DNA from: Tribonema minus
Taxonomy: Eukaryota; Sar; Xanthophyceae; Tribonematales; Tribonemataceae
DNA: 64,000 bases
Direction of reading: 5' to 3'
Assembly: GCA_017506865.1 (NCBI GenBank)
Contig: JAFCMP010000109.1
Span: 124,001-188,000 of the forward strand
In this document: positions 1 through 64,000 of the stretch, piece after piece
Numbering within the stretch: position 1 is the first letter of the stretch
Layout of the letters: each line of letters begins with the position of its first letter
Program-made: the position numbers and the translations under genes
Notes under the pieces: generated by a model
What the model saw: the letters and a program-made list of their open reading frames with translations, nothing else
The model's database searches: none
What the model was told of the DNA's origin: nothing

Positions 1-392
1 AGATTGTGCACCGCCTCTCTGTGTACAATGAAAAAGGTAAGGCGCTTCTTCTGCAGCAGGAGCATGTGCTGTGAAGGCCCGCGAAGGCTATTGGTGCACC
101 CTTGAAGTATTTGAGTAGCGTTCAATGCCAGCAAATCAAAATTCGCAGCTTCGAACAGGTTCAATATTACTGGCAGAACCGTCAACCCCCGGCTCAGGCA
201 TTGGGGAGGCGCGTCTCAGCACACGAGTTGAAGTTTTGAGCAGGCCTCGTTTCCGCCACTTGTGCTGCAAGTGTTGCACGCAATTCCATGCACCCAAGCA
301 TGTACTGGTGCTACCAGCACCTTACTGTGCTTGCAATACAGTGTGCAGCAGTAACAAAGCTGTGACACGTTCCGTGTTGGTGTTTGTCTCAC

Positions 393-701
393 CGTTGGGT
401 CCTCCACTCCGTCGATGAGCGTGACCTGCACTCCATTTTCACATAACGCCTTTGCCGCTCCCCAACCTGCCCACCCGGCTCCAATCACAGCGACTCTGGG
501 AGCAGAAGACGCCGCCGAAGTCGACATTGCCAGTCTGGTCAGAGTCGGCCTGGGGCACAACAGTGCTGCTGCCAATCCAGAGCTCCAAAGCGCCAGCGGG
601 CATGCAACTCGCAAGAGCGCAACCATGGTTGCGGACGTCTTCGAAGCAGCTGTGGCCCGTGTGCCGCTGACACACGCAACTGACGCTCTTCGCAATGGCA
701 A
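393..701 (-). CDS. FAD/NAD-binding oxidoreductase, 5' exon (partial gene, leaves window on the left)
   Basis: This minus-strand first exon encodes an N-terminal hydrophobic leader followed by a Ser/Ala/Pro-rich stretch and then a textbook dinucleotide-binding beta-alpha-beta start, VAVIGAGWAGWGAAKAL (GxGxxG), ending at LIDGVEDPT. A good donor (GTGAGA) follows at 392, so the rest of the protein lies beyond position 1. The open frame starts with ATG at 701. A second ATG at 626, in a better context, would leave a leader beginning MVALLRVACPL, and I prefer that start. Known of the fold: this motif binds the FAD adenosine in amine oxidases, phytoene desaturase relatives and similar flavoproteins. 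The leader looks like a signal or plastid-targeting presequence, which is an inference. The substrate cannot be told from this exon. The gene is divergent from the DENN gene at 935. Confidence 0.75.
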
Positions 702-934
702 ACTGCAAAAAAGGTGACATCCCAGCTATCCTTATTAAGGGCCTTTCCAGCATGCAAATGCGAAGCAAAGCAATTGCACAAAGTAGCATAGCGCTGCAGC
801 TGCCGCTGGTGCCCCATCGTGGCAGCAGTGCGGCGCCACATCTGCCGCCACCCGCAGTGGCAGCAGAGGCATGCACAGCTGCGCGCCTCGGAGCATGAGA
901 CATCGCTAACAGAAGAAATTGCGCGCGTGATTTG
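702..934. promoter_or_regulatory. short intergenic gap between divergent gene starts
   Basis: Only 233 bases separate the minus-strand FAD gene's furthest ATG (701) from the ATG of the large plus-strand DENN gene (935). If both starts are right, this gap and the flanking leaders must hold both promoters. I see no TATA box or other recognisable element in it. Confidence 0.35.
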
Positions 935-3900
935 ATGCCGTCCCCAGAGGAGGATGAGGCAAATCAGCAGCAAGCGCCCCACCGACGGACTGCGCCCACC
1001 ATCTCGCTGCCGCCGCCACTGGCTGCGCCGATATGGATCCAGCCCGCTGCTGCCAACTCACCCAAGAAGAGCTTTCCTGCGCCGCCTGGCGGAGGCGCAG
1101 GTGCCACTGGTGACTTCGACAAGGTGGCAGACTACTTCTCTGTCATCGGGTCGAGGCCAGATGGCGTGCTGGAGCTGCTGGAGCCGGAGCAGCACACCCC
1201 AGAGGCGCTGAGGGAGGCCTGGGGCAGCGCCATCACGGACATTGCTGTGGTGAGGCCGGGCAAGGGGGAGGTGTGCCCGGAGGGCTATGAGCTGATAGAG
1301 GCGACGGCGGCGGGGGAGCACAGGGCGGACCTGAACCACGGGTCCCTGCACAGGAGCGTGTTTCTCGCCGTCCAGAGGCAGGCCGTGAGCAGGAGGTACG
1401 TCCCGCGCGAGAATAAAGTCAGGAATGCAGGTGGAATGACGGGCAGTGTGCAGCAGTCTAGACGCGGTCCGCCCGCATGCCACCGCAGCTGCAATGTGCG
1501 CCAACTTTAACAGCCGCGCCATTTATGCTGTTTTGCAAGCAGCTGATGACTTTGTTGGCTGTTGGCGATGCATTGCTGGGCCGGTGCACTGACAGCACTC
1601 AGTGCTTAGGCGACACCAACAGCAACATCAAGCATGTGCGGGATTATCATGCCAGATGCCAGGGTTAAGTGTGCCCGAAGGGAGCTGGTCGTGATCATTT
1701 TAGGTGTAATACAGGGACGCAACCAGCAACAGCTTAAATGGTGTGCTGCAAACAGCCAAGAGGGCAGATTCACCATGTTTGCAGCAGTTGAAGTTCACAA
1801 AGTGAATTGTAGAGGTGCTGACAGGCGCTGCAGCCAAGAAACTGACGCAGGGCTGGGCCATTGCACATTCATGTGCTGCTACTGCACAATGGTGTCAAGC
1901 GCGCGGCTGGGCTGTGTACGACACCCCAGACTGACGTTGACTCGCTATTCAATGTTCAGCACTGCCAACGGGCGCTGCATACCACTGGCCTCGCCAGTCT
2001 ATGATGCGCGCAGTAGCAGAGCTTGGTTTAGACTCTGAGTTATGGCTGGCGCGGCTGTGCCTTTGACTTGACAGCCGCCTGTCGCTGTTGAAGGCGACTG
2101 TTGTTGTCATCCAACGCCAATACCAACAGGAGGGAATGATCCTGGAGGTCATGCTTATGCATGTTTAACGGGTGTTGCAGCAACCTGCGGTGCAGGGCGG
2201 GCTCTGGCTTGACTGCTCAGTGGCACAGCGTGTGCCTCTGAGGCGCGCCGCATCGCCGTGTAGTGGTGCGACTGTTGCAGGCGCTCTTGACTCGGTCTAG
2301 GCCTGTTGCGTGGCAGCGCTCATCATGAGCTGTAGAGCACCGCACGAGGTGCTGCCGTCGATCGTGCGGCGCGGCGCTGCTGTGAAAATGGCTTGAGACT
2401 CGTTGGTGTGATTCTCATATTGTAGGTAGCCGTCCGGTTGGGCAGGCGAATGAGGAGCGCTGCCGCTCGCTACACTAGCAGCACAGCTCGACCGCTGATG
2501 CAGCATCAACATTGCGTGCAGGCTTACGGCCTAAGGCTCAAGATCACTGTTAAAGAGTTTTAAGTTTCGCCAACATGGACTGCTTGGCACTCGGCAGATG
2601 GCCCAGGACGAGCGCTGCTGCCATGCCACAGTGGCAGTGTTCATGGTGGCAGTGCTCATCACCAGAGGCAGCACTGCAGTGCAGCTGCAGAATGAGCTCT
2701 CTCATTAACGGTCTGCAAGGCCCATTCCCAAGCTGGGGGGGGGGGGGGGGGGCACCCCCTATATGCAGCGCCCAGCGCTACCGGCGTCGCGCTGTCGCGC
2801 CCGCAGACGCCGCGACCGGCAAGCAATCGCACACGCACGACTCAGCTCGATCTGCGCTGCCTTCCGCTAAACAACGCAGACAAAACGTCACCAAATAGCG
2901 CACTACCCTGTCTCTCGCCCCCGGCACTGGTAAACGTTCACACGATGCGTGGCCCAGCCCGGCGCTGCTCTGTACCGCCACCGCCGCTGCCGGCCAAAAT
3001 GGACTACATAGGTCTCTACGCGGCGCACTGTCTGAACGCCGCGCAGCGCGTTCTGCGAGTTTTGTGGAGTGCACAGTGTCCAATACTCACGCTTGCACAG
3101 ATCCCCATACTTCGAAGTACATAAATGCACACAGGCACAGCACAGCAAAGCTCAGCGCTGTTCCATCCCGCTGCCGCCGCCGCCGCTGTTGCCGCCGCCG
3201 CTGCCGCCGCCGCCTCCGCCGCTGCTGCCTCGCCGCCAGGATGGACTACATAGTGGACCTGCAGGTCCTGCCCGATACTTGCGCTTGCACAGATTCCTGT
3301 ACTACTTCAAAGTATATACATATATGCATGCAGGCCCAGCTCAGCCCAGCTCGACGCTGCTGCTGCCGCCGCCGTCGCCGCTGCCGCGCCAGGATGGACT
3401 ACGTCGCGGACCTGCAGGTCGTCTACACGGCGCACGAGGAGCTGCCGCGCGGCGCGGGGTGGGAGTTTGTGGAGCGCACGGCGTCCAATACTCACGCTTG
3501 CACAGATTTGCAGCCTAATCGTAAAGTAAACATATGCGCACAGACACAGCCCAGCTCAACGCTGCTGCTGCTGCTGCTGCTGCGCCGCCAGGATGGACTA
3601 CGTCGCGGACCTGCAGGTCGTCTACACGGCGCACGAGGAGCTGCCGCGCGGCGCGGGGTGGGAGTTTGTGGAGCGCACGGCGTCCGGGCGCAGCCGCGCC
3701 AAGCTCAACAAGGGCGGCGAGGCGGCGCTGCTGGCGGTGCGGCGCGTCGCGTTCGACGCCGTCGACGCGCCGCCCGCGGTGACAGCGCTCAGCGTCGTGC
3801 TGCCGGGGCGCGGCGAGGCGGCGCCGCACGGCTACCGCATCATCGAGCGCGACCTCAACAAGGTGAGCGCGGCGCGCAATGCAGCGGCAGCGGTGGGGGT

Positions 3901-6900
3901 GGCGGCGGTGGCGGCGCGGTGTTTAGACGCTGTGAGTCACTTCAATGGCGCTGATGTAGCGCGAGCGGCGCGCGGCGCGGCAGCAGCAGCAGCGCAGCAG
4001 GGCGTCAGACATCATGAGCGGCAGTACAGGCTGGTGGTTTGTGAGTGATGCAGTCGCTGAAGGCGCCCAACGGCGGCGAGCTCGAGCTGTGTAGTAGCGG
4101 CCGTGCGCTGTGGCGGGCACGCGCAGTGTATGCAGTAGTGCTGCGCTGGCCGCATCTGCTGAGCACTGACTTGAGGCGGAGGCTGTCAACACGCATCGGC
4201 GTCAGCTGTCACGGCAGCGTCGTTGTGGCCACCCCAGCAGTTCGTGTACAGCCCGTGCGATCACTCTACGGCACGTGACACCAGGCAGACACCTCTGCTT
4301 TGGTGCCGCGGCCCCATGGGAGGCTGCGCTGCTAGTCACGCCTCGAAGCGTCGCGCGCTTGTGCTGCAGGGGAGCGGCGGCAGTGCAGCGCCTGCACGCG
4401 CTGTCGGCGCGGCTGGCCCGCGTGTGCTGCGGTGATGCTCATCAAGTGTAGGTTGTGGCAATAGTTCGATGCTCAAGGCTCAACCAGCGCGTGCGGCAGC
4501 AATGCCTGCCCTGCCGTCTTTGGCACTGTCAGCAGCCGCGCCAGCGAACGGCGCCCGCGCCGTGAGCGCTTGCGCGCGAGCGCTGAGCATTGCGCTGCGG
4601 GCACAGTGTATATGAGTTTCACGCTACGCTGTGCCGGGGTACGCACTCAATCTCGGCTACAGAATATTGCTCTGGCGTGCCCTCGACGCGCCGCCGTGCC
4701 TTCAACCCCCATCTGCCCCCCCCCCCCCCCTTCAAAGCCCTTCCCTGCAACGTGCCCCCGTGCACTCAACGCCCATCTGCCCCCCCCCCCCCCCCCTGCA
4801 ACGTGCCTCCACACTCGCCCACGGCGCAGGGCAAGTTCGGTGACGTCGTGCTGCTCGCGTACCAACTCGGCCCGCCCTTCAGCGTGTGCCGCTTCCCCTA
4901 CAAGTCGGAGATCCTGGACCGCTACCCGCAGGTGGACAGCCCGTCGTCCGCGTTCCCGCAGGACCAGCTGCCCATGTTCGTGTACCCCAAGGGCGTGCTG
5001 CTGGAGAACAGGTGCGTTATTGGATGGTGGAAGCGGTCGATCATCAGCGGCATGTCGAGTTTTCATCCAGCACCCATAGCTGGAGGGTGCCTCTAGCAGT
5101 CCAAGCTTTCGCCTATGACTTTCACAGCTAAAGTTTTAGTCGACCTCAACTGACTTCATCATCCCGCAGGACCAGCTGCCCATGTTTGTGTACCCCAAGG
5201 GCGTGCTGCTGGAGAACAGGTGCGTGCGTGGATGGCAAAGACCCCCGGTCATCAGTCGGGCTTTTGCAAGTCGACTTTAATCCCGCTTCCATAAGTGAAG
5301 GCTGCCTCCAGCAGTCCAAGCTTTCGTTTCCAGCCTTTGATAGTGAAGATTCAATCAACTTTAACTGAAACCGGCATCCCGCAGGACCAGCTGCCCATGT
5401 TCGTGTACCCCAAGGGCGTGCTGCTGGAGAACAGGTGCGTGGGTACGTAGGTACGTAGGTACACTCAAAGCTTTCACTCCAACTTTCATGGCTCAAGTTC
5501 AAGACAACTTTTAAGTGAATACATCATCCCGCAGGACCAGCAGCCCATGTTCGTGTACGCCAAGGACGTGTCATTGGAGAACAGGTGCGTAGGTAGACAG
5601 ACGGCGGAGGCGGTCTGTCGTCAGTGGCGCTCCTGTATGTTTTTACCCACCTTCCTTAGCTGAAGGTAGCATCCACCGTCACAGCTTTCATCTCCAACTC
5701 AAATAGTTCAAGCTCCAGTCAATTTCAATCGAACTCACCATCCAACGTTTTCGCTTTACTCTCTGGGCGGCAGCTTGTTGCTTGTAGTGTACCGTGAGTC
5801 CGTGACGCCGGAGAGAGCAAGTCTGCGCCACCGATACAGCAGGGGGTGCTTTTGAATTTTGTGAGTCGCGCGTGTGAGTCACTTTCCCCCCCTCCACGCC
5901 CCCGCAGGGCGCGCGAGGACGCGCTCAAGCTGTGCTACTTCACCTTCGTCTTCGCCAACTTCAGCGGGCACCGCACCTCAAATGCCTAGTCGCACCGCAG
6001 CGTCCATCGCGCATGCGGAGCCGCTTGGTGACCTAGGGGTTACCCTGAGCACTGCTGCCACCTCCCCCCGCAGAGCGCGCGAGGACGTACCCAAGCCGCG
6101 TTACTTCACCTTTGTCTTCACCACCTTCAATGGGCACTGCACCTCAATTGCCCAGTCGCACCGCAGCATCCATCATACGTGCAGCGCCGCTCAAAGTCAC
6201 CATAAGTGTGGTGACAACGCTTAGCAGTGACCACGCTGAGCACTGCTGCCGCTCCCCCCGCAGGGCGCGCGAGGACACGCCCAAGCCACGCTACTTCACC
6301 TTTGTCTTCACCGACTTCAATTGGGCGCCGTGCCCCAATGCCGAGTCGCACCGCAGCATGTGTCGCGCGTGCGGAGCCGCTCGGTCATCTAGGGATGACA
6401 TTGCTGAGCACTTCTGCCCCTCCTCTGCAGGGCGCGCGAAGACACCCCCAAGCCGCGCTACTTCAGCTTCGTCTTCACCAACGTCGACGGGCGCCGCACG
6501 TACGCGGCGTGCCTGACGTTCCACGAGCCGGTCCCCGACGCGGCGGTGCGCAGGCTCACGCGGCACCTGCGGCTCGACAGGCTGGCGCGGGGGGGGGGCA
6601 GGGGGGGGTCTGGGGGGTCGAACGGCGCGCTGAACGGGAGCAGCCACAATGGCGCCGGCGGTGCGAAGGAGGACCTGCTGTCCAAGGTGCTGGTCGCGCC
6701 GGCGCAGCAGGTCAGTACTCAGCATGGGGCCTGATGCTAGGCTGGCGCGTGCGCATGCAGGTTCTGGCTCTCGGCAGGTAGGTAGGTATGTGCGAGCGCA
6801 TGCGCCGTTCGCCAGAACGCTGACATCGGCTGACCTAACCCCGACACCCTAACCCTTTCCCTAAGGGGAACAAGGTGAGGAAGGCGTGCAGGAGGGGACC

Positions 6901-9900
6901 GCAGTCAAGCGGTGCTTGTGATGGGGGAAGCGGCATTGATGCGCAAGTCTGGTGTGGCCTATGGAGCACTGCCTTGCCCCGTGCGTCGCGTGCCGCCCAT
7001 GCGCCCTTCGCCCGCAGCTCCGCGTGACAGCATCGCGCGACTGGGACGAATGCGCACGCGGGTCAGCTACGTCTGCTGCGCTCCGTGCTGCTGCGCGCGT
7101 CGGCTGCGAGTGCGCTGCCGCTGCTGCCACGCCCGTTGAAGTCGCCCCGCACCCTCTTTGGCCGCACACGAGTACCTCTGCGTCGCAACGCTCACGCCCG
7201 CCGTGCTGTTGCCCCCGCCCGCGCCCTGCGGCCGACCTGTCTCCTTTCGCAGGACCCCCGCCGCTGCCTGTTCGCGCCCAAGACCATCTGCGTGATCAGC
7301 CGCTTCCCCGTGTACAGCGTGCTGCGGCGCTTCCTGCGCCACCTCTACGCCATCAGCCTCAGCCTTGCGGACGTGCCGCTGGAGCGCTACATCAGGTGCG
7401 TCAACGTAAACCCAACTTCAACCCTCACTTCAACCCTAGCCGTTACGCCATAGTAGGGGCTGCATACTGGAGCGCAACATCAGGTGCCCCCCCCCCCCCC
7501 TGCCGCTCGCCCTAATTCAAAGGGTCACCCCACAGTAGTGCGGGTGCATCAGCTGAGCCGCCGCTGCTTCGGCCGCAGGCACGTTCCCGTCCACAGTCCC
7601 TGCATTCGCTCCGCCGCTGACACCCTGCCCAGCGCCCGCGGTACGCATGTGCGACAATGACGCCAACGTCCGCCCTCTCTGCCGCCGCGCCGCCGCCGCT
7701 GCCGCCGCCCCCTCGCGCAGCACCTTTGTCAGCTGTTAGAAAGAACTGTGTTCCTGCCACTTTTGAATTATAGGCGATGCGGTACGCGCACGCAACGACG
7801 ACGACGCCAACATCCGCCCTCTCTGCGGCCGTACCGCCGCCGCCGCCGCTGCTGCCGCCCCCTCGCGCAGCACCTTTGTCAGCTATGGAAAGAACTGTGT
7901 TCCTGCCACTTTTGAATTATCGGCGATGCAGTACACGTGTGCGACACCGGTGCCCAACGTCCGCCCCCTCTGCCGCCGCGCCGCCGCCGCCGCTGCCGCC
8001 GCCGCCCCGCGCAGCACCTTTGTCAGCTGCGTGCCCATGCCGATCCCCGGCGGGCGGCGCCTGCGCGTCTACCTCAGCCCGCTAGAGGGCGGCGACGGCG
8101 GCGGCGCCGTCGACGCGGACGCTGCCGCCGCCGCCGCTGCTGCCGCAGACGACGGCGGCGGCGGCGGCGGCAGCGCGCACGGCGCCGCGCGCAGCCGCCT
8201 CAACCCGCTGGAGCTCCTGTCGCCGCCGCACCCGTGGCTGCCGCTCATGGACGTGGACTTTGGCGCGCCGTTCCGCTGCCTCAGCGTGCCGCGTGCGCTC
8301 GCGGCGTTCGGGCTCGTCCTGCAGGAGGCCAAGGTGCTGTTCATCTCGAGCCGCGCGGAGCTGCTGACGCAGGTGCGTGCGTGGCGATGCTCAGCAGCTT
8401 GAAGTGCGCGCAGAGGTGCTGCCGACGCAGGCGCGCGCGTGGTGTTCGACTTGAAGTGCGCAGACGTAGGTGCGTGGTTGAGGTGCGAACAATGATGCAA
8501 CAGCCCGCTGACGCAGGTGTGTGAAGTTACAGAGCAAGAGGCGGGCATAGTTGACGTGTGAATGACGCAGCTGGTGCGTTGCCTGGCTCCCTTGACCCGG
8601 GAGCGGAGGCGAACGAAAGCGGTGCGCCCCCCACGCTTGAAACGCGTCCAAGTCTCTTGAAGTTTGCGCCACTCAACCTCAGTACGCCCTTGCCCTTCCC
8701 CCCAGGTGATGGAAGCGCTGCGCAGCCTCGCCTTCCAGCGCCGCCCCCCCTCACACACGCTCTGAACGTGTCAGGGTTACTTGAACCTTCCGTGACTCAA
8801 CTTCAATTTGTCATTGCCCCCCCCCCCCAGGTGATGGAGGCGCTGCGCAGCCTCATCTTCCCGCTGGAGTGGCAGAGCGTGTACGTGCCGCGCCTGCCAC
8901 GCGCGCTGAGCGGCTGCCTCGAGTGCCCCGGCGGCTTCATGATCGGCATGCACCTCACGCAGGCACGTCACGGCTTGAACTTTGCCTGCGCACGCTTCGC
9001 CAAAGCAGACAACAAGTGGCACCTGCTGCGCTTGCCCGGCGCTACTGCACAGTGCCAGCTCGTCGCCGTGTCGTCCGCACGCTGCATGCGCAGGGGGTCT
9101 CGAGTGCACGAGAAATCGAGCAATGTTGACTTTGCTTAAATGCAAACCTCATCACAATGTCTGGTTGTCGGGAATTGAAGTTTGCGCAGCGGCCGCGCGC
9201 CGTCTCGCTTTACGGTGCGGGCTCGAGCGCCCGGACGGATCAATGACTGGCGCACACACTATGCGCAGGCACCTCGTGCGCTGCCATCTCTTCTAGTAGC
9301 GCTGGGTACTTGAAGTCATGGGGGTGCGCGGCAGCGTTGCGCTGTGTTACCACATCGCATCGCATGACGCCCTCGCACACGTATTGTAGACGTCGAGAGG
9401 CGGCCGGAGTCACATTGGCATGCGAATATGATCGCCGGGTCAGAGTTGGCATCAGGGTTAGGTAGGGTTAGGGTTAGCTGTCGTACATACATACTGGCGC
9501 ATCAAAGCGCCCCACGTGCCGCCACTCGCGACCGTTTCTCACCGCAAGCGTCCTCGATCACCGCACGCACGCACCCCCACCGCAGGAGGAGCTTTCCATC
9601 GGCACCGCCGCGATCGTCCGCGACCTGGGCCTGGAGGGCGTAGCCAACGCCGTTAACCTCGACATGGGAGAGGTGGGGCCCGCGCACACGCTCTCAGTCG
9701 ATGGTTACCCGGTCCAATGTTCCCTGTCGCACGTGTGTGCGATGTACGACCGGCCGGAGGCCTGTCATTGTTCGCTTGCTAGCGGCGGCGACCGCCTTCT
9801 CGCCGCCGGAAAGGCAACTCAGCGCCGTCGCATGTCCACTCCCGCTGCGGCCGGGGAGAGGCGGGGGTGCCGCGCGTGCTGCCTCCGCACACGCGTCTCC

Positions 9901-12900
9901 ATGCTGTACTAAGCAGCAGAGGGTCGCGCTTTTTGTGCGACTGCGCTCTGCGGTGCTGCGGGCAGAGTACAGCGCGCCTGGTGTGGGATGTAGCGTCGGG
10001 GTTGGGATAGGGTCAAGGGCACGGGTGGGCTTCTCAGAGTCAGGGCCGCAGCGGAGGTGGGGCGTGAAATGCACGGCCTCACATGCATCCCCTGCGTCAA
10101 GTCAGGAAATGCAGGTTGGCGCGCGTTCTACGAGCAACGTGGCAGCGCTCAGTGGGGCGTGCGCCACCTGCAGCTTGCACGAGGCAGCGTTCAACCAGAG
10201 CTCTGCATCGTAAGCCCAACTCTGCTTGTCTTCCGACGGCCGACGCCTCTCCTCGTCGTCTGCGCCACGCGCCGCCGCGCCGCCCCCGCAGGTGCTCTAC
10301 GTGACGGGCGAGCAGGCATACCCGGACGGCAGCGGCAGCGGCAGCAGCGGCGGCGGCAGCGGCGGCGGCGGCAGCGGCGGCGCCGCCGAGTTTGAGTGGG
10401 ACGAGCGGCATGGCGGCCTGGAGGCGGGCGGCAGCGTGGGCAGCGCAGGCGGCGGCGGCGGCGGCGGCGCGCCCGCGCGGCGCGACCTGCGCGCGCGGAG
10501 CGTCTCCGGAACGCGCTCCGGCGCGGTCCTGGGGGGCCTGCGCGAGCAGCAGGTGGGGTGTGCGTGTTTCGAGGGTGATGCGATGGAAAATGCGGCTGCG
10601 AGCGCGGCGCTGCGCGGCAGGGAAGAACGAGGGGCTGCAGGGGGGTGGGGTGGGGGGGGGCGTGCGGCTTCGCAGGACTGTACCGGCGGCAGTGTCGCAG
10701 GGGTGTACTTGCGGCGCGACTCTGTGGCACGGTACGAGAGGCGAACGTCAGTGGCCTCTCGTCTGTTGGAGACAGGGCTGGGAGAGCTGTGCGTAGCAGC
10801 AAAGACGGAGGGGGGACAGGGTGAGTCTGGGGGGCATGTTGGCATGCAGCAGTGAGCCGCGGGCGATCTTGGAGCGCCTGCCGTCGGCGCACGTGCAGCA
10901 CCGCGCGGAGCGTGCTCTCCCGGTCGCGCCTGCGAGGAATGCGAGAGCAGCAGCAGGGCACGTTGACTGGCGGCGCTCGACGATGCTGGTGCAGACGAAC
11001 GCATAGCGTCTGCCCTGCGCGTTTGCCGTACCATGCTGATCACCAGATGACAGCGTCGGCATAGGCCAGTGCCCAAGCGCCAACCCGTGCCATCACCTCC
11101 GCCGCGCAACCCCCTTCTGCGCGCGCATCCTGCAGAATGGCATACCCGTTTGCACCCGAGCCAATGTGCACACGCATCAGCTGCCGTACTCTTTTGCCCC
11201 TCATGTGCTGTTCATGAAATGACGGCACAAGGGTAGGTAACTCCACTTCCTGGTCCCCACCCGCTGACTCCCGCCGCCCCCCGTCTTGCCGCGTCTCGCA
11301 GAATGGCATGCCGCTGGGCCACTCCACGGCGGCCATGGAGCCGCAGCAGTGGGGCTCGTGGGGGCGCTTCTCGCTGCGACGAAGAAGGAGCGAGGTGCGT
11401 ACAAGCAGCAGCGCTCAGCAAGCTTCTAGCATCGATGCTCTGAGCATGGCTGCCCCTGTGTTGTGATTTCGTAGGCATTTAATGATCAGCGCGCGTGGGT
11501 GGTGGGGTGAGCGAAGCGCGTCACGCAGCAGTGCTCAGCAAGCCCCTGTTGTCGACGCCGCTAGCACGGCTGCGCATGTGTTGTGATTCCGTAGTCTAGG
11601 CACTTGGTGGTCAGTGAAACGAGCGAAGTGCGTCCGGCAGCAGCGCTCAGCAAGCTCCTAGAGTCAACGCTCTGAGCATGGCTGCACATGTGATGTGATT
11701 TCGTAGGCGCTTGATGCTGAGCGCGTGCGAGGTCAGTGACAACCAGCGAAGCGCATCGGGCAGCAGTGCTCAGCAAGCCCCCTGTCACTGACGCCTCGAG
11801 CACGGCTGCGCATGTGACGCACTCATGTAGACAAACTGTGCGTGGACTGCGGCAGTGGAAACGTGCGGGGCGACGCATGTGATGCGGTTCGCAGGCACCT
11901 GATGTTCAGCGCGTGGTCTTTTGGAGCGAGCGAAGCGCGTGGGGCAGCAGTGCTCAGCGGTGACGCTCAATGCTCAACGGGCCCCCCTGTTGCCGGCGCT
12001 TCAGTGGTGGCGACGACCGTGTGACGATTGCATTGATGTAAAGAGGGTTAACCGTGGCAGCAGGTCAGCACCTGCGGCCGCAGGCGGCACTCAGCGTCTA
12101 CATACATTCAAGCGCTTGCGTATCAGGGTAGATCTGCTGTCACGGTTGAATTAGGGTCGGGATTCAAAGCTGGCGAGGGCGGGGGGGTGCAGCCCTGTCA
12201 TTACGAGTTGTCAGCGGCAACGGTGTTATTGCGCGTCGAGAGATGCGCTCGCTGGGGCGTCTGAGCACTGTCCCCTGAGCGCCCCAGCGGGCACGGACAT
12301 CGCCGTCAGCGAGTAGCTCTGCGCTGCACAGCTGCCGCCGGAGAAGCTTTGCAGGCAGCTGTCTGACACACAAGATGCCTGTAACGGAGTCGCCCCCCCT
12401 TTGCCCTGCGCACAAATATATTTCATATACTCGTGCAGATTGGCACCGGGGGCAACACGGCAGATGCGCCGCCCTTCAAATGCGGCCCCCAACTTTGCTG
12501 TGCCATGCGCGTCGACGCCTTGACTTCCCGAATGTGATCGTTTGCGCTGTCTCGGGCGCGGCGCAGGCGGCGATGGCAGCGATTCGCGTCAAGAACCGCG
12601 CGGCGACGCGCGGCGGCGTCCGCGAACTCTACGAGGAGGAAAGGTGAAACAGCAACTGTACATAGAAGCATTACATCATACTTTTAAAATGGTGCAATGT
12701 CATTGGCCGGAGCGTACAATCAGCGTGAGAGGAGAGGGCGCGCAAGCGGGGCGGTAAGCCAGGCGGCGCTGATTCACGCCACCTGTTGCTCAAGGGGCGA
12801 GCGCCGCCGCCCCCAGCTGAGGGGATTGCTGACGTCCGTGGCCGCGGTGGTCGCGCTGCTGCACACGCTGAGCTGAACTTGAAGTTGAAGTAGCCTAGAC

Positions 12901-15900
12901 GCACGCCTCAGGCTCAGAGTTGGACGTCGCAGCGCAGCGCTCATGTGTGTGATGCGTGGAAAGGCACAGCGGTCAACACAGCGCAGCCCGCGATGCCCAC
13001 GCACAAACACGCCAGCTTCAGTTGGTCGGTGTTGTGTGCGCCTGAGAGTGCGTCGACGGTCGAAGTATGCGAGTGGTGCGCTAACCCTACCTCAAAGGCC
13101 TGAGTTGTCGTTACATCACAACTAACCTCTGAATACCTCTCATTTTTACGGTGGTCTCTGTCACGGCTGCGGTTCTCGGCGGCATAACTGCTTTTTTGGC
13201 GGCAACTGTAGGCTGCATTGCGCATTACTACTTAGATGGAGGTGGTCAATGAGCCGTGAGCGCACGTAATTCTTGTATCCCGCCCGCGGCGCAGCCATCA
13301 CGCTCAGCAAAAACTGTGTAACCGCTTGCGAAGCCAATGATGGTTGAGTGTGTTGTCAAGTGCTCTCGACCAGGGGGAGAACTGCGAAGTGTGGCAGGCG
13401 CGGCTGCTACACGCGCCGTGGTCAACGGCACGCCCGGGCCTTGCGAGTTGGCGCCGACCCTCCCCCTTACTGCCCTTACAGCGTCATGCATACTTTTCCA
13501 AAGTTGCAATACTTTCGCCGCGCTCACACACCCCTAGTTTGCCCCTAATGCCCTTTCTGCACGCATCCTATCTGTTATCAGCTACGCCCGCCGCTGCGCT
13601 CACCCACAGCAGCCCGCCCCCCTCGTGCACGCGCGTGCCGTAGCCGTGACGGCAAGCCCCCTCTGCGCCTGCCGCATTGACCTGATCTCATACATTTCTT
13701 CAGTTGTCGCTGCTGCTGCCTTGAACTCTGCCTCACACCCCGTCTCTCGCGCTGCTTTGCTGGCCTCTCCCGCCGTGCGTGCGTGCGCACAGCCTCCTGC
13801 ACACGCTGCCGCAGCCGCTGCTGGGCCGCCTCAGCGAGCGGCTGCGCGTGGATCTGTTTGACCGCATCGGCCTGCGCCTGGGGTCGCAGGCAAGTTCAAG
13901 TTGTACTTCTATGGATACTCCACTTTTATATGCGCTTGGCCTTATAAATGTATCAATATTGAGGTATAGCTTTTAAGATGATGCACAATTGGCCGCCTCA
14001 GCGAGTGCCTGCGCATAGACCTCTTTGACTGCATCGGCCTGCGTCTGGGGTCGCAGGGAAGATCAAGTGGTTCATCCATGGATACATTACATGCGCTTGG
14101 GCACATGCTTGATTTTGAAGTATACTTGAACATGATAAAGCTGCTGGGCCGCCTCAGCGAGCGGCTGTGCCTGGACCTGTCTGACCGCATCGGCCTGTGG
14201 CTGGGGTCGCAGACATCCATAATACGCTGGCCATGTATTCGTGCTTGAAGTATCCTTCACGCGCAGAAGGGACCGAAGTGCCGAGTCATGTGCTTGTTGT
14301 CTCGCATGCCCGCTACACCGAAGCAACAACACAGATGTATGCATACACACATGTGGTGCGTGTCTTGCACGACGCGCATCAACTAATACTTGCCCTAACC
14401 CTAACCCTAGTGCCCAACGGCCGCAACTGCACTGACGTCCTGGGCCCACTTGCTCACGTAGCACATGGCACCAAGTAGAAAGGGAACAGGCCTCAAAGAG
14501 TGTGAAGTTTTTGCGAAGAGTCTGCGGTAGGCAGCAGCATGCGCATCATTCCTTGCTTGGCACTGACCAGAGAGACTAGGCACACAGCCGCAGCAGGGGG
14601 GGTGGGTGGGTGGGTGGGTGGGTGGGGGGGGGGGGGGGCAATTGTTCACATAGCACATGGCGCCAAATAGGAATGGGGCTTCTGCATGACCCACTAGCAC
14701 GTGCGCGCGCGGCGTACTGCCCGCTGGCCTACCCCCAACCCTTCTTGCCTACACCAAACTTGCCCCCCCCCCCCCCACAGGAGGACGTAGACCAGTTTGA
14801 GAACGCGCCTGCAAAAACTTCAAGAATCGAAGTATGTATCTGAAGTAGGGTCAGTTGTTGAGGTGTATCTGTTCTCACCTAGCGGACAACGCATGCGGGC
14901 CACCTTACGTCTCACAAGCGCGCGCGTGCCCCCCCCCCCCTGCAGGAGGATCTGGACCAGTTTGAGAGCGCGTTTGAGTTTGCGCCGATACCGGACATGA
15001 GCGACAGCACCAGCGCCGCACGCTGGCGCCCGCACTTCTCCTCCACGCGCATCAAGAGGTATGTATGTACGCGCCTTACCCTAACCCTAATCATAATGTA
15101 ACCCTAACACCTAATGCTGGCGCCCGCACTTTTCCTCCACGCGCATCAAGAGGTATGCATGTATGTACGTGCAGCTGTTTCCTGACCATGTAACTGCGAC
15201 CTGACTGTATGCTACTCTGTCCGCGCGGAAGCAAGAAGCACGAACGCGCCTGACTCCGACTCCAACCCTAAGCCTAACCCTAGAAACTAACCCTAATCCT
15301 CAGCGTGGCCTACCTGCTCAGACCTACACCCTAACTCCATGCTGTTCGCACTGCGATGGTTTAGCTGCATGTCGCTGCGACGCTTTCAGTCAAACTTTCA
15401 GCACCCAGACCAGCATACTCTGCACACGTACTGCATTTCGGCAACGCCCCCCGAGGCGCGCGCTAGCTGAAGCAGTCATCCATGCCAGCATGCTCTTGGT
15501 CAGTACGCCAGAGGCGCAATGGCAACAAGGGCGCACACCACGCCCATGCTACAAGAGGCGCACACCACACCAATGCAATAATATGACTCTATCAGTCGAG
15601 TTCACAAGTCTGAGGCCATGAGTCTTTCTGCCGAAGCATTGCGCTGGACATCGGCTGCTGCACCAACCAGCACCAACCTGTTGCCGCGCGCGGCGGCGCC
15701 CGTTCAAGGTCCACGCAGCAACGCTCATCAAACGCCGCAGCAACGCTCATCGAACGCCGCAGCAATCGCCATCAGCAATCGAGCTTTCACGTCCAAGTGT
15801 CGCCATACGCACTCCCGATCACCGCTGACGAGCAAGTCGCTGAACCCCCCCCCACCCCACCCCCCACCCCCCCATCCCACCCCCTTCTCAGCGGCGGCGC

Positions 15901-18900
15901 ACTCATGGAAGCCTTGCGGGTAGAGGCGCAAGCCCTGGCGCTGCAGCAGGCCGCCGCCGCCGCCGGCACCCCCGGTAGCCCCCCCTCCATATCAGGGGGG
16001 GGGTTCCCCGGCACGCTGTCCCCCTCGCTGCTGGAGCCCCCGCGCAGCGCCAGCCGCCGCAGCGGCGGCGGCGGCAGCGCGCGGCACCGCGGCGCTGTGC
16101 TGCGCAGCGGGGGGTCTAGAAGAGGGGGAGGTGGGGGGGGGGACGCAGGGGGGGACAGCGAGGGGGACAGGGCGCGCGGGCCGAGCGACGTCAGCGATAA
16201 GGAGGGCGGAGGGGGGGCGGTGGGGGTGGGGGTGGGGGTGGAGGATGGGGGGGCGGAAGAGCCGCGCCGCAGCAGCCAGGTGCAGTGTTTTTCCGACTAC
16301 ATTTGATATGAGAGGGGAAGCGCACACAGTGGTTGAGGATTGGGATGCATGCGTGGTGGTGTGTGGCCCGGCGCTTGGTGCGTCTCTTGTACCTGAGCAT
16401 TGCTGCTGCCGGCGCACTACTGTACAAATTAGCGCGAGTGCGTACGGTTATCTGAGATTGGGTTCATGGTCATGTCTGGCCTGACTTCCAGTGTTTGGTG
16501 TCTCTCACACCTGAGCGTTGCTGCTGCTGCTGCTGCTACACTACACATGAGCGAGAGCGCGTATAGTGCCCCAGAATTGAGGCTGCGTGGTGGTGTGTGG
16601 CCCGCCGTTTCGTTTCTCTCACACGTGAGCGCTGCTGCTGCTGCTGCTGCGCGCGCAGACGGAGCGCGGCGCCGTGGGCATGGCGGCGGCGCGCGGCGAG
16701 TTTGAGGCCAAGGACAACCTGCTCGTGCGCGACGCGTTCGTCTGCGCCATGTCGGAGCTGCTCGGCGGCATCGGCAGTTTCGTACGCCGCAGCGAGGTGA
16801 GCGTTGAGGTTGAGCTGTTGAAGTTGACCTTCCCTTTGTGTGCGCCATGGTGAGGCTGCGAGGCGGCATCGGCAGCTTTGTGCGCCGCAGCGAGGTGAGC
16901 GCTGCCACCGCTGCATATGGTGGTGAGGTTGAGCTGTTGAAGTTGGCCTTGCCTTCGTGTGCGCTATGGCGGAGCTGCTCGGCGGCATCGGCAGCTTTGT
17001 GCGCCGCAGCGAGGTGAGGATTGAGGTTGAGCTGCATGTAATGGTGTTTTGAAGTTTACCTGGTGAGATTTGACTTTTCTTTGTGCACGCCGTGACGAAA
17101 CTGATCGGCGACATCGGCAGCTTTGTGCGCCGCGGCCGCAGCGAGGTGAGCGCCGCAACCGCTTAGCGGCACTTTTCAAATTACAAGTATGTGGTGTAGA
17201 GCTGTTGAAGTTGACATTGCAGTTGAGTGCACCATGGCGGAGCAGCTGGGCAGCAGCGGCAGCCGCAGTGAGATCAACGACCACACCGTTCAGCAGCATA
17301 ACTGACTGTTGGTGTTTGATGAAGTAGAAATAGTGGGCGCTGGATATGTGCACCCATGTATCTTTTGAATGAAATACGTGATACATCCACAAGAAAAACT
17401 CGTGCGCCGCGCCGCGCGCAGCTGCACCCGTCGCTGGACCTAGCTAGTGAGCGACTTGGAAGCATGCAGATCTGCAGACCTCAAACTCGCACATCGCACT
17501 GCGTGGCACTGCACACAGGTGCGGCAGTCGCTGGGCTCACAAGGCTCTTGCAGGTGGACTACATGCCAGGCACCAAAGATCTCCAGACTTCTGGTCTCTG
17601 ATGTGGATGATTCCTTGAACTGTGCCCATAGGGTAAACTGGCGCGTTGCCCGTGCGCAGGTGCGAGTGAGCTGCTCCGCGCACTCCTCAACAAGCAGGCA
17701 GAAGGCTTGCGATCCTTGTGTCTCTTCACATGCAGGACACATCAGTACGGGGGATGCACGTGTACTCATGCGGACAACCCCACGCACTGCACGCGCGCAG
17801 GTGCGACAGTCGCTCGACCGCGGCGGCGCGCAGCAGGCCGCGCGCGGCGGCAGGGGCGCCCCCCTCGAGCAGCTGTTCAGCATGGAGGACTTCCTGGCGA
17901 CGGTCGCGCCGTCCGTGCGGCCGTTCCTCGAGAGGATCACCACCACGCAGGTGCGCGCTCGCCCCCGCGTGTTTTGATGGTTCGCAACTCAGGCGTATCA
18001 TCAGTGGGTGTCGCGCCTAGGCATTGCGGCCGTGCAGCGGACACTCGCGTGCACGACTGATCGAGCAGCAACAGCAGCGCACGTGCGGATGGCGCGATTC
18101 GGGGCAGCACCCAAGAAACAGGTGCGCGCTCTCCCCCCCCATATCGATTGGATCACAGCGTAGGTGTGTATCAATGAATAAGCATTGCCGTGCTGCACGC
18201 GCGATGCCGGGGTGCGCCGCTACACGTGCTTGCGCCTCCTCGAGCTGAAGAATTAGCGCTCGTGCGAATAATACGATGCGGGGCAGCACCAATCAAACAT
18301 CGAACAACGAATCGGCGTGCATTCGGCAGACTCGGGATGTATGGAAGTATGCGCCACTCCACCGAGAGCAGCCGTATCGCCCGCTATAATGCTACGTGCC
18401 CCCAACTCTAACCCCCTTCCATCCCCCCCCCCCCACCCCCCCGCCCCGTGCACGCCCCCCGCGGCAGATGTTCTGGGTGCTGGTCCAGCAGCTGCTGGAG
18501 AGCAGCGAGCGCGACGACCAGCTGGTGTTCTTTGAGGAGTGCGTGACAGTGCTCCGCAACCGCCAGGCCGGCGCCGTCGCCATCTGCGGCCGCACGTACG
18601 AGGACGCCGCCGGCGGCGCGGGCCCCACACCAGGTGCGCACGCAGCATTTTTGGTTGGCTGAGCCGTGCAATGACTAGAACTCTTATATATTGATGCTGG
18701 GCGTAGAGTGGCTGCTGCCCTGCCGCAGCCGTTGCGGGTCGGCGACGCGCGATGTGTGGTCTGCACGCTGCTAGGGTGAGGGTTACGGTTAGGACGCGGC
18801 GTGCGCGCGATAGCTGGGTCTGCAGCAGTCTGGCATTCTTTGAGGTACAGTTAGGAGTGGTTCCGGAGGATATATCAACGCTCCGTTGAAGTATCGGTGT

Positions 18901-21900
18901 CACGCAGCTAGTCAGCTGACGATGATGTATGCTGATGTGTATACCCTGATGTAGTTGAATACTTCATTGAAGTATTCGTGGCAGATGGCTGCCCGGCGAA
19001 GGCTTTGCTGTAGCCGCTGCCAGTCTGCGCCACGTGACAGATGGTGTGTGCGCTTCTCTTGGATCCGGAGCTCTCCGCGAGAAATCTCAAAATCTTTGGA
19101 CTGACTTGCATCTCTGGAGCCATGTGACACTGCCTTGCGTCTCTGCGCCGGCATCAGACTGATCGAAGCTCAGCAGCGTTTACCATGTCGATAATGGCGT
19201 CAACGAAATGCCGACAAGCTGCAGTAGATGGACTCCTCAACGGTCACTTCAAGCCTTTGACGTTCCTTGCACCACCGGGCATGTGGGCCTTGGCCCGCAA
19301 TCACAAGGCACCGGTGCATTTTCACAGTTTTCAGGCATGGTTCAATGTGGCGCTCAGCTCTGCCACCGCCAAGTTGCCTGCGCGGTCGCCTGCGTCAAAC
19401 CGTCACTGCCCAGTTGCTGTTGAGCCGCTATGCGTGCACCGTCACACTGATGCTCAATGTTGAAGTGCCGCTGCGGACGCCGCCAAAGTGGGATTGGCTG
19501 GTGACCAATCCTCTTGTCATGCCCCTCTGCCGCGTCCCACACAAAACGCCGCGCCCCTCCCTCCCTTCAATATGCTCAAACTCTACATCTCTGTAGAGGT
19601 AAGTTTCGATGTTTAGGGAAACGTGCATCTTCGCGCCAAGAAATCATCAACGACACCAACAAAACTTCCACCGATGACAACTTCAACTTCAACATGCAAC
19701 ACCCCCATGCCGCTGCTGGACGAGATGCGCCTCAAGCGCACCTCGTCCTGTACCCCAGCAGCAGCAGCAGCGCGGCTGGCGTCAATTATTCCATACCTAT
19801 GTACATATATTTTCATTTGCTTGTCGCGGAAAATACTTCTCGGCGCCAAGAAAGTGTTGTCGACACCGACAAAACTTCCCCTGTTGCCAACTTCAAATTC
19901 AACAGGTGACACACCGATGCCGCTGCTCGACGAGGTGCGCCTCAAGCGCACGGACCTGTACCCCGGCAGCAGCGCGGCGGGCGTCTCGCTGGGCACGCCC
20001 ATGGCCACGCCCGTCACCGCGCGTCAGGCGTTCGCGGCTGGCACCAACGGCGGCGCAGGTGAGCGGCGGAGCGTCACGGGCATGGAAGTTTTGCGGTTGC
20101 AGTTTCCGTGCTGGCCGCCAGACGTTCGCAGCCGGCAGCCACAGCGGCGCAGATGAGGCGGCGGCGCGTGCGGCGCGCACGCACTGTGAGCCATCTGAAC
20201 TCCTGCATGAAGAGCTGCTCAATAGTGACAGGCGAGGGCTGTGCCGCCAAAGTGCGACGCTTCGCGTGATGGACTCAGTGATACAAGTAATGCTGTGGTC
20301 GATGCAGGCATCTTGGCTGACAAAGTTGCCAAAAATGGCTTGGCACAGTTGCAACTTTGGCGCCTGACTGGGCTGCTGCTTTGGTGTGCTGAGCACTGAG
20401 CCGAAGGATGTGTCACGTGGCAGCACATTTTTGCATGTTTCAGAGTGCATTTGCCTTCACGCACAAGAGGCAGTGCTCCTGCAAAACTGGTCGGCAGCGG
20501 GGGGTATATTGATAATGACAAGGCGGAACAGGCGCGCTCACCAGTCCTTGGAGGAAACTGCCGGCCCAGCTGTCGGCCGCTAGTGGCGCACAAAATGACT
20601 CCGACAACCTGCATTTGCACGAGCACTGCGCCGTTGCAACATGCTCCCATCCGTCGTCGCCAACCACCTACTTGCAGCTTTAACCCACATAAACTGCGTG
20701 CGCCCCGCATGCATGTGCGCACGTACACATGCAGGCCCAGCGCCATCGGCAGCCGCCGCGACGGCGGCGGCGACGGCCGCGGGCCGGCTCGCGCTGCACG
20801 CGGCGGCGGCGCGCGGCAGCAGCAACTTTGGCCTGGACCTGCAGTCCTACGCGCCATGGGGCTTCAAGGACGCCTCGTCGTCGTACTCGGACGCGGGCGC
20901 CGGCGGTGAGTCGCGCATGTGTCAGTGCTCAGTGCTCAGCGCGCACACGTGTGCGCAGCGCTCAAGTCTGATGGCGTCGAGTTGGCGCGCGCGCGTCGAA
21001 ATGATGGCAGCGCCGCTTGCAAGTGGAGGCAGCAGGCGGCTTGCCTGGTTGTACCTCTCCCCGATCCTACCGTCTGAATTACGCCCGGGTCGACCAGCGT
21101 TGAATTCACATCCATGCCTCGCTTGGTGCCAATACATACCCCCTCGCTGCATTGCGCCTCAGGCTCCGCCGCGTCCACGGTGCCCGCCGCCACGAGCTGC
21201 CGGCACTGACCATCCGGCTCTCGTGCCGCAACCCCCGAGTTATACCACTGTGTACTCGTACTTGCCCCAATGCACTCTTCATCGATAAATCTCCGCTTAG
21301 GGTGTACAAGGGTTAGGGTTAGGGTTAGGGTTAGGGTTAGGACTGTGGACATTGCGCCCGCTGCGTCGCGCCTCAGGCTCCGCCGCGTCCACGGTATGCC
21401 GCGCGACGTCTGCAAGTACAGAGCCGCGACGACTCCTGTACAGTGTACATACTGATACCTCTGACTGTCTGAGATCCGTCTGGTCATCCAGCTGAGTTCA
21501 CGTCATGCATGGCCGTGTCGCCAATACATACCCCTCGCTACGCCGCGCCGCAGGCTCCGCCGCGTCCACGGTGCCCGCCGCCTCGAGCCGCCGGCCGCAG
21601 TCGATGCGTCTGGCCATGGTCATGTCGGCGCTCGAGCCGGAGCTGTCGCCGATGGACAGCACGGCGCCGCCGCTGGTCATACCCGGGCCCACTAAGGTGA
21701 GCGCTGCGGCGCACAATAAATTTTGATGTTGAAGTTAAGCGACAGCCATGATCATGTCGGCGCTTGAGCTGGAGCTGTCGCCGATGGACAGCACGGCGCC
21801 GCCGTTGGTCATACCCGGGCCCACCAAGGTGAGCTGCTATTACAAACAAAGTTTAACATTGAAGTCAAGCTGAAAATTTCAACATTGAAATTATGTCCGT

Positions 21901-24900
21901 GATGGACAGCACGGCGCTGCCGCTGGTCATACCCGGGCCCACCAAGGTGAGCGCTAAACCGCGGGTGCGTGTGCCGCCTCCCCATGCGCGACACGGCCGC
22001 TGTGTACAGCTACACTTTGAAGCACATGCATATCTTTGCAGTACACGACATACAAGATGTGTATGTACCACTGCGCCCTCGCACCGCGCGCGCCGCAGCC
22101 GGACCTCCCCGCGCGTTACGCACAGCTACTCTTTGAAGCATATACATATCTTCACAGAAGATGATCAGTATTTGAAGCACATCATATGTATGCACAAGAT
22201 GTACGTGTCTTACATGTACCTCTGTGCCCCCGCACCGCATGCGCCGCAGCTGGGCCTCCCCGCACGCGACGCCGCCGCCGTGTACAGCTACGCCAACGGT
22301 TGGCCCACACCGCTCAACAGGGACCTGCTGCGCACGCCGCCAGAGGCGCTGCCCGCCGTCGTTTTGAAGTTGCAGACATACAGGTATGCCGCCGTGGCTA
22401 GGGCTAGGGTTGGGGTTAGGGTTGGGGTTAGGTTCCCGAGGCCTGATTCTAGGGGTAGCTGCGCACTCCGCGCTTGCTTTTGGCCACCCCCTCTGCTTGT
22501 CTTCCCTACCAGCTAGGGCTCTGCCGCTGTGTGCCTTCTAGCCTGGTAGTGCATTGGCCTGATCCGATAGACAATGTTCGCCTGCTTGGTACCTGTTGGT
22601 GCTCTGCTGCAGCCGTGTGTGCCTTGGGATCCTGGCCTGTGCCGACGCACAAGTCATGCTTCTCGAGTTGCCTTACGCAGCGCCTTGCATTCTGCTGCGC
22701 GGCGCCCGCTTCCTAACTGCTGCTCGCGTGATGCGTACCGCCTAAACCCAGCCCTAACATTAGCAGCGGCGACCACGGTCATTGGTGGAAGGCACTTGCG
22801 GCTGACCATCCCTTGTCACCTAGGGCTCTACAATCTTTTGATTTGTTTTCATTAGCGATATACTCCACCGCTGCTTACCGCGAACCTATTCTAACCGTAC
22901 ATGCGGACTGAAGACGCAATCCACCGCGAACACCTATCCCCTTCCTGCCGCTCTTGTTACGCGCGCAGCCTCGCTTACCGGGAATTGCACGGGCGCCGGC
23001 AGCACGGCAGAGGCGCTCCGCTGGGGACATCCCTCATGTATGGGTAAGTATTACGATCGCGACTCATGAAGCTAGCAGTCAGCTAACAACAGTGGGTCGT
23101 GTCTGGGGATGTCCCTCATGATGTCCCTCATGTATGGGTCGGTATCTCAAGCACCTCAAAATACTGTGAATCAATCGCAAGCGATGGTGTACAAACGAGA
23201 GATTTTGATGGCAACGGTCACCCACCTGCTCCACGAGCACAGGTCGCGTGCGTTGCTGGAGCGCTGCTGTGATGACTCGACAGCTGGCGTGATGTCCCTC
23301 AGCGTTAGTGTGTGCAGCCGCGCGCTGCCATGCGGACAGCCCCTGTCTTCATTCCGGCAGAGGACGCCCCGTGTTTGCTGACATTGCCAGCCGTCGGAGT
23401 ACATGTGTATGGCCGCATCAAGCGCTCCACCAAGGAATGTGCGAGTTGGAGTACTGCATCATCTGCCCATTGGCGGCGAGTTCAGCCCGTGCGGTGCTGT
23501 CCGCGGCGACCACACGCGCGCTTTGTGAAGATGCAGCGAGCGCCTCAACTGCCCTGCCCCATTGGAGCCGTTCTGACATGTTGCTGAGCAACGCTGCCTC
23601 CTGCTGCCCCCCTCTGCGAGCGCGCCTTAGGTACCCTGCCCCGGCGAAGCTGTTCTGATATACCGCCGTCTGCCCACTGGCAGTAAATTCAGCTCTGCAC
23701 AAGCAGTTCTCGATTACCACACACACACTCCGCAACGGTCCAATGATGAACGGTGCCTGAGGTGTCCTGCCCTGTTGGCCCCGTGCTGATAGATTACTGA
23801 GCAGCGCTGCCCCCTACCCTCCTGTCTGTTTCTCCCCGCGCGCAGCGATATTGAGCCGATGGTCGTGATGCCGCTGGAGGCCTTTGAGGCGTACGGCGAG
23901 ATACCCCGCAGCAGCGATGCTCAGCGGCTCAACCTCACGGTGAGTCACGCTGCATGAACTTCAATTTGAAGTTCAACTGCCCACCGCCTTTTCATCCCCA
24001 CCTCTGTTGTTGAATGGGACTTCAGCGTGCTGGAGTCCGCCTCTCACGTGCCCCGCATCCAAATGCTGTATACCTGCCTCAAGGCGCAGCGCGAGACGCG
24101 CCTCGTGACTTGTCTACGTGTCTTACCGCTGGCCACGACTGCACTGTAGCGAAACACACCTGCGCTTGTCGACAAGTCGACATGGAAGTCTACTTCACTT
24201 CAGGATCACGCGACAACTTCCCTTGTTCCCCCAGGTCCCGTACACGAGCCTCCAGGCACGGCGCAAGGCGCGCCTCGTGGTGCATCTGCGTGTCGCACCG
24301 CTGAGTGCGGCCTCACAGCGGGCCGCGCACCTGCGCTCATCGAACAATCGCCTGGCAATTCATTCACATTGAACATCACTTCCGCCGCTCGCTCAGGTCC
24401 CGTACGCGAGCCTCAAGGCGCGGCGCAAGGCGTGCCTCATCATCTACGTGTCGCACCGCTGGCTGCGCCCGCACGGCGGGCCGCGCGGCGCCGCGCCCCA
24501 CCCCGATGCCCCCGCGGGCGCGAAGCACGCGCTCATCTGCGACGGCGCGCGGCGCCTGCTGGCGTCGCTGCCGCTGAACGCCGCGTCGGCGTTCCTGTGG
24601 CTGGACTACACTTGTATAGACCAGGTGCGCACGCAGGGGGGCTGAGGGTCTTATGTAACAGCCATGCCTCAAACGCTAAAAAAGCTTGCACACTGAAGTG
24701 TTTTGACTACTGTGGATATGGTGGCGCTGTTTGACTCGTGGCGGATGACTGCAGCAGCGGCGACCACGGTTATTTGTGGCAGGCACTTGCGGCTGACCAC
24801 ACCTTGTTGCCTAGAGCTCTACGATCTTTTGATCAGTTTCCATGTATGTTTGCTCGCCGTTGTGGTCTTCGCGGCGTTGGCGTTCCTATGGCTGAACTAC

Positions 24901-27900
24901 ACGTGCATAGACCAGGTGCGCACGGGGGGGGAGGGGGGGGGGGAGGGCGTGTGTTAGATGTATGCTCGCCGTTATGGTGTGTGGTGTGTGCGCGCGGCGC
25001 CTGCTGGCGTCGCTGCCGCTTAACTCCGCGTCGGCGCTCTTGTGGCTCGACCACACGTGCATAGACCAGGTGCGCGCGCGCGGTGGCGGCTGGCTGCGTG
25101 CGCTACATGTATGTTTGCTGTGATGGTGTGTGGTGTGTGCGCGTGGCGCCTGCTGGCGTCGCTGCCGCTGAATGCCGCGTCGGCGTTCTTGTGGCTCGAC
25201 TACACGTGCATAGACCAGGTGCGCGCGCGCGGTGGCGGCTGGCTGCGTGTGCTACATGTATGCTCGCCGTAATGGTGCGTGGTGCGTGTGCGTGGCGTCG
25301 CTGCCGCTCAGCGCGGCGCCGGCGTTCCTGTGGCTGGACTACACTTGTATAGGCCAGGTGCGTGGCTGGCTGCGCGTCTGATGCGTGCTCGCAGTGATGG
25401 TGTGTCGTGTGTGTGGGGTTGGGTGTGGTTTGACGGCCTTGCTTTCTGTGTATGGGGCATGCCGTTTGAGCTGGTCGACTTTGTGTCCGCATTCCTGTGG
25501 CTGGACTTCACGTGCTTAGGCCAGGCGCGCGTCTGAAAGTAAGCCTTTTCACCATGTAGGCAGGCCTGCCGTTGAAGGAGCCTCTGCAAGGCCTGAACAC
25601 ATCGAGAGCTCAAAACCAAAACGACTGATGCAATGTAACGTACAGAAGCAGTGGCAGATGGGATACACTCTAGCTTCAGCCGCATGCCCCATGGCACCAG
25701 CGCGCCGCTTGCTGCATGCGCGCTCAGCGAGATCTGCCGTGCTTCAGTGCAGCCGCAGCGAGCAGGGAGCTCCCCACACTGAGCGCTGTGATGCTGAGCG
25801 ATGCTGAGCATCGAGGTGTGCGAACTACAAGCAGTGACGTCACAAGATAGCGTTTTTGTGTCATGAGAGGCACTCAATCACAAACATAATAAAGAGGAGC
25901 GGCGGATTGAGCCATTTCAATGAAAGCGTCCCGTGCATCCTCGATATGCGAATGACCAGCACAGGGTCCCAGCGTCAAGCAGTGGCGCTGAAACCAAATG
26001 GTCCCCTGGTCCTCTCATGCACTCACGCTCCCTCTACGGCCTCCGCTGCGTGCCCTCTCAGGACGACCCGAAGCGCCGCAGCAGCGGCATACAGAGTCTG
26101 CCCTCATATGTCGAGCGCTGCGACGCGCTGCTGATACCGTACACGTCGGAGGCGCTAGTGGAGGGCGGCGCCGCCGCTGCTGCTGCCGCTGCCGGCGCGC
26201 CGCCGCCGCGACGCGCCCCCCCTGACCGTGACGACCAGGCGAGTCGTGCCGCCGGTGATGGTGTGTGCGTGTATGTTGCATTGGCGCAGCGGGTCGTCGA
26301 AGCGAAATGTGTAGTGTCAAATGTGATGTTGTGTCGGCGCAGCGAGTCGTTGGAGCGAAGTGTATGGACTCGGAGCTGCGCGGAGGCTGCGACGCGCTCT
26401 ATCGCGGGCGTCAGCGCGTAGCGCTCAGTGCAACTTCAATCAATCATTTGAACTCAGTAAACGATGCACTTGTCATGGGGTCAGCGCGCACGCTGCGGCT
26501 GGAACATGTAGCGATGCACAGCGGCGCGGGGAGGTGACACACAAGAGTGCATTGGGCTCTGGTGGCAAGTTTGACTTCGGGCACCTGGGCTGTTTCACGC
26601 CCTAAAGCACGAATTTGCTTACACAAATCGCATTGGAGTAAGTGGGAGTACACAATGGTGCAGCTCAGCGGTCGCAGCACGAGAGCCGCATGGTCGGTGC
26701 AATGTCGTTGGCGGAACTGCGCCACTTCTCAGCACAAGTCTGACTGTGCCGTGTGTCCAGCCGTTGCTCCTCACGGGATGACAGTGCCGGTGGGCGACTG
26801 CCACGGCGACAGTTGCGTTGACAGGCACCTGTGCGACATCCGCCCATAGGTAGGTTGGTATACTCACGTGCCCGCTGCTGCTGCTGCTGCTGCTGCTGAC
26901 ATGGTGGCTGGTGCTTGTCCGCGGTTGCTCGCTGCTGCAGAGCATCAGCAGCCTGGAGAGGTCGCACCACCGGCGCTCCAGCACGGCGGGGACGCTGAGC
27001 CGTGCCGACGAGATGAGGTATGTAGGTATAGCGTATGTATGCGTAACTGCCATGTGCGCAACTGCCGTATGCGGGCGAGCGCGCGTTTGACAGGCGCTTG
27101 TGAGCGTGTGCCGGCCCGCCTGGCGTCTTCAGCGATGGCTGCAGCGATGGCTTTGCGTAACTGCCGTAACTGCTGTGCTCGGTACTGCGCGGTCGGCGAG
27201 CGCTTGCGAGCGTGTGCCGGCCTGCCTGGCATTTTCAGCGATGGCTGCATCGATGGACGCGGTGCCGGTGCAAGTACTTCAATGAGAAGATGAAGTGTGT
27301 TGCTGCGCTGAGTACCTGAGTCGAGCGCCTGTGGAGTGTATATAATGGCACTCTTGACAGTGCTACAGGGCTTGAAAGCCAAGTCTCCACACCTTAGACG
27401 ACATGATGCTTTTCCGACATGGTCGGTACAATATGTCGCGACGGTGCCGTCAGAACTCATGTCGCGACACAGTCGCGCGCCGCCTGCCCAGTTCATGTCG
27501 TCTAGACGACGGCGTTGACGCACCGTTCGTTGCGTTCATGTCGTCCATTCACGACACCGTCGCGCAAGGTTGGCGCTCTTCATGTTGTCTCATGTCGTGT
27601 ATGTCGTAGCATGTGGTGTGTGCACATCAGTGCACACAGCACTGATTCCGCGGTGGCTTGCCGCAATCAGAGCGTATTTGCAATGGCGGACAACACTTCC
27701 GCAGGCTCTGATCTGATCTCTGATTACTCACGCTGCATCGTGATGATTACGTCAAGCTCGGTGTATTTGTCAGTGATCCCGAAAAGGGCCTCATCACGTG
27801 AGGTACGAGAAGATGGTGGGAGCTGGTGCTGATGTCGGTGATACCGCGATACGCCCCAGAGGCGCTCTGCAGTGAATCCAGGGCCCAATCAGCCAGAGCG

Positions 27901-30900
27901 TCTTGCAGTGAGACGGTGGTTCAGATCCGTTTCAGCCTTTGTTCGAAGGTTGCGCCAACAGCATGATGATAACATCAGAGAGTAGGCAGCAATACGTGAT
28001 GTGAATCTGGTGTAGCATGACACTACTTTTGCAGCAGTCGTGGCAGCGCAATAGCTTCGACTATGTCGTTGTGTGTTGTTGCTGTCACAACTTTGTTGCG
28101 TGCTAGGCAGAACCTATGTCGTCTAGACGACCATGTCGCGACATGCCTGTCAAAGTTGGTGTCGTCTAGACGACATATGTCGCTTGCCACTGCTAAAACC
28201 CCTGTCGTCTCGACGACCATGTCACGACATACCCTCAAAGGATCATGTCGTCCAGATGACTATGTCGCGACATGATGTCGTCTAAGGTGTGCAAGTCTCA
28301 CATCCCTATCGTAGTCTATGGGGGGCAAGTGTACGTGTGCGCACGTCTGCACTTGACCAGCGCAGATGTTCAAAGCCAGAGCATGCAGCGTCTCTGAGGC
28401 ACCCCTGCTGAAGCCAGCATTCGCGGTAGCACATATTCATGTAGTTGGTCAGAACTCGTCGCCCCTTCTCGGGCACGGTGACCACTGGCCTGGCAGCATC
28501 CGCGGCACTCTCGCCGCATGACCATTGTCGCTGCTGCGCAGATCTGGCGCTTTGCGTCATCCCCACGTCCGCCCTCGGGACGGCGACGGCTACGACGTAC
28601 TTCAACCTGCCCAACGGCAACGGCATGCAGAGCACTGCTGCCACCGACCTTAACCTGGCCATGCTGCCACTGGCCCTCTACTTCATCTACGCCGTGTGTG
28701 CGTACCTCGCGGCATCGTCGCGCAGAGCTGCTCAGCGAAGCGCACTCACGAGCGCCGCAGTGGTGCCAGCAAGACCTCATGTGCGAGAAAGCGCCCGAGG
28801 ATACCGTACTGTAGAGTCGGACTTCACAGCGCATTGAATTTGATGCAGCGGAAGGATTCTGTTGCGCGTACAAGTAGCGACACCGCGTGGCAAGCGGTGA
28901 CGCACACACGGCGCAGATGAAGTAGAGGGCCAGTGGCAGCATGGCCAGGTGGAGGTCGGTGGCAGCAGCGCTCTGCGCGACGGTGCCGTTGGGCAGGTTG
29001 AGGCACGTAATGGCCGTCGCCATCTCGAGGGCGGACGTGAGCATGACGCACAGCGCCAGATCTGCGCAGCAGCGACGGCGGACATGCAACGAGAGTGCAC
29101 ATGCGCGCCGCCTGACCGACCCTTGCAGGCAGATTTGAAACTTCAAGTTCAGGGTCCGAGAGTCTGATAATGAGTGTGGGCTTGAGACGCATTTCTGCAA
29201 TTCGAATAAATGCAACGAACAGTTTTGTTTTGGATCATTGCAAATCTAATTTATCATCAGGCACCATTTAACAAGTTAGAATCATGCACTGCGTCTGGGT
29301 TTAGGTTTATACATCACAGTAGAAAATGAATTTCATTGATCGCCTGAGATTGGCTTTGCCTTAGATGGCGGGCGGGCGGCACAGCTTTGCCGCGGCTGCC
29401 AGCCCAGCAAACGAACGAACGAGTAGGGTCTTCTTGACTATGTAGGGTCAATCGTCAACCTTTCGTTAGAGGGTCTCATTGCTGGGGGGAGGAGGGAGGA
29501 GGGGCGTGTCATTTCCAAGTGCAGCCCCCCAGCGCTCAGCCTTCATGCATGCATACTGTGCTGTTGTGCAATGGAAAAGCCTCATCATGATGGTGCATCA
29601 ATTTGAATGCCGTCGACCATTACACTGTGTGCCTGAGGCAAGCCGCAAGAACCACCATCACACGCAACCGATATAATCGGTTCAAAACCCGCGTCATCAC
29701 CTCATACTACGCGCATTCAAGAGCGCTGTCACTAGCTGCTGAACCTCTGTGTTGGGCTGCCGGCTGGAGCTGGCCTACCGAACACGTGAGACCTTTCCAA
29801 TACTGAACACCCATGCCTCGAACGCTAAAAGCTTGCACACAGAAGTCTTTTTGACTGGTGGATACGGTGGTACTGTTTAACTCGTGGCCATTGCTGCCGC
29901 AGCGGCGACCACGGCTATTGGTGGAAGGCACTTGCGGCTAACCATCCCTTGTCACCTAGAGCTCTACGATCTTTTGATTCGTTTTCATAATACGCTAGAT
30001 GCAACGATGCAAGGCACAGACACCGAGGAACAGCGCATGCGAGGGAGCATGAGCAAAAAAACTGAATGCCTGTCGTGTGTCGCCTCTATCCAGAGAGGAA
30101 TGGGGACACGCAAGCAATCACTCGCCGGCAAAACAACACCGCAGTCAAGAGCCAGACGAGCGCCGCCGCGACGCGCCTTCTTTGCCTGTGAAAATGCCAA
30201 CTCGCCCCAAACAGTACTTCATAAAGTTGCTGACTACGTGTTTGGGGCCAGTTGGCATTCTCACAGGCAAAGAAGGTGTGGTTGCGTTCAGCGCTGTTTG
30301 GGGCCAGTTGGCATTTTCACGGGCATAGCCCGTGCATGTGCGTGTAGTGTGGTTCAGGTGTGTGCAAGAGAAGTTCTGATGACGTACGTGAGGAGATTGA
30401 TCATGCTCTTGACTTTGCCAAGCCTCCTCCAAAGACAGTGTCGTGCGCATTGCCGCGTGTGTGCAAAAACTTCACAATTTACACTCCATTGCTCTCGTCC
30501 GCGACAGCATAAGCCTGGAGCTCTCCCCTAACAGCATCGCCACCGGAAGGCCGGATCTCAACATGATGGGCGTCAGCGAGGTGAGCATCACCATTGTGCT
30601 CGTCAACTTCAAGTACTACTTGAACATTTCTGGAACATTGCGTACGAGCGCGCCCGGTCGTTGAAGCTGGGCACGGCGCGTCTGGTGCAGCACCGGCGCT
30701 CTGAAATCAAGCGTAGCCTCGCGAATCGACAGCTGTTGGTGCCCCTACTCGTCACTGCTGCAGCTCGAAGCTCAATGCATGTCGCGTGGTCAAGCTCCAC
30801 CTTGCGGCAACCGCCGGCCCGCTCCAGCTTCAATCCTGTGTTCGCTGCCGTCGATGCGCTTCACTCATGAAGCGCCTTGCTGTGCGTGGCGTCACTGCCA

Positions 30901-33900
30901 GGGTTAGGGTTAGGGTTAGGGCGTCCGCGCGCACAGCACCGCTTGGAACGGGGTCGTCTGCTGCAAACGGTTACATCAGCGGCGCTCTCGTGCAACGCGC
31001 ATTGATGTCGCTGCGCACAGGAGGCACAGCGCATCGCCCTCGTACTCCGCATGCGCAAACCGTTTTTTTGTGATGTGCAGCTTCCGTCCATGCCTCGGCC
31101 ACATTACGGGGGCGCCGCCGCAGGCAGAAGCAGCGCCGCATAGGCGTGGTGCTTCTCGGTATACCGCTGCCACATGCTGAGGTTGCTTCAAAGCCCGGCA
31201 CGCTTTTGCTACCCCTTGCCCCACCCCCCCCCCCCCCCTCCCCGCCCCCCCTCACCTCCTCTAGATACCCCCCCCCATGCCCCCTGCCACCCCTCGCAGA
31301 GCGGGCCCGCATTCTCATCGGTGCCCGGCAGCACCGCCGCCGCCGCCGGCAGCAGCAGCGGCGGCAGCGGCGCCGCCAAGGGCAGCACCAGCTTTGCCTC
31401 AGCGCTCGGCGCGGGGTGGCCGGAGCTGTACACATCGCTGGCAGACTACGCGTCGCGCGCGTGGTGCCGCTGCGAGCTATTCATGGCGACCGCGGTGCCC
31501 ATGCCGCCGGAAGGTGCGTGTGTACGCATGTATGTATGTGTAGGGTTGGGGTTAGGGTTAGGGTTAGTGTATGTATGGACGTATGTATGCATGGATGGAT
31601 GGATGCATGTATGCACAATATTTAGCGGCAGCAGCAGCAGCTGGTGGGAGGACAGGGGGGGGTGCAGCGGGCCGGATCTGTGCTGTGCATGCGTTGCAGT
31701 AGGTCGGAGTGCGCGCGATGGCAGTGCGCATGCGCGCGTTGCGTGCGAGGTCGTTCTTTTGTGCGACCCGGCGCCTGCTGCTAGGGGTAGGGTCAGAATT
31801 AAGGTAAGCGCCGGGCGGTGCCTGCCTCAAAGTGACGTGGGCTTGAGGCTCAGAAATGGCTACGGCACAAGTATACGTGGAAGTAGTTGATTATCTGTGG
31901 TACACGCGCAGCGGATATGAGCGGAGAGGGTGTGTGTGCGTGTGGCCTCTCATTGTCCATACTCAGCCTGTCCCAGTTCCATTGCTTTGCCCGTGCTCAT
32001 CCTGTCCCATTCCACTGCGCTCTTTCCTCTGTTTCCACTCATTGGTGCATGTAGTTGCCATCTCAGCGAGCCAGCCCACCAGACCATGCAGCGCCGCTGC
32101 GCTGCACCTGTCCCTTCTTCCCACATTGTTTCCGCACAAACTCCTTTTCAGGCCCTCAACGACTCGCCACATCCTTTGTCTCTGCCGCACGCAGGCCTGG
32201 CCTACTTTGAGCTGTCGGCGGTGGCGCACCGTGCGGGCGAGCGGCCCGTGTTTGTGTACGGCCCGGAGCAGCGGGCCAAGGGCGTTGGGCCCGTCGTGCT
32301 GCCGCGCCTCGACAAGGGCTGGTTCGAGGCAAGTTTTATTTCCGTTTATCCAAGCTCGTACTGTACAAGGGGTGCTTTGACACCCGATCCTCTGCTAGCC
32401 TTCCCCCTCATACTCTTTGAAGCATTATGCTTCCTTCAGGTGGCTTCAAGGGCGTCGGCCCTGTTGTGCCGCCGCGCCTCGGTGGGTCAGTGTGAGGCGA
32501 GTGCAGCGTCAATAAAAGTTATGTACCGAATTATTTGTCGACCTACTAAGGGAGGCTTCAACACCTGATCTTCCTTTAGCCTTCCCCCTCGTTGCGATTG
32601 GGGGTAATGTTTCTTTCGTGTAGCTACAAGGGCGTCGGCCCCGTCGTGCTGCCGCGCCTCGACGAGGGCTGGTTCGAGGCGAGTGCAGCGTCAGGGGAAC
32701 AGGCGTATGGAGTAGAATGTGAAGTTTCTGCGGAGAGACTTCGAGGGAACCAGCAGCGTAGTGTCATCACTTGTTGTCTGGCACAGGCCAACAACACGCG
32801 GCACGTAGCTGAAGCAGAGCCCTAGCTGGTAGGCAACACAGAAAGCATGCCCGCCAGTGCAGCGTCAAAGAACAATTACTTGTCGACCTTTTAAGGGGGG
32901 CTTGACTACTGTGGATATGATGGCACTGTTTGACTCGTGGCCAATGACTGCAGCAGCGGCGACCACGGCCATTGACGGAAAGCACTTGCGGCTAACCGCC
33001 CCTTGTCACCTAGAGCTCTACGATCTTTTGACTCGTGTCCATCACAAGCTGAGTATCAGCCGAAGTCTGCACGTGTGCAGCACGCTCGCATGCACCCCCC
33101 CCCCCCCCCGCCCCCCACGTGCAGTCCGCCAACCCGAAAGGGGGAGCGCGGCGCTGGCTCACAAGCTGAACATCCGTGCACTTACTCACACACAACCCCT
33201 CCCCCCCCTCCCCCTCCCCCCTGACTTGCAGGCCGGCAACCCCAAAGGGGGAGCATGCTAACGCCCAAGCCGAGCATCAGCAAAACTACGTGCATCTACT
33301 CACCCGCCCCCCCCCGCCCCCCCCCCATCTCCAGGCCGCCAACCCCGAGGAGGGCGCGCTGACGCACGAGTCGGACCGGCGCGGCATCTGCGCGCTCGTG
33401 ACGCTCGTGCGCTGCGCGGCGCCGCCCGCGCCCAAGCCCGGCTACACGGGCCACCGGCGCCTGTGGTGGCGCCACGGCCGCGGGCGCATGGTGTTTGACG
33501 ACGGCCGCGTGTACGACGGCGAGTGGAAGGTGCGCGCTGATGCTCAGCAGGGTGCGAAGGGGGGGGGCAGGGGGGGGGGGTCGCGCTGAGCGGTCTGGAT
33601 AGTGTCGAGGCCGCGTTTGACGATGGCCGCGTGTACGACGGCAAGTGGAAGGTGTGTGCGCTGATGTTCCGCAAGGGTGGGGGGTGGTGGGGGGGCTCTT
33701 GTTTGCACTGAGCGGTCTGGATTAGGTGCTTACTGAACAAGGGGCGGTGGCTGCTGCTGTGGTGGCGCCACGGCCGCGGGCGCATGGTGTTTGACGATGG
33801 CCGCGTGTACGACGGCGAGCGGAAGGTGCGCTGCTGAGCCGATCAACAGGCGGCACTGGGTAAACCGAACGTTTCCGCAAGCATTCCACGGTTCTGCTGC

Positions 33901-36266
33901 GCAGCCAACTCTTGCTGTCCTTCGCTTCGCTTCGCGCGCTGCCGCAGCGCCGTGCCGCGCCGCGCGCGTGCCTAGTCGCGGATCCCACGACAACTTCACA
34001 GACTTCACGTTCTACTGCACATCTGATTCCTGTCATGCTCATGCCTCGTTGAACTGTACGCTGCCACATCGCTGCCACATCGCCTCGCGCACGCACGCGC
34101 AGGGTGGCCGCGTGCACGGCTACGGCGTCATGGAGTACAGCCGCGGCAGCAAGTACTCGGGCGACTGGCGCCGCGGCAAGAAGTGGGGCAAGGGCATCAT
34201 GGTGTACCCCGACGGCGCTTGCTACGACGGCTACTGGCAGGCAAGTTTTTACTTGTCCGTGCGCGTGGTCAGCGCTGGTGGGGGCAGAGTTGAAGTTGGT
34301 GAGGCAGAGTTGAAGTTGATGGGGCAGAGTTGATGTTGATGGGGCAGAGTTGATGTTGATGCAGAGCTGAACATAACCGCAGCGCCTCACGGTCCGATCC
34401 CGTCCTAGAGTCCTCTAGTCTAGTGCCAGCAGATGAGACCCCAGCGTTGGGCCCGGATGAATTGGTTGCCCTGCAGGGGGAACTCTGTGCGAGCAGTGCG
34501 TATGGACGCACAGTCAGCTGTGAGCAGTGTGACTCGATACGTGTTCTTTCGTGAGTGCGCCACACAGCATCGGTACCGCACTCGGCGGTCCCCGGTGTGC
34601 GCCCCCGCTGACGCTACGGAGGTGCCAGTGCTCTCTGTCGGATCAACAAATGCCCTCCGCGCTACTCGCGCAAGCAGGGGCACCAGCTATGCCTACCGTG
34701 CGCGTGCGGTCGCTGCGGCGCGCCGGGGCAGCCAGCTGTGCAAGCGTTGTTGAATGTACAATAGCACAGCCTGAGCCGTGGTGAACTTACATGCAGTGTG
34801 TGCGCATGCACATGCGGTCTTGCACATTGCAATGTGCGGGCGGCACCTTCAGGGCTCGGCAGAGGCGGCACTGCTGCGTGCACCCCACAACTATCAAAAC
34901 AGCGCTCAACTTGGCCCAGACCAATGTTCAATACTTGCACAACCATCAAAGCACTGCTCAACTAGCCCATAATCAACGCCCTGTACTCCCACCACAGAAA
35001 CCAATACTCCGCACTCACATAATCAACAGAGCAGCGCTCAACTAGCTCCCTGACCAACACCCGCTCTCGCACTCCAGACTGCCTTTACAAGACCCCCCCC
35101 CCCCCCCCCGCACCACCTCTACAGGACGGACGGCGCCACGGCTTTGGGCGCTACGTGTATGCGACCGGCGCAACGTACGAGGGCCAGTGGGAGGACAACC
35201 ACATGCACGGGCACGGCGCCTACACGAGCGCGAGCGGCAGCAGCTACACGGGGCAGTACCGCCGCGGCAAGCGCCACGGCGCCGGCGTCATGCGCTTCCC
35301 CGACGGCCGCGTGTACGACGGCGAGTGGGGCGGCGGGCTGCGGCACGGCCGGTGCGTGGAGCGCTGCTGCCGTGTGGTTCAAGAACTACTTCAACATGTG
35401 AACTGACGTGTGAAATGACACTTGTGTTGTATATGATAGTGGTGCATGTACGACGACGAGTGGGGCGGCGGGCTGCGCCACGGCCGGTGCGTGCGTGGAG
35501 TGCTGCTGCCGCTGTGTACTTCAAGCAGTACTTCAACTTGTGAATTGACGCTTTTATAGATAGTCGTGGCATCAGTTGAGCTCGGCGAGTGGGCCGGCGG
35601 CCTGCGCCACGGCCGGTGCGTGGAGCGCTGCTGCTGCTGCCGCCGCTGTGTACTTCAAGAACTAATTCAACTTGTGAAATAAAGCTAGTGGTGGCACCAA
35701 TTGAGCTCGGCAAGTGGGGCGGCGCGCTGCGGCACGGCCGGTGCGTGGAGCGCTGCTGCTGCTGCCGCCGCGTACTTCAAGAACTGCTTCAACATGTGAA
35801 CTGACGTGTGAGAATGACGCCATGTATACATGATAGTGGCACCAGTTGAGCTCGGCGAGCGGGGCGCAAGCACAGATGGTGGAAGACACTTCGCGCCTTA
35901 ATGCCTGCCGCGCCTTCATGGCATGATGTCTTGAGTACGCAGCCGCCGTCAGCAAGCGCGCCCCAGCGCAACATTACAGAAATATAATGAAACAACAGAA
36001 ATGAAAATGCTGCACGATGCTCGCTGCTGCTGACGCGCGTCCTCCCCCCCGCCCCCCCTCGCCCCGCCGCCGCCGCCGCTGCCGCCGCAGGGGCACTTAC
36101 ACATTGACGGACGGCAGCGTCTTCGTTGGCACTTTCGTCGCGGACGCGCGCCACGGCCGCGGCATGCTCACCGCCGCCGACGGCCGCCGCGTGCTGCAGG
36201 AGTGGCGCGACGGGCGCCTTGTTCGGCAGCAGCCGCTCGCGGCGGCGCCGCCCGACTCCGGCAGCA

Positions 36267-36297
<31 letters not shown>

Positions 36298-36448
36298 CGG
36301 CAGCAGCGCCAGCTCGCCGGACTCCGGCAGCGCGGCGCGGCACAGCGGCGGCGGCGCGCGGCGCAGCGACGACGGCGGAGACTCGTCGGTGGAAGTTGCG
36401 CCGGCGGCGGCGGACGCGGCGGCGGGTGGTGGGCGGCGGCGGCGGTGA
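935..36448 (+). CDS. MABP-DENN-SHRWL-MORN fusion protein, DENND4/Crag-like (32 exons, 1,970 aa)
   Basis: The model starts at ATG 935 and stops at 36446-36448. Thirty-two exons, listed in the domain entries below, sum to 5,913 nt with no internal stop, and the split codons match at every junction. Known of the family: DENN-domain proteins are guanine-nucleotide exchange factors for Rab GTPases on membranes, and the DENND4/Crag class places a MABP domain between the first uDENN strand and the rest. The same order is seen here: VADYFSVIG, three MABP prism repeats, then uDENN. New relative to that class are a SHRWL/HET-like region and eight C-terminal MORN repeats. Inference: a membrane-bound Rab activator with an added signalling and lipid-binding tail. 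Five introns use GC donors (8963, 13890, 26239, 32329, 34241). The ATG at 935 is the first in the open frame. Introns are about 0.3-3.5 kb and full of junction duplicates. Ends of individual exons could be off by a few codons. Confidence 0.85.
2737..2754. repeat. poly-G tract
   Basis: An uninterrupted G run followed by CACCCCC in intron 1; strand-asymmetric and potentially G-quadruplex forming. The rest of intron 1 upstream (1396-2998) shows no exon or repeat that I can support. Confidence 0.7.
2999..3591 (+). repeat. acceptor-side duplicates of exon 2 in intron 1
   Basis: Copies of the start of exon 2 (ATGGACTAC...) occur at about 2999, 3241 and 3394, before the used copy at 3592. The third is nearly identical to the true exon for about 90 bases. 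Between copies the intron sequence GTCCAATACTCACGCTTGC is also repeated (about 3078 and 3481), so each unit spans both sides of a junction. Spacing is about 242, 153 and 198 bases. Confidence 0.85.
4962..5584 (+). repeat. donor-side 50-nt duplicates of exon 3
   Basis: The last 50 bases of exon 3 (4962-5011, encoding most of LPMFVYPKGVLLENR) recur at 5170-5219, 5385-5434 and 5535-5584. Each is preceded by CCCGCAG and followed by GTGCG, so each is a ready-made mini-exon. Fifty is not a multiple of three; one copy would shift the frame but all three together would not. The last copy carries amino-acid changes. Confidence 0.9.
5908..6430 (+). repeat. acceptor-side duplicates of exon 4
   Basis: Three decayed copies of the first 70-80 bases of exon 4, each after CGCAG, start at 5908, 6074 and 6264. 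The used exon starts at 6431. They share upstream intron words as well. Confidence 0.88.
7690..8014 (+). repeat. acceptor-side duplicates of exon 6
   Basis: The sequence around the exon 6 acceptor (CGCGCAGCACCTTTGTCAGC) occurs three times, near 7715, 7866 and 8011, together with the GCCGCC-rich tract before it. Only the last opens into the long coding exon. A short echo of the exon 5 donor end lies near 7467-7486. Confidence 0.85.
8705..8830 (+). repeat. acceptor-side duplicate of exon 7
   Basis: A C-tract, CAG and GTGATGGAAGCGCTGCGCAG at about 8706 duplicates the true acceptor and exon start at 8831, 125 bases upstream. Confidence 0.85.
9454..9477. repeat. interstitial TTAGGG repeat
   Basis: Short run of TTAGGG units in intron 8, slightly degenerate. 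Confidence 0.7.
11389..11950 (+). repeat. donor-side tandem repeat after exon 10
   Basis: Five units of about 120 bases (one longer) start with a degenerate copy of the exon 10 end (GAGCGAAG or similar) followed by GCAGCAGYGCTCAGCAAGC and GCATGGCTGC. They begin near 11389 (true exon end), 11510, 11628, 11748 and 11929. Confidence 0.8.
13793..14215 (+). repeat. exon 12 and two downstream copies
   Basis: Exon 12 (13793-13889) is followed by two copies of its last 65-75 bases ending near 14058 and 14212. The true exon ends CAG/GCAAGT. The copies have CAG followed by GGAAG and ACATC, so their donor sites have decayed. Confidence 0.88.
14393..14410. repeat. interstitial CCCTAA repeat
   Basis: Three CCCTAA units in intron 12. 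Two more isolated pairs occur near 15078 and 15270 in intron 13. Confidence 0.75.
14781..15153 (+). repeat. exon 13 with duplicates on both sides
   Basis: A truncated copy of the exon 13 start lies at 14781 after its own C-tract and CAG. The true exon is 14946-15058. A copy of its last 35 bases with a GTATG donor ends at about 15152. The exon is thus bracketed by an acceptor-side and a donor-side duplicate. Confidence 0.85.
16833..17269 (+). repeat. four donor-side duplicates of exon 15
   Basis: Copies of the end of dDENN exon 15 lie at about 16833-16894, 16953-17013, 17087-17145 and 17215-17269. The first three keep AGCGAG followed by GTGAG; the fourth has lost it. TTGAAGTT or TTGAAGTTT lies near each copy, most often just upstream. 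Confidence 0.88.
17510..17800 (+). repeat. acceptor-side duplicates of exon 16
   Basis: The start of exon 16 (CAG then GTGCGACAGTCGCT) is echoed near 17519 and 17659. Both are short and decayed. The used acceptor is at 17800. Confidence 0.7.
19623..20157 (+). repeat. exon 18 with duplicates on both sides
   Basis: A unit with GACACCRACAAAACTTCC, the acceptor region and the exon 18 start occurs twice, near 19650 and 19865; the second is the used exon (19906-20058). The 3' end of the exon is copied at about 20112-20157, where the donor has become CAGATGAG. Confidence 0.82.
21163..21946 (+). repeat. exon 20 bracketed by two upstream and two downstream duplicates
   Basis: The exon 20 start is copied at 21163 and 21377, together with flanking intron sequence. 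The used exon is 21554-21696. Its end is copied at about 21748-21828 and 21895-21946, both with intact GTGAG donors. This is the clearest case of both junctions of one exon being duplicated into the neighbouring introns. Confidence 0.9.
21310..21341. repeat. interstitial TTAGGG repeat, longest in window
   Basis: Five perfect GGGTTA units in intron 19, between two acceptor-side duplicates of exon 20. Confidence 0.9.
22000..22249 (+). repeat. acceptor-side duplicates of exon 21
   Basis: Fragments matching the exon 21 start (GCCGCAGC.GG.CCTCCCCGC and CCGCTGTGTACAGCTAC) occur near 22000-22020 and 22090-22130. Each is followed by ACTTTGAAGCACAT-like words and precedes the used exon at 22250. Confidence 0.7.
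22399..22432. repeat. degenerate TTAGGG repeat
   Basis: GGGCTAGGGTTGGGGTTAGG-type run starting 15 bases after the exon 21 donor. Confidence 0.75.
22762..22855 (+). repeat. dispersed repeat, copy A (partial)
   Basis: It shares AGCAGCGGCGACCACGG, GGCACTTGCGGCT and CTACRATCTTTTGAT with copies at 24661, 29811 and 32898. Only the 3' half of the unit is present here, inside intron 21. Confidence 0.8.
24063..24396 (+). repeat. acceptor-side duplicates of exon 23
   Basis: Two decayed copies of the exon 23 start (AGCCTCAAGGCGCGGCGCAA) lie near 24075 and 24237. The second keeps CAG before GTCCCGTAC. The used acceptor is at 24396. Confidence 0.8.
24661..24842 (+). repeat. dispersed repeat, copy B
   Basis: Nearly full-length copy, about 180 bases, beginning CCATGCCTCAAACGC and ending TTTTGATCAGTTTCC. 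It lies between exon 23 and its first donor-side duplicate. Confidence 0.82.
24873..25524 (+). repeat. five donor-side duplicates of exon 23
   Basis: Copies of the end of exon 23 (encoding LWLDYTCIDQ) end at 24915, 25069, 25218, 25357 and 25524. Four are followed by GTGCG, the last by GCGCG. Copies two and three run about 75-80 bases and preserve most codons, which suggests recent duplication. Confidence 0.92.
27388..28291. mobile_element. non-autonomous TIR DNA transposon with 8-bp target-site duplication
   Basis: The ends are inverted repeats, CACACCTTAGACGACAT at 27388 and its complement ATGTCGTCTAAGGTGTG ending at 28291; 20 of the first 21 bases match. Directly outside both ends is the same octamer CAAGTCTC (27380-27387 and 28292-28299), a target-site duplication. 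About 200 bases at each end are packed with ATGTCG words and palindromes such as GTCGTCTAGACGAC (27497, 28118, 28161) and ATGTCGCGACAT, which look like subterminal transposase-binding repeats. The middle (about 27610-28060) has no convincing ORF, so the element would depend on a transposase elsewhere. The 8-bp duplication fits hAT, P or Merlin-like families; the TIR sequence does not let me choose. It sits in intron 25 of the DENN gene. Confidence 0.85.
28513..29092. repeat. inverted duplication of exon-like sequence
   Basis: About 190 bases at 28513-28702 are repeated in reverse complement at about 28903-29092, around a 200-base spacer. Each arm carries CGCAG followed by an open segment with TSALGTATATTYFNLPNG or the variant TSALEMATAITCLNLPNG, then LAMLPLALYFI.AVC, a likely membrane segment. 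Changes between arms are mixed silent and replacement. Neither arm fits the phase of the DENN gene, so this is a piece of another gene or an exon of a nested gene. The protein is not recognised. Confidence 0.75.
29200..29345. other. AT-rich patch within intron 25
   Basis: About 145 bases of clearly lower GC than the surroundings follow the inverted duplication. No repeat ends, ORF or RNA gene is seen. It may be the remains of an inserted element. Confidence 0.35.
29811..29989 (+). repeat. dispersed repeat, copy C
   Basis: Full-length copy beginning CCATGCCTCGAACGC and ending TTTTGATTCGTTTTC. It lies in intron 25. Confidence 0.82.
30174..30331. repeat. fold-back (stem-loop) repeat with a third arm
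   Basis: CTTCTTTGCCTGTGAAAATG... at 30176-30213 is the reverse complement of 30239-30276 (GTTTGGGGCCAGTTGGCATT...), leaving a 25-base loop. A third copy of the right arm follows at about 30295-30331. The two-arm unit looks like a small MITE-type element of about 100 bases. No target duplication was identified. Confidence 0.7.
30901..30921. repeat. interstitial TTAGGG repeat
   Basis: Three and a half perfect units in intron 26. A similar run lies at 31541-31567, just after the exon 27 donor. Confidence 0.85.
32440..32684 (+). repeat. donor-side duplicates of exon 28
   Basis: The end of exon 28 (encoding VGPVVLPRLDKGWFE) recurs at about 32440-32500 (decayed) and 32629-32684 (near-perfect, followed by GCGAGT). 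Both copies and the original have or resemble a GC donor. Confidence 0.85.
32898..33045 (+). repeat. dispersed repeat, copy D
   Basis: Copy lacking the first 35 bases of the unit, from TTGACTACTGTGGATATG to TTTTGACTCGTGTCC. It lies in intron 28. All four copies are on the plus strand of the DENN gene. Confidence 0.82.
33122..33334 (+). repeat. acceptor-side duplicates of exon 29
   Basis: GCAG followed by a CCGCCAACCC-like exon start occurs near 33122 and 33231, each after a C-rich tract. The used acceptor is at 33334. Confidence 0.8.
33608..33824 (+). repeat. donor-side duplicates of exon 29 (MORN end)
   Basis: The exon 29 end (encoding GRVYDGEWK) is copied at 33608-33651 and, over about 80 bases, at 33745-33824. 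Both are followed by GTGTG or GTGCG. The second keeps the frame of WWRHGRGRMVFDDGRVYDGE. Confidence 0.88.
35449..35740 (+). repeat. donor-side duplicates of exon 31 (MORN end)
   Basis: Three copies of the exon 31 end (CTGCGCCACGGCCG then GTGCG) end at 35486, 35615 and 35740. A fourth degenerate trace lies near 35855. Each is followed by a similar GCTGCTGC and TACTTCAAG... intron segment. Confidence 0.88.
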
Positions 36449-37096
36449 CGGCGCTGGCGGCGGCGGCGGCGGCGGCGGCAGCGCGCAGTGGTCATGCGCC
36501 GCCACTGCCGCCGGTGCTGCCGCCAGCGTGGACAGATAGGCTAGCGTTAGCGGCGCAGGCGCGTTGCATGTGCGCGCGCCGTGCGCCTCGTTTTTTAATG
36601 TATATACATGGCATGTATGTAGACAAGGCATGTTGCCGCTAGCGCTGTTGTGTCTGTCCGCTGTTCTGCTGTGCTCCCCTAATGGTGATGGTGCTGATGG
36701 TCAGTGCGTGCTCCACTGGTGGCAAAGTACCCATGAGCGCTACAGCACGGTTGCATGCAATGGCGCGCACTTGTCAGATGTCGGCCAGAGCCAAGGGCTC
36801 TTTGGAGGCACATAATCAGGCACCGTCCGTGGTTCAGCAGGGACCTTTCGGACTTTGACAGTGCGTGAGCTTGAGCATTGAGATGCCATGCACAGCGGAA
36901 CATGTAAGGCACTCTTGGGTAATTTTGTGAGGGCCATGTGACATGATTGACGCGTACATGGCACATACGAAGCAGGGCAAAACTTCTCTGTGCACAACAC
37001 GGCTGAAGCAGCAGTCGCCGTCACGGTTGAGCAATTGCAATGTGTACGCCATTGCTTTGTACAGCTGCATCTCAAGTACCGTACAAAAGTCTACTG
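36449..37096. other. intergenic spacer after the DENN gene
   Basis: From the stop of the DENN gene to the MITE at 37097. It contains TATATACATGGCATGTATGT near 36600 and AT-richer sequence toward the right. No exon with good borders is seen on either strand, and no clear polyadenylation signal. Confidence 0.5.
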
Positions 37097-37266
37097 TACC
37101 GCCTTGTCGATAATTAAGGTCACTGGACGGCTTTTTTGTTAGTTTTAACGCCAGCATAAAAACATAGGACATCCTTTTAATTGCTTCACCAAAAAGATGT
37201 CCACCCCTTATTTTATTGCTTCAACAAAAAAACCGTCCAGTGACCTTAATTATCGACAAGACGGTA
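37097..37266. mobile_element. Tc1/mariner-type MITE (TA target duplication)
   Basis: A 170-base element with inverted repeats of about 42 bases. The left begins CCGCCTTGTCGATAATTAAG at 37099; the right is its complement ending at 37264, with two mismatches. Each end abuts TA (37097-37098 and 37265-37266), the duplication left by Tc1/mariner transposases. The 85-base centre is AT-rich, contains a smaller GGACATC/GATGTCC inverted pair and has no ORF. It lies 275 bases upstream of the ankyrin gene's ATG. Confidence 0.85.
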
Positions 37267-37540
37267 TACCATAACCTCATACCCACTTGAAGTTGCCTAG
37301 CTTGGAGTTTTTTGGGGGGGGAGAAAAAAACATGCCATGCCAATCGCTCCAATACCAGCAGTATGTAGTGTATGCCAAGCCTTCCACGGGGACGATAGAG
37401 CGGCAGCGGCGCTTTACTTCTTGCAACTCAGCGCTCGCTTCTTCTTTTTTTTTTTTTAGATTTTGAAACTTCAAAGGAAGTTGTTGTTGAAGTTCGTGAG
37501 GCTGAAAAATCTCACCAGCCACTCAAGCAGTAGACACAAC

Positions 37541-38788
37541 ATGGCGAAGCGGCAGCACAGTACTAGTGAGAGCCTCATCCTGGACGCCTCCCTTGCTCCC
37601 CACATCCTGGCCTTTCTACGCCCGTCCCTCATGATCAGGAGCACATGCCGGGCATTCCACTGCGCTGCGACAAAGCAGATCACTGTGGCACAGGAAGCCA
37701 CCTGCAGCACCAGACTGTTGTTCTGGGCTATAGACAACGGCTTGAGCCCAAAGGTGGCGCAGACTTCTTGCATCTGCCATGGCGACCTTAATGGACTGCT
37801 GCTGCTCCGCAGCCATCATGAGCCGGCGTTGCGAGAAGCCCACGCTCTTCGCGCCGCCAGGGCGGGCAATGTGCGGATGCTGCAGTGGCTTCAAGAGCAG
37901 GGCTGTGGCTCTCGCCATAATGCGGATATATGCCGCTTTGCCGCCGAGGGAGGGCACCTAGAAGCGCTGCAGTGGCTTCGCCAAATTGGCAGCGCTTGGA
38001 ACAGTTTCACTTGCTCGGCTGCTGCGGAACATGGACATTTGGCGGTGCTGCAGTGGGCACGCGCCAACGGCTGTCGCTGGAGCAGCACGGTTTGCTCAGG
38101 AGCGGCGGCAGGCGGGCACCTTGACGTACTACAGTGGGCCCATGCCAACGGCTGCCCCTGGGACGAGCGGACCTGCAGTGCAGCTGCCAAGCGAGGGCAC
38201 TTGCAGGTGCTGCAGTGGGCCCGCGCCAACGGCTGCCCCTGGAGCAGGGACGTGTGCAATGTCGCTGCAAGGGCTGGGCAGTTGGAGGTACTGCAGTGGG
38301 CGCACGCCAACGGGGGCTCTTGGGCTGCGCGCACCTGCGCATCTGCTGCCGAGCAGGGGGACCTCCAGGAGCTGCAGTGGGCGCGCGCTCACGGTTGCCC
38401 CTGGGACAAGAAGACATGCGAGTCTGCTGCGCGGGAGGGACACCTGGAGGTGCTGCAGTGGGCACGCGCCAACGGATGCCCCTGGGACGAGGTGACCTGC
38501 GCCAGTGCTGCCCTAAGGGGCGAACTTCAGGTGCTCAAGTGGCTTCGTGCCAACGGCTGCCCCTGGGACGTGCGGACGTGCGACGATGCTGCACACGGAG
38601 CGCACCTCGAGGTGCTGCAGTGGGCGCGCGCCAACGGATGCCCGTGGAGCGAACGCACATGCCTCAACGCTGTGTCTTGCGGATATGGAGGCCACAACGT
38701 GCTGCAGTGGGCGCTCGCGAATGGCGCTCCCAACGACCGCGAGCGACTGCACAGGTATGCTGCTGAAGTGGCTAGGCTAGAGGATTGA
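37541..38788 (+). CDS. intronless F-box-like ankyrin-repeat protein (415 aa)
   Basis: The single exon starts at ATG 37541 (AACATGGCG) and stops at TGA 38786-38788. Upstream non-ATG sequence in the same frame is ignored. Residues about 10-45 (LILDASLAPHILAFLRPSL, then RSTCRAFH) resemble an F-box. From about residue 105 there are eleven repeats of about 27 residues with consensus GHLEVLQWARANGCPWDE.TC..AA, the divergent ankyrin type abundant in algae, oomycetes and some large DNA viruses. Known: ankyrin repeats bind partner proteins, and F-box plus repeat proteins often select substrates for SCF ubiquitin ligases. That role here is inference. The lack of introns contrasts with both neighbouring giant genes and suggests retroposition or recent family expansion. 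The repeat units are alike in DNA, which explains long open frames in other phases. A 14-base T run ends 80 bases upstream of the ATG. Confidence 0.9.
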   Translation: MAKRQHSTSESLILDASLAPHILAFLRPSLMIRSTCRAFHCAATKQITVAQEATCSTRLLFWAIDNGLSPKVAQTSCICHGDLNGLLLLRSHHEPALREAHALRAARAGNVRMLQWLQEQGCGSRHNADICRFAAEGGHLEALQWLRQIGSAWNSFTCSAAAEHGHLAVLQWARANGCRWSSTVCSGAAAGGHLDVLQWAHANGCPWDERTCSAAAKRGHLQVLQWARANGCPWSRDVCNVAARAGQLEVLQWAHANGGSWAARTCASAAEQGDLQELQWARAHGCPWDKKTCESAAREGHLEVLQWARANGCPWDEVTCASAALRGELQVLKWLRANGCPWDVRTCDDAAHGAHLEVLQWARANGCPWSERTCLNAVSCGYGGHNVLQWALANGAPNDRERLHRYAAEVARLED

Positions 38789-41069
38789 CACGTTGCAATG
38801 CGCGCATGCTCACGGCCGCCCCTGAGACGCTTCCTTTGTACGGTGTGCAAAGAACCGGGGCAGATAGCTGAGTGCCAGTATTGGTCTTGCTCTCAGAAGA
38901 GTTCAGATTGAGGCAGGAAAGGCAGCGCTTCTGATGTCGAGCGGCAGGATGGCGAGTGCATGCATGCTCCTGTAAACAGAAGTTGCAGGAAGGGTGAGGT
39001 GCATGCAGAGCCGTACAGCCTGCAAGTTCAAACCGCAAGGGTGTACGCCTGATTTTACCAGTTGTATTCATAGCCGCACTTTAGAGCAGAAGCGCCCTGC
39101 TGGCGCACCTTGTTTACTTGCATTATAATCGCACACATAGAGTTTGGCAAGCGCACGCGACGACTTGGCTGCTGTTCTGTGTCTTTTGTGCTGTTTGCCT
39201 GGCCTTCCAAAAAATGCCTGACGCTGTTGCAATTTGTATGGCAAGTTCCTTCGCACAAGCTTGAGCAGCTGTGTTGTATCGTTTCTCCCAGGGTACTGCG
39301 TTGACATTGTGATTGCTTGCCACATTGCATGCACACATTGCAGTCTCCACAATGTATTTGCACCACATACATGCATATGGGACAGGATGTGCATTCAGTC
39401 GGTGTGACGGGCATTGAATCTGCCAGAATGCACATGGTGCTGCCATTGTATACACATCAAGGTTGCCTAGCAGCTGCTGAGTCAGCACGAGGTAGCATCG
39501 CAAAGGTTTGGTGCCCTTGTGGCCCCTGGGCTGATGTGCTACATGGATCCGATGTTTGGTACGCAACTCTTTGCCCAGATTTGTCACATTAAACGTGTGT
39601 GCATCATTGACGCATGTTGGCAGCACCTGGTGCAAGGCACGCATGCACCGTTGTGTTTTTCTCATAAATATTCTTTTAATTAAAATTGTTGACAGCGACT
39701 GAGGGGAACTCAAAGCCTCTGAACGAACGCCGTTGTTTCACGAATGATCGCACAATATGTCGACCGACTCGGTGTAATGTAGGGTCTCTATCTTCAAATC
39801 GGACTGTGTCAGGAAAGGAGATCCTGTACGATCATCAGACTTTGCCACAAGTGGCAAATCTCAATGGTGTTAGCATGGTCAATCCTTGACGGATCGTCGC
39901 TGGCATGCTTGAACATGCATGACAGATGCAGCTTAATTAAACATGCAGGAGTCGGAAGCAGAAGCAGAATGGCAGCACGAGTTGTTGCAAGCAGAAAAAC
40001 GCACGGCATCACTTGGATGCTGAAAAAAGACGCCGAACACGGCATGCGCAACCAATTCACAAGCACATACTGCCGACAGTCAAACGCGCAAGCTGGCGTG
40101 CACAATGTCTGTATTAGTCGTCAACGAACATAACCCACCCCCTCAATCAGCACTCCAACACAGAATCTAATCACCAGCAACCGCAGGGGTCAACGCCATG
40201 GCTCGCCAACAACATGGTCTCGTCTAGAGGCCATGATGAATGTGTCAGCTGGGCCTGCGCCAAGCAAGCAGACCCGCAGCACGGCTCAGCGCCAAGGCAG
40301 TTGCTGAAGACCCCCTGGACCATGCGGTTACTCCACCCCCTCCGCGTCAGCCGGCCCCCCCTACCTATACCCCCATTCCTGATGTGGCAGCTTGAGACAA
40401 GGCTACAGCAGATCTCTCTCTGCTGCTGTCAGGGTCGGGTAACGGGGCCAGGGCTGCAAACCTTCACAGAACCTGCAGCACGTGGGATGCATCGCAGCAG
40501 CACCGGTCACAGAGTCTGCTTCCATCGATGAAAGTTTGCGGAAGCGCGGTGCGGAGTGTGCATGCACATTTGCACTGGATCATGACCGCTGTGTATCGTC
40601 AGACACCATGTAATGCAGACCTCAGCAGAAGTGACATCGCTCCGCACAGCGACGACAACGAGTCATTGGTACGAAACCAAATGCAACAGGTGTTGCCCTC
40701 GCGCCGGCCCGTTGTATGGCGGAGTATTGACCAATACAACCCGTGTGCCTGTGCACAGTGCATGGACTGGCCGTAGATGAGCGTTGATTGTTGCTCTGGT
40801 CTGGCTTCCACCCTTCAGGCGAAGCCGCCATAGAAGGTGAGCAATGAATTACGCACGCTTTGGTCACATCGCGTTTGTAGCTCCTTTGCGCGATGTGACC
40901 AAATCACCACTCACGACGTCACGACATGCGCCACAGTTCGCACGCGCAATCGCAAATCCCATCATGCCTGCGCAGCGACTGCCCCCCCCCCCCCCCCCTC
41001 TTTGTGCGAAGCTTGGCAGCGCAAGCACCTACACAGAGACACCACATGTGCAGTTCACGCGACACTCAC
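38789..41069. other. 2.3 kb without a supported gene
   Basis: Less GC-rich than the rest of the window, with an AT-rich stretch near 39660-39690. Open frames occur on both strands but none has G/C-biased third positions, a recognisable domain or convincing splice borders. A minus-strand frame (39055-39435) is rich in CxxC pairs but otherwise unlike a gene. A perfect hairpin lies at 40859-40903. Confidence 0.55.
40859..40903. terminator. perfect 15-bp inverted repeat downstream of the minus-strand gene
   Basis: TTTGGTCACATCGCG (40859-40873) is followed after 15 bases by its exact complement CGCGATGTGACCAAA (40889-40903). It lies about 170 bases past the stop of the minus-strand gene. A role in 3'-end formation is only a guess; it may be a small transposon relic. 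Confidence 0.4.
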
Positions 41070-44000
41070 CTAACCAGTCGTCTTGGCGAGCGCGGACAGT
41101 CCGCGGAGCACACGAGGCAGGGGAACGTGCCAGCACCGGGCGCCGCCGCGCTCCTCCGGCGCGTTGCTGTAGCGCCACGAGCAGACGGTGTAGGCGCTGC
41201 CCTCGAAGCCGTTGCCGGGCGCCGCCTGCTCTTGGCGCAGCGACGGCGGCAGAAGTTGAGCAGTAGAAGTGTGGTCAGCGTGTGATTTCCGAGTGATGAT
41301 CGTTCAGCAAACGCAATGTCCGCTTTTGGGGCCCGGACGCAGGCTAAGGCAAGGCGACGTGACGGTGCGCGTGGCGCGAGGCTGCGGCATCTGTCTTCGC
41401 TGCTCACTGCACGCTGGCCAGAACAAAGGAGCCTCATCACAGTACGTCCGCACGCATGCGCTGCAGCGGGGGGCAACGTGGTCCCGTGCAAATGGTCAGA
41501 ACTGTTGTGCTGCGCCGCTGCGGCCGTTGGCGGGCTCGCAGTTGTCATCTTTTTATCCCCTCGCGCACGCACCTCCAGCACTTGGTACGCGCGCAGCGGG
41601 CACGCGGCGTCACGCGTCGCGAGCGCGATCTCGCCGCGGTGCGCCAGCGGCAGCCCGCGCCGGCGCGTCGTGCAGTGCAGCAGCGGCCGCGCGCCGCCGC
41701 CGCCGCCGCCACCCGCGTCGGTCACGGGCAGGTCCATGCGCGCGTCGCAGTTGCCGCACGCGGCGAAGGCGGCCGCTCTGCACGCCGCGCGCGCGCTGGG
41801 GGCGCCGAAGTGCGCGCCTGTGGCCGCGTTGAGCACGTGCGCGTAACTCGCGCACTTGTCGAACGCCGGCTGAATCGAATGGCGAGAGCCTGAGGGGGGG
41901 GGGGGGGCAGGGGGGGGAGGATTGGAAGAAATGCATGTTGAGGGGGTAGTCGAGGTTGATTATGATTTAATCGGTGCAGAGGGTGAAGCGGTGTACGGCG
42001 AGCGCTGAGATGGCGAGAGCGCGCAGCTGCGCGCTGGTCAGAGCCTGAGTGGTGAGCGCCTGGCGCTGAGCATGCATGCGGGCGGCACCGGCTTGTCCTC
42101 CGCCAATCTGGTGCTGCGGCGGGCACAGCGCGTTCACAGTGAAGCAGATGACGCTCGATCTCCCGCACGTGTGCAGCAGCACCGCGCGGCCGACAGCACA
42201 GCAGCGGCGCAGCGCCGCTCACCGCCATCACCACTGATCCACACACGCATGTCCTTTGTCTGCAGCAGAGAAGAGAATTATCTACCGCGAAAGTGGCATT
42301 GCTCACACAGACACACACACACACAAGCACACGAGCGCACGCGCGCGCGCACACAACGCGCTCGCGGACCTGCAATAGCGCGGCGACGCGCGGCATCACC
42401 CGCGCTTCGTGCGTGCGCGTTCATGAGGTCCAGCGCAGCACAACGAGCACCGTACTTCCAAGTATACGTGAGAAGCTTTGGGCATCACTCACGCGAGACC
42501 GGCATCCCAGAGGGCGACGTTGCGATTGCAGCATGCGTGTGTAGCTCACTCGCTGACCAGACTACTTGAGTGCGCTGCTGATGCAGGTGCCTCACAATGG
42601 CTACGGCTCAGCAGACTGTGCTCACTCACCGGCAAACGCGTCCGCCGCCTGCTGCTCCGCTGCACGCGCGGTAGCGCCCTCGGCCGCGGCCGCCTCCGCT
42701 GCCTGCACACGATCGCAGCGCAGAGCGCGCAGCAGACCTGGCACAGGCGGAGCAACGACAGGTGGTGAGCAACGTGGCTGACGCGGTCTGTTTGCGTGTC
42801 ACGTTGCAGACCTGCACCAAATTTGATGCAGTGCTCAGCCTGACATGCTGGTGACTGATTGACTGCTGAGGTAAGCGCAGGCCGGACACGCGCTGGCCAC
42901 GCTCTATGCGCCTGACCCTAACCCTAACCCTAAACCCTGCACGGACAAGTAACTGAAATCTTAGCGTTTTGAAACTCACACATTATGTAGCATGGTCTTA
43001 TATCTATAAGCGATACTGGCATGCACGGGGTGTGAGAAAGGAGCACACAACAGCACATCTCGCAAGAGTCGCCATGCAAAGCGTGTGTGCAGCTGCAACA
43101 GAGGAGCGTGCTAGATGCTCACCTTCGTGAACACGAAGAACGTGTTCACCCCCCATGTGCTGTGAGGAACACCGCACAGCGCAGAACCACCATAGCGTGC
43201 TCGACAGGCTTGTCGTGTCTCGGCGCCAGCAGGCGGCAGAGGAGGAAGACCAAGGCTGATGTAGCGGCGGAGAAGATGGTGCGGTGCGATCACACCTCGC
43301 ACGCCCAGGAGGTCCTGCCGCTGCGTGTCTTCTACGTCCACTTGACGCCATCCCGCCCGGAGCAGCGTGAAAGCGAACATGATGCCGCCACCACCTGCGC
43401 ATTCACGGCATTGGCGATTTTAAAAAGCTGAGCATCAGCTGAGCGCGCATCTCGTGCTGTATCTGGATCCGTATGTCATGGGCGACCAGCGCGGATTTAA
43501 GATGATGTGATGGTACATACTGTAGCATGCACTCCGACCAGCCAAGCAGATTCTACTAATGTACATTGAAGTTTGTTATTGCCTCAGAACACGAGACGAA
43601 GCCATACACCATACTCACCGGGAGACTGGATGACAAAAACATGCTTGCGAATGCGCCGAGAGGAAGCGCGTGCCAGAAGTGCTGGGAGGTCAGGGCTCTA
43701 GTGTCTCCCGTTACTGCGCACACGTGGCGCACGCCATCACCTCTACATTGAAAATGTAGTCGCCTGTGCAGACCGAACGTGTTGAGAAGCAGCATGAAAA
43801 AGAAGGACAAATGACGGTGGCGTGGTGCCTAATCACGAGGGCATGACCAATGGCCAGAACAAGGACTCATACATTTGCAGAACATGTATCTTCGAGCATC
43901 CTGACGTGTGGAATGAGCTGTAGTCTACAAAGCACACTGTTCAAATGCCACCAGTGGCGCAAGTGGCGTAACACACCTGACAAGCTTTGTCACACTGAAA

Positions 44001-46538
44001 CAACTTCAAAAAAGGTGTGTGTGTACTTGTACTAGAGTAGGCCTGGATGTCTGTTCCATGTGCAAGTGAGATTTCCAGTGGTAGACATGACAACGCGCCA
44101 TGATTGACCAATCCCCCCTCTTGTCTTTCAGCGTGTCATGACTCATTATCCTCTGCTGAAGAAGAGGCATCGACTTTACGCGAGCAATCGCCGGCCAGCC
44201 ACTCAGAGAATCTGGCACATACATATCATGCGTCATGTCAAAGCATTTGTCAATTGCAATCAGCAACGGCGGTACGCTCACCTGGCTCACGATGCGACAC
44301 TGCATACAGTGACGCATGCGCGGCCGTCAGCAGAACTGACAGGCCCTGTGATGACGCAGTGGCCACATGCCGCCGATAACATCCAAATGCTGCCGATAAC
44401 GTCCAGATGCCGCTGACGTGTTGACGAGACCCCGGCGCGGGGCCCATATAGCGCCACTTGCAACAACGCCGCTGCTGCTGCGGTCGTCGTCGTATGTCGT
44501 TGTGGCTGTGCTGTTTACAAGTATATATACCGTCCTTGAAGAGAAAAAGGTGGCAGCAGCGTGAGCGGTGCGCGCGCGCGTGTGCGGGTGCGGTGCGCGT
44601 GCGCGTGCAATGTGCATGTGCAGAGTGCGGGCGGGGGACGCATGCGTGGGTGTGTTCGTTTTGTGCGTGTGTCGTGTGCGTGTGGTGTGAGGGTGTCAGT
44701 GTGTGTGTGCGCGTTTGTGCGTGCGCGCGCATGCGCCTGTGTGCAGGGCCCACTGACAGACGCCGCCCCCCTGCCACGTGCACTCAGCCACCCCGCGTCA
44801 GGGCGCCCAATTGCCCCCCCAGTTCCTTTGAGTCACTCCCTAGCTACAGCAGGCCTGTCGCCACCGAAACACTACCGACGCAGACGAGCTACGGCCAACG
44901 GTACCAACACCCTCTACAACTGGCGTTGCATCATATGGCACGGTCACGAGGGGCTGCTGCAGCTGAGCTGAGCTGAGCAGATGTTGCGCAAATGATAGCA
45001 CGCATGGCAGGGGCAAATGAACATGTGATGAAAACGATGGTCATGCAGCACCTGCAAAGCGAGGACAAGCGCATTGTTAGTGTATGTGTCTGAGAGTGAG
45101 AGAGGGGGGGGGGGGGGGGGACTCCAAAGGGGGACGCGCGTGTTAGAAGCCTTGCGGTTGGAGCTTGTGCCTGCAAACAAAGAGCAAGCATAAGGTGATG
45201 CAATGTGAAGGTCCCCCTCGATTCCGTGCCATCAGCTTAGTTGGGGCCAGCTTTCGAATGGTGCCGGTGGTGTTGGCTTTCACTCGCCTCCGCCGGTAGT
45301 GCCCCGGGACGGGTCAGACCTACTGCAGATAGGGGCTCAGGGGCTGGGGGGACGCCTAGGTCCCCAACACGGCGCCTCATGCACGCAGCGGGGGCGGCGT
45401 CTGTCAGTGGGCCCCGCACACAGGCGCACGCGCGCGCGCGCACAAACGCGCACGCACACACTGACACCCTCACACCACACACACACGACACACGCACAAA
45501 AGGAACACACCCACGCACACGGATCCGTACACACAAGCACACACACACACACGCACACACACACACACACACCACACACACGCGCACGCACCCACCCACA
45601 CTCACCGCCGCCGCGGCGCGGCGGGCGGTGGCTGCCCGTTGGCGGCGGCGGCGGCGCCTGCTGCTGACGGAGCCGATTGGCGGTCGGTGCGCCTCGCGCG
45701 TTTCGGCACGTGCTGTGACCCCGCCGCTGCATTAGGAGCCTGTGAGAATTTAGAGGCATGATGATGACTGATGAGATGCCAGGTTTTGCATGCGTCTCGA
45801 CGCATTACAGGAGATGTAACAGTTTTTGAGGGGCAGGTGTGGACTTGCGAAACAGTCACTATTCCTCGGTGATAGAACTGTGATAATCACTTCTTGTGCA
45901 AAATCTCGAGTAATCACATTTGGCTAGATTCGTCATCGAGCATGCAGCCTCCCGCCCTGCAAGCCCTGCTGCCAAATAGCGCCAATGAACTGGCTGAGCC
46001 GTGCAACACATGACGTCCGCCAGAGCTGCGCACAGCCAGTGCATTTGCCGCGGTGGTGGTGCATAACAATATACTTCAGAGTACTTTAGAAGTACGTGCA
46101 CACATGGGTGCCAAGAGTGACTTAGCACCGTTGTAGTGGTGCGTACAGTACTAGAATGCAAACGCAGCAGTGGCAGCAGTGCTCATGCGCGTGATCTGCA
46201 TCCTTGGATACTGAAAGACACGTTGACCAATGCTGCGCAGGCCGCGCGTCGAGTACCCTGAAAAACTTCAAGAGACAACTTCAAGCATGCATGATGATGG
46301 GCGCGACTACTGCAGCGCTACTGTGCTGCAGCGCTACTGTGCAGATGCCGGATGGCCGAGGCCACAAACCCTCGCTCAGAATTTTGTCATCAAAATTGAT
46401 AACCTATACACTTCGAGAAGCAGCACGTCATGCACCAGGCACTCGTTGCACTATGCAAACCGTACCTGGCCAGCAGACTGCGAAGCACTCGCCGCAGGCG
46501 CTCCGCCGAATGCCGACCCTCCCATGCCCATCGCTGGA

Positions 46539-46579
<41 letters not shown>

Positions 46580-47559
46580 TGCCGCCGCCGCAGGAGCGGA
46601 CCAGCCGCCGGCGTTAACGTGCGGCGCGCTGGCACTGACCGCAGCTCCAGCGCTGCGCTGCGGCGGTAGAGGCGGCAATTGCGCGCCTATGTCCGCCAGG
46701 GCGTCGAGCATGTTCTCTGTCCCTGAAGACACAAATGCTCGCGCCGGCGCCGCGCTTGGCTGCGCCGCCGGCGCTGCTGCCGCCGGCGCTGCTGCCGCTG
46801 CGTTCGGCACCACCGCCGGAGCTGCCGCCGCCGCTGCTGCCGCTGCCGCTGCCGCCGCCGCTGAGTTCAGCTGCTGCGGCGGCATACCGCGTCCGAAGGA
46901 GCCGTTGCCACTGTAGTAGTGGCCGCCGGCCGCGGACGAGGCTGGCTGCGATTGAGCCGAGCGGGAAAAGGCATTGCCGCTGACGCGGGGGGGGGCTGCG
47001 GCGGCTGGGGCTGGCGGTGGCGGGTTGCGGCCGAACGAGCCGTTACCGCTGCGGTATGGGCCGCCAGCAGGGGGCGACGGCGGTATCAGCTGCGCTGCAG
47101 CCCAAAGCATCGCCAGTGGCTGCGCGGGCGCGCCTGCGGGCGCTGCTGCTGCTGCTGCTGGTGCTGCTGCTGCTGGTGGTGCTGGTGCTGCCGCTGCGCT
47201 CAGCGCGAACGGCGGCGGCGTTGCCGCGCCGCCGCCGACCGCGCCGAAGCCAGACGCATGCGCCACAGGACCCGCTGGTGCTGGTCCGGACTGGTAACGA
47301 CGCGGTGCCGTCCCGTTGAAGCCAGATCCACCGCCGTTGCTGCGAGGGAAGGCGCTGCCGCCGCCAAGGCCAAGGTGCGGCGCCGCGGCGGACTGCGCCG
47401 ACGCGGCGGCGTTCACGGCGTTGCCTGGTGCCGGCGCAGGTCCGGAGGTCCAGCTGCCGCCCATGCCCCAGGCGGCCGGCGCGGCGAAGCTGCGGTGCAT
47501 GACAAACGGCACAGGCTGCACCGGTTGCTGCTGCTGCTGCTGCTGCTGGTGCTGCTGCC

Positions 47560-47602
<43 letters not shown>

Positions 47603-50600
47603 GAGCCATGAAGGCTGCGGCTGTGCGGCGCGCGGCGTGAACTGCGCCGGCGCGACGGCGTTTACGGCGTTGCCTGCCGATGCTGGTGCCGGCGCAGGTC
47701 TGCAGGTGTAGCTGCCGCCCATGCCCCCGGCGGCCGGCGCGGGGCCGCGGCGCTGCAGCACAAAAGGCGCGGGCTGCGCTTGTTGCTGCTGCTGCTGCAG
47801 CTGCTGCTGCTGCTGCTGCCACTGTTGCTGCTGCTGCTGCCACTGTTGCTGCTGCTGCGGGAGCCCTGAAGGCGGTAGCTGCGCGGCGCGCGGCATGGGC
47901 TGCGCCTGCACGGCAACGTTCACGGAGTTTCCCGCTGACGCTGGTGCCGGCGCAGGTCCGGAGGTCCAGCTGCCGCCCATGCCCCAGGCGGCCGGCGCGG
48001 GGACGTTGCGGCGCATGACGAATGGCGCAGGCTGCACCGGATGCTGCTGCTGCCCCTGCTGCTGCTGCTGCTGCTGCTGCCCTGATGCGGCGCGCAGGAA
48101 CCCCCCGCCAGCGGCAGGAGCTGCCGCCGCTGTCGGCGCTGCTGCAGGTGGCGTCGCCGCCGGTGTCGCCGCTGCCGTCGCAGATGGCTGCGCGGATCGC
48201 ATCGGCGGCGCGCTCAGAATAGGAACGGGGGTGGCCCAAGTGAACGACGGATGCATCGGCGCCGGCGGAGCGGGACGGGGGGGCTGCGCGGCGGACGGCG
48301 CGCGGGGCGGGGACGCAGGCACGGCGGCGGCGGCGGCAGTCGGCGCCTGCGGCGGCGCTGCAGTCCTGCGCTTCTTGGCCCGCTGCTGGGACTCGACGCC
48401 GTCAGGCGGCGAGTGCTGTGCGGTGCTCGCGTCGGCAGGTCCGGTGCGGTCTCTGGTGCGGCGCTTGCTGCGCGGCCGTCCGTTGCGATCCGCCGCGTCG
48501 GGGACTGGGCGCTTGTGCCTGACGCTGATCTCGGGCTCGACCTGCGGCGCGCAGGAGTTAGGGTTAGGGTTAGGAGTGTGGGCAGGCGGTACGCAGTGTC
48601 AGCGGTGGTACACGCCACGCGACTGGATAGTCGGATGCTCTGCGCATAGAGTGCGGGCACGCGTAGATGAGGTTTGATATTGAGGTTGGAGTGCCGGAGC
48701 ACCAAGCCAAGCATCATAAGAAATGCCACCTGGGCCTTTTTTGGTTACAACAGACAGAGCTCGCACAGGAAGATGCGTTGAATCACACCGCGCGCATGGG
48801 GAGGGGAGGGGGGAGGGCGGGGGGGGATCGGGAGAGGGGACGATGAGGTGAGCTTGTGTAACCTGGACAACCTGCGCTGCGTCATATCTGTGTGCATCAG
48901 TTTTTGTTCTTTGCTCCTCTTTGCTTGAGGGGCGAGAAACGCTGCTTTGAAGCAGTCCTGACTTCAACCCCCACCTGGCTCTGCTTCCAAACCGTGTTTG
49001 ATTTTGGGATGCAAAACCCTAACCCTAGCCGAGACCTATCTATCGCCTCGCTTCTCACGCATTGCTGAGTAGCAGCCGCAATCATCTTACTGTATGACCA
49101 GCTCTTCTTGATCTGACAATGAGCTGGAGATTGAATAGGGACCGAGTTGAGCATTGTATGTAACGATCTACGACGTGCCAGGCGCGCTCATGTGCGTTCC
49201 GTACAGCGGGCACTGCAGCAGTTCTGCCGGCAGCAGTAGTGCCCGCAAGCGTAAGCGCCAACACCCTTTGACTGCCCCCACGTAGCATCGGTGAAAGGCA
49301 CAACATTAAAAAACCATCAATACAGAAGCGCAAGCGTTTTAAGCAAACTCAATCTTCAGGTGCACCGCAGTAGTGAACAGCTCAATACAGCACGCAAGCA
49401 GCAACAGCGCAAGGCAACAGCACAGGCAAACGATGACGAGAGTCACCGCAGCTCGGTGCCTACGGCTTACCTGCTGTGCGCCGGGCACGATGACGTCGGT
49501 GGAGCCATGAGGGGCCAGCATGTATCTCAGGCGCGCTTCCGCGTCGCCGTCAAGTGACTCGCACGAAATGAGGGTGCGGAGGCTGCCAATGCTACAGAAG
49601 AGGAGACGCAGCAAGACACCGAAGGGGCGCGCGGTGAATGCATGAGCAAAATGTCATGATGTGCTCGCTGCTGTCACATGATGACACTCCTATGGTCGAT
49701 ATGAAGGCTTCTTTGACTTTAGTCATCCACTCACTAACACAAGTAGTGGTTGTAGGGCAAGCACTCCAAAGCAGCATGTTCGGTGCATGCGCAGGCAGGC
49801 TCAGTGATGCAGGCACTGCGTGTGTGCGCTCTCAAAGTTTTCGGCAATTTTGGCACAAAATGAAGCCAAAAACCAGGAACCAGCAGGGGGCATGAGGAGG
49901 AAGGGGGTTATGGTCTTGGTGTGCAGTCACACGCGGCGCAGTATCTGGCTGACATGCAGCAGTCACGCCAACGTTGCACGTGGAGCTTGCAGCTCAGGCG
50001 GAGACTGATTGCAAATTTGCGCGGTTGCGGCCATGCGTTCCCCGTGAGGATGGTTTTCCCCCCACCACACAGTTGTCAGCTGTCTGTTGCACTTGTGCTG
50101 CTGCCTAATAGTGCTCGCGCCAAATCGATTATGTGCGCTTCACATCGCATCCCGTCGTCCAGCCCACAGCTAGTTCTGTCGTCCATGCTGATGCGTTGTT
50201 GTACAGGTTCGGGCAACCACAGCTGCTGCAAGCGCATTACCATCAACAGAACTCACGTCGTTACGCCGGTGCAAGCCCATCACAACAGCTTCAACTTCAA
50301 CTTGCTGAACTTGTGTAAGTGGGGAACCTGCTACATGCACTCTCCTCAACGCCAGCAGCGCACGCACACACGGATGCAAAGCAGTGACCATTACCCCCTT
50401 CCTCTCAATCAGATGAAAACCTCTGCAGTTTCCGTGTGGATCTGATCTTTGACCAGCTCTCCAACCGTCAGTGCACGCGGGGGCAACCGTACCTTCAGCA
50501 GGAGATAACCCCCCCTAAAGCTGAACAAAACTTCAACTTCAACAGCAGCGCTCGGCGCTCTTGGCTGTTTTGCGAGTGCAGCGCCGCGTAACTCAGTCGG

Positions 50601-53600
50601 TCCCGGATGGCCACCGCCGTGCCCCACGAGGCCTCCTCGTACACGCGCTCGTCGTCGAGGATGAGCAGCGTCGTGACCGCCGCCCCCGAGAAGAACCCGT
50701 CGTCGAGCCAGTCCGCCACCTGTGCGCGCGTCCAGTGCTCGGATGCGTCAGGCACTGCGCCACGTGTAGCATACGCACAGCGCAGCATATATGCCGTGGC
50801 CAGGTGTCGAGTGGAACACGCGTGGTGGCGATGCATAGAGTGCATATGCGAACGGCGCGCAGCAAAGTGTTGCATGCCGGTGTGAGCGGCGCTCTTTGCA
50901 GCGATCGACAGCTGCAATAGCAGCGCCAGATGGCGCCAGTGCTGTGCCGTGTACCCGCTCCAGAGGAGCACTGCAGCAGACACGCTGTACCTTTTCTCGT
51001 GACGGCTTGCAGAGCTGCTGCACCATGGATGCTTTTATCATTTTTTAATCATCAAGATGGGTTTTGTCAGGAGCATTGATTGGTGTTCAGAAGTGCTGAG
51101 GCCCACATCATGACGTGAACGTCACACATCGCAAGAATTTACCACTCATCAGATCCGTGTACATTTTCCAAAGCTGGATCAGCAGCCCGTGCCCGCAAGA
51201 CCAGTTCACGGCCTTGCATGCCAAGCGTCACACTTGAAGTTAAAACAGAAAAGTGCAGCAAACTTTACTCGAGTGCACGTACATCTGGTGTATGGCAAAA
51301 GTCAACAAGTCACGTACCGAGTCGCAGGTCCCCACAACACTTGAAGTTGCAACAGCAAAGTTGCAGCATAACTGCACAGGAGTTCAACAAGTGACGTACC
51401 GAGTCGCTAGTCCCCACGATGACCTGCGCCGTCACCAGTGGCTGCTTGTCCATGAGCACCGCCCACGTCGCAACGGCCACCTGGGGACACGCGGCACGTG
51501 TTGCGGTCAGAAACGGGTGCGCAGGAGATCGTGACAAAACTGCTATGGGCATAGCAGCTGCAATAGTCGGGACATGCACACGCTCACTCGTATGATTGCA
51601 TGCGCGCCGTATTTGAAGCAGCAGCAAAATAGAGGACGTGCCCCTTGCAGTTGAAGCTGGACTTCAAAAGAAGTCTCAGTGCGCGCTACGTGCGTGCGCA
51701 TGGTTCCAGCACGCGCCCTACGTAGCTGTTGTCCACGTGACGCGCCCGCCAGAGCAGCTCTTGCGTGAGTATACTACACAGCTCCAGCAACCATGCGGCG
51801 TCAACAACGGAATATGCCGCAGGCACTGCGTCTGGTACAGACAGCTTTCGCTTTGCCCGCACGCAGTGAGCCGGAGTGATGGCCAAACTGTGCGTCAAGC
51901 CACTGAGTAGAGGCACTGAGTGGAGTCACTGAGTCGAGTCCCAAAGCATGCAGTCTGCGACACACGCACACAGTGACCGGCGCGCCGCTCATGCACCAGC
52001 GTCGCATGCCGCCAGATTGCCCCAATGTTTCATCCTCAGCTGTCCGGCTACTGCATTTACACCTGCTCTGCACCCGCCACCACAGCCCCTCTGCAAATAC
52101 GCGAGCTCTACGGCAAACGGCACGCGTGCGCACCCCACTCACACGCGCGACGCGCGGCGTACCTCAATCTCCTCCACCCCGTCCTGCCGCACGATGGCAG
52201 CGCCCTTCCTGAGCAGTGCCGTGGTAGCGTCGAGGCGGCCGTGCGCGGCGACGACAATCGCCTGCGGGCGCTTGACGGCGGCGTCCACGCGCTGCAGCAG
52301 CGCTCCGCACAGGAGCGGCGCCGTCGCCGCCGCGCGCTTGCCCGCCAGGACGAGGTTGGGCGCGCCGGAGGGAGCGGTCGCGCGCAGCGCGGCGCGCAGC
52401 ATGTACCTGTGCGCACGCGGGCGTTGCGGCGTCAACTCTGTGCGGGTTAATGATGTGCGTGAGGGCGAAGAGAGTGCGCTGCAGCAGGCCTCACATGCGC
52501 ATATTGGGCCTACGATGTGGAAGGCATTGCGGCGCCGTGGGATGCAGACGTCGACTGCTGCCGGCGTAACAGAGCTGTGCTGCAGCTGTGTGTGCAATGG
52601 CAGTTGAGCGGCTGAGCCACATTGTGGTTTATCCCGACTGCAGTGAGGCCACGCACACATGTCAGAGTCACAAGAAGGCTTCATGCTCGCCCAATGCAGA
52701 GGAAGTGCGACGCACGACAGCAGGGACACACACTGCTGACGTGTACATCCAGAGCCAGGCGCGTTAGACAAGTGCACAACACGACATAGCGGCGTAGAGT
52801 ACGCCAAGGACACACAACCACACGACTGAGACCGCGCGGTACTCACCGAGTGCGCAGCAGCGGCTGACCGAGTCGCGCCAGCAGCTGGACCAGAGGGCGC
52901 ACGCACTGGGGGGGCGCGCGCGGCGACACGAGCTCATCGCTATGGGAGGTGACACTCCACGGTGCAGTCGCGCTGTCCGCACGAGCCGCCGCGGCATGCA
53001 CCGAGGCCTGGCGGCTGAGCTTTGCGTTGTCGGACAGGGCCAGGCTGCGCGGCACCGCGTCGGGATTTAGCGCCCTCCGCGGCATGGCCTGAGGAGCAGG
53101 CAGGCGGGGGGTGATGCGCGCTTCAGAGGCCAGAGAGACCAATGCCCTGGCGGCCGACAAGGGTGGTCATGTTGGTGGTTTGCGCCAAATAAACGGCCTG
53201 GCAGCTTTTGTGATTGGCAGTGGTGATGACCTGTGCCCTAGCCCTAAATTCTGACTTAATCAGAGCTACCTGATTCTATCCCTACCCTCAGTAACTCTGA
53301 CCCCAGACCTGTCCCTCAGGGCTCGCCGTGGAGGGTGCCGTATGTGAATGCGGTGGCGCGCAGCCAGGCACGTCTGATAACCGCTCTTGCGACTCGCCCA
53401 GGCACAGGGGCGCGTCAGCACCCAAGCGCGCCTTCTCACGCACTTCATACCTGGCGTAGAGGGAGCTCTGCAGCAGTCTCGTTTCTACAAGCCGTTACTC
53501 GTGTCACCACATGCAGAAGTGCGACACCGCAGCGATTCACACAACGTCATCTCTGCCGGAGGGCACGTGAGTGCGCCCTGAAGTACATACGGCAGCAACC

Positions 53601-56600
53601 CTAACCCTAACCCTAAACCTCTCTATACCCCCACCCTTCACTCTGATCCTAACCCTAACCCTGAATGTGACCTACCCACCGGCCATTGCCCCTGGCAACT
53701 GCGGCTCTGCCACTAGCAGCACCCTAGCCCTACCCCTAACCCTACTTTAACTCGAACCCTCAACCCCAACCCTGAATGTGACCTACATACTCACCGGCTA
53801 TGAAGATTGCCACGTGCTGATGTCCACCATCAGCATCTGCGGCTCTGCCACTAGCAGCACCTAGCCCTAACCCTAACTCTACCGCCACCCCTAACCCTAA
53901 CCCCGAACGCAGCCTACTCACCGGCTTGCAGTCCTCACGCTTGCCGAGGTCCACCATCAAGGTCTGCTGATTGGCCACGATGCCAGTGAGAGCGAGTGAC
54001 AGCTGCACCACGAGGTCAATGTCTTCGAGGTAATGGAAGTGGTGCTGGGGCTGCCAGGTCATCACCACGCGCGCGCTGACACGACAAGACAGGCGGGGGG
54101 GGGGGGGGGGAGGGGGGGGGAGGGGCAGCACAGGAAAGGAGAGCGGAAAGCAAGGGGGGGGGGGGGGGGGGGGGGGGGGCGGCTGAGGCTCTGTGGCATT
54201 TGTCAAGGGCGACACTGGGTGGCGCACAGCAGAATATGCGCATGGCATGGGCACCGCGCGGTAGAATGCCTGATGCATGTTTGCGGCGGGTCCCACGGAA
54301 TGCGTGTGATTTGTGCGTGTCAAAGCGTGTTGCGCGGCGCGCCATTCTTGTTTCGGATGCTACCGCACAAATGCGCGGCTCACAAGCAGCTGTTGATTGA
54401 GCGACAACGCACACACAAGCCGGAATGCCGCGACTGCACACGCTGCACTCTGCAGGCCTGCAATGCATCGTGGACCGACTTTGAAAGCCATGGAAAACAT
54501 TGTGCTGATGGCCTGGATTGGTTCTGGTTTGAGCATCACCACCAATACAATCACTCGCTCACGGCAGTGGCCGCAAAGTGCTGATTCGGTGCGTGATACA
54601 TGTGGGTACATCAGTGCTGAGGAGCCGCACTTGCTCTCACCTTCGGAACACCCTCCCCTCGATGGCGCTGACGGCGTTGACCATCTTTCGCAGACAGCGG
54701 CACTGGTGCAGCCCGTGCATCACCACGGTGTGCACGCCGCCCGCAATGCCCTCGAGGCGCCCGCTGCGCACGGCATCAATGAACTGCGCAGCGCGTGCAC
54801 GCCGTATAGAATTAGGGTCAGGGTAAGGGCCAGATGTAGGGTTAGCGGTGAGGGTTGGAGAGTGACGGTGGAAGTCGGAGGTCACAAGCTGACAGAAGGT
54901 GTGCGCACGCCGCCGTCACAAGGACGGTACACTCATATTCAGAGCACACATTCAGCATGCGATGCACTCCGCGCACAGGGCCACATCCTGCGTTGCGCGC
55001 GCGCACCAGTAGGGATGGGGATGAGAGTCACCATGGGGAACAGGGTTCAGCATTGAGAAGCGCGCACTGGAATGTTGGAGGTCAGTGAGCGCTGCTCAAA
55101 ATGTGGCGCATTCACGTATGCGAGTGCACACAATGCAAAGCCCGCTAGTCGGTGACGTGCGTGCGACGGCACTCCACAGGCAGTCGCTAAGGCGTCTGAC
55201 AGAGTATGAAACCTAGACACCTACATTGCATGTGCCTACATGCCTGCACAGGTTCTCACCACAGTGGAGTTACTCTGGTTAGTCCAACATGTACTGGTCC
55301 AGCACCAGTGCAGTACTGTTCCGACCCTGCGTCAGTACTGTTTCTTCGCTTGCACAAGCATCTACACAATAATCACTTTTCTGCAAACCAGCCTGCCCTG
55401 GTCTAGTGCTGTTCTGCACTTTGCTTTGGGTCCACCTTGGGTGTCCTACTCTGCCGCGGTATTCAGTTTTGTCAGCGTCTAAAACAAAGGCGAATGTGGC
55501 CGCCTGTCCTATGTGTGCTGCCGTGAGCAGCGCAATTACAGCCCAGGCTACGATGCGGTGATGCTCAGCGTGTTGTAGCGGTGATGCTCAGAGTGTTGTC
55601 GCGGTGATGCTCAGCGCATCATTGCGGTGATGCTCAGCGCGTCGCTGCGGTGGCGCTCAATGCATCACAGCGGTGATGCTCAGCGCGTGGTTGCGGTGAC
55701 GATCAGAGCGCCGTTGCAGCTGGCTGGCTCTCCACTTCATCAGCAATCACTGTTTGGGGGGGCGCATTCGTAACGCCTGCTGCTGCGCAATAGCGCCCGC
55801 CAAGAGGCGTGCTGCTGAGCACTGTATCTGTTCTGAGCGCTGTCACATGGAAGTATAAAAACGTTCACGTCGATGGGTGTAGCGCCAATCGACTGCAGCT
55901 GCAGGAGTAGCGCAGCGTTGCCTGAATTTCAATGCGCAGCGCTGCCATGATTGGACCTCAAGTGAGCGAGCTGCATGTCAGATGGCCTCACACCACCAGG
56001 TTCGGATGCTTTTTCCCGCAGATGCGCCCGGTGAAGACCAGCAGAGCAACCAGAGCGATGGCACTGCGTGCTTGCGCCACTCACCACATTTGCGAAGAGG
56101 CACACGCGCATAGTCTTCAACAAACCCATACCTGAAGCAAGAGAACTGAACACACCGCAGTAAGGCACACGTAAGTTTGCTCACCTCGTCCAGGGAGAAG
56201 ACCAGAATGTGCGCGTCGCAGTTGATGCTCTGGTCACCGTGGATGCGCGCGATCTGTAACATGGGTCAGTCAACAGGATACAGATAATGGTAAGTGTAGC
56301 TCATACGAAGCAGAGGAAGAGACGACTGATTGCTGACATTGCAAGTACAATTCTGGACCGAGAATGCACGCAAGGGTCTGTAGGTCTGGACTGAAAAGCA
56401 GGCATGATTACAGTGCATTTCAATCTGACCAGCGCGTTGAAGGAAGTACGCCTTCATCACTTTCCAGGTGTCGTATAAACATCCGTTGACAGTAGTACTA
56501 TGAGGCGACGGCTCAGCAGAACTTAGGGCACTACTGCAGAGCTCATGAGTTCAACAATGAAGTCTGCCGTTTGTGGACACCGCGCCCGGCAGTTGGGCGG

Positions 56601-59600
56601 TTTTGTGCGCACCGCACTCAGCGGCGCTCAGGGTACGGCGGCTGTGCCTGTTTCATGTTTCATAAACAGAAAAGGGGCCGTGCTCCCTGGACATCTCTCA
56701 GATCCTGCTTTTCACGAACTTAAAGCATCATCATCAGCAGCACGAGATGCCATCAAATGCAGCAGCTCGGCGACTGCACGCAGCCGCATGCCACTAGCTC
56801 CCGCGTACCGCGCTGCGCGCGCGCCGCATCTGCGTCTCAAATGGCGCGCTACGGGACCTGAAGGAGGCGCGCGTTGTCACCTTCCACAAAGCAGGGCAGC
56901 ACGAGGTCACCTAACCCTAACCCTTATCTTGAGATTGCAGTTTGCCGCATGATCGTGACTTAGCCACACGCATATTGTGAGCCAGCCAATGATGTTGGCA
57001 GAGTGCCAAGAGGAGCAGGCCTACTGCCTAAAGTGACACTTGAAGATGAACTAATCGCCTGTGGAAGAGCGCACACGCACCTTGATGCCGGGGCCCGCTA
57101 GCTCGCGCACGCGCACCAGCCAGCGGAACACGGCGTTAGCGACTTCTGACTTAGCCACACGCCACTTGTGCGCCAGCCAGCAATACTGGAAGAGTGACAC
57201 TTGAAGCACGCCTAGAGTAACGCTAAAGTACCGCTTGAAGTGGAACTAATCGCCTGTTGAAGGGCGAACACGCACCTTGATACCGGACCCCGCCAGCTCG
57301 CGCACGCGCACCATCCAGCAGAACATACGGTCCGCGGCCTCCGCCTCGGCGGCAAATATCGCCTGCGGACGGCTCTTGGTGGCGTCGACGCTGTGCAGCA
57401 GCGCTGCTGCACACGCAGAGGCGCCGTCGGTGGCCGCGCGCGTCGTGGGCTCCGTGTGCTGGCCGAGCAGCGCGACGTTGGCGTTGCGGCGGTTCGCCAT
57501 GAGGCCCGCAAGGTCGCGGCTGAGGCTGAGCGCGGGGAGAAAGCGGCGCGGGGAGGCAGCGCTCAGTTAGCGCGTGAGCACAGGCAGCGGTATGTATGTA
57601 TAAAGTGCAGCACACGAAGGCAGCGCTCAGTCAGCGCTGCGCGTGAGCAGCGGCAGCGGTATGTACGTATGGATGAGACATGGGGAGGCAGCGCGCTGCG
57701 CGCTTTTTGCTCTGGCAGCGGTATGTACGTATGGAGTGCGGCACGGGGAGATCGCGCGCTCCGCGTGAGCACTGGCAGCGGTATGTACGTAAATACGGCG
57801 GCGGAGGAAAGGAGCACTTTTGCAGTCAGGCGCGGTGGCGGCACACCGTCGTCAGAGCGTACGCTGCCAGTGGTGCCTAAGTTTCCGCATGCGTTTAAAT
57901 TGAGGTGAATGAGTGAATGAATGAAATCTGAGCGCAGTGCCTCACAACAGCCCCACGCAGTTTGCGGCACGATGCATCAGCACACACCCACGGGCTTCAG
58001 AACTGGTCCGAGAGACCGCCGCGCACCCCTCCTTCTTGTGTCTCTCCCACCACGCACTCTACATACGGTACGACTTCAAACGTTGCCTCAACAGCGCGGT
58101 GTACCCCCTACCACTTCTTGCGCCATCGCCATTCACACACAAGCGCGCCGCGAAACGCACCTCGTCAGCCGCATATACTTGGAGATGACGACGTCGCGCG
58201 GGCCAGGCCGACCGGACCCCCCCGCAGCGGCGATGCTGTCGACCATCTGCCACCCGGGCGCCACGGCGAGATCCGCCAACTTCCGCCAACGCCGCCGAAC
58301 GGGCGCGGCGAAACCGTCTGCCGCGCGGTACGCGTCTTCGGCAAAGTGCTCGGCATTCATGTGGCGGTCGGGGGCGCGTGCGGACGCTGCTTGGTGGGCT
58401 TCGGCGGCGCATGCGGGTGCTGCATTGGGAGGGAGGGGAAGGGGGGGCAGGGAATGTGTGTGAGGGCGGATGCAAGGTCACTTCATGTGCGAATGGTAGC
58501 GCCGTCCCTGAGAACACTTCAAGTTGAGCCTGAGATGGTAAGACACGATGCGGTCGTGAGCGTGTACGCATTAGAGGTTGTCCCACAAGCACCCCGCGGG
58601 GTGCCTGCGGCACCCTGACAGTGCCTGCAGGTGCTGCATGGGGGAGGTAACGCCAAGTGTCAGGGGGGCCACACGTGAAATAAGCGCGCTGAGATGGTAA
58701 TGCTGTAGCTGAAGCCGTGGCTCTATCATGATCATAGGGGGCAAACTGCTCTGCAACATGCACCTGCTGTGGCTGCGGTCCCCCCTCCGCTGCTAGCAGC
58801 GGCTGCTCAAATGACCAATCATCAGCTTCCATGATCTTTGAGCCTCAACAACACAACGCCACAGTAGTCAGTCTGCACATCCAGTGAACATCATCATCCA
58901 GTTAACAAAACCACACGACAGTCACTTCTTCAAGTTTCCTCACCGGCGCGGCGCGCAGCAAGGTGGGCGCGGACACCGCCGACGACCGCCGTCGCGACGT
59001 GGCGAACACCGCCGTTGACCGCCGCCGCGGCGCGGCCGACACCGACGACGATCGCCGCTGCGATGCGGCGCACACCGAGGTCGACCACTGCTGCGATGCG
59101 GCAAACACTGAGGGCAGCCGCCGCTGCGGCGCGGCGGACACGGTGCACGGCCGCAGGCGCGGCGCAGCAGAAGGCGCGGATGGTTGCCGCCGCGGCGCAG
59201 CTGGTGATGATCAGCGCCCACTCGCAGAGGGCCTTGTCGGTGTGCCAGCTCGAAGCGTCCACTGGCGTGCTGAGAGGAGTGTCGTCCGACGGAGCAGAGA
59301 AGGGCTGCGCAAAGGCAGTCGTGCAATGGGCGAGCAGGGGGGCGATTTGAGCAACCACGGTGCATGCATGTTGATGCGCGTCAGATCAGGGCTAGCAGGG
59401 CTAGGGTTAGCGTGCTCCATCCTGAGAAGTGCGCTGCAATATTGCTGCTGTAAACATTGATGGTGCCTCCCTGTGCCTGGTCGACTCCGAAAACACCGGC
59501 GAGAATCCTACAAGTTGAGCACTAGCAGGCTGCAAGTACACATCGCCTACTTGTCAACAAGAAGTCACACGTCAGCTGTTCTAGTACACATATAAAAAAG

Positions 59601-62600
59601 CCAACAAGATCAGGTGCTATAACCGCAAAGCATTGTGCACTTCCACGGCAGTTGAAGTGCGCAGCAGCGCTCCTCAGCGTTGTGCATGCCTCACATTGAG
59701 GCAGTACTTATGCGTACAGTCTACAATGCAGCGACATGGAGGGTGCTGCGCGGTCTACTGTCAATGACTACAGTATGCACGCCACCGTCCAAGTACACCA
59801 GAATTCACTTCAAGTTGAAGTTGTACGTACCAGTCCCAGCGCGTAGCAGAGGGTGTAGAGGAGACCGGAGGCGCACAGCCACACCAGCGCCACGCGCTTC
59901 GCCAGCTGAGCCACTCGAGCGCGCTCGGCTGCAGAGCAGCAGAGCAGAGGCAGGCGTGTTTCAGTGACTTCCTTAATAGGTGAATTCAAGAACTTGGTTG
60001 AGCGCTGCTGCCGGATGCGCGCTTGCCTCAGAGTGTGGCCCCCAAGGGTACGCGCGTGTGGAGCCACGTCACTGTGCTGCACAGAGTGGCTCTGCCAGGA
60101 TGCTTTGGCGTGGCAAACCTGCACGCTTCAATGGACATTTTTTTCAGTATGAAACTGGGCCAAGAGATCATCGCTCATATACACACAAAAAGAGGTGGCT
60201 TCCACTTGAACAAGTGCCTACCATTGCCCGCGCAATATGCAGCGCCTCGTTCCATTCGCTGCAGCAGGGCGCGCATGACTACGCTGTCTCGCTCATTTCC
60301 TTTACATGTGTGCTTGAAGTAGTTTTTTAACACCCCTTCTAAAGCACTCTCGGCAGAGCTGTGGGCACCTCCTGGGCAAGAACACACAAATACACTGCCG
60401 TCATCCGCAACCATCGCATCTGCGCAGATTGATCCGGAATTGGAAGTGAAGTTAATGCTTTCGCCACTTGTAATTCACCCAGCCATGTCGCCACCTGCAA
60501 GCGTGGCCTGTTGAAATGGAGATTTGAGCGCCAAGCAGTGCTCAGCACCGGCGCGCGTGAGACCAGTCATCGTGTCGCGCGTCAAAGCATCATATGACTT
60601 CAAGCGCATGCACGCACGCAACAGCTCAAAGAGGGGGCGGCAATGGCGCGCCACGCAGGATGTCGGCATGCTGCGTATCGAATTCTCTCATTAGCAACCC
60701 CTCTTCCCGCTTCAAGTGTCAAACTTCAACATGCAGTTGAGCGTGCGCTCGCGCAGCAGCGCCCACCTGCATGCGCGGCGGCGTCTGGGCCCGCCGCCGC
60801 CGCCGCCGCCGCCGCGGCGCACGCGCGCAGCCGCCCGACGAGCAGCGCCGCCGCGCCGCACACGACGCCCCCGCGGAGCGCTGACACGACGGCCGGAGTG
60901 TAAGCGCGCGCGGCGGCGGCGGCCGCGTAGAGGAAGTCACCGTACCCCAGCGCCACGGCCGCGTCGAACGCCGCTTGCGGGGCGTGGTAGGCGGCGCAGA
61001 TGGCCACGACGACGTACGTGACTCTGTTGACCACCTTTGGGACGAATCGGCAGATGGAGTCCAGCTGCAGCGGCGCGGCGGCGGCGAGCGGGCGGGAGGG
61101 GGGTTAGCGGGGGGGAGCGCCGGCGGCGGGGCTGCGGAAGGGCGCGCGTGTGGCATGGCTCGCGCGCTGCATTGATGCGTGCGCGTTGCATATGATTTTT
61201 GCGCGGATATAGTGCAGTGTAATGAGCGCAGACCGAGTGCTCATGGCAAGGCGATCGGGACAGCAGCGTGATGACCAATGCAGGGCACTCATTGGACGTG
61301 CTGACCGAGGCTGAACGGACAGGTACTGAGAGCGTCACGTGCAGCAGTGAGGATGGTGCATGCGCAGATATGCTGCAGCGAAGGCATGCAAGTATGCTGG
61401 CGAGCCCGATGTATGTATGTATATACAGACTTGAAGGGGGATATGGGAGCCCCAGATCACAAATGACTGACGCGCTAGCTGGTGCATCAGGCTCGCCCCC
61501 CACATCCAGACTAACCACACAAATAATGTTGACAGGTACTTCAACATGTACTTGAAGCATGGTACGTGAAGGTAAAGTCAAATAGCTGACCACGAAACCG
61601 CACGCTAGCGACACCACTAGTGGTGCAGCATCATCTCCGCCAGTTGCTCGCTGCTGTGCGGGGTTGCAAACCGCACACTGCGTGCGTTGCATTCAGGTTC
61701 CCTAAAAAACAATGAGCCCTCATGTGCAGCGCCGCAAGGAGAACACACCAACGCCCTAGCCCCAGCGCCGTACACCGCGAGGCACAACTGCAACTCATAC
61801 TTGAAGTTTACCCGCTCCGTGAGGGGGAAAAGCGGCACTTCCGTCACGCGCGCTGCGGCGCGACACGCGCGATTAGCCGCTGAGAAATGCACAGCTACTG
61901 TATATACGAGGTGAACGGAAATGTTGCAACCACTCACCAGGTCCTTCAGCACGACCGCTGCGCCGCCGCCGAGAAACGGCGCGCAGCACGCCTCAACGCA
62001 ATTCGCCCAGACGTTGACGACACCGCTCACGACCTTTGTCGCCGCTTCAACGGGCAGAATCACGAGGGCGAGCAGGACGATGACCAGGATGCGAAGGCAC
62101 TTATCCGCGCAAGCTGCGTTGCACACGGAAGCGCGAGACGGACGCCGCCGTGTGAGCAGTGAGTGGGGGGCGCATGTGCTGCCTGAGGATTCGATGCGGG
62201 GCTGTGGTGTGCGATACCAAGAGGTGCCGCCGGTGCGCAAGCTGCCGTTGCATGCAGGCACACAAAGTTTGTCATGGTGTAGGGTGAAGCGAGAGGTGCC
62301 AGCCTCACGACATCGGCGCTGGTCAGGTCATTGCCGCAATATCTGCCTGCGCAGTTCAGAGCGGGCATGTGCAGCGAATCATGTACTTGAAGCAGTGGCC
62401 GAAGTGCATCACCTTTCGGCTTTGCTCTACAGACCAAGGTGGCCGTAAAAGTGCCGCTCAATGCCCTACACGGGAGTGGCATTGTCCTCACTGCGCGAGT
62501 GCACACTGCTCTGCAAGCAAAATGGAGATATACATTGCAGCACCACGGTCTCCTCCTCCAGGCCCGCCATCACAACACAGCTCTTATATAGAAATACAAG

Positions 62601-63963
62601 CGATATGTAGCTCACCGAGGACGAAGGCGACGCAACGGCGGCCGTAGCGTGCCATCGCGACATCACAGCGGTGGGCGACCTGCACGGCCGCGACAGCCCA
62701 GCGCTTCACCACCGCACTTACGTGAGGGAACATGGCCACCTGCAACGCGCCAACATAGATTCAGTGATGCATATGTTAATTAATCAGCAAGGTGGGTCTT
62801 TGACGCGGCAGCGAGCGCAGGTAATCAGTCACAAGTCGATTTGAGTTGAAGAAGAGATCGGTGTACTTCACGTTGAAGTCAAATTTAAAGGGCACTAGTT
62901 TCCTGTTTGGGGAGGCAACGGCAGCAGAGTCACCCATCATCACCGCACAGAAATGGTGGAGAATACTGACAGGCTGACAAAAGACCTGGTCAACCGGTAT
63001 TTCAGAATTATGTCGCTTGCGCCTTCAAGGGTCTCGAGCTGCATTGCGCATTTAGCAGGAATACTTTCCATAGTGTCACACGGTTGAGGTTTGCAAACTT
63101 CAGTCACACACGATCGGCCGGTGCCCCACGCGCCACACTAATACAGTACAAGCCTATAGGACATGAAGGTCGTGCGAGCGGCGCGTCAGCAAACAAATAC
63201 TGGTGTTGACGTGCTCACCACGAATGGCGCAGCCAGCACGCAGCCCTCGAGAAGCCACCGCACAATGGCCTTGAGCGTAACGTCGGCCATGGAGTCGTCG
63301 ACGGCCTCAGCCTCTGGCGCATCTGAGAGCAGCAGCAAAGGCATCAGCAGAGCAAACAGACGCATGTGATCTTCAAGTTGAAATTGAGTGCATTACACAT
63401 GGCAAAGTATTGCATCCAAGATGGGTAGACCATTTCCGCAGATCTGCGGCCTCGTCCGCCTTGTCCGCCTCTGGTGATGCGCGAGTGTGTGCTGCTGGCA
63501 CGTCCACTTCCTGCCTGGAATTTCAACTACCACTTGCGCCCCCGTCACACACGCCACGAAGTACGTCACCTCACTACTGCAGAGTCCTATGCGGCGGACC
63601 AAGCACCTCAGACAACTGGGGTGTGTTGCAGCGCCAGTCTTTAGGCGCAGTGCAGACTAGGCTGCTGCGTAGGAGAAAGCTTTACAATTGCATAGGACAT
63701 CCAGGCTCCTGGAGCCCTAGTCAATACAAGCTCGCAAGTACCTCACACAACCTCATCATGCACACATGTTCTGAGGCAAGACACTCCACTACTGCAGACT
63801 TCTCACCCGGCTCAGCGCGGCACCCCTTCGGAAGCGTCAGCAGGCTCAGGGCCATGAGCAGCGTGACGAAATGCGGGCAGCACGCGGTCTCTTTCACGGT
63901 GGAGGCGATGCCGGTGAGGAGCGAGATGTAGAGGCGGTGCACCAGCGCAGCGACCTTTGCGCA
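41070..63963 (-). CDS. giant membrane/pseudo-DEAD-box protein (partial, N-terminus beyond right edge)
   Basis: At least 23 minus-strand exons, listed in the block entries. From 63963 down to 50593 sixteen exons follow each other with matching split codons, all with GT donors and AG acceptors. The chain then continues 49591-49471, 48541-46466, 45739-45606, 43742-43619, 42737-42630, 41889-41573 and 41225-41070 (stop TAG). The joins 50593 to 49591 and 43619 to 42737 do not agree in phase, so exons are missing there. About 1,970 residues are visible. Order: hydrophobic segments, an 11-residue repeat, two degenerate DEAD-box RecA-like modules, a RecA2-like piece, a Q/A/G-rich region, PKRARR and a Cys-containing tail. 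No function is assigned. The Q-rich exon could instead end the gene at its in-frame stop (46451-46453), making the C-terminal block a separate gene. Confidence 0.6.
42299..42362. repeat. CA/CG dinucleotide microsatellite
   Basis: Run of CACACA grading into CGCGCACACA, intronic in the minus-strand gene. Confidence 0.85.
42916..42938. repeat. interstitial CCCTAA repeat
   Basis: CCCTAA units in the minus-strand gene's intron. Related runs lie at 48558-48574 and 49016-49028. Confidence 0.8.
43130..43431. other. coding-like segment of unresolved strand
   Basis: On plus, AEKMVRCDHTSHAQEVLPLR and RVFYVHLTPSRPEQR lie in a frame with strongly G/C-ending codons that stops at 43431. On minus, the same DNA ends at a good donor (GTGAGC at 43124) and has partly open frames, one with SALVFLLCRLLAPRHDKP. 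It may be the missing exon of the minus-strand gene, an antisense gene or a pseudogene. Confidence 0.3.
44639..45530. repeat. long inverted repeat of GT/CA-rich sequence
   Basis: About 140 bases at 44639-44785 are repeated in reverse complement at about 45385-45530. Shared strings include GTGTGAGGGTGTCAGTGTG and GGGCCCACTGACAGACGCCG, so this is more than two chance microsatellites. The spacer is about 600 bases. The right arm is continuous with a long CACACA microsatellite (to about 45600). It lies in the intron between exons 45739-45606 and 43742-43619. Confidence 0.8.
46466..48541 (-). other. Q/A/G/P-rich exon with internal repeats
   Basis: A 2,076-base exon (phase 0 to 0) between an acceptor at 48542 and a strong donor (CAG/GTACGG) at 46465. 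It begins VEPEISVRHKRPVPDAADR, a possible remnant of the helicase C-terminal motif, then KRRT-type basic residues. Most of it is low complexity: poly-Q runs encoded by CAG/CTG repeats, poly-A and three units of about 80-90 residues sharing QPAPFVM, AAWGMGGSWTSGPAPAP and GNAVN. Two SGNGSFGR motifs lie near the end. If the donor is skipped the frame stops at 46451-46453 (GQVRFA then TAG). Confidence 0.75.
47411..48050 (-). repeat. three coding tandem units in the Q-rich exon
   Basis: Units sharing GGTGCCGGCGCAGGTC and GCTGCCGCCCATGCCCC (plus strand) recur near 47425, 47685 and 47945, about 255-265 bases apart, each joined by CTG/CAG runs encoding glutamines. Confidence 0.82.
49471..53088 (-). 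other. degenerate DEAD-box module 2
   Basis: Exons (minus) 53088-52847, 52406-52163, 51480-51400 and 50719-50593, phases 0/2, 2/0, 0/0, 0/1, then probably 49591-49471. Landmarks are NLVLAGKRAAAT (Walker A degraded), LLQRVDAAVKRPQAIVVAA, then VTAQVIVGTSDSVADWLDDG, which matches the AQ.VIGTPGTVLDW string of DBP5, then LLILDDERV where VFVLDEADV is expected. A likely RecA2 strand is SLRTLISCESLDGDAEARL. Between 50593 and 49591 a further segment (about 50425-50513, VRLPPRALTVGELVKDQI) looks like helicase coding but its frame does not join; an exon end there is misread or missing. Confidence 0.6.
51316..51480 (-). repeat. donor-side duplicate of the exon 51480-51400
   Basis: The exon end and its donor, on plus GTACCGAGTCGCTAGTCCCCAC (51396-51417), is copied at about 51316-51337 as GTACCGAGTCGCAGGTCCCCAC. 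Both are preceded by CAACAAGT or similar. This shows that the minus-strand gene has the same junction duplicates as the DENN gene. Confidence 0.8.
53594..53922. repeat. telomere-like repeats mixed with donor-side duplicates of a minus-strand exon
   Basis: CCCTAA runs at 53599-53619, 53648-53660, 53725-53745 and 53862-53903 alternate with decayed copies of the end of exon 53922-54075. On the plus strand the true donor reads CTACTCACCGGC near 53914; echoes are at about 53790 (CATACTCACCGGC) and 53675 (CTACCCACCGGC). Confidence 0.7.
54090..54180. repeat. long G tracts (C tracts on minus)
   Basis: Runs of G at 54096-54120 and 54154-54179 lie just upstream, on the minus strand, of the acceptor of exon 54075-53922. 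They would act as an all-C polypyrimidine tract. Confidence 0.75.
55552..55717. repeat. 25-bp minisatellite
   Basis: About seven imperfect units of GCGGTGATGCTCAGCGCGT plus a variable six-base linker, inside an intron of the minus-strand gene. Confidence 0.85.
55988..56063 (-). other. possible membrane-tail exon with stop
   Basis: After a CGCAG acceptor at 56064, a minus-strand frame reads AIALVALLVFTGRICGKKHP and stops at TGA 55988-55990, with G/C-ending codons. It could be an alternative terminal exon of the minus-strand gene. It is not needed by the main chain, which skips from 56185 to 54783. Confidence 0.3.
56953..57340 (-). repeat. tandem duplicate of the exon 57525-57276 donor region
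   Basis: A unit of about 195 bases containing the exon's last bases (on plus CGCACCTTGATACCGGA), its donor and the intron words GACTTAGCCACACGC and GAACTAATCGCCTG occurs twice, at about 57147-57340 (used) and 56953-57145 (intronic). Confidence 0.82.
57550..57800. repeat. 60-65-bp tandem repeat next to an acceptor
   Basis: Four units ending GGCAGCGGTATGTACGTA at about 57589, 57654, 57716 and 57776, starting just upstream (minus strand) of the acceptor of exon 57525-57276. Confidence 0.82.
58944..63963 (-). other. multi-membrane-segment N-terminal block
   Basis: Exons (minus) 63963-63807, 63322-63219, 62739-62616, 62113-61938, 61064-60767, 59928-59831 and 59304-58944, phases 0/1, 1/0, 0/1, 1/0, 0/1, 1/0, 0/1. 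Hydrophobic stretches include HFVTLLMALSLLTLP, LLEGCVLAAPFVVAMF, CLRILVIVLLALVILP, VTYVVVAICAAYH, GGVVCGAAALLVGRL, VALVWLCASGLLYTLCYALG and ALCEWALIITSCAAAA, about seven possible membrane spans separated by Cys-containing helices. No family is recognised. The reading frame enters from the right, so the start is outside the window. Confidence 0.68.
58969..59112 (-). repeat. coding 33-bp / 11-residue repeat
   Basis: Four and a third units of exactly 33 bases lie in the exon 59304-58944. They encode RIAAVVDLGVR, RIAAAIVVGVG, RAAAAVNGGVR and HVATAVVGGVR. An 11-residue period with one basic end and a hydrophobic face resembles the amphipathic 11-mer helices of lipid-surface proteins; that link is inference. 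Confidence 0.8.
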
Positions 63964-64000
63964 CTGCGCGAGACGCACGCACGCATGCAAAGAGACAGCA

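What the first reader, a model, noticed from the sequence alone, without database searches (positions are those of the whole stretch)
2999..35740. Introns filled with decaying tandem copies of their own splice junctions
At about 20 exons the 5' part with its acceptor is repeated upstream, or the 3' part with its donor is repeated downstream, at roughly 100-240 base spacing. Copies always lie within the intron, include intron sequence on the far side of the junction and range from near-perfect to barely readable. The same occurs in the minus-strand gene (51316, 53680, 56953). This points to an ongoing process that enlarges introns by tandem duplication across exon-intron borders. Transposition would not leave head-to-tail copies centred on splice sites.
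Basis: partly seen in the sequence, partly recalled or inferred. Interest (0 to 1): 0.88.

Follow-up and report, generated by a model that had tools for sequence, protein, structure and literature searches.

The report
Introns growing by copying splice borders
In this alga many introns hold broken, mostly head-to-tail copies of the exon edge and splice site beside them, apparently made by small tandem duplications that lengthen introns without changing the protein.

Summary
In 33 introns placed by homology to myosin, without regard to repeats, 9 of 33 upstream exon ends and 10 of 33 downstream exon starts recur inside their own intron, above the 99% level of a cross-gene null. Short-range repeats are overwhelmingly direct (234 against 1 inverted pair at 60-300 bp offset, palindromes not counted). 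Three window arrays used as queries found no copy away from their own locus. Copies carry random-type coding changes, so they are not kept as alternative coding exons. Small tandem duplications that straddle a splice border explain most of this. A border hotspot is not shown: repeat coverage is flat across introns; junction families (23 of 27) exceed a 55% null (P 0.001) but not the 72% expected for old copies (P 0.09). Simple decay is incomplete: between copies, exon edge and donor core stay alike while the next intron bases do not, although many flanks remain alignable. In two paralogue pairs each copy matches its own gene's exon, once with a clearly shared breakpoint, suggesting exon-to-copy exchange. 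Known kind (internal tandem duplication), unusually intense, with a possible concerted-evolution twist.

The parts
3592..3862 (+). exon with start codon; its acceptor and 5' part are copied upstream at 3393-3452 and 3240-3267 (a further remnant near 2998 by eye)
   Evidence: 60 of 60 bp identical in the nearest copy
4830..5011 (+). uDENN exon, donor after 5011; 3' part plus donor copied at 5162-5219, 5377-5434, 5527-5584
   Evidence: all three copies keep GTGCGT; copy 5377-5434 is 58/58 identical although its flank is not
6431..6710 (+). exon; acceptor and 5' part copied upstream at 5908-5967, 6075-6133, 6264-6318
7652..8029 (+). acceptor family of the DENN exon starting at 8015, copies near 7720 and 7870 (mostly intron side)
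   Evidence: fails the exon-edge score
8706..8739 (+). copy of the acceptor and start of the DENN exon at 8831
13817..14215 (+). donor family, exon end 13889 (GC donor), copies 13997-14056 and 14153-14212 (both lost the donor dinucleotide)
14764..14972 (+). acceptor at 14946 with an upstream copy at 14764-14807
   Evidence: fails the exon-edge score
15022..15163 (+). donor family, exon end 15058, copy 15116-15152; filler between them holds TTAGGG-like repeats
16734..17272 (+). donor family, exon end 16796, four copies (16835-16894, 16954-17013, 17088-17136, 17228-17272)
17519..17820 (+). acceptor family, exon start 17801, upstream copies near 17519 and 17660
   Evidence: by eye; fails the exon-edge score
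19628..19973 (+). acceptor family, exon start 19906, copy 19699-19756 that lost AG
21069..21595 (+). acceptor family, exon start 21554, copies 21163-21219 and near 21370
21613..21955 (+). donor family, exon end 21696, copies 21771-21828 and 21894-21946
21976..22287 (+). acceptor family, exon start 22250, weak copy 21976-22013 without AG and another near 22100 by eye
24059..24486 (+). acceptor family, exon start 24397, copies 24235-24298 and 24076-24122
24545..25535 (+). donor family, exon end 24624, five copies (24870-24915, 25010-25069, 25159-25218, 25298-25357, 25470-25524), with mosaic site patterns by eye
32277..32693 (+). donor family, exon end 32328 (GC donor), copies 32437-32481 and 32627-32678
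33095..33373 (+). acceptor family, exon start 33335, upstream copies
   Evidence: fails the exon-edge score
33461..33837 (+). donor family, exon end 33529 (MORN-like exon by eye), copies 33606-33651 and 33766-33825
35309..35866 (+). donor family, exon end 35351, copies 35444-35486, 35583-35615, 35708-35740, all keeping GTGCGT
51302..51417 (-). minus-strand donor and its intronic copy
53610..53978 (-). minus-strand repeat family with TTAGGG-like filler
56956..57346 (-). minus-strand donor family (exon end about 57277, copy ending about 57082)

Best explanation
Introns here lengthen by repeated small tandem duplications, mostly 60-240 bp apart, of local DNA. Shown: copies are direct, local, inside the intron, include the exon edge and splice site, and differ between paralogues. 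Inferred: they arise by error-prone repair of staggered breaks (fill-in of both overhangs, then end joining) or by replication slippage. A unit that straddles a splice border is tolerated because the exon-proximal site still gives the same mRNA, whereas a unit inside an exon would change the protein. With short introns most random units straddle a border. Inferred with less certainty: afterwards exon edge and copies exchange sequence (gene conversion or unequal recombination), so the block that selection holds fixed in the gene, exon edge plus splice-site core, stays alike while intron flanks drift apart.
For: Homology-defined introns: 9/33 donor-side and 10/33 acceptor-side exon edges recur in their own intron above the 99% cross-gene null; top reverse-complement scores 27 and 32; exon 70-120 bp inward 1 of 66 above threshold. 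At 60-300 bp offset 234 direct against 1 inverted pair. Two window arrays match only themselves in 158 Mb; a third matches itself plus its own fourth copy. Paralogues differ: L027 intron 3 has a donor copy, L028 intron 1 none; L027 and L028 hold acceptor copies with different ends at one border. Changes in copies 151 synonymous, 195 non-synonymous, 3 stop, about as for a neutral copy plus synonymous exon drift (my calculation). Exchange: L023/L024 intron 2 copies share the junction gatagata|ggcgcgg, yet each carries its own exon's bases at three clustered sites; L029/L030 copies likewise match their own exon. Copy against copy, 12 donor families: exon 0.87, core 0.71, flank 0.37, P 0.007 for core against flank.
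Against: Some pairs have 0-1 exon differences with 15-25% diverged flanks, which duplication plus decay alone does not give. Against the exchange step: over the 25 pairs with alignable flanks the deficit is modest (92 exon mismatches against 135 expected) and several pairs fit plain decay or run the other way; anchored extension still runs more than 60 bp into the intron in 26 of 65 exon-copy and 17 of 53 copy-copy pairs, stopping within 8 bp in 17 and 18; for acceptors the copy-copy step is not significant (5 families, P 0.125); of four comparable paralogue cases one is mixed and one independent. Border preference is neither shown nor excluded. No RNA, no strain comparison, no direct mutation data. 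Copies were found through their exon side, which favours good exon sides.
Confidence: 0.62

Rival explanations
1. Duplication is targeted to splice borders: something about the border (RNA-DNA hybrids, stalled polymerase, nicks) makes breaks there, so units are centred on it.
For: 23 of 27 families in 33 introns involve exon sequence against 55% expected from geometry and detection. The donor motif peaks just inside the right end of similarity in random, myosin and window sets.
Against: Coverage by repeats is flat from the border into the intron interior. If ancestral introns were only 130-300 bp the geometric share would itself be 70-100% (inference from unit size and residual intron lengths). 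The right-end peak can follow from constraint on the functional site, and the acceptor motif shows no matching peak in the random or myosin sets.
Confidence: 0.18
2. The copies are functional: alternative, mutually exclusive or poison exons, or decoy splice sites kept by selection.
For: Exon-like block and core better kept than flank, also between copies. Many copies keep good sites: GT in 28 and GC in 5 of 42 donor copies, AG in 18 of 23 acceptor copies. Stops are slightly fewer than random, 3 of 349 against 3.2%.
Against: Codon-position pattern is near that of an unconstrained copy; 18 of 65 framed copies have indels in the exon part; GT is less kept than its neighbours between donor copies; far ends of copies generally lack a partner splice site (by eye), with exceptions such as the copies of 5011.
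Confidence: 0.1
3. Introner-like mobile elements or minisatellites that happen to carry splice sites.
For: Head-to-tail arrays; a dispersed 91-bp repeat lies in some of these introns.
Against: Three array queries found no copy outside their own locus (the search scores only best candidates and skips very common words); each family repeats its own exon's sequence.
Confidence: 0.03

Closest known systems
Internal gene duplication (Gao and Lynch 2009; seen only as a reference in PMC3443670, content recalled)
   Same: tandem duplication of segments inside genes that include exon and intron parts
   Different: here it leaves arrays of up to five copies at 18-19 of 66 homology-defined borders, inside introns; recalled values for other genomes are 8-17% of genes
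[quoted passage not shown]
   Same: duplication crosses an intron-exon border (potato) or coding sequence, and the copy carries inherited splice signals
   Different: there the duplication creates a new intron; here an existing intron grows and the copies appear unused
Small tandem duplications from fill-in at staggered breaks (PMC8355091, abstract and introduction read)
   Same: direct, local, small tandem duplications
   Different: its introduction speaks of short insertions under 100 bp; units here are mostly 60-240 bp; mechanism not tested here
Concerted evolution of tandem repeats (recalled)
   Same: copies of one array can resemble their own exon more than the orthologous copy
   Different: one member of the array is a coding exon edge

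Membership tests
internal tandem gene-segment duplication | direct, nearby copies of a segment internal to a gene | tested here: met
internal tandem gene-segment duplication | copies local, not dispersed | tested here: met
   three window arrays
intron gain by tandem duplication (AGGT model) | a new intron bounded by the two copies | tested here: not met
   upstream-exon copies are followed by more intron, not by the next exon
tandem alternative exons | coding frame and amino acids conserved in copies | tested here: not met
tandem alternative exons | copies spliced into mRNA | not testable with these tools
   no RNA data
introner elements | same intron sequence at many unrelated loci | tested here: not met
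   three window arrays
break-repair small tandem duplication | precise unit ends with little or no homology at the junction | not tested
   ends too diverged in most families; not measured
gene conversion / concerted evolution | copies match their own locus rather than the orthologous copy despite a shared ancestral breakpoint | tested here: inconclusive
   met in L023/L024 intron 2; L029/L030 similar but breakpoint sharing weaker; mixed in L023/L024 intron 1; L027/L028 independent

The most novel reading that the evidence does not exclude
Coding exon edges act as master copies that keep overwriting their intronic duplicates: exon edge plus splice-site core is homogenised as a block ending about six bases into the intron, so intronic DNA evolves in concert with an exon. 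If repair copies from the transcribed gene (DNA or unspliced RNA) at breaks beside splice borders, transcription and splicing would be shaping intron growth.
Probability: 0.15. Interest if true: 0.82.

Novelty: new variant of a known kind. Interest (0 to 1): 0.56.

Why it matters
How introns become long without transposons is poorly resolved. Here the steps can be read from copies of many ages at about three in ten homology-defined borders (19 of 66). It is also a natural experiment on splice-site choice: the intron after 5011, for example, carries three further copies with the same GTGCGT core and 51, 57 or 58 of the same 58 upstream bases, yet by protein continuity only the exon-proximal site should be used. 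RNA reads would show by what rule.

Tried and rejected
Telomere-like TTAGGG arrays as filler marking the duplication points: flanks of 40 such arrays are direct repeats no more often (4 of 40) than random positions (18 of 143). Rejected as a marker.

Alternative coding exons: rejected on the codon-position pattern.

Border as coverage hotspot: not supported.

Pure neutral decay: a half-flank-divergence model fits most alignable pairs but not all; 38 of 63 pairs had no alignable flank and could not enter that test.

Reciprocal test for ascertainment: copies found by exon side keep the flank in 15 of 66; copies found by flank keep the exon side in 17 of 32. The border position is misplaced in some of the latter, so that count is a lower bound.

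Organism: not identified. It has many light-harvesting protein matches, and the one I compared is closest in the PDB to fucoxanthin chlorophyll a/c proteins. Literature: eight searches. No listed title or abstract start reported introns filled with copies of their own splice borders; two searches returned no paper, and subscription journals are not held.
Full report
What is there. The window is part of contig C109 of a 158-Mb eukaryotic genome in 554 contigs. The plus-strand gene from about 3 to 36 kb encodes uDENN and DENN domains and, by eye, MORN-like repeats near 33-35 kb. Self-comparison of the window left 81 direct-repeat pairs (of 107 before filters) at offsets of 40-3000 bp. Reading the sequence, most pairs in the gene contain a donor with the preceding exon end, copied downstream, or an acceptor with the following exon start, copied upstream. 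I listed 20 such borders by eye; 16 of 20 passed a fixed alignment score.

Is it general? To avoid choosing introns by their repeats I searched the genome with the Pfam myosin head (96 exon matches), fetched 13 genes holding 68 of the 96 and placed 36 introns from profile continuity, reading frame and splice consensus; neighbouring matches more than 14 profile positions apart were skipped and one pair gave no intron. Three with weak sites were dropped, leaving 33. The last 50 bases of the upstream exon are found again in their own intron in 9 of 33, and the first 50 of the downstream exon in 10 of 33, above the 99th percentile of 898 comparisons with introns of other gene families; 8 and 6 of these exceed every null score. 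Reverse-complement scores stay at or below that level, and sequence 70-120 bases inside the exon passes in 1 of 66. By BLAST at E up to 0.001, 18 of 33 introns carry at least one copy of adjacent exon sequence, some weak, 14 have no repeat, and one shows only an exon-exon match. In 20 arbitrarily placed samples of about 10 kb, local direct repeats cover 0 to 59% of each. Without any gene model the donor motif is enriched just inside the right end of similarity in random, myosin and window sets; the acceptor motif shows no such peak at the left end in the random or myosin sets.

What kind of process? At offsets of 60-300 bp there are 234 direct and 1 inverted pairs; 206 of 309 direct pairs up to 600 bp have offsets of 60-239, pairs within one array counted repeatedly. 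That inverted count leaves out palindromic matches; a second count lists 17 inverted places in all held sequence, 12 of them palindromic. Two window arrays used as queries found only themselves in the genome; a third found itself and its own neighbouring fourth copy. This is duplication of local DNA, not transposition. The clearest exception to head-to-tail is a whole exon with both splice sites copied in inverted orientation at 28505-29098.

Are borders special? In 50-bp steps, the share of windows with a repeat elsewhere in the same intron is 0.27-0.30 at the exon edge, 0.12-0.43 through the intron (0 in the last bins, n = 3 each), and 1 of 66 at 100-150 bp into the exon. Of 27 repeat families in the 33 introns, 23 include exon sequence (my classification). 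A simulation of random 90-240 bp duplications in the 14 repeat-free introns, with exons constrained and the same detection, gives 0.50 before and 0.55 after detection, 0.72 for the oldest class. Against 0.55, P = 0.00095; against 0.72, P = 0.09. Shorter ancestral introns would raise the expected share further. So a preference is suggested, not shown.

Are copies used? Among 65 framed copies, mismatches by codon position are 9.5, 7.4 and 14.3%; 151 are synonymous, 195 non-synonymous, 3 stops, where random change predicts about 26, 70 and 3%. A neutral copy plus synonymous change in the exon predicts about this mixture (my calculation), so the copies are not kept as coding exons. The slight shortage of stops is noted. 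GT is kept in 28 of 42 donor copies, GC in 5, AG in 18 of 23 acceptor copies, roughly what the copy divergence predicts. Splicing of copies cannot be tested here.

Is it simple decay? In part only. Comparing intronic copies with each other, 40 bp of exon side have median identity 0.82 and 40 bp of intron side 0.52 at donors, where unrelated introns give 0.48; the exon side wins in 41 of 44 donor and 9 of 9 acceptor pairs. The fall is abrupt: by family, the last ten exon bases 0.87, donor core 0.71, bases 7-11 of the intron 0.37 (12 families, P 0.007); for acceptors 0.86, 0.93 and 0.52 (5 families, P 0.125); functional site against copy gives P 0.0005 and 0.010. Copies were found through the exon, but the core was not in the query, so the step from core to flank is not an effect of how cases were found. 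Yet flanks are not gone everywhere: anchored extension runs more than 60 bp into the intron in 26 of 65 exon-copy and 17 of 53 copy-copy pairs and stops within 8 bp in 17 and 18. Fillers between copies are full of gaps, 9.7 openings per 100 bases against 1.8 in the exon-like part and 19.6 for unrelated introns. In the 25 of 63 pairs with alignable flanks, exon mismatches are 92 where half the flank divergence predicts 135; single pairs are extreme (0 of 60 at 3393-3452, 1 of 58 at 5162-5219), others fit decay or exceed it. Introns here turn over fast in general: paralogues L023 and L024, with 13% fourfold divergence, have introns 22-45% different after alignment.

Exchange with the exon. In paralogues L023 and L024 the intron-2 copy begins at the same junction with the same filler, so it predates the gene duplication, yet at three clustered sites each copy has the base of its own exon. 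L029 and L030 show the same for an acceptor copy, with a less certain shared breakpoint. In intron 1 of L023 and L024 the pattern is mixed, and L027 and L028 hold independent duplications. In the window, the copy at 25298-25357 shares two exon-specific bases that its neighbours lack, while sharing another change with the next copy (by eye). Gene conversion or unequal recombination explains these; repeated duplication at the same ends, or non-coding selection, is not excluded.

Known work. Tandem duplication can create introns (PMC4974935 and PMC2891723, abstracts; PMC3443670, passages), internal duplications are reported as common (Gao and Lynch 2009, seen as a reference only), and small tandem duplications arise by fill-in at staggered breaks (PMC8355091, abstract and introduction). 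No listing of eight searches showed a report of introns lengthened by arrays of their own splice borders.

Verdict. Observation confirmed and general; duplication reading supported; border targeting unproven; concerted evolution between exon edge and intronic copies is the most interesting open point.

Noticed in passing
22762-22852, 24753-24843, about 29893 and 32950: A dispersed repeat of about 91 bp in introns; besides the query itself the genome search listed 39 places at 94-96% identity and one at 79%, out of 1684 first-look candidates of which 40 were scored.
   Followed up: partly
9463, 14393, 15078, 21309, 30900, 31549, 42915, 48557, 49015, 53597-53903 and random loci: Short interstitial TTAGGG arrays, 29 in 263 kb against 0 in simulated sequence; long runs of the same repeat lie at the starts of contigs C2 and C3, the only places listed. 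Not tied to the duplications.
   Followed up: yes
28505-29098: A whole exon with acceptor and donor copied in inverted orientation, both copies open in frame.
   Followed up: partly
13889, 32328, and by eye 8962 and 34240: GC donors appear frequent in this gene.
   Followed up: no
L029 about 3958-4657 and L034 about 4305-4917 (gene orientation) against L030 about 2012-2062: An intron at an AG|GT site present in two myosin paralogues and absent in the third; gain or loss not decided.
   Followed up: no
L024 2581-3291: A 710-bp fold-back sequence in intron 1; no such match was listed for the paralogue L023, whose intron is 885 bp against 1892.
   Followed up: no
27360-28290: Palindromic words such as TCGTCTAGACGA and TGTCGCGACA recur (by eye).
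   Followed up: no
37460-38788: Open frame of ankyrin repeats with HLEVLQWARANGCPW-type units and no visible intron.
   Followed up: no
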